Source of the DNA: Ascidia mentula
Taxonomy: Eukaryota > Chordata > Ascidiacea > Phlebobranchia > Ascidiidae
Assembly: GCA_947561715.1 (NCBI GenBank)
Contig: OX387204.1
Location: 2,423,001-2,487,000 of the forward strand
Direction of reading: 5' to 3'
DNA: 64,000 bases
The translations under genes and the position numbers were made by a program. The notes beneath the pieces were generated by a model. The model was not told the origin of the DNA and did not search any database. It saw nothing but the letters and a program-made list of their open reading frames with translations. Below, one piece after another: positions 1 through 64,000 of the stretch. Each line of letters begins with the position of its first letter. The first letter of the stretch is position 1.

Positions 1-3389
<3,389 letters not shown>

Positions 3390-5113
3390 CTTGCAGTTAC
3401 TTATAAGAAGACAAAGTATTCAAAACTTATCGCGATTCCAATCAAAACAATTTAGAGCTGTTGGTTAACATAGCAAGGGTGGTTAATTTCTCGTAATGTC
3501 ATTTTAATTTCTTGCAACGTCAGTTATAGAATATTTGTTATGTAGCCTACGCCGTCAATAGTGGAAACTCTATAACCATGAAGTCTATGGTGTATGTCAT
3601 TATATCATCTGTTGATGTTCATTCACGTTGTACTCGTCACTCGAGAGAATTTAATGGATACGAGTTAAAAGTTAGAGATAGCACTATACACGTAATGCGA
3701 ACTAAAAACCATTTGACCACTTTATTTCCCACATTTCTTGTTAAAATTGTGTCGTAGTTGACCATGCATAAAACTATCAAAACCGTTACTTGCAAATTTA
3801 CAAACATATTAGCACACCATCAGAACAATGTACACATCTGAAACTAAATTCTTTTTTCGACAGACTGGTGTACAACCGGAATGTCTGTTAACAATAGGCT
3901 TGTTTATGCCATTCGTAAACCTGTCCGAAGACCTCATTGATATATATTTTCGCTAATATTGAGTGTGTGTTACGCTTTGCACTGTAACTTGCACCCTTGC
4001 AGCAAACCGTCTACTTGTTCCTTTCTGTCCACTGACCTAATGAACGACGGAACAACAAGGTATCCGGCCAACGAAGAACAAAACATCAAATTAGGTCGAA
4101 CAAGGACAAAATTGCCTGATCGTTCGCTTGCACAAGCACCGCTTGCTAATCAGGGCCGGCGAGAGACAAGCGCTGATTAGGTCGAGGGGCGTGGCGGAGG
4201 CGTGTCAAAGTACGTCATATGTACAGTCGCGGTTAACGCAGTAAGAGAGCATTCGCCTCAAAAGAGCTAAATCTAGGAAATTTACCTTGCATGCAATGTC
4301 CCAGTAGCAGAAGGTTAACTTTTTCGGCGTTTATTAACGAAAAACTACATTGGAATTAAACGCAGAAAGATTCTGTTGGGCGACGTATATTAGAGCATAG
4401 GCGGGAACAGCGGAAACGCAAACTCATTGGACGTAGGCGCGGACGATAAAGCATAGGAACGCGCAGAAAGGGCAAAATCGCTAATATTACGTTGCTTTAC
4501 ACCTGTGCACCAAGCAAACACACACTGAAGACATAGGCATTTTTGTTCAATGCACAAAATAATACTGACATGTCATTGGGCAAAGCACTTGTTCACCATG
4601 GCAACAAACCTTCGATCAACTATTGGCATTGCAAAAGCTCTCCACACGAATTTACAACCGAAACCTACATGAAAATGTTACGAATGAAAATGCCTCCGGC
4701 GCGAATACAACACAAATAGCACGGGTGGAGAGGAAAGTTTGTGGCCGACACTTTGTACACGTTTGCAGAAGAAAACACAATAACCAATATATAGGACAAA
4801 GTGCTGAGCAAATATGATGACCTGGTTTTATTCTGTTGACTGTGTCTGTTAAGATTGCCTTTTTCAACGAACGACTTGCGATGTTAGCAACAGAAGATCG
4901 CTGATACAGTTTTAGCTTGCTTGCGTGTCTTTTAAAAGGTCCTTGTACGATTACACCATTGAAGTAAAGATAAAGCCTTATGATTATTTACGTTGGTTTT
5001 GTATTACGTCATCCAATAGCTGGCAATTTAGCCAGCAAAGTGTTACAAACTTCGATGAGCGTCAGTGAAAAAAAAACCCTTCATCATTCAAATTACCACC
5101 AGAAGATGTTGCA
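3390..5113. other. intergenic region between TMC and otopetrin
   Basis: About 1.7 kb between the TMC start codon and the otopetrin stop codon. It should hold the TMC promoter and the otopetrin 3' UTR, with a minus-strand AATAAA at 4827-4832, about 285 nt past the stop. Short open frames here have no recognisable protein character and no splice support. No repeat or RNA gene was recognised. Confidence 0.5.
4827..4832 (-). terminator. candidate polyadenylation signal of otopetrin
   Basis: AATAAA on the minus strand, about 280 nt after the otopetrin stop codon. It is the only canonical hexamer noticed in this downstream stretch. Confidence 0.5.
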
Positions 5114-8100
5114 TTAGGCGAACGACCAGATCTCGAAGAGGCAAGCGGCGGAATGCATGCGAAAGAAAATGCTCAGCGGCCTACATATCATGGCTATGGT
5201 GGTCCAAACGCTCGTGGAATAATACATGTGATTGTAAGTGTACACCAGGAACGCTGTGCCCTCTAGTGACCAGAACATCCATAGGCAAGCGTTGGACACA
5301 ATCAGATAAATGACGACGTTTCGTAGAAGCAATCGAGATCTGTCTGGATGGGCGACCTTGGTTTCAGTGACGATCTTAATTGGGTGGTTCATGTTGTTGG
5401 TGACGTTGCCATACGCGGCTGTTCCAACATCTGAGCGCACTCCCTCCAGGTCATCCATGAACACAGTGTTGTCATACCCAGAATCCGAGTCCACGCGTTC
5501 GCGCGCGCGGCCAATCGGCGATTTCCTGTCGTTGCTGTTGTGATCGCGCATTGGGCCAACTACGGCCACTTGCGGCGCACTTTCGTTTGTGACGTCACCA
5601 CGAGCTGAGGATTCACCGGTAGTGGTTTCGACTGGGTCGCTTCGAGACGAACTTGGGGTGTTACTGTTTCCGCTGTTTTGCTGAGGTTGAAAAGATGGCT
5701 CTTTTATCTTCTCGTCTTCTTCCTGCTCCTCCAGGCTCTCGATCTCGTCCATCCGCTCCATCGGAGGACTCCGGATCGCTGTAAGACTCGCAGTCATGAG
5801 TGCGGCAGGACGAAGACCGCTTGCTATCCCGAAGCGATTCGATAAACCCCCGTAGTAACTTTGACCGTCCGTCGTTCTTCCGTCATCACCGAATTCCGAC
5901 GTATTGCTGCGCACTGCCGCAGTTTGTACCCTGACAATACAACATTCCACTAAAATAAATAAGCATAGAGACAATAATACGAATTTGTAATTTCATAGTA
6001 TATTTATTATGCAGCTCATAAAAAAAATCTACTAAGTCAGTGCACTGTTTGGTGTGAGATACTAAGCGTGGCGTTTCTTAGTTTATCACAAAGACTCTAC
6101 ACTTATAGAGATGCGAATGTATATTTTCCTATTTGGTTAGAAGAAATTTCATAATCTTCACGTTGACCCATACATTACGATCGTTAACTTGCGTTTCATA
6201 CCTCTTGACCTCTGCCGCAGTTTCAAGGTCATCATCTGAGGTGAGCGGCGCACGTCTCATTCCATACAGAATGAATAGGACCTACAAGCAACAAGGTGAT
6301 GCATGGGCATACGGTTCGGCTGTATTTGTTTAAATTTCCACAATTCCGATACGTAACAATGGGAAACGCAGGTGATATGTGCCAAAAATACACATGTTGC
6401 ATAAAGAATTTTTTAAATTTTCGTTATCAAATTTAATACATTCCCACCACATAACTTGTTTGACGACGTGAGATTCAAATATGTTTATAATTTAGTCACA
6501 TAAGTTTCGGACCGTTCTGCGGGAGCTGCGCGAAACTAACCTGAACGACACATTGAAAAATGTCACAAAATGGCCAGATTACGTTCAGGAACCAGGAGTT
6601 GACGACTTTATTCTCCGGGGTGATGGAGTTCGCGAGGATGTTGAAGAGTCCAACGAGCACAGGACCGACCAGGCACAGCATGAGAAGGACGCTGTCCAGA
6701 TGGTCTTCGTCGCCACTTTTAAAACCGTTCGAGTTTTTCTTGAAAAGGTAAAATCCCAGGAGAGAGGCGGCCACCATTGTAAGTTCGAACACGATCTGCA
6801 AACGGTAATTTCGAAAATATTAAAATTGGGGGAAAACGCAACTCAAGATTGGAGTCCTTTATCTAGAAAGTACGCCATCGTTGGTGCATTCATTTTGAAA
6901 CTTCATTCGTTTAATCAAATCCTCTTATTTGCTATAAGTTGTACAAGGAATGAGGCAATATCGTCGACTGCAAAGTCATCACAATGTTGCATATTCTTTG
7001 TCTGCAAGACCGTAATCAGTAAACAGCTGCACTGATGAGATCTGATTGGTCGAAGCAATGTGCGCAACTGTATACAGCTTATTTGTTGTAAGTTGTCACG
7101 TTTTTTATCTTTAACTTTTAATACTATCGTTACAGTAGCGTTTTTTTTAATACTACACAAAATTAGGCGCCCACCAGAAAGATGTTGTAGATAGTGAGGT
7201 ATCTGCTCTCAGTAAAGTAAGTTCTCTCCTCGGCGGGCAAACCGGAATTGCCCGTTCCCAAGACGACCATGACTACGATGCAAGCGAATATTGCCAAACC
7301 CCCGAATATTGCACCTAGGAAGAGAAATAGTTAGAGTCGGAATCAAAACATATTGAAAAACTTTCCAGCAGTGTTCAAAAGGCGTAAAGGCAGTCATATA
7401 TTGATAGATGCAAAGACAACAAAAACATAATTGAAAGATCGTAACATTCTCTTGCACAAAGTATTTCCCCCACACAGGGGTTCTAAGCTGGGTGGAAGGG
7501 GAATTCCCATTTAGGAGGTAATTTTGTTTAAACTGTAATTGGATTTATTTGTGATTATGAGGTCATAATTGCTTGAATTGTTTTAATATGCAATTAATAC
7601 TGTTTCTGCATGTGAGATGACCGGTAAGACGAAAATAAGCTGCTCTTCCTAATAAACTGATATAACTAACTATTTGCCAACTAAATTACCGGTGGAGGGA
7701 ATTTAACTGTTAATATTGTGTTAAGGTAGTGTTTCCCAATCGGTGGTACGTGTACCACTAGGTACGCGACGACATTCCAGGTGGTACGCGCGCACCTTTC
7801 GCAATTTGTGGATATGTTCGAGTTTATAAAATCGTAAGTGACCTCAAAATGTTTGTTCCTCTAACTCTAGGTTGCTTTGAAACACTCAACTAGGTGGTAC
7901 GCGTCGAAATTGTTTTACCTCCAAGTGATACGCAACCACAAAAAGGTTAAGAGCCTTAACATCCTTATTCGCCTTAACATCCTTATTCGTGCGTACCATG
8001 ACAATGTTTTTTCCCCGGGAAGCGTTATCAGCAGTGGACAGCAGAATCGGGTTTTACGACCTTATAGCAAGCACGCGATTTCACCTCGTTCGCACGCGAT

Positions 8101-11100
8101 AGCTGAAAATTAGTTGCAGTAAAAGCCGTAAAAAGGAGCTCGCAAACAAGAAGAGTTTGTGTGTAAAACAATCGCAACCCTAGTAGAGGTCGGATATTCC
8201 ATCTGAGCACTTCGCTACTTGAATATTTAACGACGCCTCATCCAAACCGCTTGTTTTTTCATTCAGTTGCGCTGTCATAACGCCGAGTTAGATTTACGAC
8301 TTGGGAATGGAGTTTGGAGCTGCATGTGTCGTAACTTTAACGGCGTTAGGTAGACTGCACTGTGGGGTTGATTGGGACATTTTTATCGGAATTGGTTTTA
8401 ATAGAAGTCGTCGTTTCTGACGTAAAAACAAACAATCGTGACGGGATATGATTCGAGTTATTTATCGCCATGCTAAAAAGTTTAGGGAACCTGTCAAATA
8501 TTTCAAAGCTATTATTTATGGAGTTATAATATACTGATAATGACTTTGACCGCATTGCAACGACCCACAATGTTTGACTTGCTGACGGAATAATATCGTT
8601 AAGGGTTAATGCAAACAGAGCCAAGCGTCATAGGGGATTATTATAAGTGAGTAGTTAAATATCTGAATACCGATGTGTCTCAGTATTGGATGTTTGACAT
8701 GCATAAGAAGGGTTCCATCAGAAATATTTGGAGCGAATGGGCAGGGTTGCTATACTTAACAACCGGTACGCAAATTCTAAGAAAGGTTTCGCACGGTAGC
8801 CTACGAACTCCCTGAATGTCACCACTGCATCTACACATGTATAAATACAGTAGGAAGTTGGTTTAAATCGGCGCTGTTACATTACGCAACTGGATGCACA
8901 TAATATAAAAAGTTTGTATTAAAACTACCGTCCGCGACCAGTAGTGTTTTTTATTGTTAAAACATGTGGATTTTGTTAAAACATATGGATTTTATCCTGT
9001 AAAGTCACCAACATTAGCTGAATCTTCACGTTTCAAATACCATCGAGTGTGTACCTTTGTACGATCTGTAGAACTTGTAACTGGGCTTGACGATATGCTC
9101 GCATACGTGCGGTGCTTTCCCTATGTTGCGCCAAGTGACGTACAGGAGGCAGCAAGCAACCAAACTGAACTCGATGACGAAAGGGAAGAGAAAGGCCTCC
9201 GCAACAGCAACCACTGCACAAAACTCCTGCTCACAAGTACAGTTGCCAGAGAAGAGGATGTCTGTAACAATTAGCAGTTTGTAATTATTTTACTCGCAAC
9301 TTTACAGTCGTTATAGATGACTGGTGTTTTACAACAACTGCTTAGAAATTCCCAAGTCTAAAATCAAGTATATGGAAAACACAACATCATTTCATGAAAT
9401 TCAATAAATCAACAATATGTAGTTAACGCAGATGTGTATCATGTCGTTCCATGACAAGGATCGTCCTAGTGCGAACGGCCGTTACAGGGTGTCTATCGAA
9501 CATATAGATCTGTCTTGTCTGATTGCGGTGGTGGAGATACACGATGTAAACGTGTAAGGACGCCTGATAAGTTGTGCGCTTGTACACCAGAGGTATCTAA
9601 TATATCCGCTCTAACTACTAAGCTCCCGCAGAGCAGTGGGTTTGGTTTGCCCAGAGTCACAAGTTCAAACTAGGGGTATTATTTTTCACATCTCGTTTGG
9701 ACTTGTCAGGAAAAAGTGGCATTGATCCAGCTTTAGGTGCGATGCCAGTGAAACCAACACGCAAGCCCAAGTTGAATCGCTAATGAACGTCGATTTGTTG
9801 TAACAACAAATTTACAAACCTTGTCCTCCAGCTCTTTCAATCGGGTAATCTGCAAAACAAAAAATCCGTTTTTGGTTAAAAATTTCCTCACCTTGTTTTT
9901 TTTTATTTTCATTGTTAAAATTCTGAAAATTTAAGCGTTTTTAAATCAGATAACGCGTTGCTTTGTAACTTAAATACGATTATTTTTTGTATTTCATTGA
10001 AAAGGAGTTAACACTTTTTTGCAATTACAAATTTTCATGAAAACAATAGAAATCTTACGGGCCGGACTGAAGGAGGGATATCCGCTGTACGCTTGTCGGA
10101 TCGGAGAATCAAGTAGGCTCAAGTTGTTGTTATGAGGAGCCTCAGTGACGTAATCATTCGATGTTGAGTGCTGGCTTTCGCTATGCATCAGAGCAGCCTC
10201 AGTCTCGTCGGCGATGGTCGCGATCCATATCGACATATTCGTAGCAACCACTTGCATGACACCAAACCTTGCAAGTGAGATGTTGAAAATTAGGGGTAGA
10301 GCAGAACGCTTGATTTTTGGTAAAGCTAAGTTTCCCTAACACTTTTAATCTGTTTTGGGGTACAGTTTGATACAGTTGTGCCGGACCGAATCCGAAGTTT
10401 CGGACGTCATTGGATATTAAAGGTATTCATGTTCGGCCGAATCTAAACATATTTTGGCAAATCCCCCACAATTTGCATGGAGACACAGAGCATATGTAAA
10501 CATGAACTCGAATTCACCTCGCAAGAGCCTGGAAATCTTGTATGTAAACTTTCGAGTACTGGAAGAGGAAGTTGACTTGGCATATGATGAATATTGCATG
10601 TATGACTGGTACTGTCGCGTACAAAGCCTTCTCTTCGCACAGGGGATTATCGATGCCCAGAAAGGCAATGAATTCCAAGCCGTCCTTGATGATAATGGCG
10701 AGCCCGAACAAGCAAAGTACTCCTGTGTGGTTAATGATGAGTTTCGGTTGATTCAGTGACGGTTTCGGTATATTGCGTAATCAGGACTTGTTTGTATTTC
10801 GTGAATACCATTTGGGGAGATTTGAAAATAACATTTTGGCAATCACAAAATCAAGCTTAGTAACTGCGGTTGCTCGACGAGTGCTCTGTACATATGCAAC
10901 ATGCCATTAACATGCTGCTTAACAATTGAACAACCTTATACAATAAGAGACTAATTTAGCCATTGTTTAAACAATGCCCTTGTTCTAATACCTTTCAGCC
11001 AACGATTGTTGACGTGGTTGCTTTTGGCGAATCCAATTCTCGCTTTGTGCTGGTAGCAAGCTGTGGCAAGCGGTCGACACGCGATCGTCCAAATTAGAGA

Positions 11101-14100
11101 TAGTGTATAAAGGACAATTAGGAAGTAATCAATGAATACAGCGTCAACCTGGTGAAAAAAACGGGATTTAGACTAATGAACCAAATTTCGTTCAAAAACA
11201 ATATCGTTGGTGGAAATATTCGTGTTTTTTTTAACTGCGGGCAGTGGTGCGCAATACTTCGAGCTGTGAGGGCTCATAAGTGCAGTTGGCGCTACTGTCT
11301 GCTTCTATGATTTTTATGGCTCTGTTGTTGTATTTTATTTTTATATTTTTTTGGCAAAAAAAACATGTAATTGTGCTTTGTTGCTGTTTTTCAAATAATT
11401 ATACGAATTGAAAACTATAGCCATATTTTATATTCGACAGGAACATTAAACAACATCCAAACGTTCAAAAAACAGACTTACATCGTGGGTGGTAAACTGA
11501 GTGGTTTTTAATACAGTCATAAGCAGGATGATGTGAAGGGCGTAGAGGCTGGAAAATAGAGACCACGCCGACTGACTGCTGCCCTCTTCCACCGGAGTTT
11601 GAGCCTCCTTTTCCTGCTGACTTAACGTCGCTTCCTCGTGCAATGCCTCCAGCTTGTCCATTTGGGGAAAGCCCCTTGGTTGAGCAAAGAATCAAGTTAA
11701 TTTATGTTGGTGTTGCCTGGTTGAAACATAATCATTTTTTTAGGTAGGGTTTATTTATTGTAGCAGGTCTGTTTGAAATATTACAACAGTTCTTTCGTTT
11801 AGCACTTTCCAGAAAATAATTGCACGTGACGTAATAAGTTTATGATAGAATTTGTAGCGTGCCCAGCCTAATTCAAAAATTGCATCGTAATAAATCAACA
11901 TTATTGAGTATTGGCACTGTAAACCAACAAGCTTAAATTCACCGAGCACGCTCGTAAGTGCATCGAAGGTGCAAGCACGCCCTAGTTATACCGCGCGTGC
12001 GTTCACTTGCTGTGGTAAAAACATAAAATATTCTCTCCTCAAAATAAGCATGCATTCCATGCGAAAAGATCAGCGTTTAAAAGAGCTAAAAATACGCCCG
12101 ACTCCCTTTATTTGAACGTGGCAAAACCCATCTGTTCGTGAATAATCGACGCCCTGAAAAAACTTCCTGAATCGATAACCTCCCATTATTGACGTCAACA
12201 ATAGGAGGGCGTGATTGCGAATTCTCGACCGTCGAGTGCCCTCTGAGCGTTGTCTCGTCAAGTTCAATGTCAAGTGATGACTTGCTGATGACTAATCGGG
12301 AGACTCTCCGACGAAACGAGCCCAGGAAAGTGCCAAGTCACGTCGACGCGGGATTTTCCTCGGCCAAAAAATTGATTTTTTAACCAAACTTTTGAAAAGT
12401 CCGCCATTCTGCCGCGCGAATCTCTTTTGTGACGTAACAAAAGGGGGTTGTGTATTTGGGCAAAGTTTCATGTCAGATCCCAGTGGGCTACAACCTACAT
12501 CAATCATTATGAAATGAAAAATAAATCACACACATGTATGTAAAAAAAATTAGTAGACTGGTGCAGTTGATTTCCTGGAATAAATGTTTAACATTAGTAG
12601 CCCCCTGCACTTTTACCTGTCGACTTGATAGTGCGACGATTTGAGGCGTAAAATATCAATAAAGGGCAATATTTACTTGACGTAGATTTTCGTTGCCCTC
12701 CTGCGAATCATGTAGTGGTCGTTTCCGAGCTGAGTAACGTCATCGTCGACCCGGCGTGGGCCCATCGCGTTTGTTACATCACTTACGGCACTAATGGTCC
12801 TTCGGCGTCCAGTGTGCAAGGCCATGCCGTATCCTATGTCGTCGTCTGAATGAACATCAGTGTTAATATAATATCGTTAAACTGAAATCACTTGTTGTTA
12901 TTTCACTGGATTCGTAACTACTGAAAAAGGCAACGTGGTAACATTCGCCTATTGCGTTATTTGCTTTGTTAATAAGGTATTTTGCAGAAGGTCATGCACA
13001 AAGTGTAATATAGAAATAATATATGTTAAAATACGCTGTGTTGTCAAAAGTTGGTTGCTTCATAGGCCTTATTAGAGGATGCTGAACGACGGTGACGTCA
13101 CAACTAACGACGTCAGGTATACGTAAGTTTACGGCGGCAACAACATGTTATTGCCATGCACCACATTGCTCCGTGTTTGTACAAAATACAAAGTAACAAT
13201 ACAATGTGAGCGTGCGATAGTTGGTTTATTGCTGGTTTACGATCAGGGATTTATGGTTTGACTGGAAAAGTGCAGGCGATTATTCCGCTTGATTAATATT
13301 TATTCGCCTGCAACGAAGGTCGCAAAGCTGTGATTGGTTTGGAGGTGGGGCGGAATATCGCGATACTGAGCGAAAAACGAGAAAGGGATGAATCGCGACA
13401 ATGTTTTTCAAAAAGTAACCTTCACCCTTTTGCGGTGAATCAATTTTTCGCCTTGTTAAGCAGAATTGAAAAAAAAAAATTTCACAGTTCATTATTGGTA
13501 TTTTCACAAAGAAAAATAAAAAAATATTTCATACCCGCTGCAATATCCAAAATGTCATTGTTCGTTAAATTTACAGATTTCCCGTTCTCCCGAAAATTTG
13601 AAGAAATCAAAATTTCACTCGAAAAGCACGAAAACGTGTTTGACAAGCGGGGTGTCAAAGACCAACGTAAAACGATCAAAACATGCTTTAACCTGTTTCA
13701 TCCGGCGCAAATTGCTTGTTTTACTTGAAATTTACTTGTTTTAGTGAAATTACTTTAAAAAGGCAAATCCGAACAAGCACGCGCAGTAGTGTGCTCAGAG
13801 CATGTAGAACAGGTTTGCGAATCATGTTCCCGCGACATTTTAATTCCTCCCCCCCCAACGGACGCAAATACGTGGGAGCGTCGAAACATGAGTTTCGCAT
13901 GTGTTTCAGGAATTTCGAATTCCACACAATACAGATTTGTACTCTTCAAGACACAATTCATAAGTTTTTGTCGAAACGTCTTATTTTAACATGACAGTGT
14001 TAATAACAATATGGGCCAGTCTCTTTATACTCAGAATTCTTTCTTGTAATTAAAAAAAAAACATATTCGGTAAAACGTCTTCCCGGAAAAACATTCATAA

Positions 14101-16952
14101 ATTTTCGAGAGCAGAGCCCTTTCCAGCCATGCAACAAAAGGTAACATTTTCCTGTGGCTACGTAATCAGAAATAGCCTGTGACATTTTAACATATTTCAA
14201 TAAAAGCACTTGCACAGAAACTACCTAGTTTGTGCATTGAAAATCACCAGTGTAGTTTCCACCCAACTTACTTGTCGCGATTGATTCCGGGCCTTCTGAA
14301 AATCCCCAGTTGCCCTCAGCTAAACTGTCGCGTCTTCTCTGTAATGTAAAACAAGCGTGGTGAAATTTGCGGGTTGTTTCGAACGAACGTCGTAACATGC
14401 AAGTTCGCCAGGAATGATTCAAAGAAATAAGAACAGAAAATAGTTTGTCCAGGGTCAAGTCGTTCCTCACTGTTAAAATTTAAATTATTGCCATTAAAGA
14501 AGTACTTTTTGAGCAGGCGGTTTGAACAAACTGTTACAACTCTAAACGCCTCAACAAAAACGGTTTAATCCCTATTTTGGTTTAATCTATTTACTGCACC
14601 TTGAAAAGGACAAGAAAAAAAACTCCAAAGGTTGCAAAAGAACCATAAATTTTCCCATTCTCAATTTAGCTAACGTCACAGATTAAATTCTTCAGTTAGC
14701 CATTAGTCCGTGCATCGCAGGTAGGTTTAGTAAATATAAACCGATTTAAACCAGACGAAGTCAATACCGGTACAGTTTAGGGCCTAAATAGTTAATTTTA
14801 AGTTCAACATCATAAATGTTTTGTGAAAACAAGATTACCGGCATTCTAAACCGCAATTATGTAGACTCTTCTCTGCGAACAACCTGCTTGCGTCAATGCA
14901 GAACAAAATAAATAGAGTCGGGCTATAACGGTATTGACGCTTCCCTAGCAAAGTCCATGGAGGCAGTTTTGCAGCGCCAATTAAAGTAGGTTCGCTGTCC
15001 CAAACATTTTGTCGTTACAAAATCAATTTAACGAGGAAGGTGATTGCCCTGCAGGGCGGTACAACATTTTTAATTCAGTCCTTTCCTTTTTGGACAAATT
15101 AAAAGGGAAAATAATCGGTCATTAAATGCCTCCAACGCCTATATTAACGTCCATCACAAAAAGAACTTTTTTCGCTGCAACTTGTTTTGACCTACCTGAT
15201 TTTGCAGGAGAACAAAAAAATTTCCTCGCACCAAATTCTGTTATATTCAACCTTCGTTCAACCCCGGATCGTTTAGTCGATCCTGTTGACTGTAAAGCGT
15301 CTTTTATACTCAACACGCCGCTCCCATCAACAGCCAAATAAAACCGGTAACCTTCATCGCTAAGCTAGGCTTTGATCGACATTTCATATTTTATGAGCGC
15401 TTTATGGCCGTTTTGCGACCTGTTGAATACACGTTGTAAATGTTGTAAAACCCGGTTTTTGTAACTTGCCAAAACTCGACATTATTCAGCGAAACCGCAA
15501 ACTTTGTCGGGTAATTATTATCGTGGCGACTCAGTGAGCTGTTTGGTCCAAATCTGGCTTGAGATAAACGACACGGTCATTCAAAGGCCTTTGGATTTGT
15601 TACATGTTGCATGAAACGGCCCCTAGTTTTTAGGGTTTCTTTCGACAACGTTTGTCATTAAATTAATGGCAAAAGAATCCGGCGGCTAATAAACAAGTTT
15701 AAGAATTTGAACCCCAACAAAGTTCATCAAAATATTCCCACGTTAACTGTAATTGAGGGGGTTACTTTCATTTCATAATGTTTCGTGTTGTTTTTTCTTG
15801 TAAATTTTTCCTGTTAGTATTTGTACGTTCGTTTTGAAAAGCATTAATAAACTTACACGAAAAGAAACAAAAATTCCGACTGTTTTGTGCCACTAATTAT
15901 CACCCATTATTATATCTGAATAGTGACCTTCAGACAGTAGTGTTGCTACCAATCTGGTTTTATCAATGCCACTGTTAACTGGTGGCTTGTCGGTTCGCTA
16001 ACGACCATACTCAGTTACCAGCTACACGGATGAGACTCTAATAGTTCGAAACAATGTGCACTGTCTGCAGCTCAATTATCATTGTGACGTATTTTCTTCT
16101 AGTATACCTGTTAAGTTTTCAGAAAGGCACGCGTTGAAATTGATGGTGGACAGCGACAATTTGGGACGCAGCCTTGTGGCTCTGAACGTGGTTAAACGCC
16201 GGGGAAAGCAAATGGGGTGGTTATATACCACATAACTTTATGTAGTATATGTTTACAAATCTGTGTTTCCTGTTGGTATCTGTTCCTACATAACACACGT
16301 ACGTGTATTTAACATATGTTTGACCTGGGGTTTTTGACAACGTCGCAAGACGGTTTAATCAGGAACGTGCAGTTCCATCACGCAGATATGACTTTGGCTT
16401 CCGTCGGCGCGCCTTCTTTCAACTTGAATAACGAAATGTTATTTAAATGAGAGACAAATGGATCGCAACCAACCTGTAGTCGCCAAAGAAAAGCCTTGAG
16501 AGATGATTTGGGCGTTAATTAGTGGATTGTTTGATTAATGCGATTTGGGTTTTGACAAACAGTCTTGTTGCGCAAAATTTTAAATACACAATCTTAGGAC
16601 ATTCAACGACGCAACCTGGTTTCGCCTGTAGTTTCGCTCCCAACGTACGAAATTGCTGAGTCATAGGGCTTGACTACGGAGAGATGTGAAAAGGGAGTTT
16701 GTACAAGCAGAATTGGGCTTGTCGAATTAAGTTATCGTTGGAATGAAACAACACGTTGCGCACTGTGTGACACTTCTAACGACTCCAGATATCAACATAG
16801 AATTCGAAAGTCAACTCTAGATATTGCGAACTGTTACGAAGTTAAATGCTATGAGAACCGAGAACTGTTGCCAAAGAAAAATAACTAAAACACCAATAAA
16901 AAAAACAGTTTGAAACACTCACCGAGACGGAATCCATCTCGAAGGTGGACAT
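5114..16952 (-). CDS. otopetrin-family proton channel
   Basis: Thirteen coding exons fit one frame of 836 residues: 16923-16952, 14272-14338, 12677-12845, 11482-11674, 10992-11148, 10518-10722, 10059-10267, 9820-9849, 9055-9213, 7175-7314, 6541-6795, 6202-6281, 5114-5930. Otopetrins are dimeric proton-selective channels with twelve helices. Family matches include SLFSSLYALHIILLM, GLAIIIKDGLEFIAFLG, YATVPVIHAIFIICQVNF, VMQVVATNMSIWI, LFPFVIEFSLVA with a WRNIG motif, and the diagnostic C-terminus FRMHSAACLFEIWSFA. The first three exons encode an Arg/Asp-rich cytosolic N-terminus. The last exon carries a long polar loop (residues about 565-720), rich in Glu and Ser, between the last helices; its length is unusual. 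The start ATG sits in a 30-nt coding exon with a good donor (GTGAGT) behind 2.6 kb of intron, so this exon is the least certain part. Exon 9820-9849 is a 30-nt microexon. Vertebrate OTOP1 is needed for otoconia and sour taste. Confidence 0.92.
7025..7079 (+). ncRNA. hammerhead ribozyme motif, near-complete copy
   Basis: Reads AGCTGCA (stem I), CTGATGA (core), GATC/GGTC stem II around a short loop, GAA then G at position 15.1, a GCA/TGT stem III, the triplet GTA, then TACAGCT closing stem I with one mismatch. All invariant core boxes are present except A15.1 changed to G, which can still wobble-pair with U16.1. It lies in an otopetrin intron, antisense to the gene. Activity is inferred, not shown. 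Confidence 0.7.
7315..9054. other. 1.7-kb otopetrin intron with a hAT-like repeat fragment
   Basis: Intron between two otopetrin exons. Its first 400 bp look like ordinary unique sequence. From about 7728 it carries GTGTTTCCCAATCGGTGGTA followed by repeated GGTACGCG words, a pattern common at the ends of non-autonomous hAT elements. It ends near an 18-bp tandem duplication at 7956-7991. The remaining kilobase shows nothing recognisable. Confidence 0.45.
7728..7995. mobile_element. possible non-autonomous hAT-type fragment
   Basis: Contains the phrase TGTTTCCCAATCGGTGGTA and three GGTACGCG-type words, as at hAT element ends. I do not see the matching inverted end or a clear 8-bp target duplication, so this is a fragment or a misread. 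The unit CCTTAACATCCTTATTCG is directly repeated at 7956-7991. Confidence 0.35.
9581..9755 (+). mobile_element. tRNA-derived SINE, diverged copy
   Basis: The head retains a degenerate tRNA-like stretch (GCTCCCGCAGAGCAGTGGG, then CAAGTTCAAACTAGG as a B box). The body GGACTTGTCAGGAAAAAGTG and GATCCAGCTTTAGG matches the copy at 51.4 kb. It lies in the otopetrin intron upstream of exon 9055-9213. The A box has decayed, so it is an old copy. Confidence 0.6.
13959..14037 (+). repeat. dispersed repeat, GAAACGTC family A, copy 1
   Basis: These 79 bp are identical to 34854-34932 apart from one C/T difference, yet lie 21 kb away in the intron of another gene. They start in CATAAGTTTTTGTCGAAACG and end in CTTTATACTCAGAAT. 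The near identity implies recent mobilisation or gene conversion. No terminal repeats were found. Confidence 0.8.
14339..16922. other. first coding intron of otopetrin (2.6 kb)
   Basis: No coding potential supported by homology. It contains a hammerhead ribozyme copy at 16020-16072. The rest is AT-rich and unremarkable; regulatory elements for otopetrin could lie here but none can be recognised by eye. Confidence 0.45.
16020..16072 (+). ncRNA. hammerhead ribozyme motif, one core change
   Basis: Reads AGCTACA, CGGATGA (U4 to G in the first core box), a GACT...AGTTC stem II, GAAAC, stem III ending in the cleavage triplet GTC, then TGCAGCT closing stem I with six of seven pairs. The U4 change should weaken or abolish catalysis. 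It is antisense within the first coding intron of otopetrin. Confidence 0.65.
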
Positions 16953-19091
16953 TCTTCAAAAACAATTCAATCCAACCTCGTTTACCGCAATCCAAAGCTT
17001 CAGTGACTTTTGTAAAACGATTTTAACATCGTAAAAGTTATTATTTGTTCACAACCGGTGTCAGTCGACAAATGGCGGGAATGGCGACGCACGCTGGTAC
17101 ACCATCACGCTGGCGGTGTAGATTATTACCAAAACATGACGCATGCTCCTTTTGTTCCAATGATTGTCGAGCCATAAAGTGAGGTATTTTAATGGCAACA
17201 ATGTAAACACAGGAATGTTTAACAGTTTCTTACGACAACGTTTTGTCCAACTGGTAAGGTGGTGTGCTTTGTTTCAGCTACAAAATTTTTACCCCAAACA
17301 CAAATATCTTCTGTAACTGTTGTTTCCCGCCCTTTTGATAACATCACGTGATTTCACAAGCGGTGTTAGCGTTATATATTTTTTCGTGGTGGTACATTTT
17401 CCTTGGCGTTGGTTGTGTGCTGTACCATTACCCTGAGGAAGCCTTGTTGGATAACAGGCGAAACGTCGGTCAATAAAGTTACGTTTTTATTGTGCCAGAA
17501 GAACACACTATTAAATTACAATATGCCTGGCAGCAACAGAAACATTATACAAATATCTTCGTCAAGTTTTCATATTAATTAGTTTACAATGTGCCAACCC
17601 TCACAAACTGAAGTCCATTGTTTTGTTGCGAGGTCATCCTTGTACATCCTTGCGATGAACACCCGCAAAAATTTTTTTACACAAAAGTATACCCTAAGTT
17701 TCACAAGAAATTGGGGTCTCATGCGATTGTGCGTTCTGATATCTAATGCCAATTAGTTTTTTAATGGAACTCGTACAATACGAGCCCTAATGTAATCGGA
17801 TTGCTTTCAATCCCATGTAGTTTATATTAGGCACTTTAACTAGTGACATCTCATTACCACATGGTGTCAAACTTTAAAATACTATGGATGTTTTCCATAG
17901 CATACAAAGTATACGAACTCAAGCAAGCAACAATTATTTTAACGAACTTAGGTGAAGATGCATCAAGTTTCTATTTTCCGTTCATTTTCCTGTTTCGTGA
18001 TTGTGACACGTCCGCGTAGTTATAATATATTTTACTTTTATGTGCTTTTGAACTAAGAAAAACTACTTAATTGTCTGACAAATCCCGATATCCCATTATT
18101 TTTGGGTTAAAGCCATAAGACGCATGTAAGGTCTCTCGTTTTTTGCCCAACAGTTTTGGTGACGCTTTGCCCCACCAAGCGGATGAACTAATGTTTAAAT
18201 TCGCTCAACTGAAAAAGGGTTCAAGTCAAGCGTTCGACAACCACAAGATGTATTTACTCTCAGAAACATGAAAACGCCTGTTTTGAATGTCCTGGGTTGC
18301 CAGTAGTTTGAAAAAGAAATTTCTTGATACTTGGTTGTGTAGCTTACGTTCACTGCCAGAATTTTTTATTTTGGTATTCCGATAACTAGAAATGAACTTT
18401 TCAGCACAACCAAGACTATCTGAACGGTATATCCTTCATGACTGTTAGTCATGTTTTCAAAACTTGTGTAGAACTCTCACTAAACTTATATTCAGTCGTA
18501 TGTCACCATGGTTCGGCTTGCATTGTACGAAGTTCACCGCAGCAAATATGATCGTTCGGTGGCTTCATGTCTTTCGAATGAGCACAATCCAATAGTTGGC
18601 GTGAATGTCACACTTTTTTATAACGCGCTTTATATACCATTTATACGCAGTAAAATTCCCAACGTCCGAACAAGTTGACAGGTACAAACACAAAGAAACG
18701 CCACTTGTTTTAAGGTACAAACACACCGGGGTAACATAGTTGAAGAACGCCGGGAGGATAAAAAAACACGACACGGCGGTCATTTACGTCTTATCAGCCG
18801 GATTATAATGTACGGTGCAAAACGGCACGATGGGCGGCGCAGTATTTCAGAAAACTACAATTTACCTCGAGCAGCAACAAGACAATAAATAAAACAAATT
18901 TGTAATACGTATATGCTGCGTTAACGTACAACTTTGCTCTATATCTCAAGCAAGACGAGCACTTTAGGGTCAGGATTTTGGTTGTTGCTCACTTAAAAAA
19001 CACACAATACACGTCTTTGCGAAAAAACACGAATCGTATCATACGGCCAACACTGAAAAACGGGCCCGTCTTGCAAAGCTGGAGGTATACA
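16953..19091. other. intergenic region between otopetrin and ELMOD
   Basis: About 2.1 kb that should contain the otopetrin promoter and the ELMOD 3' UTR. A GAAACGTC-family repeat lies at 17425-17550. Apart from that I see no gene, RNA or ordered repeat. No canonical AATAAA was seen for ELMOD. Confidence 0.45.
17425..17550 (+). repeat. dispersed repeat, GAAACGTC family B, copy 1
   Basis: Starts with CTGAGGAAGCC, a 7-bp stem with loop, then GGCGAAACGTCGG, and continues into GTGCCAGAAGAACAC and ATATGCCTGGCAGCAACAG. The tail recurs at 20.17 kb and 54.77 kb. The head resembles a hammerhead core but has an A-C pair at the base of stem II and U7 replaced. Confidence 0.6.
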
Positions 19092-21937
19092 TCACGTTTC
19101 CATTAGCAACGAGGCTTTAGGAGCGTACGAGAGAACATCGATGACGGTCTTGAGGTATTGCGCCCTCACGCGGCTGAACGCCATCACGTTTTCTGGTTCC
19201 GATTTCATCCAGAATTCGTCGAACTCGTGGAAGAGGTAACCTTGAAAACACGTCACTGACCTTCATTGTTTTGTCACAATAACAGTCCTGACGTTTTACT
19301 GCTTCTATAAGAGTTACGTTCAGCAAAAAAACTTGGTAATTTGTATTTCAATGTAAGTTCAATATAACGATCAAAATGACAAATATATTTCGCCTAAAAA
19401 GGCATCACCAGTTCCTACACTTATTTAAATAAACGCTGACAATATATACTTGCATGACCTTAACAGCAAAAATATTGAAAGTAGGAAAAATGACTAATTC
19501 AAGGAAACCCGCATACGGTTCGTACTAAAGGGCGTTTCTACAAGCAGAGGTTTGAGACCCTTTATACAAAAACCTTCTGAATTTTTCGTACGCAACAATG
19601 CGGTCGTGAAATGAATTGGTCGAGTCATAGCATAACGTTTTCCGTTTGATTGTTATTCCGACTAAGAAACGTTTTTTCTCAACGAAAAAATTGCAAGAGA
19701 ACGGTGAAAACGACCACAATATTATAAACGTAACAACTTTCCTTGCGAAATCCATCGGTGCAGATACTTATACTGCCACACATACCAGCATTCCAGACGT
19801 ATAATGTCCACAATAATATCTTTAAACAGACCCGATAAAAGTATAATTTGAAGTTTACTTACAGAATACTTCATGAAAATCTTTAATTAGGGGTTTTCCC
19901 TGAACTGTGTTGTAGAAGTGAGTTCTCAGCAATCCATTGCACATTAGTTCATAAGACATGCTAGTTATGTTGATACCAGCTATTGCATACGAATATCTAG
20001 AGCAAACAGAATACAATGCCTACTTTTAGTTGACAAAATAAATAGTAATACAGTAGTTGGTAGTATCAAAAAACTATGCTGCACAGGCTGAAAGCTAGAA
20101 GTGCTGCATTTGATCATTAACAATCAGACGAAACGTCGTAAAAATACAGCATGTATATTTTTTGCCAGAAGAGCAGTACAGTTTAAATTGCAATAAGCCT
20201 GGCAGCAACAGGAGTTTCACATTAAGAGTCAGTTCATTGTTGTGTATAGAAGAGCTCAATTAGTTGCTTACCCATATTTAGGATGCAGTGAATGCTGTAA
20301 TGTTTTGGCTGCATGCTTGGGATAGTGTTCAGCATAATAAACAAGATTGTTCAAACCCAGAATTCCCATCCCTCTAAAATCTGTTTTAGGATCGTCGCCC
20401 TTTAAACACAACCATGCTTTATTAATGTTGGTTATTTATGATAAACAGACCAATTAGACATCACACAACTGACAACAATAAGGCTGTGTGTTGGATTGTT
20501 ATGCTTGTTTTTTTAACTATATGCAACTATTCCATGTGGGCAGTGTTGTTTGTACAGGTAAGAATAACATTATCGTTAATCGCCACCACAACAGCGGTGT
20601 GTTACAGTCTATATACATATATACATCGGAAGTTGAAAGGCTATTTATGATTTTGGTAAACACATCTTGAAAGGCAAATATATGACAGTACGCAGTTTTT
20701 CCAATCACACAAAAGAAGTTCACCTGAAATCCAATATTTCCCCATTGTTTTGATATTCTGTCCGTCAAAGGTTCGTTGGGTTGCATAAGTTTCCATAACT
20801 ACAAAAACAAATCAGTTTACCAAATTGACTTCTCCACTACAGGATTTATAAACGCACACATCCAAACGAACAACATATTTCGTTTACAAGACAAGGAACA
20901 AGGTTTATAAGCATTTTATACACATACTAACAAAATGCAACCATTCTTACATCTTTTGACTTATATTGAAAAATTTTGATCTTAACCATAGAATGCAGCT
21001 GGTTCTTTGTGTACATCTTAAGACAGATTTTTTTTAAATTGAATGTAAAAATTGTCAAGATAAACCCCAATTTTTTTAGCTTGCATGTTTTAAATAAGAA
21101 ACAAGCTCTTTACCTTTAACAACAGTTTTTCATGTTCATCATTTTCACAGTCGTATTTTTCGGTCCTCAGTGATTCGACTTCAACAAATAGTGAATTATA
21201 CCCATGTATTTGTTCAAGACAGACTCGAAGCACTCCAAAAAACCTTCAAACATACAGCATAGTTTTGTAAAAAGTACGCCCAATAAGTATATACTACACT
21301 GGCATACTTTGGATTAGTGTCAGCCACAATATGCTTGATTTGCATTATTTGCTTGACAGCATCATCCATATTTACTGGTTCCGCATCAACAATTTCACGC
21401 AATTCTTGAAATTTAGATCGCCGCAAATAATCCTCTGTAAAAAATTTTACAAAATTAATGTTTTTGTTATTTTGATTTTGTTAAAATTTTTAGTTATTAT
21501 TTTCACATATTGCTACAACAAAACCCATATTCTTTCCAGCCAAGTGATTTTTGGCATGTTTTACATATTCATGAATTTAATGTAAAAATAGTGAACTGTC
21601 TATAATTACATCTGGTAGCAGAGTTTTGTGCAACTGCGTCTGAGACCAAACAACCATAAATTATTAAAAAATCCTATCTCTTTCTTAAACCATCACAGAT
21701 GCTACAAAGATGACATATGCCATGCATTAGTTACGCACCAATTTTCACTGTACAAGTGCCAGCGTTATTTTTCATGACTATCCTTTGAATCTCACAGGTT
21801 CCGGTCAGCATCCGGATGATCCATTTTATTACTGATCGGATCAGTGCGATGTTGTAGAGTATTGCAAGAAAAGATGGAGTCCCAGTTGCAACCGGATGTT
21901 CAGAGCGCTTGCCTGCCTTCAGAGCATGCTCAGGCAT
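19092..21937 (-). CDS. ELMO domain-containing protein (ELMOD1/2 type)
   Basis: Seven coding exons (21739-21937, 21308-21434, 21114-21243, 20724-20798, 20272-20399, 19863-19996, 19092-19240) give 313 residues, the normal length for ELMOD1/2. ELMODs are GTPase-activating proteins for ARL2 and ARF GTPases. Seen: the N-terminal WIIRMLTGTCEIQRI element, VCLEQIHGYNSLFVEVESLR, HEKLLLKLWKLM, RISKQWGNIGFQGDDPKTDF followed by RGMGILGLNNL (the core of the ELMO domain, including the arginine-bearing WQ..GF.G.DP.TDFRG segment linked to GAP activity), YAIAGINITSMSYEL and YLFHEFDEFW. An acceptor lies 27 nt upstream of the chosen ATG, so a 5' UTR exon or trans-splicing is possible. TBC1D20 ends about 400 bp upstream on the same strand. 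Confidence 0.93.
20125..20214 (+). repeat. dispersed repeat, GAAACGTC family B, copy 2
   Basis: Carries CAGACGAAACGTCG, then TTTGCCAGAAGAGCA and AAGCCTGGCAGCAACAGG, as in the copies at 17.4 and 54.7 kb. It lies within an ELMOD intron, antisense to the gene. Confidence 0.55.
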
Positions 21938-22344
21938 GCTGTTGACAAGTCCTATGTATTCCTGGTAATTGAAGTAAAATGTATATGTAACAAGGTAACA
22001 TGCAATACAACACTCGATTATTTTAGTTTACCCTGAATTAAATAACACCAACATAATCCTATTACAATTTTAAACGTATAAATCTTTTTCAAGGCCTTTG
22101 TTGAATAAAAAAATCACCAGCACTTCTGTGTAGCTTTGAAATGTTAAACAAAAACATGAACAAGAATCAAAGTACTTTTAACAATAAAATTCGATACTGT
22201 GTGCACTTTTTCATACAACCAAGAAAAATGAAAACAAGCCAGCAGAATAGAATATGACGTTATTGCACACAAAATACTGTAAACATAAACTAACATATTG
22301 CATGAATTAACAGTGGAGGGCTTGACAAATGCTGTCAACAGCAG

Positions 22345-23490
22345 TCACATGTAGCCAAACAATTGGGGCACCCATTCCACAGCCCTTCCACCAACGGCCA
22401 GCAAAGCTGCTCCAACTGCACCACTTAACGCAATTGCAACTGTTTTGGAAGACCTTTTCCAGCCGGCTTCAGGCTGTTTTACTTGTTTTGTTTCATTTAT
22501 TGTCACCAAACCCATTCTTTGCAGCACAATGTCTGGTGCTTCGTGTTTGGCAACCAAGGCATAGTCACAAAAAGTTGATATTGCTAAGTTTTCTTTGTAA
22601 TAGTTTGCTGCATCATGGGCTAACACAGAGGGTGGAAACTGGATGTAGAAGTCGGAGGAGCGCTGGATTAAAGTTTCAAGGGGCAAGTTAGGTTTTCTTG
22701 CAATCTGTAACAGCAGCTGATAAATTCTGGCCATTTCACATTCCCCATCGAGAATCTTGTTGGCATTGTCTAAAACGATTTGTGCAGCAAAGTAGATAGG
22801 CATCAGCGGGTGACAGGACAAGAAAAAGTCGTACAAGCGCTCAATGTCGCTTTGTTCTGGCACTACGTAACTGTACCAGGTGATAAGCCAACTTAAAGCA
22901 AATATTGTACCAACTTCTGACTTTTCCAAATATTCCACCAGTTTGGGGTTTGCCATTTTCAGTATTGGAATCAAATAGTTTAGTATGTGGGTTGTGCTAT
23001 CCATGGTTGGATCCATAAAGTCTCTTAAATGATGGGTTGACACTTTTTCTACCATAGCCAATGACGCCTTTTCACCGCAAACCAGTAAAAATGTTATGCA
23101 AATATCATGGTAACCCTGGTAATAATGCAACTCAGGATGCTTTGTTAAAACACCCAGAATTAAATCTGTAAGCTTATCTTGCAAAGACTGTTGTTCTTCC
23201 TCAGACATTCCATCCGGGAATCTCTTTCCAGAGCGTTCAACATCCAAAATAACTTGCCTGCACTCATGGTGTTGTCGTAGGTCTTCCGGATATGAAACAG
23301 GCTTTTCATGGACGTCAAGCAAATGTGGCCAGACTTTTTTCCTGGCCTCCCTACTTATAAGCCCGCCAGGGGAAATGCACAACTTCCTTAAGGTAGCAAT
23401 ATCAACTGGGCTCTTGTTTAAAGCCTTGTTTACTTCCTTTAACTTAGCCTTAAGTTTTGGTGGATCCAGATGCATCTTCATGTCACACAT
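22345..23490 (-). CDS. TBC1D20: TBC1D20, Rab1-type GTPase-activating protein
   Basis: One intronless frame of 381 residues (human protein 403). TBC1D20 is an ER-anchored GAP for RAB1 and RAB18. The TBC domain spans roughly residues 45-265. The dual-finger catalytic residues are visible: arginine 86 in VILDVERSGKRFP and glutamine 125 in YYQGYHD. WLITWYSYVVP and the C-terminal hydrophobic anchor (about 350-381) also fit. A strong acceptor (TATCTCTTTCAG) lies about 30 nt before the start, within the 169-bp gap to ALG8, suggesting a trans-spliced downstream gene of an operon (inference). A short upstream ATG opens an 8-codon frame overlapping the start. The second or third in-frame Met (residues 4 and 6) could also serve. 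Confidence 0.95.
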   Translation of the reverse strand: MCDMKMHLDPPKLKAKLKEVNKALNKSPVDIATLRKLCISPGGLISREARKKVWPHLLDVHEKPVSYPEDLRQHHECRQVILDVERSGKRFPDGMSEEEQQSLQDKLTDLILGVLTKHPELHYYQGYHDICITFLLVCGEKASLAMVEKVSTHHLRDFMDPTMDSTTHILNYLIPILKMANPKLVEYLEKSEVGTIFALSWLITWYSYVVPEQSDIERLYDFFLSCHPLMPIYFAAQIVLDNANKILDGECEMARIYQLLLQIARKPNLPLETLIQRSSDFYIQFPPSVLAHDAANYYKENLAISTFCDYALVAKHEAPDIVLQRMGLVTINETKQVKQPEAGWKRSSKTVAIALSGAVGAALLAVGGRAVEWVPQLFGYM

Positions 23491-23659
23491 ATAAATTTCA
23501 TTGTCACACTATTTTCACGAAATCTGAAAGAGATACACAATAGATAGTTTAAAGCACTATTTGTTGGTTTTACCAAGAACCATGTACCAATGCACAACAA
23601 TCAACTCTAGTTCAAAACAATCTAGACTGAGCTCCAGTAAAAATACATGAAAAACTTGG

Positions 23660-25303
23660 TTAAGAGAATGATCTGTTAAACTGCCTTTTAATAGGACTTT
23701 TGCGTATGCTGGGTGGAAAAATCTCAGATACAGTTAGTGCTTGCCTGTATAACAGAAACCACGAGTAAATTACACCAATTGAACAGTATATAGAAGTTAG
23801 CAGTAACGGCAGAAAAGAAAAGCGCTGAAAAACTGGCATGATTGAAATTACATTACAGCATATTTCTACAGGTGCAATGCCATATAAATACAAACTCTCT
23901 GTGCCATTGAGTAAAGGCAAATGCCAGGTATTCCGTTGTACCTCATCGCGGTAAACATGGTTAACAGATATAAACGCAAAAATTGTGAAAAGCAAAAACA
24001 GACACAGTTTTGTAACTGTTTCAAAGGGAGTAAAAAGCAATGGAAACAGACTGTAATGCCCAGCTGTCTGCAATATCAGAAATACCCTTGCATCCTCTTT
24101 ATTTCCATTCATTGCTAATAGAGTCATGGGTAGGATTGCCATCAATATGGCTTTTTCATGAACATGCCAACCAAACATGAAGGAACACAGTGAACAAAGT
24201 GCAATGGAACGTATGAACTGATTAAAACTTGCTACATGGGATTTTGCTGGCTGTGCCAATATCTTTGCTAAACAGGGTAGAATTGAAAGAAATGTCAACA
24301 CAAATGTTGCTATAGGCGACACATAAGGTAAAATGGTGTGTTCCACATTTTGAACCAATCCACTTGTACTTGAGGTAGTGGAGTTACTTTCAATTAGCTT
24401 AAACTTCCTACAACCAATTTCAGCCATCTTGTCGACAAAATTATACATAGCCCAAAAGTTTGGAGCCCAATAAGCATGGGTCAGGCCCCGCTTAAATGGA
24501 AAAAGCCTTGATAGAACCTGAGGAAGGTGATTATAGAAAGGTCCATAGGTAGCGCCAAATACAGCTATCACAACAATACCCAGTGATAAAAGTCGTTGGA
24601 TGCGAAAAGACTTGACCAACTCCATACCAGTTTTGCATATGTCCATGCAGAACACACGCAGTAGGTAAATACCATACACTGGTGCAATGTAAAGAAATAT
24701 GTGCTTAAAATTCAGCAAAACAGCAAACCAAAATGAAGACCACAAGATATTACCATTATTCATATTGGCAAATGACAGGAAAAGTAATCCGAACAAAAAA
24801 CCATTGTACTGGAAATGAATGTGATCAACAATAAGAAGACCAAAGCTGAAGGATATCAATGTGAAAAATATGATCTGCGTATCGTTTTCACATTGTGTGT
24901 TTCCTTTAATCTTTGATTTAAGTTTGGGAAGTGCCTTGCAGCATTTGTAAGCACCTATTAGCAAAAACAAATCGCCAACAATAACTGACCCACGCTGGAA
25001 ATACAATGTCTCCAAACTCTTGTATGCTTTTTGAGATATCGCTACCATATCTGTATCAACATAGACTGCAAAATGGGCGAGTAGTCGTTCAAACCACGCA
25101 AACAAAGGTGGATAATCCAGGGTCCATTCCGACGTATTTTCGTAATACCATTGTGAATACGGCAGGCTATACGTAACAGCGAGCCAATTTCGATGAACTT
25201 CAAAGTCTGTTGAAGTGTATGATGGAAACAGAAGCAGTTTAAGCATGGCAGACAGCAGTGCTACAAGTGATGACGTCACAATCAAGCTTGTTGGCTCCGT
25301 CAT
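23660..25303 (-). CDS. ALG8: ALG8, dolichyl-P-Glc:Glc1Man9GlcNAc2-PP-dolichol glucosyltransferase
   Basis: Intronless frame; I start at ATG 25303 (547 residues), not 33 codons upstream, because MTEPTSLIV aligns with the usual short N-terminus and the upstream codons are not conserved-looking. ALG8 adds the second glucose to the dolichol-linked oligosaccharide in the ER membrane. Diagnostic segments are STDFEVHRNWLAVTYSLP, SEWTLDYPPLFAWFE, LIVDHIHFQYNGFLFG, LFPFKRGLTHAYWAPNFWA and FMFGWHVHEKAILMAILP, plus many hydrophobic helices. ALG6 is the nearest alternative, but these segments match ALG8. The vertebrate gene has many introns, so absence of introns here is notable. It sits 169 bp upstream of TBC1D20 on the same strand. 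Confidence 0.95.
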   Translation of the reverse strand: MTEPTSLIVTSSLVALLSAMLKLLLFPSYTSTDFEVHRNWLAVTYSLPYSQWYYENTSEWTLDYPPLFAWFERLLAHFAVYVDTDMVAISQKAYKSLETLYFQRGSVIVGDLFLLIGAYKCCKALPKLKSKIKGNTQCENDTQIIFFTLISFSFGLLIVDHIHFQYNGFLFGLLFLSFANMNNGNILWSSFWFAVLLNFKHIFLYIAPVYGIYLLRVFCMDICKTGMELVKSFRIQRLLSLGIVVIAVFGATYGPFYNHLPQVLSRLFPFKRGLTHAYWAPNFWAMYNFVDKMAEIGCRKFKLIESNSTTSSTSGLVQNVEHTILPYVSPIATFVLTFLSILPCLAKILAQPAKSHVASFNQFIRSIALCSLCSFMFGWHVHEKAILMAILPMTLLAMNGNKEDARVFLILQTAGHYSLFPLLFTPFETVTKLCLFLLFTIFAFISVNHVYRDEVQRNTWHLPLLNGTESLYLYGIAPVEICCNVISIMPVFQRFSFLPLLLTSIYCSIGVIYSWFLLYRQALTVSEIFPPSIRKSPIKRQFNRSFS

Positions 25304-25852
25304 ATTTGCGTGACAAGCACCACGGGACACCCTAGTACTAAAATATGACATAAGAATTAAAACGGGTTTGAATGTACTGATAATTAAACACCTACTCAAC
25401 ACAGGCTTTTCCTACGAACGAACCCAGACAAATTTTGCGTTGGCCACATTTATCCTAGTGACTAAAACATTCACCCTATAAGCAGAACCATCACAAATCA
25501 CGCTTAACAATTATATATCTCATCTTAGGAAGAAAACTAACTGTGTGATTCTGATAAAGCTAACGCAACTTTTTGAGATTTGTGTGTTGTCAAATGCATT
25601 GAAGCGTGAACCTCGTGATAAGTGCGTAAAGAAATCGTAAACAAGCTGCAAGTCAATTTTCTGGTTAATGTTTTTTCTCGAAATTTTGTAACGTCCACCC
25701 ACAAACTAAACTTTTCCACAATTACACTACCGTAGTCCGTAATCGCGAAGCGTACTTCCAACACACGAATACGGAAAAAACTTGCTAATTTCTTTTTGTT
25801 TTTAAAGCAACAACACAAAAGTTATAGCTGGGTTTGAAAATCTCACAAATGA
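25304..25852. other. intergenic region between PRMT7 and ALG8
   Basis: About 550 bp holding the PRMT7 3' UTR and probably the ALG8 promoter. No gene or repeat recognised. Confidence 0.4.
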
Positions 25853-28800
25853 CTAAAAAACATCAAAATGCATTTTCATTTCGCCACTTTCAGGCAAAAA
25901 GGAAATAGTGTAATTTAGTTGCGGAATGGAACCATTGCTTTCATTAGAAAGTGCTCGCAAGTCCACTGTACGCTTAAGAAAAAACACGGCCTGCTTTTGA
26001 TGCATGTACCAACAAGGAGTGTCCAAATACGCATCCTTGCAATTTTTGCTGCGTATTAACCCGTTGGAAATGCTGTTTCCATTATCGTCGAGGTCGAATT
26101 CCATCCAAAGTACAACAGCATGGCAATGGGTAACCCCTGGTTGTCTAGCAGTCGACTCAATTGACAGCAACCCTTGTGTCCGAATTTCTTGATCTGGAAC
26201 GCGTTCTTCGAAGTTGAACGTTAGGGTTCTTTGGGGCTTTGTAAGTAACACATTAGGGTATTCCCACAGGGCATGAGATTCAGCTTCGTAATATTCCTTC
26301 ATTTCCAGGGCGGAGTCAATGAGCCCGTCCATTATGGAGACGTCGAATCCTTCAACAGTGCCCACTGGGGCTCTAATTTTCCACAGGTCTCTGAACTGCA
26401 CAGCTGCGAAATACAGGTGGCCCCGTTTCGGAACAAACATACAGTTAGGATGAAGCGAAGTGTGGATAAGTGACCGAAGATACCAGAAGTGCAGGTCGTG
26501 CCAAGGAAGATACGAGGTTTTGAAGAAAGGTTCCGCTACGAGGATATGGATTTTTTCGTCGGCAATTATATCGGCTAAGTCATCTTTGCTCGTCACCCGC
26601 AAATTTATGTCGTTGTGCCTGAAAATTTAGACTAATATTATACGTTTGCATAAAACACATTTCTTGAAATGAACCTTAACAATCACGTTAGGGTTTTGAT
26701 ATGCCGACAGCTAATGGCAAGAGGTAACCTACCTAGCAATGTCAAGCAGGCCACGTTTTCCCATTTCAGTTTGCTCCAGCGCCACCACGTTCAATCCCAT
26801 TGCAGCTGAGATCAACGGCAATAAACTGAAGTCGCTCACACAAACAACAAGGTCATCTTTCGAAACTTTTTTACACAAATTCTCGATTGCATTAGCGTAC
26901 GAGTTGTTCCTTGCACCGTCGTTAACCATAGCGCAACGTGATCTACTCCACAGCATTCTGGGAGGGTATTCGCACAATGGACGACTGAGTTGTTCATTCC
27001 CAGGTTGGCCGTCGTGTTTTACGCTGAACCATAACGAGAAGGCGTCATGATGTGCCTAAAAAGTAAAATTCACTTATATTTGATCGCTATTCTATTGTAC
27101 AAGTTGTAGGAATAGGGCATACATTTTACCCATATTGACCAACACACAGAATCGTAAGTCAAAAATATCATCAAGCTTACACATATGGAGAATGAGTCGC
27201 CTTTTTTCACTTGAAGAGGTTCAGGAAGAAAGTAAACACTCTGCATCCAGTGATCTCTCCAAGCTTGTTTTTTACCATGTGGGTGAATCCAATGTGGGGC
27301 TGTACTTAGAATAATCTCACCCTCAGGGTCCATAGAAAGGTTCCACCAAGACAAGACAGCCTAAAATATATCAGTTCTTACATCCTTAAGGTTTACATAA
27401 ATTAGCCTGCTTCACAGAAATATACACATATATGATTACAGACTTTAATTGCATGACAAGCGTACAGTCTTGTGAAGATCTGCTGCAATCTCATGTCTTG
27501 GCACTGTTAAAAGACTGATTTTTCTGATTTCCAAAGAACAAGAACATTTTCAAGTTCAAGCATTTTTTGTTAGTTTTTGAGTGAGCTTGTGTTCTTCACA
27601 AACTAAAATCAATCTTTTCAGCAGTACAATGACCAGAAAAGTACAGTTCAGACTTAAATTAGGAACAGGGGCCTAACCAAGTATATTAACAAATATTTTA
27701 TAATTTATCTTACATGGGTAGTTCCACTGCTTTTAGCTTGACAGGATACAACATTTCCTCTTGTTCTATCTGAGAGCTTTTTGCTGCTCCACTCAAAATT
27801 AAAAACTTCAACAGGCTCAGTTAGGGTAACGAATTTGTCCAAAGGAAATTGGGACAATTGTATGTCATGCACAGCAGGAACTCCGGAGCCACTGCAAAGA
27901 TCTGGGTTGGGTTTGATTTCTATTGCTTTTCCTGCAGAGGTTTTTATCTGAGCTGGAAACATTTTGTGCCATGATAACATTAGGTCCGATTCCACAATTT
28001 GAATGATTGTTTGTGCATTGTGGGGGACTGCAATGCAGTTCTGAAAATAAATTGTTTATTTCTAAATTAACCCCACATTGCATTGCAGCAAAGCAACTTA
28101 AAAGGCATTCTCGCCCCTGACAATAATTATGTTGAAAATACAGAATGTGATGACCATAAACTTACATCTTCCACTAGATGGCGATGTGCATACTGATATG
28201 AGGATAGTGCACCTTCTCCAATCAACTCGGTATCAAAAAGCTCAGTTACAAGAATGTTTGCCTTTTCCTTTAAGCCAAACCAGAAGATATAATTGTTTGT
28301 GTTAAATGAAAATACATTGTATTAAATGCTTCCAACCTCCATGTCTTCATTGTCACCCAAAGTCACTTCATTTGAGTGCTTGTTTATAATCTTAATATTT
28401 GTGTAACCATTTGCCGTTGTAATTTTCCTTGCAACCTCAGAGACTGGAGCAAAGACCTTAAACATGTTAAAAACAGTAATGTTGAACAGAATGAACAATA
28501 AATTTTTAAGTTACTATATTTCATTTTAGCCTTTCAAGTGTTGGTGTAATTATTTAACACACAAAAAAACACAATGTTTCATGCTTGCCACATCGGTCGG
28601 TCTTTTACCTCAATAGCAGTGATTTTTTCAGCACCAGCTTTGGCAGCCATCATTGATAATAAACCAGTTCCTGTTCCAATATCGAGAACCTTGCATTTTT
28701 CACCTCTTGCGTGTATGGCAGCAACTGCCTTCTCAATAGCTGCATTGTAGAGCTGGTTTCTTTCTGTGTCATGCAGCATATCAGCATATGATGACCGAGC

Positions 28801-29018
28801 AACATCTGCAAAATATCAACAAAATATTATTTTTAGCAAAAATATGTTTTGTTGACAGAAAAAGGTCAACCATTTGTATTTTAAGCTGGTTATCCTAAAT
28901 GGAACAAAAAAGTTTAACCTGTGAAATAATCATGTTCTTCTTGGTTTTCAGCAATCCATTCTTGCTTTCCAGTCATAACGTTTGTACTTTGCACAAAAAG
29001 GTATTTTTCCTTCTCCAT
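25853..29018 (-). CDS. PRMT7: PRMT7, protein arginine N-methyltransferase 7
   Basis: Eight coding exons (28919-29018, 28609-28805, 28337-28456, 28166-28267, 27714-28040, 27181-27360, 26733-27055, 25853-26618) give 704 residues (human 692). PRMT7 makes monomethyl-arginine and has two tandem methyltransferase modules. Module 1 shows motif [21 protein letters not shown] and the double-E loop [15 protein letters not shown], then [12 protein letters not shown] and [13 protein letters not shown]. Module 2 is degenerate, as in the family: [20 protein letters not shown] and [20 protein letters not shown]. The N-terminus [18 protein letters not shown] matches the family, supporting the start. It is divergent from the hydroxylase gene, with 434 bp between start codons. 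Confidence 0.96.
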
Positions 29019-29452
29019 TGTTTTTCCTTCACCATGTATTTTTCTAATTTGTTTTCATGGCACCACATGTATGTTGATCCGTAGCTTTAGAAACCATTAT
29101 TCAGCAAAACGTTTACTCCACCGTAAAAATAAAAATTTGACACTTCCACGAAAAGTCATTTATTACAAATTTTGATAAATACGGTACATATTTTAAATAC
29201 ATTAACAGTCGGGTCATACGCTTCTGACTGACAGGTGTTGATGTAAAAATTGCTCACTTGCAGCTGGTTGCGCATTTGACCATGACAAAACGGGAAAGTA
29301 CCGTTTTGGATATTGCAAAATGTCTGTTACGTAAATAACAATTCCGCCATACACCTTTTGCAACACGTATTAAAAAAAAACATGTCTCAGCTTTTTTGTG
29401 TTGTAGCTGATGGTTGGTAGGCACAACATAGGACCTGAATTTATGTTCCAAG
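29019..29452. promoter_or_regulatory. probable shared promoter region, PRMT7 and FAXDC2-like gene
   Basis: 434 bp between two divergent start codons with no open frame of note. By position it must include both transcription starts. No TATA box or other specific site could be identified with confidence. Confidence 0.45.
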
Positions 29453-31269
29453 ATGGAAACGTACACGGATGTTAAACTACTACTTGAAGGCCAGTGGCAA
29501 AAGTTGGTTGACATATGTGGAGGAGAAGAGAAGTTAATGATGTGCTTGGGTTAATATCTACCTTTGTTCAAACAATTCATCGAATTTTTTCACATTTAGC
29601 TTAGATTTTTACCATTTTAGGTACAACTTTGGCCATGATTATTCCGTTTGTGATTGTGAATTCTTTTTTTATCGTTCTGGACCTCACCGGAAAGCCATCC
29701 TGTCTAATGAAATACAAAATCCAGAAAGGAAAAAACACTCCAGTAAGATATTGTAATGACTAGTTACTTTACTCTGCAACTGGCGGATATATGTATTATG
29801 TGGTAAAAATATTTTTCATGCTATTTATTTCTTGTGTTTACTGTTCATCTGCACAATAGGTTTTGTGCAGAGTGCAAATGTTTTAATCAATATGTATTTA
29901 TTATACCAATTAATTTTTAGGTTGATACAGGTCGTTTGCTTTACTGCATATTCCTTGCAACATTTAATGAGCTTACCTCCTGTGTGCTATTTGCTCTTTG
30001 CTTTCCAATATTGAAAGCAAGAGGAGTGTCTGCACTCAACCCATTACCAGACATTTGGACGATTGTGCTTCATTACTATATAATGGGATATTGTAATGAG
30101 TTCATGTTTTATTACTTCCACAGGTAAACACTCCAATACAGTTCAATGTCTAGAAAAACAAGATTTCTATTGGTCAGTTGTTAATTGGGGTAATATAGCT
30201 GCATGTTTACATAACAAATTTTTTTGAAAATCACCGCTCACTGTCATTATTGTTACTTGGACCAGTGTTGTTCATTCTGTGGTGGCTAATCAAACTGTTT
30301 ACATGCTGGTTAGTTTCATGCCATCTTGGATTTTGCAATCACATGAATCTGTGACAATTGCAAAATATTTATGTGCATGGCATGCTGACATATGTGTACA
30401 CTGGACATTTAGCAACTAACCAGTTATGCAGTATGTGGTTTCTTTATCTATAGAATGCTTGTCATAGCATGTGATATTCAAAAATACTTTATTTTGGGAA
30501 AGATCTCTTGTTGTGAGACATGTATGAAAATATAGGTTTATTTAATAGCCAAGTTATTCTAAATATTCCTTGTTTTTCAGGCTTTTGCATTGGCCCCCAT
30601 TTTACAAACGTTTCCACAAAATCCATCATCAGTGGAAAGCTCCAATAAGTGTGTGTTCATCATACCAACACCCTGTAGAAAATGTGGTATGATAACCTTC
30701 CATACTTGTGTATTTTTAAACTTAATCCAGATTTGCCAGGTTGTAAAAAAAGTCATAATGTCTGCATGAGACTTTAGCTACCAAAAATCTTCTGTACAGA
30801 TACAGAAATTTGGTCCAGTTTTTCTTGGAACATTTGTAATGGGATCTCACATAAGCATTACATGGTATTATGTTCTGAGGGCACAAATAAGTACGTTTGT
30901 AAATCATTCCGATTTCCACTTTCCTGGCCTTTCATCCCCGCAGTTCCACGACTATCACCATCTGTAGTAAGTGGTTAGCAATGCATCGTTTAAAGCAGTG
31001 GACCTACTCGAACCTTATACTGTTACGCACCCATGTACGGTTTATAATTTGCTGCAGAGCCAATTTTTTTCACCACAAGAAACTAAGTTGCATACCTTAA
31101 CTATTGCCCTTTTTTCAGCTTTAATGAATGTTTTGGTGGTGGATTGCTTGACTGGTTTCACCAAACTGACAAACAATTTCAAAACTCGATTCAATGTAAA
31201 CGCCACATTACCTACTACAGCCTAACTCCAATCGACGTTTTGCTTCCAGAGGAATCCAAGAAAGAGTAG
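29453..31269 (+). CDS. FAXDC2-like fatty acid/sterol hydroxylase
   Basis: Six coding exons (29453-29549, 29621-29742, 29921-30123, 30581-30686, 30800-30966, 31119-31269) give 281 residues. This is a membrane-bound di-iron hydroxylase of the FAXDC2/ERG3/C25H superfamily acting in the ER membrane. The three histidine boxes are visible: FYYFHRLLHWP, FHKIHHQWKAPI and FHDYHHLYFNECFG, with a further HSDFHFPG. Several hydrophobic segments precede the boxes. The wording YKRFHKIHHQWKAPISV and SSPQFHDYHHL is closest to FAXDC2, which in vertebrates acts in C4-demethylation of sterols and influences megakaryocytes; the substrate here is unknown. It is slightly shorter than human FAXDC2 (333). No canonical AATAAA was seen before 31.98 kb. 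Confidence 0.9.
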
Positions 31270-32004
31270 AGATCGTTGTGTTTTTGTTTGGAATTTTGTG
31301 CGGCGTAATTATGCATAATTTTACTGATGTTGTCGCGAATAATTAGGTAAGTGTTGTTGGTGAAAAACTGTGTGTACTAATTGTTGAAGAGTTTTCAATA
31401 TTTATTATGCTCCGATATTCAAGGAAACATATTATTACCTTCACTGCACTGTGCCGTCCTATGAAGCCTTTGAACCTTGTTCAATCAACTATTTTATCAC
31501 TTGTTTTATTACATATATTGATAAGCATGTTTTGACTATTATGCTTAGAGACCAAATTCCAATACATTTGGTTTATGGCCAACAGGAATCTCAATAGCAT
31601 AAAAAAAATCGAACATTTTTTGCCTAACTTAAAAAACAATTGTGCTTCAATTCTGCTTTTGGTGGTGTCTCAGTTCCCCATGTTATGCAATACACTATGA
31701 ATCTTTTTCTTGGTTTTCTTTTCAGCAACTAGATTATTAACCTTGGTGTGACAAAGAAAAGCTTTGAAAGGTGTCGCCAGCCTTTCTCAAAGAATTTTTT
31801 GCCGTATAATCTTAATCAACAGCACAGTGCATTGCATTCACCCCAGCCATCCCCCTCAAACCTTGGAATCTGTCTCAAAACCTTTCGCTTGCACAGCCAA
31901 CCCTCCAAAAAATTGGTACCAACTGCTATTGGGTCAAACCCTGCATTAGGACAATACCAATTTTGTCTGTAAACAAACGAACAACGATAGAATGTAAGGC
32001 AATG
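31270..32004. other. intergenic region between two convergent genes
   Basis: 3' UTR space of the hydroxylase (plus) and PCF11 (minus). AT-rich, with short meaningless open frames and no recognised repeat. Confidence 0.4.
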
Positions 32005-32010
32005 TTTATT
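32005..32010 (-). terminator. polyadenylation signal of PCF11
   Basis: AATAAA on the minus strand about 190 nt after the PCF11 stop codon. Confidence 0.6.
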
Positions 32011-32197
32011 CCCGATAACTGAAACCCTTGGTCGTGGGAAAAACCAAGTTCACAACAGCATACAATCCCATACCCAGTTCAATGCACATCAAAAACGACG
32101 AAATCTAAACACAAGAAACAAAAAATACAGTAGACAATAAATATCGCGACTCCACAATACTATGCCCACAGTTTTGCATAGTTTTCATACTTATTGG

Positions 32198-35100
32198 TCA
32201 TGAAACTGGGTCACCTTCATTGACCTCACTGTCTGCTGATGTTGTTACTTGGGGAATTGTGTTGGTATCAGCATTAACTGTAGTGTCAACTTCAGTCTTG
32301 GTTTCATAGTTAGAATTGTCTGTAGCTGCATTTTTAATGGTTTGGAGTTGATTGTCAGATATTACGACTGTTTCCAGGGGATTCCTTTCACTAGGGGGCG
32401 CTAGACTTTCCGCAATTTCATCCGCAGTAACTTCATTACCGGCAACATTGTCTATCAAAAATTTAATTGGAATTATCCACCAGGTAACAAAGCTACCAAG
32501 TCACAAAGACTCCTGCACCAAATAGTATTTACATACCATTAGAAACTGATTGCTGTTCTGTTGCATTTGTACTTGGAGAGCCCGGCTCGCTAGCTGCAGC
32601 CTTTTCAGATACAACATCTGTTGGAAAAAACATTTTGTTACAATCAGTTCTTACCCCCACTGAACATTACAAGCATCTTACCAGCACTTATTTCAGTGTC
32701 AACATCCTCTTTATTAATTGGATCGTCAGCTACAGGACTTTGGTATGCTGTTTCCATGGTAGCTGCATGCGTTTCTGATGCTGTTTCGTCTTTTGCTGAC
32801 ATCTCTGTTTCCATAGCTGCAGGCTCTTCTTGCAATTCCAGACTAGGAATGTCGTCAGTTTCAGCAGCCAAAGGAGACAGTGATGTTTTTATTGGCGTCT
32901 GTACGAAGAAACGACTTTGTTCGAGAGGGTAGGGTATAAACTTTTATGTGACATTTTTTTCTAAAAGTCTTTCTTCAATCTCTTACAATGAATAAAGCAT
33001 TTTATACCACCTAAAATTCATTGCTATGGAACATTAGTTACACTAATAATGGTAATGTACAAACCTGTACTGGGGGGCCATCATAATAGTCCTCATAACA
33101 GCTGGAGTGGAAGTTGTCATCACCAACTTTAACACAGTTTGTAAATTGCCATTCATCATCGGCTTCACTGTACACAGTTTCAAATGCTTCCTTACATACT
33201 TTGCACGCCTGACAAATGTAAAGAAAGCCGTGTCACATGATGAAATAAAAATTATTATTTTTTTTTATTCGAAGCAGACAAGCCTGATGATTCACATATG
33301 CTATGGGGCTGTGTTTGAATTAAGTAACAATGCTGATGTTTAACAGAATTCAGTGCCACTGACTTAAGCATCCAATATACACAGACGTTATGTGGCAACT
33401 GTTTCAGGCCTTGCAGAGTTCAGCGTGTGGAGCAATTTGTGCATGCTTAGGTCGAAACAGTGGCCATCTGTCTGTAGCTTACACAGCGCATGCTTTTTGT
33501 TTATCATTGTTTTATAGAAACTTACATCTTCACCAGGTCTCCCAGTAAGTGGAACCGTGAGTTCCTCTGTTTCATTATCAGCTTCTTCGCCTTCAAAGAA
33601 GGCGTTTTTATCCCTTTCTGTTGGATCTTCAACTTCTTCATTGCAAATCCAATCCTACATGACAAGAACGTCAATTAACTGCCATTCTTACACAACAGGA
33701 ACTTATCACAACTATCAAATTAATCAAAAGCAGCAAAATAATTTTCCTTACAACAAGAAAAGAAGATTAATTTCTTCAGTTTCAGGTCTGTTACTTACCC
33801 CAGCTGTTGGGTAAATTTCCCTGTGAGCTTGTGCTCCGCCTTCCTTGTCTTTTCGGTTTAACCGGTAATGCCAGTCAAGATGCTCAGCATAAATGTCTGT
33901 TTGTCTTGTGGTAAATCGCAATCCACAAGCTGAACATTGGATCCCAACATACAATCTCTTGACAAGCTCATCATGTCGTCTAAAAATAAATGGTGAAATA
34001 TGGTTAACTCCAAGACACGTATATGAATAGTAAATTAGTTATACAATTGTATACAAGTGATAGCAATAGCAACATTAAACTCACATTTTGAGGTCGGATG
34101 AGAACGTAATCTGCGGCAGATTTGCATCAGGGTCGAAGGTCATCAGATCCTCTTCCAATGGAGAAATGGATCTTGGTCTTTCCTCAACTTTTGGCGGAAC
34201 TTCAACCACAGGCTTCTTGTCAGTGATGACAGGCAACTTGAAACAACAAAAAATAGTCCAATATAAATTAATTACAAAAAACAGAGTTAATCTCTAATTA
34301 GTATATCACAACACAATGCCCTAAATTTTGGGCAACATAAATAATTTATAGGAAATAAATTAGAAATGTTAAATCGTATGTACCTTGTCTACGACTAGCT
34401 GGCTTTGGGCAGCTTTAGCAACAGGCGCGACGGTGTCAGCAACTTTTGAAGTCTCTGAAGTTTTCGGAACTGGACTTTCAGATTTAGTTTCAGAAGCCTT
34501 ACTTGCACCTGGTATAATCCCCATGTTCAGCAGATCGCTGAGCAATTTGTTCACATTCACTTGTTTCATGACGGCCGGTTCACTTTTGGGCTCTGCAGGA
34601 GGCTGGAATGACAAGCAGTAAAGTTGAGAGTTTGCTATTATTTTTTTCTCTTGTACCCAATTTTAAATATAAAATAATATTGATACTGACAAAGCAAGAA
34701 GTCCATTTATTTACCCAAACATAACAATTTTAAGGCACTCAAAACAATTATTAATGAATCATGTTTGTTTAAAAAAGATATCTGTAACGTCGGTCAGGTC
34801 AGTTCCTTATAATGATGGAGCTACACCAACCGCGTCAGTCAAACTGATGATGACATAAGTTTTTGTTGAAACGTCTTATTTTAACATGACAGTGTTAATA
34901 ACAATATGGGCCAGTCTCTTTATACTCAGAATAGTGTCCATGTTTGTAAAAAAGACCAACCTCCGGTTGAGAGCGAACTCTGCTTTCCTCTGCAGGGGGA
35001 TTTCTCAGCTCATGGCGATATCTTTCGTCTGTTTAAAAAACATAAAATTACTCGTTGCACGCATCAGAACACAATGCGTAATATAATCAGATTCTGAAAA

Positions 35101-38100
35101 AGAAAGTCACAGCTAGAAGTATGCTGGTAAGCAAATGATTTAAACACTACAATCATGATCATCAGATTTCGACTGTTAGCACTGAAAAAGAACAAATGAT
35201 AATGTTTGAAATATTTGCTTTCCTTTTCATAATAAAATGAATGTTTTTTGACAAAAAGTTTTGCTAACCTCTTGGCCGGTCCCATGGAGGAACCCTTTCA
35301 TCAGAGAAGCGCCCGGAGGGAGGGAATCTACGACCTGGTGGTGGTGATAACGGTCGACGAGGTTCACCGTGGAAGTCAGGTGGGGGTGGAGGAGGGGATA
35401 TAGTTCGGAAAGGGGGGTAGTGGGGTTCCTGGAAACAAGGAAAATTTTACCTTGATCACAGATAACTAAATACAAGAGTTCTTACAGCAAAACAGAGGTT
35501 AAAAGATAGTGAATTTTTAATGATGGTGTTACTTCATTTAAGAATAATTAGTACCATGATCATCAAAGATTTTCATTCACTTTAAAAGCAAATTTAAAAA
35601 CGAACTCACTCTTCTCCTGGGGTGGCCCTCCCGCATAGGTGGTGGTCTGCCATGCATGGGGTTACGAATTCTTCCACGTGAAACATCAAACGGAGGTGGT
35701 TCATCCATATCATGATCTGGTGAGTTCCACCTATCAGGAGGTGGTCGACGTAACAGTGGACCATCACGACCTCGTCCACGGCCAAACCTAGGAAATGGTC
35801 GACCTCTTCTATAACAAAAAGTTAATTAATGCTACATAAGCAATAGAGGTATGAAATAAAAGCATGGAAAAAAACAGCATATTACAACCCAACTAAATTC
35901 AAAATTACTAGTAGTTCATTTTACACAAATAGCATTTGTTACAAAAACTATTCAAGACCAACATTGGATTCAATGAATTAAAGCAACTTAAGTAAACACA
36001 CACCTTCGCTCTTGTTGGCTCCTCCTTTCCTCCATTTCCAACTGATGATGAAGAGTGTCTTCCCACTCTAAATTCTTCTTCTCATCCTCCAACATCCTCT
36101 GAATTCGTTCCTCCTCATTATTACCAAAATCCCTATATCAAGACAGAACAACAAAAACTTTAGAGTCACAAACTTATCTATGCACTAAAACATAATAAAA
36201 GAGTCAGTTGTTTGAAAACCTTACCTCGGCCTACGATATCCTGGTCTGAATGGAGGTGGATGACCACGTCTTGGCATATAATGACGGTCATGCTCCACAT
36301 GCGATGACTGTTCATCCTCTTCCTCATCAATAACATACACTAGGGGATTTTCATCCAGTTTTTGTTGCACTTCATTGTCGAATACTGCTGCAGATTCATC
36401 CATTTTGTCCTCCTCGAGATGCTTGATTTCACTTTTCAAATCCAATTTGTCACTGTCAACATCCTCAGTGTTATCAGCATTCTCTTTTACATCAGATGGA
36501 AAACTTGTGTTTTTGGGTGCTTCTATATCCTGTGGGATATCTTCTGCTGGAGGCTTTTGGTCTATTTCATCAGGTTGGGGTTCATCTAGTACTGGCAAAT
36601 TTTCTGATTGAACATCAATATCCTTGTTGATGCTTTGATGATCATCGCCTTTTAATTTTTCAATTTCGTTTGTTGAACCATCGCTTACTTCAGAAGTTTC
36701 CATGGTGGTTTCCTTTTCTGAATCAGCACTCACATATCGACGTTTTTTCAATGGGAGAGGGGGTGATTTGATGGCTTCATCCAACTTTTTGGATGATGCT
36801 GAATCCAAATCACCACTAGCTGTAGAATCCATAACATCTTCTTCTGCAGCTGTACTTTCTCCGTTGGACGGAATATCGTTTTTGCTGCTGTTACTAAGCT
36901 CCCTCATATATTTTGACTTTTTCAAGCGTTTAATGTGTTCCATATATGCCTTTTCATCTTTACTGTTCTTTTTTAATCCCATGGAATGCTTGTGATATGC
37001 TTCGGCACCAGGAGGCATGTTTGCAATAATGTAGTCTTCAGGTTCTTCACATGCAGGAGGGTTCTCATTATCTGGAATATTGGCAATTATGTAATCCTCC
37101 GGTTCTTCAAAACTCATCTGCTTTTCCACCTTAGGCATATTGGCAATGATGTAATCCTCTGGCTCCTCCAAGCCATGACTTTCCTGTGAATCCATATCAA
37201 TGTTATTCCTGCGACCAGTGTCTCCATGCATTTTATCCTTCACAAATTCAGACTCTGCAAGGATCGACTTTTCCTCTGGATGTGCATAGTTACGAAGGGA
37301 TTTGCCATCGCCTCGTTTTTTTTGTGGTTCATGCTCTCTCCTTCTCATGAAGTCTGGTGGAGACAAGTTGATTGGTTCACGTGTGGAGGTTGGCCTTGGC
37401 TCTTCTGGGACAAAATCTCTTGGGTGCTCACGCATATGGGGATGCTTCTGTCGATGCTGTATTGCAAGACGGGGATCTGGGCGCTCCATTTCTCCAACTG
37501 GGGAAGTGCGGTTTCGTATTTTGGGAGGTGGCGCTCTGCCGTGCTTATTTAGAAATGGCCTTCTTGGTATAGGCTTGAGTGGTGCGGCATCATTATTATA
37601 CAGACGTTTAGGAATGACTCTCCCAAGTTCATCCGGCGCATTTTCCACCATGCGACGATCTAAGCGCGGTCCTCTGGATGGGAAGCGAGGTGCGCGGTTA
37701 TGTGGACGATCTGGCATATGGAGTTGTCTCCTCAATCTGGGATCTATGGGAGACAGACTTTTTCTAGGACCCCTGCCAGGAAGCTTACGGACCATTGGGG
37801 ACAATGCTAAAATAGAAGAGCAAAGATTTAAACAAAGAAAACGATTTCCAATCTAAAAGGTTTGTTGTTAAAAAAAATGACATGTAAAAATTCCCTTACC
37901 CGGGCCACCTTGCATTTTTCTGACACGCTGCAGCTCAAAAAGCTGGTGCAACTGTTTAAGAAGCTCTTGGTGCTGTTCATGTGTAAGCTGGCCATTTTGA
38001 AGCTGTGCATTAGCCTGAACAGAAAATTAGCACATTTACATCAAAGCAGGAATTTACCTTTCCATCATTGCACATAAAGTTACAAGGCAAAGGATTTGCC

Positions 38101-41100
38101 AATGAAGAGACCAATAGTTTCAAAAACTGAACATTTTAAACTGATTATGCAAACTTACTGTCGAAACAGCTTTAATAAAATCTGTATAATGTGCCAAGCT
38201 GTCTCATTTTTACGATAAGTAAAACTACTCACTTGTCTGAGAATTTCGTTTTGATGGCCTAATGTTAGCTCTTGAGGTATTTCAACAGATGGATCAACAC
38301 TTTTACGTCTTTGCAAAACTGCAATAAGATAAACCACAAAGTTATTACTACCCTGTCATTTCCACACGTGCAGAGCATTTACCTTCAGTCGGTCTACTAT
38401 GTTTACTCGGACGCTGAAGGCGAGATTGCACAGCGTTGAGTTGACCATCGTCAGTGTCTGGTTCCGGTGAAAATGCGGGGGACAACGACCCATCACTTGA
38501 CCTTAGAAACACACATACACTATTAAAACGTTTAAATATTGGGTGCACTATGGCTATGTACCATATAGTGAAATTAAATAAAAAATCCCATTTTCAAGAA
38601 CATTTTTTTTCATCGACTAAATTACTTACTCTGTTGTTTCTGGAAAGACTACTTCCTGATCAAGGAGTCTCTGTACACGACGGTTAGGTGCCTCCATTCT
38701 TCTATGCTGTAGTGAAACACTGTTGTTTGGAGAAATGGAGCGAGCGGGACACCTACGATTGATCTATGTCAGCAACAAAATTCATGGATTAAATTTAAGA
38801 TACTCACCTTGATGGTGATGAATTTCTGGGAACTTTAGAGGGTGGTGGTGTTGGAGATCTGGCTTTGTTGCGGTAACTACGCTTTTTACGTCGATCCTGG
38901 TCACTCACAGGGCTTGATGATAAGTCAGAATTCTATAATGTAGATAAATATGTTTAATACATTTTGAAAAAAAAACAACAAAAAATAAAGGTATCATCAG
39001 GCGAAGTAAGTGACCATTGTGCCAGGTTATCACAAAGTATTTGTCTACAGTACTGTACTTTATGATATAATCCAGTAATCCTAATATTTTTTCGCATGAC
39101 ACACTTCAAGAAATTCACTACACTTTAGGACGATTTCCTCAAAAAAAGGCTAACTTACTCGCATATTTATACAAAAAAACATGTTGTAGTTCAACTATTA
39201 TGAATTAACAAGTTAAGATTTACCTGCTGTTTCTTTTTCAAGTCTTTTCCTGCAACTTTACGATTGGGCCCTACTCCATCTTTTTGAGGTTTGGCTTTGT
39301 TGGGTGAGACATTCGGCTTTTTCTTTTTAAGAATTGGAGCGATTCTCACAGGATTTGATTCCTTATCAGTTGTTATGCCAACCCTTTTTCCATTTGGTTT
39401 GACCACGATGGATGCATCTGGTTTAGTTGGCTAGAAACACACTTGCATTTAAAAGTGAAACTAATTCTCAAGCACAACAACATACCTTGGGATTTTGCAC
39501 AGCCTTAAGCCTGGGATCTTTTGAAGGTGGCTTTTGCGACAGTGGTTGAGGCTTTAAAACATTAAATGAAGTCGCAACATGGTAATGACATTATTTATGA
39601 CAACATTCGGTTTGCCACAGACATTTTACTGTTATTGATAAATTAAGTCGTTTTCCTATTGACAGTCAATTAAATTTACAATTTGATTCATGATGTCACT
39701 TATTCATAAAACTGTCTTCGCAAACGTTTTGTTACTTAAAATTTTTTTACCCCAACATTGAAATACAGTATTTGGTTTAGAAGCTAGTGTACATTTTCTA
39801 AGTTCCATGTTTTTTTTACAAGTAGTCTGTATGTGTTTTAACTATCCTACATGGCATAGATGCTAATCTTCAGTGGTTGTAGTTTTACATTCATGTTAAA
39901 GAAGATTGGTATAAACTCCATCACAATTGTGGTAGCAACATTTAAAACACACTTTCATTGCATAGCCACAGTCCGACGATACATTATAATGCACAATAAC
40001 ACAAAAGCACAGAAAGACGAAATTGTACACAAGGCAAAATAAACAACAGGAAAACAATATATATCAGAAGAGCAACATTACTGGACTGTGGCTATGTAAT
40101 GGCTTATGTGTTTGTAAGCGTGCTTCCAGGTACGCACTTGTAAAGGCAAACAAACTTACCAAAGCCCCAGGTTTTTTGTTAGGAACAGTGACTTTCAAGG
40201 AACCTGCCAATACAAACAAATTTGCTGAATTATGAGCTTCACTTTTTGTCATCTTTCAAACATACCTTTAATGGCAGGTTTTGCTCTTGGGTCTTTGTGA
40301 GGTAAAGGATCAGACTAAAACAAAAATCATACACATGTAGATAAACAGACTCATTATTGTTTGAAATAAATCACTGTGGCATGCAAGCTTGCCCCTCACC
40401 ATTTTCTTTGAGGGGTTGGTAGAAAGCTCCTTTTGTTTGGCTTCCAATTGTTGTTTAGTTTGTTCAAGCTCAAGCATTAGTTTCCTTTGTTGCAGCTCCA
40501 ATAGCTCTTTTTGCTGCTGGACCAGCTGTTGTTTGATTTTGTCCACATCATTGGAGCCCTACAGAACCAAAACAATTAAAACGAAAAATGTATACAATTT
40601 AATATTCACTTACTCCTTTCGAACTTGTAGCAGAAGGTTTGGGTTCTTGTGGAGTTTGCTTTTTTGCTAAGCTTTCCCCCTGACAATATTAATTTTTTAT
40701 TGATTTGCTATTGTATGCCGGTTAATGGATTACAAAATATAATTTAATTCCCATTGCATTTTGTAGTCATTGACCTTTATTACTTCATTAATTTGGGGAA
40801 AATGTTGTACCAAACCAATTAACGTAACAACTTTTCTTTTAAAACCAACCTTTTTCAAAAACTTTGGGTTGACATGAATGTTTTTTGCGCCAGGAGCATC
40901 TTGCAGACTTGCTGGTAGTGGTTTGATCGGCCAGTTTGGATCCATAGTTCGAATTTTTGTGTCAAGATCAAAAAGCCTTTTTAGGGGAAAATGAGCATCC
41001 CAAGTAGTACGGAGCTTGTATAGGGCCATTTTTCCTTTGTCGTCACTCTGCAGGTTACACATCAGAAGGGTTTAGAAATATTTCCTCTGCATTGTAAAGC

Positions 41101-42010
41101 AATAAACACCTACGGATTCAAAGGACATCTTGAAAGTGATGACGATGTTCTTCGCAAATAAGGGTTTGTAGTTCTCTCCAACATTCTTGATTATGGAATC
41201 CAGAAGATACATAATCGGTAGCTTGTTGGAGGCCTGCTTGATGAATTAAAGCTATGAAACCCCACTGTCAAGCCAAACATTTTGTTTGGCTTTAAAATGT
41301 CCACAGCTGGGGGGTCAGACGAGTAAAGTGCAATACACACAAGCACAACTCATTGACAGATAATAGCAACACAATGAAGAAAAACGGAAATTTTATTTTT
41401 GGTACATGGCATTGTTGCAGTTTTAATATACAACACACAAGCCTGGGGACATGGACAACCTATCATGCTACCTGCCCTTTAAAGTTTCAACCTAAAATTT
41501 CAAGTTTCTGATCACCTATGGTGCCAGTCTCAGATTTTGGCACTCAAACTGCTTTGCCAAAGCAGAATTTGAAAGTTTAACATTGAGCCAACTGTGATTC
41601 CTGGCCTCCAAGGCACGCAATTTCAATCCTCAACAGAAAAAAGTGACTCCATATGCAATGCGTATTTGTACTTCTTCAACAATCACACAATGTAATAACG
41701 ATATTAAAAAAATAAACTTCTTTATCCTATGAAAGTTTATGGAATTAACAGCAACATAAACATTGCATAGATTTCTGCAGATTAACTTACAAAGACAGAC
41801 TTGCTTCATCGTGTTAAAATGATCAAATAAACTCGAAACAAAAAAAATACTTAATTGAACCTTGGCCAAATGTGCCTCCACCAGCTTGACGATTTGCGAG
41901 GCATACTTCTTGCTCTCGTCAGCTAATATCGTGAGATTATTGATGTGTGGCTTCGAATTAAACGTTAGATCTTCTAACGATGATTGGTATTCTTCAATCG
42001 CATCTTCCAT
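32198..42010 (-). CDS. PCF11: PCF11, cleavage and polyadenylation factor subunit
   Basis: Twenty-seven coding exons join in one frame of 1713 residues, from ATG 42010 to the stop at 32198; the largest exon is 36225-37806. PCF11 is the CFIIm subunit that binds the RNA polymerase II C-terminal domain and drives 3' end cleavage and termination. The N-terminal CID is clear: YQSSLEDLTFNSKPHINNL, KLPIMYLLDSIIKNVGENY, LRTTWDAHFPLKRLFDLD, IHVNPKFLKK. A Gln/Glu coiled coil (exon 40400-40558) and charged, Arg-rich and Pro-rich middle exons follow. Near the C-terminus is the zinc finger GIQCSACGLRFTTRQTDIYA with HLDWHYRLNRKDKE, then a second zinc module (ACKVCKEAFE ... CVKVGDDNFHSSCYEDY). A C-terminal Glu/Ser/Thr-rich extension of about 180 residues follows. 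The middle carries a threefold 20-residue repeat (see findings). It is divergent from MRPL15. Confidence 0.96.
33449..33479 (+). repeat. 3' half of a hammerhead-ribozyme-like repeat
   Basis: Reads AGGTCGAAACAG, a 7-nt loop, CTGTC and TGTAGCT: the stem II 3' strand, GAAAC core box, stem III, cleavage triplet GTC and stem I 3' strand. No CTGATGA half lies upstream. It is antisense in a PCF11 intron. About 40 bp upstream an inverted CTGTTTCAGGCC looks like a second, opposite remnant. Confidence 0.6.
34854..34932 (+). repeat. dispersed repeat, GAAACGTC family A, copy 2
   Basis: Same 79 bp as at 13959-14037 with one difference. Here it is preceded by AAACTGATGATGACATAAG, so CTGATGA, a short stem and GAAACGTC stand in hammerhead order. 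It lies in a PCF11 intron and ends about 30 bp before the donor of exon 34961-35028. Confidence 0.8.
36989..37168 (-). repeat. three tandem 60-bp coding repeats in PCF11
   Basis: Three exact-period copies of 20 codons, each opening with EEPEDYIIAN followed by M or I and P; the eight spacer residues differ. The conserved twelve residues and diverged spacers suggest selection on the motif rather than a fresh duplication. Confidence 0.9.
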
Positions 42011-43091
42011 TCTTTAAGAAATCGACGCGTAAAACTTCCTAAAGATGGCGGCTTCAAAGTTATTCTAAAGGCCACCGTCGCTGATTTTTAACATCACAAC
42101 CTGACAAAACGAAGTAGAACATAATTTATTGCAAATACGGGCACACAATTTGTTTATAAGCACAATAAACTTAATTTTTTACGTTTTACTTTAACATGCA
42201 ACAAAACCTGCCTTTCCCGAAACCTCGTTCATCAGAAAGAAAGTAATCACGTGACTGGTGAAATAGTCTCAATGCAGTCTCTAGCAAGTAAACAGCCAAC
42301 CAAACAATATTTTTTGAGCGTGAGCATTTCTATTTCTGTATGAATTTTGTAGAAAGTAAACTTCTGCACTAAACATTAAACTCAAATCATGTATATTTAA
42401 AGTTCCAATTTTGACAAGTTAAGGGCGTTTCGTTTTAAAATTTGGATCAATTTGTTTACACGGGAACTTATTATTTCTATTATTTCCACATGTTTTGACA
42501 GAAAATCAACACACACGCACGAAATAACACATAAATGCATGTGATACATGCAGCAGAAAAGAGTAATTTACAGTTGCAGCACTTGGACATACAACAGTAA
42601 GTTCTGTGTAATTACAAATGAGAGTTATTGCAAATAATAACGCGTTAACATGTTTAAAATCAATTAGGACTTAACGCGAACAACAACGCCACAATCAATT
42701 TGGAAATTTTGCAACATGTTCACTTGCAAAGCCGTAAGGTGATCGAGTTACCTCAGCTATAGACTCTATACAGCCTAACTAATTTTATTTCAACACTGTT
42801 TCTTCAAATAGATGTCGTTTACATATAGATTTCAAAATTGATTGAATGCTGCTAAATATTAGCGGAGAGGCGGAGAGTTATTTTTATTTGCATTAGGCCT
42901 ATATAGGTGTACCGATTATTTGCCGTAAAACACAACATGCTTGGCGATTTCTGACAGCAGCAAAACGGTGATAAAAGTTAATTTTTTTATAGTCCAATTA
43001 TCTCAATTGGCTTTTTGCTTACAAATCTACTTTTGACATGATGGTCCACTTTTTCAATGTTAGGGTGTAGATAGAAATTTAGAGACCAAAT
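42011..43091. promoter_or_regulatory. divergent promoter region, PCF11 and MRPL15
   Basis: 1.08 kb between two divergent start codons. AT-rich, without open frames of interest. A pyrimidine-rich acceptor-like site (TTTTTCAATGTTAG) lies about 30 nt before the MRPL15 ATG, so trans-splicing or a 5' UTR intron is possible. No specific promoter motif identified. Confidence 0.45.
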
Positions 43092-43940
43092 ATGTCTGAA
43101 GGGAAGTTCATCGACTTTATGAAAAAGCTTCCTAGAGTCACAATTGCTAATTTGAAGCCAAACCCTGGAGCTATTACAAGGAAAGCGAACAGAAGAGGAC
43201 AGGGAGGAAAAGGATTGCGTTCTCCTATAAGAGTGCGTGCGATTGGAAGGAATCTCAAAGATACTTTTCAGGACAAAATGCCTAAATATGGCTTCAATCG
43301 CAACGAGTATCTCAAAAGACAATATGTGCCGTTGACACTGTGGAAATTACAAAGACTAATTGACTTGGGTCGCCTCGATCCTGACCAACCAATTGACATT
43401 ACTGCTCTCGCCAATTGCAGAGGTATAAATATTGACATGAAAGACAAAAACTACTATGGAATATATTTGGTAGAACAAGGGGCGAATATTTTCCAGGCAA
43501 AGGTGAATCTTGAAGTTCAGATTGCTAATGAAATGGTCATTGCTGCAGTGGAAAAACAAGGGGGCATTATTACCAATGCCTTCTTTGACCCGATGAGCAT
43601 AATAGCCTTATCCAATCCTATTAAATACTTTTTGAAAGGGAAGCCAATTCACAAACGACTGTTACCCCCCATGGAATTGGTGAAATATTACTCAGACCCA
43701 AAAGTAAGGGGGTATCTAAGTGACCCTGTTAAAGTTTTCCATCAACGACAAGCCCTGGCCAAAAAATACGGGTATGAACTTCCAGATGTTACAAAGGACA
43801 ATAAATATGAAATGCTAATGCAAAAGAAAGACCCCCGTCAAATTTTCTATGGCCTTTCACCTGGATGGATTGTCAACCTTGCTGATGAAACTGTTATAAA
43901 GCCTGATAATGAACTCCATGAACAATGGGTTACGTTGTGA
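43092..43940 (+). CDS. MRPL15: mitochondrial ribosomal protein uL15m (MRPL15)
   Basis: Intronless frame of 282 residues (human 296). It is a protein of the mitochondrial large ribosomal subunit. Matches include LPRVTIANLKPNPGA at the N-terminus, MPKYGFNRNEYLKRQYVPLT, LIDLGRLDPDQPIDIT, YLVEQGANIFQAKVNLEVQ, LPPMELVKYYSDPKVRGYLSD and KKDPRQIFYGLSPGWIVNLAD. The usual L15 signature around F-E-G-G-Q-T-P-F-Y before PKYGF is replaced by an unrelated-looking stretch (about residues 45-62), although the frame is open and the GxGGKG element survives. AATAAA lies only three bases after the stop codon, and the next gene follows within about 80 bp: an operon-like arrangement. Confidence 0.95.
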   Translation: MSEGKFIDFMKKLPRVTIANLKPNPGAITRKANRRGQGGKGLRSPIRVRAIGRNLKDTFQDKMPKYGFNRNEYLKRQYVPLTLWKLQRLIDLGRLDPDQPIDITALANCRGINIDMKDKNYYGIYLVEQGANIFQAKVNLEVQIANEMVIAAVEKQGGIITNAFFDPMSIIALSNPIKYFLKGKPIHKRLLPPMELVKYYSDPKVRGYLSDPVKVFHQRQALAKKYGYELPDVTKDNKYEMLMQKKDPRQIFYGLSPGWIVNLADETVIKPDNELHEQWVTL

Positions 43941-43942
43941 TT

Positions 43943-43948
43943 AATAAA
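43943..43948 (+). terminator. polyadenylation signal of MRPL15
   Basis: AATAAA beginning three bases after the MRPL15 stop, leaving a 3' UTR of only a few tens of bases before the acceptor of the next gene at 44025. Confidence 0.6.
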
Positions 43949-44011
43949 TAGTTTAAAGTTAACTGGTAATTATTGTATTAACCGACTTTGGTTGACAAAT
44001 GTATTGACTGT

Positions 44012-44025
44012 GTTTTTTTGTGCAG
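44012..44025 (+). promoter_or_regulatory. candidate trans-splice acceptor of the C7orf50-like gene
   Basis: TGTTTTTTTGTGCAG, a strong polypyrimidine tract and AG, 20 nt before the ATG at 44046 and about 80 nt after the MRPL15 poly(A) signal. With no room for a separate promoter, spliced-leader addition is the simplest reading. Inference. Confidence 0.5.
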
Positions 44026-44045
44026 CAAACTGTAACAATAGGAAA

Positions 44046-44834
44046 ATGACTGTTGAAAAATGCAATAAACCTGAAAATAAACGGAAAAGGAAGAAGCAGA
44101 AAGGAGAATTGCCCGATGAATCTGGAAAAAAGAAGAAAAAAGATGGCACATCACCAAGAAGTGAGACAACTGGTCCTATAGAGTCTCCCAAAAAGATTTC
44201 TGGTACAGAATCCAATGAAACAAAAACTGCTGAGAAGAAAGATGTAATAATGTCACAAAAAGATTGTCCAGAAAAAGTTGTTGATGAAGAGAAAAACGTC
44301 ATTAAAAAAAGAAAAAAGAAACGAAAAAAGAAGTTACCCCCTTTGCCAGCCCCTGATCCCGGGGCACTGGAAGCAATGCTTGTAGAAAACAAGCAAAATG
44401 AAACAGAAAATCAACCAACCGGGGATGACCCTCCGGAAATTGATAGCAACAGTAATTCGGCAAAAGAAAAACGAAAAGCCAAAAAAATGAAAAAGGTTAA
44501 GCCCATTGAAATCGAAAGTAAGACTGAAACTGACAACACAAACACACCACAACTAGCGATTGACTACCTTGAACAATGGCAAAACAACAGAAAATCTTGG
44601 TCATTTAAAAAGGTTCGTCAAGTGTGGCTGCTTAAGAACATGTTTAACAAAGATTTGCTGCCAGATAAATCCTTCTCCATCCTTCTCGACTATTTGCAAA
44701 ATGCCAAAGGTGCTGCAAGAACTAAAACTGTGAATGACGCAGAAAGTTATTTTAAATCGTGTGAAGACAACACAGATAATACTGATGATATTAAGTTGAA
44801 TCGATCAAGGCAGCTATTACAACATTTGTCCTAA
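44046..44834 (+). CDS. C7orf50-like protein with WKF domain
   Basis: 262 residues from the ATG at 44046, chosen because an acceptor lies just upstream of it. The N-terminal two thirds are Lys/Glu-rich with several basic runs (KKRKKKRKKK), as expected for a nucleolar protein. The C-terminal WKF module (formerly DUF2373) is clear: AIDYLEQWQNNRKSWSFKKV, RQVWLLKNMFNKDLLPDKSF, LLDYLQNAKGAARTK. Vertebrate C7orf50 is a nucleolar protein of poorly known function, linked to ribosome biogenesis. It follows MRPL15 directly, so the pair combines a mitochondrial ribosomal protein with a probable ribosome-biogenesis factor. AATAAA at 44930-44935. Confidence 0.88.
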   Translation: MTVEKCNKPENKRKRKKQKGELPDESGKKKKKDGTSPRSETTGPIESPKKISGTESNETKTAEKKDVIMSQKDCPEKVVDEEKNVIKKRKKKRKKKLPPLPAPDPGALEAMLVENKQNETENQPTGDDPPEIDSNSNSAKEKRKAKKMKKVKPIEIESKTETDNTNTPQLAIDYLEQWQNNRKSWSFKKVRQVWLLKNMFNKDLLPDKSFSILLDYLQNAKGAARTKTVNDAESYFKSCEDNTDNTDDIKLNRSRQLLQHLS

Positions 44835-44929
44835 TGTGACAACAAAAACTGAATGTGTGTTATGTTGAGATTTAAGAGGTAGATTACAGTTAGCTAGAAT
44901 TGGTCTGTTATTGTTTGGCAGGAACAGCT

Positions 44930-44935
44930 AATAAA
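44930..44935 (+). terminator. polyadenylation signal of the C7orf50-like gene
   Basis: AATAAA about 95 nt after the stop codon, just ahead of the convergent METTL18 gene (stop at 44963). Confidence 0.6.
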
Positions 44936-44962
44936 TTCACACCTGCACAGGTTAAACTTTCT

Positions 44963-45949
44963 TTAATTTTTAAAAGTCATTTGTAAAATATGGCGTTGCA
45001 ATGGTGCATCAACATTTTCAACAAAATCAACAGAAAAAATTCCCTTTGATTTCACAAACTCCTCCCAAAGATGAACTCCACCTCCCACACCAAAGTAAAA
45101 CGATTTAGCAGCAAGATAAATTGTGCCTTTCGCATCCAGCGCATATTGCAAAATTTCATGCAGTCTGTCAAAATACTCGATGCAATAAATTGTTTCTGCT
45201 GTGAGAATGACGTCAAATTTTTTATTAATTAGTCCTTTCATATTTTCCCAATCTCCACTGATGAAAGTATATTTGTTGCTAGTTATAAAGGTTTTGTCGT
45301 CAAACAACAAGTCATTTACATTTATTTCTGTCAAAACCTCATTTTCTGTGATGTCTGATTTTTCCTGAATGGCCTGCTGCAGCAAGACTGATGGTGCAGT
45401 GGCATTGGTGATTACAAAATCATTGAAGTCTTGAAAAGTAACTGATTCTGCACCAAGGTTAGCTGCACATATACCTGGAATACCAATTCCACAGCCAAGT
45501 TCCAATACATGTTTGTTTGTAATCTTCATTTGAGTCAACAAAAAATTAGCCAAATCAACAGAACACTCCCACACCTTTAATCCGCCTTCATATACTCCGG
45601 GAATAAGGTCGTTGTCTTGGGTGTCATCATCATTTCCTTCCTCCTCTGTAACTTTACAGTCTTGATGTTTTTTAGTAAATATTTTAATAGGGTTTAAATG
45701 GGGTTGAATAAAGTACATTTTATAGGACTGATTGATGTCAATGGTTTCAACTGTATAAAGCACATCATTGGCTTTAGTCCATTCCAACTTTAGGTCATGA
45801 GGGTCATGAATTTTTGCAATCGCTGTCTTCGATACAACTTCACTGGATGCGGATGACTTTTTCTTGTCATTAACATCTTTGCTGTACTTTTCTTCTGTGT
45901 CTTCACTCTCAGCATTATCATTGAATGTAAAGTTAAACTTAAAGCTCAT
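44963..45949 (-). CDS. METTL18: METTL18, histidine protein methyltransferase
   Basis: Intronless frame; start at ATG 45949 (328 residues), directly after an acceptor (GGGTTACAG) 8 nt upstream. METTL18 methylates a histidine of ribosomal protein uL3. Family signatures: DLIPGVYEGGLKVWECSVDL, motif I HVLELGCGIGIPGICAANLG, VTFQDFNDFVI, FDVILTAETIYCIEYFDRLH, and YFGVGGGVHLWEEFV. An acidic stretch precedes the domain. NOM1 lies upstream on the same strand with 358 bp between its stop and this ATG, partly filled by a SINE. Possibly the distal gene of an operon. Confidence 0.93.
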   Translation of the reverse strand: MSFKFNFTFNDNAESEDTEEKYSKDVNDKKKSSASSEVVSKTAIAKIHDPHDLKLEWTKANDVLYTVETIDINQSYKMYFIQPHLNPIKIFTKKHQDCKVTEEEGNDDDTQDNDLIPGVYEGGLKVWECSVDLANFLLTQMKITNKHVLELGCGIGIPGICAANLGAESVTFQDFNDFVITNATAPSVLLQQAIQEKSDITENEVLTEINVNDLLFDDKTFITSNKYTFISGDWENMKGLINKKFDVILTAETIYCIEYFDRLHEILQYALDAKGTIYLAAKSFYFGVGGGVHLWEEFVKSKGIFSVDFVENVDAPLQRHILQMTFKN

Positions 45950-46084
45950 AATTGGACCTGTAACCCAAAACACACCACTTACACATTTGCAAATTTGAAA
46001 GAAATACAAACAAAAATTCCATTTGAAAGAAATACAAACAAAAAACAAACAAACAATCTCCGCTGTCCTATTTCAATCGTACAA

Positions 46085-46200
46085 TGGCATTGCAGCCAAG
46101 CTGGAGATCAAAGTTTTTTTAACTGCTTGTGGTGAGGTTTGAACTCATGACCATGGGCACACCAGACCTGATGTTCCACGGACTAGGCTTAAATGCAATG
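46085..46200 (-). mobile_element. tRNA-derived SINE, copy between NOM1 and METTL18
   Basis: On the minus strand it contains GGTCATGAGTTCAAACCTCA (B-box-like) and ends in GATCTCCAGCTTGGCTGCAA, similar to the body of the copy at 51.4 kb. It fills much of the gap between two same-strand genes. Confidence 0.55.
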
Positions 46201-46307
46201 CCATAATACATTTAATTAAAAAATATATTAAGACTACTGATGCTGATATTCACAGGCAATAGTGAAAAAGGCAGTGAAATCTGTCCTTTTACTGCATACA
46301 CAGTCAT

Positions 46308-49300
46308 TTAAAGATAAGACTTTCCAGTTGTTAGACTTTCTTCCAGCGATATTAAACGTTCCTCATAGTTTCTGTTCAGTTTCATAAAATTCGGGTCTTT
46401 GATCATGAAGTGTTGCAGGAACAATCGTAATCCCTGCTTTGTTGCCGTTTGCTTGGTTACTGAAAGTTTAGCAAATGGAACTGAAAAGTTGCTTTCATCA
46501 GATACGTCCAACATCTTCAAAATTAATCCTCTTAAAAATTCCACTGTTTGCTTGTTTATTTGGGAAAATTCTATGGCCTGTCAAGAAAATTGAGGTTTAA
46601 AAATCTATTTTTGACTAAAGTATTTCAATTTTTTTACCTTCAAACAAGAAAGTGGTATATCTTCTGACACAATCAGTGCAGCCAACAGTCCAGTGATATT
46701 CTTCATGTGATTATCAGTCATGGAATCCAACAGCTTGAATTTGTCCCAAAATGTGCATTGTAGGGACATAATGAACTCTCTAAATCATAACAATACTGGC
46801 TACAGGTTGAGTTTGGGCATTCCCAACCTTCTTTCTCAAATTTAACCCCAGAGTTCCTTTGATAACTAAATTTTCCCACATTTTTTAACATAATAATTTT
46901 GCAAAATTGTTGTGAAAGCAGAGAAAGGTTTTGAAATACAATGGGAATCTTTGAGTAAAATCAGCCGACATACCTGTCATGTCGACAGAATTTCCGAAGA
47001 AGATGATAATAAAATGGGTTGTATGATTTCTGTTGCTGGCAGCATTCAACTAAAACGTGACTAATCTCGCGGCATTGCTTTCCCTGACAAGAAAGTTTAT
47101 GTAACAAAGGCATGAAGTTAAAATTAAACCTTCAATATACCTTCAAGTTTAGCTTTAAAATATGACCAAATGCATCCAAGTAGTCTTCTGATGACAAGGC
47201 AGCATAAAATATTTGGCGTCTAACATCAGTGTTCATCCTTAATTTTCTTGCAGCTTCAATTAGCTGGGAGCTGACATTGGAGTTTACATCTGCATATAAC
47301 ACAAATATGACACCACAAAGGGTTCAAATATATGCATTACGCACAGTATATACCTATTTTCTGTTGTTGCTCTTTGTTTTTGTTAAGCATGGGTACACCT
47401 GTCCAAGCACTTCCCACAATCCACCACCTGCCTTTATCATCTGCATCCAATAGATCCTAAAATATGCATTCTGTTATGGATAAACAGATAAAAAAAACAG
47501 GATTCCTATCAGGTAGCACAGTATTCTGGATGTCCCGTGTTTAAGATTACCAAGTCGGGCTGTAGTTTAAAACTTTTCAAATACATCAGGATTTACCAAT
47601 TATATTAATATTTCTGTATTAAATAACTCCTACCTGAAGTGAAACATTGGGAAATTCTTCTGAATCATCTTTCGATGCAGCTTTAACCCTTTTTCTTCTG
47701 TTAGTTATTAGCTCCACATCGTAACCTGTGGGCATTTAATATCCTTAAAAGTCATAATTACATAAATTTTTTTGTTCTAAAGAATATAACATCTTAACCA
47801 CAAAAATCTTTGGATACTGGCCAATATCATAGATAAACATAGAATTCAGCTAAGGTTGAGTTTTTGTATTGAACAAAGGGACATTATTCTTTCACAAATG
47901 CTTTGGAAAAAATCCTTGTTACTTATAAGATGTTGTATACATAAGAATATATACCTGTGATTTTCCTAATGTTGTTGTTTTTTATAGCAGTAAGCACTTC
48001 AAGCATGTACTTCGTTCGGGTTAAATCTCCATCAGTTTCGCTTTCACTTGATGCTTTTGAAATGTTTTCAATAACTTGCTTCAAAGTAACCGGGTCTTCC
48101 TTGCGAATCTGAAATCCAACTTGAGTCATGATCAAGATCAGCAGTTCCAAATCCTTTTCTCTAAACCTTTGGGTAAAAATTGTCACAAAGTCCGTCAACA
48201 ACTTGGGCTGTATGGCTTTTAATTGATATAAACTGCATAGGAGATGTGTAAGATTGTTTAATTCCTTTCCTCCGCCATACAGTTCCACACTCAACAATTT
48301 ATCCATATTTTTTGTGACAGTTTCAACAAAATGAGCAATGACACTGGTGCCAATGTTGTTGCCTATGACAGTCATAAGCATTGCAGTTTCAAATATCAGC
48401 TTTTCAGGCCTTGGATCTGCGGTGCAAAACTGTTCCATGATGAGGTCAGTGATGTCTTCAGTCACAAACGCTCTACTGTTGGCATTAAAAATATCTTGTA
48501 CTGAAGAACAAATGCCGTGCAAGTTTGCCTCACTGAGACGATTAAGAAGTCCCTGCAACTGTCTCTTGATTTTTCTTCTTTTTTCAACGTCACCTCTTGC
48601 AGCAAGAGCTCTCTGAGCTGGAGGTACATATTTTCCATGACCTGTTTCTGTGTCCAGACTTATTGTTTCTTGAGCATTATCATCCTTGTAACTTGACACA
48701 TTTTGTTCTTCTATAGTTGTTGATAAAGCCTCAATATCAGATGTGTCACTTTTGTCATCGACAATATCACCATCATCTATCAGTTCTTCATCTGAAAGAC
48801 CTGATTGCAATGAATCTGTGCCAGGCCCTTCTGTAATAAAAACATTAGCAGTTAGCCTTATATATACATATATATAAAAATATCAAATAAAATCCACTAC
48901 TATCTGGTATGGTTTATGATTCAAATATTTATTGCAAGTGATTAATGAATGAAAACTGGATCAATTTTAAACCAAAGGCTCCTGGCAGGCTGTCGATCGC
49001 TCACCGTATCGATATAATTATATATTAAATTCCTTTTAATTTATTGCAAGTTTAACATTCTTACCAGAGTCATTTTGCTCCTTCTCGCCAGGTGAAGACA
49101 AATCCTCATCATCACTCATCTGAATACCACCATCCACATCACTGTCATCATCTTGCCAGGAAACAGTATTCAAAATATAATCCAGACCATCTTCAGCGAA
49201 TGCTGATGGCAACTTGTTCTTTTTCTTTGTTTTTGCTTTGTTCATATGCATCAGTTTCTCCAAAGCAGTAATCTGCTTTTCTTCACTTTTATTGTCTTCC

Positions 49301-49656
49301 TTTAATTGGTTGATCTTGCCAGCTTTGAGTTTTTCCTTTTTACGTTTCCGCTGTGTGGCACCACTTCGTCTTTTCACATCTTCTGTTTGCCTTTCTGTCC
49401 TCAATAACTTTTTGATCGCCAACTTTTGTTTTCTCAGTTCATCTTCACTGACTTTCGAACTTTTTCCTTGAGCGTAATTCAAACGTTTCAGTTTTTTGGC
49501 TTTTTTAAAATTACGCCTTCTTTGTTTTCTTCCGATGCTCTCTGTTGAAGCGGTTTCCAACTTGCAACTGTCACTCTTCAGGTCGCCGCCATCTCCCAAG
49601 ACGTTTCGTAAAATCCTCTTTACTTGCACAGACTTGTTATGATTCTTTCGACGCAT
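46308..49656 (-). CDS. NOM1: NOM1, nucleolar protein with MIF4G and MA3 domains
   Basis: Eight coding exons (49065-49656, 47955-48830, 47634-47725, 47354-47456, 47141-47289, 46974-47083, 46638-46779, 46308-46577) give 777 residues (human 860). NOM1 (yeast Sgd1) is a nucleolar factor for 40S subunit assembly that binds the eIF4A-like helicase DDX48/eIF4A3. The basic N-terminus (RRKNHNKSVQVKRILRNVLG) is followed by acidic patches, then GKYVPPAQRALAARG opening the MIF4G domain (LQGLLNRLSEANLHGICSSV). GRWWIVGSAWTGVPML and the MA3 domain (AARKLRMNTDVRRQIFYAAL, CREISHVLVECCQQQKSYNP) follow. It is divergent from the C11orf65-like gene (732 bp apart). Confidence 0.95.
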
Positions 49657-50388
49657 GATTTAGTGGAAGCAAACCATCATTAATCAAATAACAAACATTT
49701 TGCGAAACAACGCGTGTTTTTCCATTTTATTCCCATGTTTACACGTGAAACCAGTCAAGCATGTTAAAATACGAAAAATTCATCACTTCGTTATTATTTT
49801 CGATTTCGTATGTATATATATTTTTGGTGACTTCTTTTAAGCAAAAAATAGCATTTAACACAATATTTTATTATTATTTTTTGAATGATCTGCAGTTTAG
49901 ATTTGATTTTTCATCAGGCAATGTACCTTGTACGGTGGCTTGAAATTATGCCTTTACTTAACCATGGTTTCCAGTCAAGCTACTCTACAACTGAGTTGCA
50001 TTTTGAATTGTGCTTTTGTTTTGTTGTTGATACCTTGACTGCCTAAGTTGTATTGTAAAATATAAATGGACTGAACCTTTATTGTCTTTAGCTGTATTAT
50101 TTAAATACCGTATTTGCTTTTATATTTTTAAAAGACTGTAATGTTACTAACAGTAACAGGTTGGAAAAATTGTTGTTGCAATAATTAAAGAAATTTTCTA
50201 GGGAATCCGTGCAGAAAAAATAACTAATATATTAAAATACATAAATGTTGTCTGGTCTGCAAAATATATGTGTAACAAAAACAAACCACTGTAATAATGA
50301 CAGACCTCCCAATCTAAAGTTATATTTTTTCTTTTTAGCAAAATCAATGATGTAGGGTTTATTTAAATTTGAAGGTTTATTTTGCAAA
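49657..50388. promoter_or_regulatory. divergent promoter region, NOM1 and C11orf65-like gene
   Basis: 732 bp, AT-rich, between divergent start codons. No gene, repeat or specific site recognised. Confidence 0.4.
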
Positions 50389-53300
50389 ATGTTGGATAAG
50401 AAAGAAGCGGTGTCAATATTGTCCCGAGCTGAGTTTGAATCAAGCGATGCAAATGAAAATCCAGAATCCTCAACATTAAATTTGGCACGGGCTGGTAAAT
50501 TGCATCGACTAAGTATTATAAAACATGGAGAAGACGCAGCAGAGAAGTCTATTTGTGCGGCCATTGAAATATCAAGATGCTGGAAAGGCTTTTATGCCAG
50601 GTGATGTACTTGCTTTTTTTGATAAATATCATACAATTGGTCAATTATTTGCTTTAGGAAACACATTCAACATGCGTTCACCAAAGATAATAAAATCCAA
50701 GAAAAACAAGTGCCAGAACCTATTAAAGTTGAAGAACCAGTCCCTGTACAGTCAACAGTGTATGAATATCATGAAGTGTCTGACCACTACCTGCAGCAGT
50801 CAGTTCAGGTGCAAATTACAATTAAAAAAAAACCTTTAAATTCTAGACTATGTTATTTTGTGAAACTTGTTGTTCCAGGAAATAGAAATTGTGCAGGAGC
50901 CCTCAGAACAGACAATCTTGTCAGGTAATAATTTTACCACTGATCACAGCACCTCATTTTGTTATGTTTCTGCTATTTTTCCATTTTGTCATATTTCTTT
51001 CTGTAGAAGTTAATGTGAAATCAACCCCACAAAGACTGCCCACACCTCCTCCACCCAAACCTGTAAAACTCATTTCTACAAGAAGTGATGCTGCCACGAT
51101 TGTACAACGTGCTTGGAGAAGACATATTGTAAGACATTAATAACATGACTGCACAAATGTTTTTAAATCTTTTGTTGACTGAAATATTTTACACTACTGT
51201 AGGAATTTCTAGTTTGATTGTATTATAGTGTGCAGGGTGAATAAGAAAAGAAATATATACACATTTCACAGTAATATTACATGCAATGGCATGATCGCCC
51301 CACTGCGCAGGTCCTTGCTTGGAGATCACAGCTATCAAGCTCCTGTAGCTCAGTTGGTAGAGCATTGGGCCTGGTTAGCCCAGGGTCGTGATTTCAAACC
51401 TCACCGGGAGCTTGATTTTTCTAATCTCGCTCCGACTTGTCAGAAAAAAGTGGCTTATCCAGCTAGGCTGCATTGCCTGGGCTGCCAAGCCTGAAAACCT
51501 CATGATGTATATAAACATTTATGATAATAATTCACAGTGTTCAAGCATATGTGCGCAATGACAAGTGTAACCATGACAACAACCTAAAAAGTATCTTTTA
51601 CCCTCAACAGGACATGCAGGTTTTTCGCTACTATCGTGATCTGATCAACTTCCGAGGACAAGGTGATCCAGGTCTTATGTTACGATGCATCAACCCAACT
51701 GAAGCTAAACTGCTTGATGCTGCATCTGGAAGTCATGTGCGGTTTCGTCTTGCTGGTGTAAGTTGTGATACAGCCTCCTTGGTGCCATAACTGGAGTAAT
51801 ATGGTTCCAGTTATGGCGTCTCGAGTATTGGGATTTGGCCGAATATGTGAGTGCTATTCAGTGGAGTTGAATCCGATTAATTTTGATGAATACCATACTT
51901 ACAAATGTTATGTGACCGTAACTGGTGGTCCTAATTACAGCAGTTAATTTAGGAGTTGAATTGGGTGGAATGTTTAAATGGATTTTTACGCTGTGTTGCG
52001 CAGGAAAAATTTCCTCCCAATATTTATTACAAAATATACACCCACCGACCGATTGTTGATATGTGTGCGAACAGCCCCAAAGACTACACTGCCCCGGGTG
52101 CCAAGTCCTTAACTTCAAAGCAAGTCCACAACAGGTAATTTTTAACTTAGGAAATCTGATAAGTTTGAGTTTTTGCTGAAGTTAGAATATTAATTGAGAG
52201 CTGCACACAGGTGTAAACACTGTTTCGACCGGTAAAGTCTCATCAGTGCAGCTGTTGACTGTGGCACTAAGCTAGCTTTTTCAGCAGACACACAGATTTT
52301 GACTTTGTGTTACCTTTCGGTCAACGTCAATCAAATGTGTGCTTTATTAGTCATATTGCCACAGAATGTTAATGTTTTGAGTTCCCATCTTACAATCAGA
52401 TGTGTAATTATGCTTGATATTGACAATACCTTTTCTCAGACACCTTTCCACAAATAAAAATACAAGAAAGAAGGAAGGGTGGTATGCGAGGATTGAAAAC
52501 AATGGTTGGAGATTGGTCTCAGATCGCCTTATTTATGCTTCTATGGTGAGTAAGCAACTTTTATATTTGATAAAAATGAATAAAAAATATTAAGACTAAC
52601 AATACAGCCCAAATAACTGGTCTGAAATTCATTAGCAAACGTTTCGATTGTATTTACAATCAATGTAAATCAAAAAGAATCAAGTTATTAGTGTGTAAGC
52701 TGCAGACAGATGGCCACTGTTTCGACCTAAAAGGTCTCACCAGTGCAGCTGGTGTGCACTTGGTGTGACTTTAGGACGACTTTGCTGACCAAACGGCCAA
52801 GCAAAGACTTCCACTTTGTGGTGACTATACAATCACCGTCATCCGTTGGGCACCAAACTAGGTGCAACCTTACGGAGAAAACAAGGTGGAAACACTATGG
52901 CCAAGCAAAGGTCAACCAATAGTGCCGTCAGTCCCCGTGTCACAATAATCATGTCACAATATTATTGGCTCCACTTTGCTTAACAAGTTATTATTTTCTG
53001 ATTTAAATTGCACCCCAATTTTACTTTTCAGCTATATTTTACGCACAGTTTAATTTCAGGATCCAATAACATGGGATACATCACACAGAACCATGGAGTT
53101 CCACCATGTTAAACTTCAAAGAAAAGCAGACGTGGAACGGAAACGGAGACAGAGGAAAATTCAATGGATGAAGAAGATGTACAAGTATGCTATATGTGTG
53201 GCTGCTCAGCTGGCCGATATTCGACTGTTTAGTGGAAGCTACTCTATCACCTCACCTTGTTTAAAGGGAGGGAATGTTAAGGGCGAAAGAATCTGACCAC

Positions 53301-54168
53301 GAAACTAGCGAATTGGTGGAGAAGGCAGCTCGTGGCTTGGTGAACACAGTCAACACACAGGGTTCGGAGGCGGTCATGGACTGGGAGGTGGAACCTAAGC
53401 TCTCTCGATTATTTTACGTTTTAAGTTTCTTGTAACTATGCTTGGACATTTAATGTGGAACAAGATTAATGATAACTATTATAATTTTTCTGTACCTCAC
53501 AGATAAAATGTTTTTAATTTCGCGTAAGTAAATATTCAATAGTTTTTCCGTTGTTTGCAAAGGCGTGTGTTAAAGTGTCTTCAAACTGTACTTGGATATT
53601 TAATGTGGAACTATTTTACTAACAACTAATTAAATTTTGCTTGCGTTTATGCTCAGCAAAAACGTTACCTCGCGCATTAAAGTAAATATTTAACTGTTTT
53701 CTCGTTGTTTGCAACTACCCGTGTTATAAGTTTGCTTGAGGTAATCAATAATAAAAAAAACAGGTCGACGAGTTGCTTCAATGGACAACCGCCCTCAACT
53801 TTGACGATTACATCGAAACTTGGAAGGAGACAGCCACGAGCAACGTTTCCGAGCGAGAAGTCGCCAATATTAAACAATCTAGTTCGCAGCGTACCCACCA
53901 CGAAGCATCTGGCGCGGTTCCTGTTCAATTTGACCCTTTCGCACTAACCCGTGCCTCGTCAGTGGGCATTCGCCAGTCGCCCTCAAAGCTTGGAAACGAA
54001 ACGAGCGGCGGCGGCGCCACAAGAACCGATTTCCGGCCGATCGAGAGCCACGAAACCGATGTTTCAGAAGAAGGTGCAGAGCGCAATGGAAAAGCGTACG
54101 ACAGCCCGCAAAGTGACGGAATAGGGCACGGAAACGGAAGACTGTTGAGTGGATTGGTTGCCTCGTAA
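50389..54168 (+). CDS. C11orf65/MFI-like IQ-motif protein
   Basis: Ten coding exons (50389-50600, 50658-50808, 50879-50924, 51007-51128, 51611-51757, 52004-52134, 52440-52545, 53060-53184, 53282-53387, 53764-54168) give 516 residues. Human C11orf65 (MFI) is reported to inhibit mitochondrial fission. Two IQ-type helices are seen (IEISRCWKGFYAR and ATIVQRAWRRHI); the human protein has one. The conserved core follows: YYRDLINFRGQGDPGLML, INPTEAKLLDAASGSHVRFR, PPNIYYKIYTHRPIVDMCAN, GWYARIENNGWRLVSDR, RKRRQRKIQWMKKM, EAVMDWEVDELLQWTTALNF and DDYIETWKETATSN. The protein is longer than the human one at both ends; the 100-residue C-terminal tail is polar and unconserved. Its introns carry a SINE, two hammerhead copies and a tandem duplication. 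Confidence 0.9.
51339..51495 (+). mobile_element. tRNA-derived SINE, best-preserved copy
   Basis: The head 51339-51411 folds as a tRNA: a 7-bp acceptor stem (GCTCCTG with CGGGAGC), A box TAGCTCAGTTGGTAGAGC, a 5-bp anticodon stem with loop CTGGTTA (anticodon would read GGT), and T loop TTCAAAC. It runs into a body (CCGACTTGTCAGAAAAAAGT, then ATCCAGCTAGGCTGCATTGC) shared with the copies at 9.6 and 46.1 kb. It lies in intron 4 of the C11orf65-like gene, in sense. Confidence 0.8.
52193..52345 (-). mobile_element. hammerhead-bearing repeat element, copy lacking one end
   Basis: Begins TTGAGAGCTGCACACAGG on the plus strand, like the terminal inverted repeat of the element at 60.2 kb, and shares about 130 bp of its body (for example GTGGCACTAAGCTAGCTTTT). 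The opposite inverted end is missing. Confidence 0.65.
52199..52253 (-). ncRNA. hammerhead ribozyme motif with G at the cleavage position
   Basis: On the minus strand: AGCTGCA, CTGATGA, GACT/GGTC stem II, GAAACAG...CTGT stem III, then G at position 17, and TGCAGCT. All catalytic core boxes and a perfect 7-bp stem I are intact, but G at 17 is not a permitted cleavage nucleotide, so self-cleavage is unlikely. Antisense to the C11orf65-like gene, in intron 6. Confidence 0.75.
52698..52750 (-). ncRNA. hammerhead ribozyme motif, one core change
   Basis: On the minus strand: AGCTGCA, CTGGTGA (A6 to G), GACC/GGTC stem II with perfect pairing, GAAACAG...CTGTC stem III with triplet GTC, then TGCAGCT. 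Apart from A6G it is the most regular fold of the set. Antisense in intron 7 of the C11orf65-like gene. The adjoining 130 bp share motifs with the remnant at 2.6 kb. Confidence 0.75.
53431..53730. repeat. tandem duplication of about 150 bp in an intron
   Basis: Two diverged copies in the last intron of the C11orf65-like gene. Matching words about 150 bp apart include CTTGGACATTTAATGTGGAA against CTTGGATATTTAATGTGGAA, and AGTAAATATT followed by CGTTGTTTGCAA. Many substitutions and small indels separate them. Confidence 0.7.
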
Positions 54169-54276
54169 TATCTTGTTTGCTTGATATCAGTTGTAAATAC
54201 AAGCGATTAATTTTGCCTGAACGACAGCACTGTGATTTATGATATTTATCAAAAAAATACACGATAACTCCGATGA

Positions 54277-54282
54277 AATAAA
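54277..54282 (+). terminator. polyadenylation signal of the C11orf65-like gene
   Basis: AATAAA about 110 nt after the stop codon. The minus-strand AATAAA of the convergent bHLH gene at 54313-54318 is only 30 bp away, so the two transcripts probably overlap at their 3' ends. Confidence 0.55.
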
Positions 54283-54312
54283 TAACATAAAATACAGAAT
54301 TGAGCGAGTAAA

Positions 54313-54318
54313 TTTATT
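54313..54318 (-). terminator. candidate polyadenylation signal of the bHLH gene
   Basis: AATAAA on the minus strand downstream of the last recognised bHLH exon, facing the 3' end of the C11orf65-like gene. Confidence 0.45.
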
Positions 54319-54690
54319 GAAGAGATCTTGACTGAGCAGTTGAAGGGCAGCGAAGCTGGGAAACTTGAACAAACCGAATTCGTAACCGTCAAATCCACTT
54401 CAACCACGACATTCGCGAAGTTAAATCTGTAAATTAATGTCGAATGTTTTAGGTTATTGCTTTGTCTGTCGAACGTACTTTCATTGGGACATGAACCCAC
54501 GCACGTTCCCCCTGTTTAACTCTGGTATAACATTAAACGTTAAAAAAGGTGTGGTTTCGTATTTCTACTGAAGGAGTCAGGAACCAGCGCAAAAATCAAC
54601 CACCCCAAAGTTTGTTGAAAAATGCATCAACAAAAGCATATGTAAGTCGATGGTGAAAGTTTGCTTTGTTCCACAAACTCATTTCATCTA

Positions 54691-54814
54691 TAATTTAAAG
54701 CTCCTCTCGCAAAAAAACTTGTTTGGACGACGTTTCGGACGGTATTCAACAGACCTTTCGAGCCAGAAGAGCTTTAAATTATTGAGTAATATGCCTGGCA
54801 GCATCAGCAACAGC
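54691..54814 (+). repeat. dispersed repeat, GAAACGTC family B, copy 3, foldback form
   Basis: Arms AATTTAAAGCTC and GAGCTTTAAATT face each other across about 60 bp, so it can form a hairpin. The centre holds GACGACGTTTCGGAC (the GAAACGTC core in reverse) and the end ATATGCCTGGCAGCATCAG matches the copies at 17.5 and 20.2 kb. It lies in an intron of the bHLH gene. Confidence 0.6.
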
Positions 54815-54857
54815 AAACTCATTTCATTTTTTTCCGCGGAAAAATATTTTTACTTAC

Positions 54858-57104
54858 CACTTGTATTCCAATCAGCGACCGTATCCATCTTGCCGCTGAT
54901 AAAATCCTCCACAAATTTTCGTGGTTCTTCGTCGGACTTCAAAATATCCCTGAGCAACCCGATGTAGGCGATTGCCAAGCGAAGCGTGTCGATCTGAAAC
55001 ACGTTGAATGTTAGCTAGCTGGAGTTACTGGTGCAACATTTGACGTAAAAATACAACATACGCCAACACTTTAAAGTCTTTCGGATCTGTCCAAACCAAA
55101 ATACTTATTTTTAAAACTTCAAATGACAAAAGTTTTCCTCTAAAATGTTTGCAGACTTTAATTAAAACAAAAAGTTAATCAATAAGTTAAAAATAAGTAA
55201 AATATGATGTATAAATAACGTGTTGCTGTTGCTGTCAGGCGTATTGCAATTTCAAAAACTATCATTTCATTATTTAAATTCGTAAGAAATAAAAAAATAG
55301 TATTCAGCAGAAAGCCGACAAACCTTTGACAGACGTTTTTCGTAGGGAAATGTCGGTACGCGTTCTCTCAGTTCATCGAAGGCGCAATTAATGCTGACCA
55401 TTCGTTTCCTTTCCCTGTCACTGGCTGTTGTCTTAACCGTCATCTCAGTTTCAACAGAATCATGATTTTTTCTTTGTAGATTTTTGGAACTAAAAATCAC
55501 ACAAGTACATTTCGTTCCAAAGTTCTGCATATTGCATTTAATGTATTGCATTGTAGTTGTGCATACGATTTGTGGTAATATTATAGGAAACATATTTACA
55601 AAATGAAGTCGTACCGTTTTTTCAAATGTCCGCGTTTCGAGGAGCGCGACTTCCGTTTTCTCGAATTCGAAGTCTTTGCCTGGAAGGAGCCGTACAGCGG
55701 TTGCGAATCATACCACGTCTAAGTTAAAAAATAATCCCTTTTCAAGCCTTGAGGTCACCCAGCTATAGTTATAAAAATGACAGTTATGTAACAAAACTGA
55801 GGGTCTCTATTTTCCGAACGTTTGCGTGCGTTCGTTATGACCTAAATTACACAACATTGTACGAAATTCCTCAAAACACACAAAAATTGATAAAAATTAC
55901 CTGGAAGTTGCCGCCCTCCCATGCACGCTCGCTGCTGTCTTCGCCTAATGCTTGCGGCAGAATATCCAAATAGTCACTCTCCGCGATGGCTTTGAGAAAT
56001 TCGCCTTGCTCCGGTGCACCAGGATCAATGTGACAAGACCTCTCCCATGTTTCTGCAAAATAGACTTAATGAATAAAATGCAGTAAAAATGCAAAGGCTG
56101 ACGTTGAAAAATATATTTTTTTAAATTCAGTTTAATATTTGCTGCACATATTTGTATGCTTATGTTCAAATAACAGGTCAATTGCGGTTTTCTGTTTAAA
56201 AACCCCTTTCTGTTTGCAGTGGCACCGGTAATGAGCTGGCAAATATAGGTTATTTATCACATACTAAGAACGACACTGCGTGTACGCCGAACGACATGTA
56301 GTAAATTTGCATTCAAGCAAGACAGTTGTTTATTGAATACCTAGATCAGATTCCGGACCCGATGGTCTATCGAGTTGTCCCATTTCACATTGCTCGTTCG
56401 GTTGCTGTTCTGCATCCGTTTGCAAGTTAAAAGTCCGAAGCTGAATAAAATTACGTAGGTTTTAAAAAACAGCCAGAACATCATTAGACGACTATAACTA
56501 CAGCCATAGCAACATGCGAGGTGAATGACATGCTTTCAATTCAGTCATTATTCCACAGGTAATGTTTGTTTACCTCGTGAAAACTTTTGGCGCCATTATT
56601 TTCATTCTCGGTATCGGGGGATAACCTGTCTGCTTCCTCCACGAAAATCTTTCCTAAATTTCTAAAGGGAAGTTCTTCCGTCAATGACTTCCCGACATCT
56701 TCGTTGGAATCGACCAAAATTGCCCCAAACGCTTCTTTGTAGAAACTATCGTTAAAAATACGAATTTCTACGGCATTGGCGTTTTCGTGTGGCGCGTTTT
56801 CATTTTCTGTCATCTGGTCTTCGTTGTTCAACATACTGAGTGATGTACTCATATTGCCTGTGTTTGTTGCAGTGTTTGTAGGTCCCGAAAGCAGCCGTGC
56901 TTTTATGTGGGAAACGTCTTTAAGATGACAGTTTAATTCTGACTTTTTCTTTTGATTGAAAGTCGCTATAACGGGTATTGGGCAACACATAGCCGTCGCA
57001 ACATCCGATACAGCTGGGTTTGATACGAATCGATCTAATCCCGACAAACTGTTGTCTAATAAAACGCTTTTGCTGTCAAGCGCATCTGAGAACACGTGGT
57101 ATAT
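54858..57104 (-). CDS. PTF1A/Fer-family bHLH transcription factor (both ends uncertain)
   Basis: Six exons are clear and in phase: 56574-57104, 56341-56440, 55901-56052, 55615-55718, 55324-55489, 54858-54993. The bHLH domain crosses the last two: SDRERKRMVSINCAFDELRE, VPTFPYEKRLSKIDTLRLAI, AYIGLLRDIL. The PYEKRLSKIDTLRLAIAYI wording places it with PTF1A and the Fer proteins (class II, E-protein partners), which specify pancreas and neurons. A basic stretch (SRKRKSRSSKRGHLKKR) lies ahead of the domain. The long, acidic, Asn-rich N-terminus has no in-frame ATG at its 5' end. The 57104 boundary looks like an acceptor, so an upstream start exon is expected; alternatively translation begins at the Met near 56990. 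The frame continues past 54858 into a terminal exon near 54511, where a second very short intron may occur. Confidence 0.78.
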
Positions 57105-57145
57105 CTGTTGCCAACGGCCAGAACATCAGCATTTGTATTGTTATC

Positions 57146-57536
57146 ATGGTAAGCGAAGATATTAAAAAAAAGATTTTTAGTGGCGTGAAGGAAGCGCTTG
57201 ATGAAATATGCAGTCACAACCAATTTTTGATAAAAGAAGTCTTAGCTGTATATGCACCTGTGCAGTACATCGCTGAGACGCCTTTTGGTGCAACGCCAAT
57301 TCTGCCAAATCGAGACTTTCAATGGTATTGATGAACAGCGAACAGTTTTCATTTTACACCGAAAACCTACCAATAAATTATTTGCGTTTTTTTGTAAAAA
57401 TATCAAACTAATGCACATTAATTGGTTTATTTTCAGTACCTTTGTGCAGTTACCGAAACAAATGTTTACATCGAAAACAGTTTCTTTTAATATCGTTGGT
57501 GGTCATACGTTGAACAGGACGCATTTTCGTTTTTAG
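57146..57536 (+). CDS. possible small two-exon protein, 92 residues
   Basis: ATG at 57146, exon 57146-57324, donor GTATTG, acceptor TTTTCAG, exon 57437-57536. The translation is of balanced composition (begins MVSEDIKKKIFSGVKEALDE, contains YIAETPFGATPILPNRDFQ) and looks protein-like, but I do not recognise it. It starts 42 bp from the bHLH gene on the opposite strand. It could equally be chance or part of another transcript. Confidence 0.3.
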
Positions 57537-58264
57537 GCCATTATAATGGCCGTGATCAAGTAGTTGCCGATGACGACAATTTGTAGATTAACCTGCAGGC
57601 AGTAAAATTAATCCCGACTATCAAGCGAAGGGAGAGTGATCTATACATGTTTAGATGCTTGCATCCTACTCTGATTGTATTGAACAGTCGCTTCTAATAA
57701 TCCTATTGTTTACTGACCAAGCGTGATATTGTGGGTTGTTTATCCCCTATTTCCGATACTACGCGTTATTTAAAGATTAAATCCCCGTATTAAATCTATG
57801 GTTACATCGATTGGCATTTAACACAGTAAGGTCAGGTCCACAGCCGACGGAATTTTCTTTTGTTTATTTATTTTAATTTGGCGTTCGGGCGCTATCCATT
57901 ACCTTTGTTCGATAAACAAACAAGGCCCAACTTGAGGTTCCAGTCCAGTGTCTAAGATGACACAAAAATGTTCGAAATTTAGAAAAAACTTTTTCACCGT
58001 GTGGCCATGGGATGAAATCCTCAGTTTTCCTTAATTTTACAGAGTTTATTCCGTATAAGTGCACGCACAACTCAACGCGAAATACACAACAATTACTACA
58101 CACCAAAATTCACATTATTGAGTAAAATCTGGGCCTTCATTAACAATATTGGAGTATTTACAAGCTTAATAAATCGACGACATAACAGAAACACGACAGA
58201 CTTGTGTTCAAATAAAAACGTCCCAATTTTCAATATAATTCACACCATATATGGCGTTGTCCTT
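57537..58264. other. intergenic region upstream of the bHLH gene
   Basis: 730 bp that should include the missing 5' exon or promoter of the bHLH gene and the 3' UTR of the ZP gene (minus-strand AATAAA at 58045-58050). No other feature recognised. Confidence 0.4.
58045..58050 (-). terminator. candidate polyadenylation signal of the ZP-domain gene
   Basis: AATAAA on the minus strand about 215 nt after the stop codon. Confidence 0.5.
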
Positions 58265-61200
58265 CTACGGTTCGTACACAGGTGGCTCATCCACGTTTAC
58301 GTCTCCGCCTACAGTACTCTCCGCGTCGACCTTTTCGCAGCAGGATTGACATTGCGGCGGCAAAGCGGTTGTGTTGATGTAGCAGTCTGTGAAGCAAGGT
58401 ATAAGGTAAAGGTTAATTAACTAGCACAACTTTAAAAGTTTGACGATTCGTGCAACCGAAATACGATTTTTTTGCGACTATGACTTTTTAGCTGGCAAGA
58501 TCGTCGTTAGTCAACGCTGCAAGGTGCATTGATATGAACTGATAGGTCGAAACAATGTGCATTGCATGCAGCTTTTTTAGTGGCTGTATTACTTGACACA
58601 ACTTTTTTGATACTTAATATCTTGTATGTAGGCAAGGATTAAAGAATTGCTACAATTATTCACACTGTAAGCGATTGTAGGATAAACAAACAGCAAATCA
58701 ACGTATTAACTACCCTGCAAGTCAAGAGGTGTTTTGGCACTGTGGTGATAAGGAACGATCCCATGGCTAGCATGAAGAAAAGAAGCAGACGGCCTCTGAA
58801 GGTATTGACGCATCAGCAGCAAGCCAACCACCAGAGCAACGGCCCTGCACGACAAAATTAATTGCTGAAAAAATAGCGTTTTGAATACATGACACAGATG
58901 GAATTTACACAGATACTTATCATTGCTTGTATTGTTTTTTTAGATTTGGTTGTACATATTCAACCACATTTCTCCAGGAAACGGAAAAGTTTAAACTACT
59001 AAGCGCGAAAACTTGTGTACAATCATAAAATCTAATTTGTATATCAAGTGGTTAAAGTTTATGTAAATTTGGTCATCGTAAATTTGGTTGCCTTATCTCG
59101 GTCCTAATACAAAAGCACCAAGACATAGCAGGGCCTCAATAACGTTGAATCAAGTTGTTCTGAAAATATAATTTCAGCGTTCCATGGAACAAACGTACAT
59201 TGTACGCTGTTGGACTTGACACCAGAAAACTTACAAAAAGGCAAGGTGGCCCATGACAGTGTAGACTGTTGGAGACATTGAGGGAATCATGACCTCGATT
59301 CTTCTGCTGATCAACTGCATTTCTTCCTCCCCAAAGCTTGCGTCATTCTCTGATCCAACGTTACTACTGATGACGTCATGCTTCGGTTTGCCATCGTCGA
59401 CTGCAAGAAAATATTCATTGATTTCCTCATTTCGCCTCTAAATCATGTCAGTGCAATGTAAGTTAAACGAACACATTCAAACAGTAATGTAACTACTTGC
59501 ATCTATAGCGGCATTACACCCAGATCGTTTTGAACGTAGATGTGAGTCACTGATCAGGAGCTTTGTCAAACGATTACATAAAAATTTGTATATGCACACA
59601 AAGCACTAGCTTTTGACCACAGGTTCAGTCTGGCTGTTGTTTAAAATATATATTTCGCCCTGCAGTTTATGGTTTAGATCTCAATTTTTGAATATTCGTT
59701 ACTTGTTATCACTTGTTTAATGTATTCAACTTACCGTAAATGGGACCGATAGTCTGGGTGACGATATCGTGTTCACCGCCAACATCAGATCGTTTACGGC
59801 GTGACGGCAGGCATCCGGGCGTACATGTGAGACTTGTGTCGGAATCGAGGCATACAAGGAAGGTGGCGTGGACGTAGACCGGCAATTTGTTAACGTTCTA
59901 AGAAAAAGTTGATTGCTATTCATACCCATTGAAATAATGACACAAAAAAATTACTAATTAAGCATGGTTTTTGAAATTAAGAATCTATGGCGTTGTAGTT
60001 GTTTTCTGGTAAATTGTATCGCAAAGACCGAATTCACTTTTAGCATTTTTTTCATTTAATTTCACCTTGATTAGGTTTATTAAATATGGCGCTGCTGTTG
60101 TCGCCATCCATTTAAACTTAAGTAATTTCACGTCTCAGCAAAATGAAAAATAATAAACAACTGTTTTAATATTGAGAGTTGCAGACAGGCGTACACACTG
60201 TTTCAAACTGTAAGGTCTCATCAGTGCAACTGTGGACTGTGGCACTGTGCTAGCTTTTACACCAGCAAGCACACAGATTTCCAGTTTGTGGTACCTTTCA
60301 GTCAAATTGGTACCAAACTGGGTGTGTACACCTGTCTGTAGCTCTCAATAATAATAATGTTTTTTTATGTTGTTACGTAAAGTTATACTGACGCAGTGGG
60401 AATACTCACCGGCACTTGAACATCGCTGGCAAACTGGAACATGTCGAAGCTGGCTCTCACTGTGTGTGGATTCGGTTGTGGCGAGACGAGATTGAAGGTA
60501 TTGTCAGTTGGGCAATTGTTGCTCACCATGGAATACATGGGAGAGCTGTTGGGGCTTGTAGTGGAGGTAGCAACAACTGACACCAATACAAGGGTCAGTC
60601 CGTCGGACAAGGGAACGGTGCCTTCCATGTACATAGTTGTACCGACCATGACCTGGAAATTCATCTTTGTTGGTGGCAGGAATTATGTATCAAAATATAA
60701 CAAAACGCCTTAAAAATACTATGTTCAAACGTTGTCAGTTTTAACATGATACGGTTTCGACTGTGTCGTTTTACTGAAAACAACGCTATTTTGCGCATTT
60801 GCGGTGCATGCACATAGTTAAGTTAAAATGTTCGTCAAGTTTTTTTTTGACCACATAGGGATTTGAACACAGGATATTCTGGCCACGAATCCCGATCAGG
60901 TTTTCTTTTTGGAATATCAGTCAAGCGGTTGACCGATGCCATTTGTTTGGTTTGGAAAAAAATGCATTCACGCATGTTGCAGGGTGGAACAGACAGACTA
61001 ACCGCTGTAAAGCCAGAAAGGGGAGAGCTGTAACTGCTGTCCATGAACAGGTTGAGCGTCAAGGGGTAGTCGGTGACCTGGGTGATGTTTTGCGCAACAA
61101 CAATTCCGTCAGGTTTGAGTGGCCCCAAGATCTCCTCCACAGTGTTCGGGTAGGCGCAGGTTGCGTTGAACTGGAGGGCGAACGGGGTTCCGGATATTGT

Positions 61201-64000
61201 GGTGATTTGTTGAAATACATCCGTGTTGGTGCCGTTTACCTTGAAAACGATGGCGCAAAATTGATACATGAAAAACTTACAGTCGGAATCAACGTTTTGG
61301 TTTCAAAAATCGCAAAAGAGGTTCTCTTGTCCTGGCCCGTACAACATTGAAAATAGTTAACGGGCAGAATAAAGTTTTGGGTTCATGATCTACCGGTAGG
61401 TACTTCACTTTTACGTCAACATGTTAAACAAATCTTATATCTATTTGGCATACATCATACACATATGAGCATATACGCGGGTTCTAATCTAAGTTATCCC
61501 GGGGAAAAATACCAATCAGGTTTTCTACACAGTATATATGAGTCGACCAGATAATTGTCCGCACAGCTTTTACGTCACACCATTACCTGCTCTATGGCGC
61601 CACACGCACCAAGTGGCAGTGTCACAACAGTGTTGCTGCCCGAGATTGTGGTGTAAGTCGTCAGATTGCACATGGGGTCGAGGGCCTGGAGGTCGGCGGA
61701 GGTCAGATCGTCGAGCATGTTGGTTGGAATGGAAAATTCGACAGAAGCGTTGGCACACGTTGCCACAAATTCGGTGACTGCAAAGATTTGTTATGACGCA
61801 ACGAATGCAAAATGTGCATTACGTTATCTACCACACAAAGCCGGGTTAACACACATTTGCCATACGTTTCAAAGATTATCAGTTGATTTGATTCAAAGCC
61901 AGTGAACGTTGATCAGTTTTTACGTTGGATGCACCGACTTGCTGTTTTATGCAGTGCCAGATTAACCATCGGGCAAACGAGGTACAGGCCCTAATACCAA
62001 ATCCAGGCCACTTAACTTTCTGACGTAAATTCAGGATTATTTCCGCCGAGCCTACCTACACCCACCCAATTACATGGGCATTTTACTTTCTACCTCTGGT
62101 ATGAAGAAGTGTAACACAGATGCGTTTTAATGCGTTCAAATTCAAACATGTTTAACTTACTCTCCACAGGGCGCGAGATACATCCTTCGGCATTGATGTA
62201 ATTGTTGAAAGACTCCAACGAGATAGGCACGCCATCGTCATTCACTTGGTCTATGTCGAAGATGTTGGTGCAGTTCGCGAACAAATTGCCGCATGCAGCA
62301 ATTCTACATGATGCAATGGTCAATGGAACGAACAGTTTTTGCAGGCAAGGGCGGTCATTAAAGTTTATGGAAACTCGTATGATTGTAAATTCCTAATGAC
62401 CGATTCCGGGAATCCCTCCCTATTCATGCCCATAGTTGCAACGATTTTCACCCTTTGTTATTGACGACATTATTGGAAAATATGTTTTGTGGGTTAATTT
62501 AGCAGTTTTGTTGTGAGTGTTACATATTTTTTGTCGTCATGTCTGTTACGATCTAGGCGTTTGCGTGTGGTTACAATAATGGCTTTTGGACGTTGTTAAT
62601 ATGACCAAAAAATGAGAATGTGTGCCTGCCAGTAACGGTTTTTAATAAAGGCAAATATGTTCTAGCGGTCATATATGCCCCAGGCATATTTACCCTACCT
62701 TGTACTCGAGTGGGTTAAATTTGACTGCATCATTTATCAGTTCTGAACATATACCTTAGTTGATGTTCTCGGATGGCGTCCAATTCTGCGTCAACGGTGG
62801 TTGTCATCGTGATGTAGATTTCATTGTCAAACTGTGTGTGAACTGGCTGCATTCGATATATGATGTTTGCGTCTGTGAAGCCGTTCTGTCCCGTCATGGT
62901 GAAAATGATTGCTAAAAACAAGCAGTTGATATAATGAAAGAAAAAGCTGTCGAGAATTCTAGTCTAGCATGCCAGTCGTCTTTTTTTTTTGTGATCCGAA
63001 ACAAAGCAAAAGAACAAAATAGACTTTTGTAACGATTTTTTACAAGAATGCGACGAGTTCAGTCACATATTTTGTTTAAAATTGGCGGCAGCCCCAAGGC
63101 TGGGCCCGCGGAGCGGGTTCCAGGGCCCATGCGGGTTGTGATTATTGAAAGGGTTCCATTTCAATAATCACACTCCTCACACGCCCTGAGTTCCATTGGT
63201 TTGCGTTGGAGTTAAAGGATTTAAATCGCAAAGGCTTGAGAGTGTTGGCATAACATTTGTTCCATATTTTTATCGCCATCTCCTCACTGCATATATAGGC
63301 TACCCTACTGGTTTTAAGCAGGTCTTACGAGCCTAGAGAAAGATAAACGTTGTACTTTCTGTTCCAATTTTGTAGCCCAATACCGAATCGCGGTTGCTTA
63401 CCTGTGCGTGTCGTTGTCTCTCTTGGGCGTAGATTAATCGGACCGTTGTACATCCAATTACTGAAAAGGTGGTTTTCGTCCACTGCCTCGCTAAGGAAGT
63501 TGACAAACGATGTTGGGGCACCACACAAGGGGGCTGGTCGCGCTGCAAGTCCAGCCACAGCGGCAGCAAACGTCGGGGCCGTGTCATAACTGCACAACAA
63601 AAAAGTTGTAAAAAAATAACTTATGAAGTAATCTAATAATCGGTTGGTCTTATCAGGTGTATTGCCGGGTCGCTTTCTTGTGGAGAAACAACAACATGGC
63701 AAAGGCACATTTTTTATTTTTCTGCAACAATTATTTATCCTGGTTTAAGCCATCTATTTTCGATATTTATTAACATGCAGTTTTAGAGGGTATTTTCGGA
63801 ATCAAGAGGGTATCGTTATAATACATCTTATTAGAGATATTGTTTGGGTTAAAGTGATTTTTGAATGCTACACCTTTTATACTTTTTGTTATTTTCGCTA
63901 CGATACTAATGCAAAACAATTTATTTGGGCCAAAATTACGATAAAAACGTTCGCAAAACGAAACACTTTCTTTAACTTTACTTGTAGTTCAGGTGCTTTT
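58265..64000 (-). CDS. ZP-domain type I membrane protein; N-terminus off the right edge
   Basis: Exons in phase: 63982-64000 (edge), 63402-63589, 62755-62911, 62161-62303, 61587-61777, 61003-61239, 60410-60664, 59735-59897, 59235-59400, 58714-58844, 58265-58386. Together they encode about 590 residues. A unique ectodomain comes first. The ZP module starts near VATCANASVEFSIPTNML (ZP-N) and continues through FALQFNATCAYP and NLFMDSS. ZP-C follows with FQVMVGTTMYMEG, VSNNCPTDNTFNL, RASFDMFQF and the VYVHATFLVC strand. A furin-type site RRKR (consensus cleavage site of ZP proteins) is followed by a transmembrane segment (LAFLAVALVVGLLLM). The cytosolic tail of about 75 residues ends in EPPVYEP, a PPxY motif. 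ZP proteins polymerise into egg coats or apical matrices. In ascidians they include vitelline-coat sperm receptors, but nothing here proves that role. Confidence 0.9.
58521..58573 (+). repeat. degenerate hammerhead-family copy
   Basis: AGGTGCA, a disrupted first core box (TTGATATGA), AGGTCGAAACAATG, CATTGCA and TGCAGCT in the family order. The second core box and stem I 3' strand are intact, the first is not. It lies antisense in an intron of the ZP gene. Confidence 0.55.
60171..60350 (-). mobile_element. element of about 180 bp with terminal inverted repeats carrying a hammerhead motif
   Basis: The left end TATTGAGAGTTGCAGACAGG and the complement of the right end (TATTGAGAGCTACAGACAGG) match over about 28 bp, continuing GTACACAC. 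The interior shares 130 bp with the element at 52.2 kb. The hammerhead motif occupies the left end, and the inverted repeat duplicates its stem III and stem I 3' strands. A TA target duplication is possible. No coding capacity. Confidence 0.75.
60177..60231 (-). ncRNA. hammerhead ribozyme motif with compensated stem I
   Basis: On the minus strand: AGTTGCA, CTGATGA, GACC...GTTT (stem II weakened), GAAACAG...CTGTC, TGCAACT. Stem I keeps seven pairs although its sequence differs from the other copies on both strands. The triplet is GTC. Stem II lost two pairs. It is sense within an intron of the ZP gene. Confidence 0.75.
63137..63172. repeat. perfect 14-bp hairpin
   Basis: TGTGATTATTGAAA and its exact complement TTTCAATAATCACA enclose the 8-nt loop GGGTTCCA. 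Just upstream lies GC-rich sequence with two GGGCCC words and two GCGGG words. It is in an intron of the ZP gene; origin unknown. Confidence 0.85.

What the first reader, a model, noticed from the sequence alone, without database searches (positions are those of the whole stretch)
7025..60231. A dispersed family of type I hammerhead ribozymes in ascidian introns
Six segments of 53-55 nt (7025, 16020, 52199, 52698, 58521, 60177) share one architecture: AGCTGCA, CTGATGA, a 4-bp stem II beginning G-C, GAAAC, a stem III closed by CTGT, a GTC or GTA triplet, and TGCAGCT pairing with the first word. That is exactly the hammerhead order with stem I open (type I). The core boxes and the three helices are directly visible. 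Hammerheads are known from animal retrozymes and Penelope-like elements; whether this ascidian family is described I cannot tell.
Basis: partly seen in the sequence, partly recalled or inferred. Interest (0 to 1): 0.88.

Follow-up and report, generated by a model that had tools for sequence, protein, structure and literature searches.

The report
Ascidian hammerhead retrozymes with Penelope-like ends
The six short motifs are worn copies of a large family of small mobile elements in a sea squirt genome that carry a probable self-cutting RNA motif and whose insertions look like those made by Penelope-type retrotransposons, which bears on how such elements spread in animals.

Summary
The six segments are real and one family. 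A hammerhead descriptor finds five of them and nothing else in the window; 60 shuffles gave 12 hits in total. They are degenerate: only 60177 keeps the whole core plus GTC, with a weakened stem II. An intact core string occurs 1,343 times in the genome, its control never.

The motif sits in a 284-286 bp unit found in tandem, as in animal retrozymes. Many insertions have two arms meeting head to head, hammerheads outward; 21 of 32 independent B insertions are flanked by a repeated 9-16 bp word. Their 3' ends fall about 16 or about 46 nt past the cleavage site: 14 of 14 two-armed B insertions have one of each, 18 of 18 one-armed have the short one. Family A follows less cleanly. This is the published "tail" signature of Penelope-like elements (PLEs). 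GIY-YIG elements in long frames are present; 22 of 22 inverted neighbours are divergent.

Best reading: retrozymes inserted by PLE-type machinery. Cleavage, RNA circles and the helper are inferred; a reverse-transcriptase domain in the GIY-YIG frames was not shown. "Introns" is supported for one copy only. Rfam misses this class.

The parts
7025..7079 (+). degenerate hammerhead copy (GAAGC, GTA), third group; between otopetrin-like exons of a minus-strand gene
   Evidence: exons
16020..16072 (+). degenerate hammerhead copy (CGGATGA, GTC)
33447..33485 (+). 39-nt end fragment of a family B unit (phases 259 to 13)
52187..52332 (-). family A element fragment carrying the 52199 hammerhead
   Evidence: BLAST to 60177
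52199..52253 (-). hammerhead copy, core intact but cleavage position G (GTG)
52687..52995 (.). family B insertion with two head-to-head arms: minus arm of 266 nt, plus arm of 37 nt at 52959-52995; candidate duplication of 8 bp
   Evidence: L032 1588-1896
52698..52751 (-). hammerhead copy of family B (CTGGTGA, GTC)
58521..58573 (+). most degenerate hammerhead copy (TTGATAT, GCA)
   Evidence: not found by the descriptor
60167..60305 (-). family A arm carrying the 60177 hammerhead
60177..60231 (-). hammerhead copy with whole core and GTC, stem II weakened
60322..60374 (+). inverted second arm (hammerhead 3' part and tail) of the 60177 insertion
   Evidence: arms 60146-60198 and 60322-60374, 77% complementary

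Best explanation
These are decayed copies of non-autonomous retroelements of the retrozyme kind. A 284-286 nt unit carries a short type I hammerhead. Tandem transcripts are expected to be cut by it into unit RNAs that the host may close into circles (inferred). A Penelope-like enzyme supplied by the genome's GIY-YIG elements cuts a target with a stagger of roughly 9-16 bp and starts copying a circle or uncut multimer at one of two points, about 16 and about 46 nt past the cleavage site (inferred from insertion structure). When both broken ends prime, two cDNAs meet head to head and give inverted arms with hammerheads outward, usually one end of each type; when one primes, a single, often 5'-truncated or multi-unit copy results.
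For: Tandem units: L059, L092, six hammerheads 285-286 bp apart on C1. Inverted neighbours always divergent: 11 of 11 among the 100 listed of 1,343 pattern sites. Two end classes: 14 of 14 two-armed B insertions discordant, 18 of 18 one-armed short (composite; in the strict, 81 alone, 11 of 11 with both ends measured). Flanking word of 9 bp or more in 23 of 34 B rows (21 of 32 without duplicates; 9 of 14 two-armed) against 16 of 1,122 mismatched pairs. GIY-YIG matches: 150 scored of 382, 27 of them in open frames of 700 aa or more by my count, in tandem arrays of period 2,870 and 3,493; 22 divergent and 0 convergent inverted neighbours within 6 kb. All five pLTR pieces carry a CTGANGA..GAAA core on the sense strand, none on the other. 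In L009 a solo pLTR (81-85% identical to the 892-aa type) has two head-to-head arms ending 39 nt apart, with a 9-bp repeated flank read by eye. Same signature in print for PLEs (PMC3846280 passages; PMC11167929 main text).
Against: No reverse-transcriptase domain was shown in the GIY-YIG frames: none of their places is among the 150 RVT_1 matches scored of 1,254, and Pfam found only GIY-YIG in one 283-aa piece and nothing in a 212-aa piece. No PLE piece shares sequence with the A or B unit (best E 0.066). Family A obeys the two-tail rule less well: 5 of 6 resolved in the strict count, with L021 against and L004, L005 and L016 unresolved, 8 of 9 in a looser one; five one-armed A copies have the long tail; flanking words of 9 bp or more in 9 of 33 A rows against 13 of 1,056. 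L036 has a long end at 75-85, off the second point. No cleavage, transcript or circle was measured. Covariation was not shown.
Confidence: 0.72

Rival explanations
1. A MITE-like DNA transposon whose terminal inverted repeats contain a hammerhead-like sequence by descent or chance.
For: Inverted arms, flanking duplications, no coding frame.
Against: One-armed copies with flanking words (12 of 18 B), arms of different length starting at unrelated phases, tandem units inside an arm, two alternative outer ends.
Confidence: 0.06
2. Retrozymes moved by a LINE-type reverse transcriptase; the two arms arise from twin priming.
For: Duplications of this size are called LINE-like for Nematostella retrozymes (PMC4918200 passage); the genome is rich in reverse transcriptase genes (150 scored of 1,254).
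Against: Two fixed 3' ends about 30 nt apart and divergent tandem arms are the printed PLE signature and occur in this genome's GIY-YIG elements.
Confidence: 0.15
3. Inverted arms come from self-priming of an antisense template, as proposed for rotifer PLEs (PMC3846280), not from priming at both broken ends.
For: Head-to-head arms are what that model predicts.
Against: Inner phases of the two arms look unrelated: circular distance fits uniform (KS p 0.58), 2 of 14 within 20 nt; one short and one long end is not predicted.
Confidence: 0.15
4. The conserved structure is an extended hairpin (CACUG with CAGUG around stem II) and not a working hammerhead.
For: RNAfold prefers it for B and the longer A variant; TG after CAG, not needed by the hammerhead, is kept; in 58521 both partners changed together.
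Against: It does not explain the 7-bp outer stem, U16.1 or the H17 rule (77 of 78); most of it follows from C3-U4-G5 plus a CAG/CUG stem III; the short A form folds as a hammerhead.
Confidence: 0.12

Closest known systems
Metazoan non-LTR retrozymes (Cervera and de la Pena 2020, PMC7229834; abstract, sections 13 and 17 read)
   Same: Type I hammerhead in non-coding units of a few hundred bp, tandem copies, no LTR, low G+C; PLEs named there as likely helpers.
   Different: Here head-to-head arms with two end classes; a search for retrozyme with head-to-head found no paper. Expression and circles are shown there, not here.
Penelope-like elements with pLTRs and tail (PMC3846280 passages; PMC11167929 main text)
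   Same: Tandem and head-to-head arms, short target duplication, an extra 30-40 nt tail on one of the two ends, hammerhead in the repeat.
   Different: The unit has no coding frame to mention and is 284-286 bp; its hammerhead has a 4-bp stem III with a loop, while PLE hammerheads are described as minimal, lacking helix III (PMC7761336 passages).
Type I hammerhead loci in Didemnum vexillum (PMC8704543, one passage)
   Same: Type I hammerheads in a tunicate genome.
   Different: Nine loci listed from a model search; the passage describes no element.

Membership tests
Type I hammerhead ribozyme | Core boxes CUGANGA, GAA and U16.1-H17 joined by three stems, stem I open | tested here: met
   Descriptor; alignment A2; 50 of 78 distinct copies have the core, GAAAC, U16.1 and H17 intact
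Type I hammerhead ribozyme | Match to a curated covariance model | tested here: not met
   Below gathering scores; the cores in PLE pieces L095, L096, L097 and L099 also unmatched
Type I hammerhead ribozyme | Compensatory changes in the stems | tested here: inconclusive
   copies too alike, 2 pairs with changes on both sides, not above shuffles
Type I hammerhead ribozyme | Self-cleavage | not testable with these tools
   Needs transcripts
Non-LTR retrozyme | Small non-coding tandem unit with a type I hammerhead per unit | tested here: met
   Units of 284 and 286 bp; six in a row on C1
Non-LTR retrozyme | Unit-length linear and circular RNA | not testable with these tools
   No RNA data. Indirect: copies run across the cleavage site; 4 of 18 one-armed B copies are one near-exact circuit, p 0.004, noticed after the fact
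Penelope-like insertion signature | Head-to-head arms, target duplication, extra tail on one of the two ends | tested here: met
   Family B; weaker in family A
Penelope-like element | Own frame with reverse transcriptase and GIY-YIG endonuclease | tested here: not met
   The 284-286 bp unit is too short to hold one; so not filed as a PLE
GIY-YIG elements of this genome as PLEs | Reverse-transcriptase domain beside GIY-YIG | tested here: inconclusive
   GIY-YIG met; reverse transcriptase not seen in capped search or in the pieces held

The most novel reading that the evidence does not exclude
Animal retrozymes are satellites of PLEs, and each insertion can record two reverse transcriptions on one RNA circle from two start sites, one per broken DNA end. 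The window's own copy at 52687-52995 fits: one arm runs from phase 18 round to 49, the other from 57 to 21, so together they cover one 284-nt circle about once (9 nt overlap, 2 nt gap), each stopping where the other began. L054 is similar (65 to 14, 22 to 50).
Probability: 0.33. Interest if true: 0.78.

Novelty: new variant of a known kind. Interest (0 to 1): 0.6.

Why it matters
How animal retrozymes insert is open; PLEs were proposed as helpers from shared ribozymes and co-occurrence (PMC7229834 section 17; PMC7761336 passages). A family with over a thousand copies, two fixed ends and flanking duplications gives countable evidence for PLE-type insertion. It also makes the origin of PLE inverted repeats (self-priming or priming from both strands) testable by counting in a genome.

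Tried and rejected
MITE with terminal inverted repeats: rejected on arm phases, one-armed copies and tandem arms. Self-priming: inner phases look independent. Covariation in close copies: uninformative; I chose 21 diverged rows but did not test them. RF00163 in the genome: silent, and so were its control genomes, so it shows nothing. Alignment with +1/-1 scores over-extends 3' ends; its tail phases were not used. 5' ends stopping inside the hammerhead: 5 of 18, not above chance (which used a window a few bases too wide). Folding L061:1876-1929 was out of register and is ignored. Search for the reverse transcriptase of the GIY-YIG frames: not found. Species not identified.

Selection of rows: B loci are the 30 best matches to the window copy plus 3 arrays (L092-L094) fetched because their hits were tandem and inverted, so the share of two-armed insertions is biased upward. 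L037 and L045 were dropped as duplicates of L033 (same flanks). The 14 two-armed and 18 one-armed B rows are those. Their end phases differ by method: one search gives short 8-28 and long 38-85 (L092 left unresolved there, 16); one search gives short 13-28 and long 38-75, with three long ends (L032, L052, L054) unmeasured. The common-word test reaches 9-10 bases into the element, so word lengths are approximate. In family A, L016 is a near copy of L022, and the second arm of L001 (the 60177 copy) was missed. The probability 6e-6 for 14 of 14 assumes independent choice at pooled rates and was computed after seeing the pattern.
Full report
What was checked. The window lies on a 19.7-Mb contig of a 195.8-Mb, 79-contig genome. 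Its mitochondrial COX1 reads best under the ascidian code. All six segments were read and oriented. A profile made from them finds the six, then a fragment at 33448-33483 and weaker relatives. A descriptor of the hammerhead fold finds 7025, 16020, 52199, 52698 and 60177 and nothing else; 60 shuffles give 12 hits, 0.2 per window. The copies are worn: one has G at the cleavage position, one has lost U16.1, several have core changes.

Families. DNA searches of the genome with 60177, 52698 and 7025 gave 55, 71 and 33 matches; 40 of 1,563, 40 of 2,105 and 32 of 32 first-look candidates were scored, so the first two are lower bounds. The string CTGATGAGACCTTNNAGGTCGAAACAGTG occurs 673 plus 670 times, the reversed control never. 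Family A (52199, 60177) and family B (52698) are related: units of 286 and 284 bp, 73% identical over 202 aligned body positions and 89% over 53 hammerhead positions. A third group around 7025 keeps the hammerhead with other flanks. The short clean A motif folds as the hammerhead junction at -16.8 kcal/mol, z -1.35, 22 of 200 shuffles as stable, so stability alone is not remarkable. For B and the long A variant another hairpin is better by 2.3 and 4.1 kcal/mol than the bare hammerhead.

The element. In L059 two B units follow each other, 284 bp from cut to cut; L092 holds 3.4 units in one arm; on C1 six hammerheads stand 285-286 bp apart. Many insertions have two arms in opposite orientation that meet head to head. 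Outer ends of family B lie past the cleavage site in two separate classes, about 16 and about 46 nt. Each of the 14 two-armed B insertions has one of each class; each of the 18 one-armed has the short class. Family A agrees in 5 of 6 resolved two-armed rows (strict) or 8 of 9 (loose); L021 has two short ends, and five one-armed A copies have the long end. A common word of at least 9 bp flanks 23 of 34 B rows against 16 of 1,122 mismatched flank pairs, 6 of these from the duplicated loci; it flanks 9 of 14 two-armed insertions as a unit, so these are single events. In family A it is 9 of 33 against 13 of 1,056.

The helper. The GIY-YIG search scored 150 of 382 candidates; 27 of the 150 lie in open frames of 700-953 aa (my count), some in tandem arrays of period 2,870 or 3,493 bp. 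Of inverted neighbours within 6 kb, 22 are divergent and none convergent. Five pLTR pieces of four types each hold a CTGANGA..GAAA core on the sense strand and none on the other; I read these as minimal PLE hammerheads. In L009 a solo pLTR of the 892-aa type has two head-to-head arms ending 39 nt apart, and ATTATCAAG stands on both sides (the word read by eye). Against this: no reverse-transcriptase domain was shown in these frames, and no PLE piece shares sequence with the A or B unit.

Comparison with print. PMC3846280 (passages) describes PLE inserts closed by an inverted pLTR with a 9-bp duplication and a 31-bp tail on one of the inverted pLTRs, and favours self-priming. PMC11167929 (main text) shows a PLE protein that cuts and extends both strands and starts at two adjacent internal sites that match the tail; it saw no difference in start site between strands, unlike the rule here, and its hammerhead cut only with protein present. 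PMC7229834 (abstract and two sections) describes animal retrozymes and names PLEs as candidates. Searches for tunicate retrozymes: retrozyme with ascidian, 0 papers; retrozyme with tunicate, 1 paper on human ribozymes, seen in the listing only; retrozyme with head-to-head, 0; broader listings. One tunicate paper lists nine type I hammerhead loci. The library holds open-licence papers only, so absence in print is not proven.

Mechanism. Shown: tandem units, two end classes, divergent arms, flanking duplications, and the same structure in one PLE end. Inferred: cleavage, circles, the PLE helper, priming at both broken ends. Copies run through the cleavage site, so the template was a circle or an uncut multimer; 4 of 18 one-armed B copies are one near-exact circuit (p 0.004, noticed after the fact), which favours a circle, though a transcript start at that point would look alike.

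Noticed in passing
window 33391-33654 minus strand with 33447-33485: A family B end fragment overlaps an open frame beside what looks like a coding exon; the frame there reads through the element.
   Followed up: no
C67:6134028-6146916 and C52:9243979-9259647: Tandem arrays of GIY-YIG elements with open frames of 885-953 aa on both sides of a divergent centre; possibly young or active.
   Followed up: partly
L033, L037, L045 (C69:14.91-14.97 Mb): The same B insertion with the same flanks occurs three times within 60 kb: a segmental duplication, useful for dating.
   Followed up: partly
family B unit, hammerhead phases 239-284 and 1-7: A conserved CACUG/CAGUG hairpin competes with the hammerhead fold; it might hold the ribozyme off.
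   Followed up: partly
L061 1796-1942: Rfam WsnRNA46 at E 2e-5 but below its gathering score, across the head-to-head junction; probably the inverted arms, not a real member.
   Followed up: no
window 51339-51412 plus strand: A tRNA gene, 50.6 bits.
   Followed up: no
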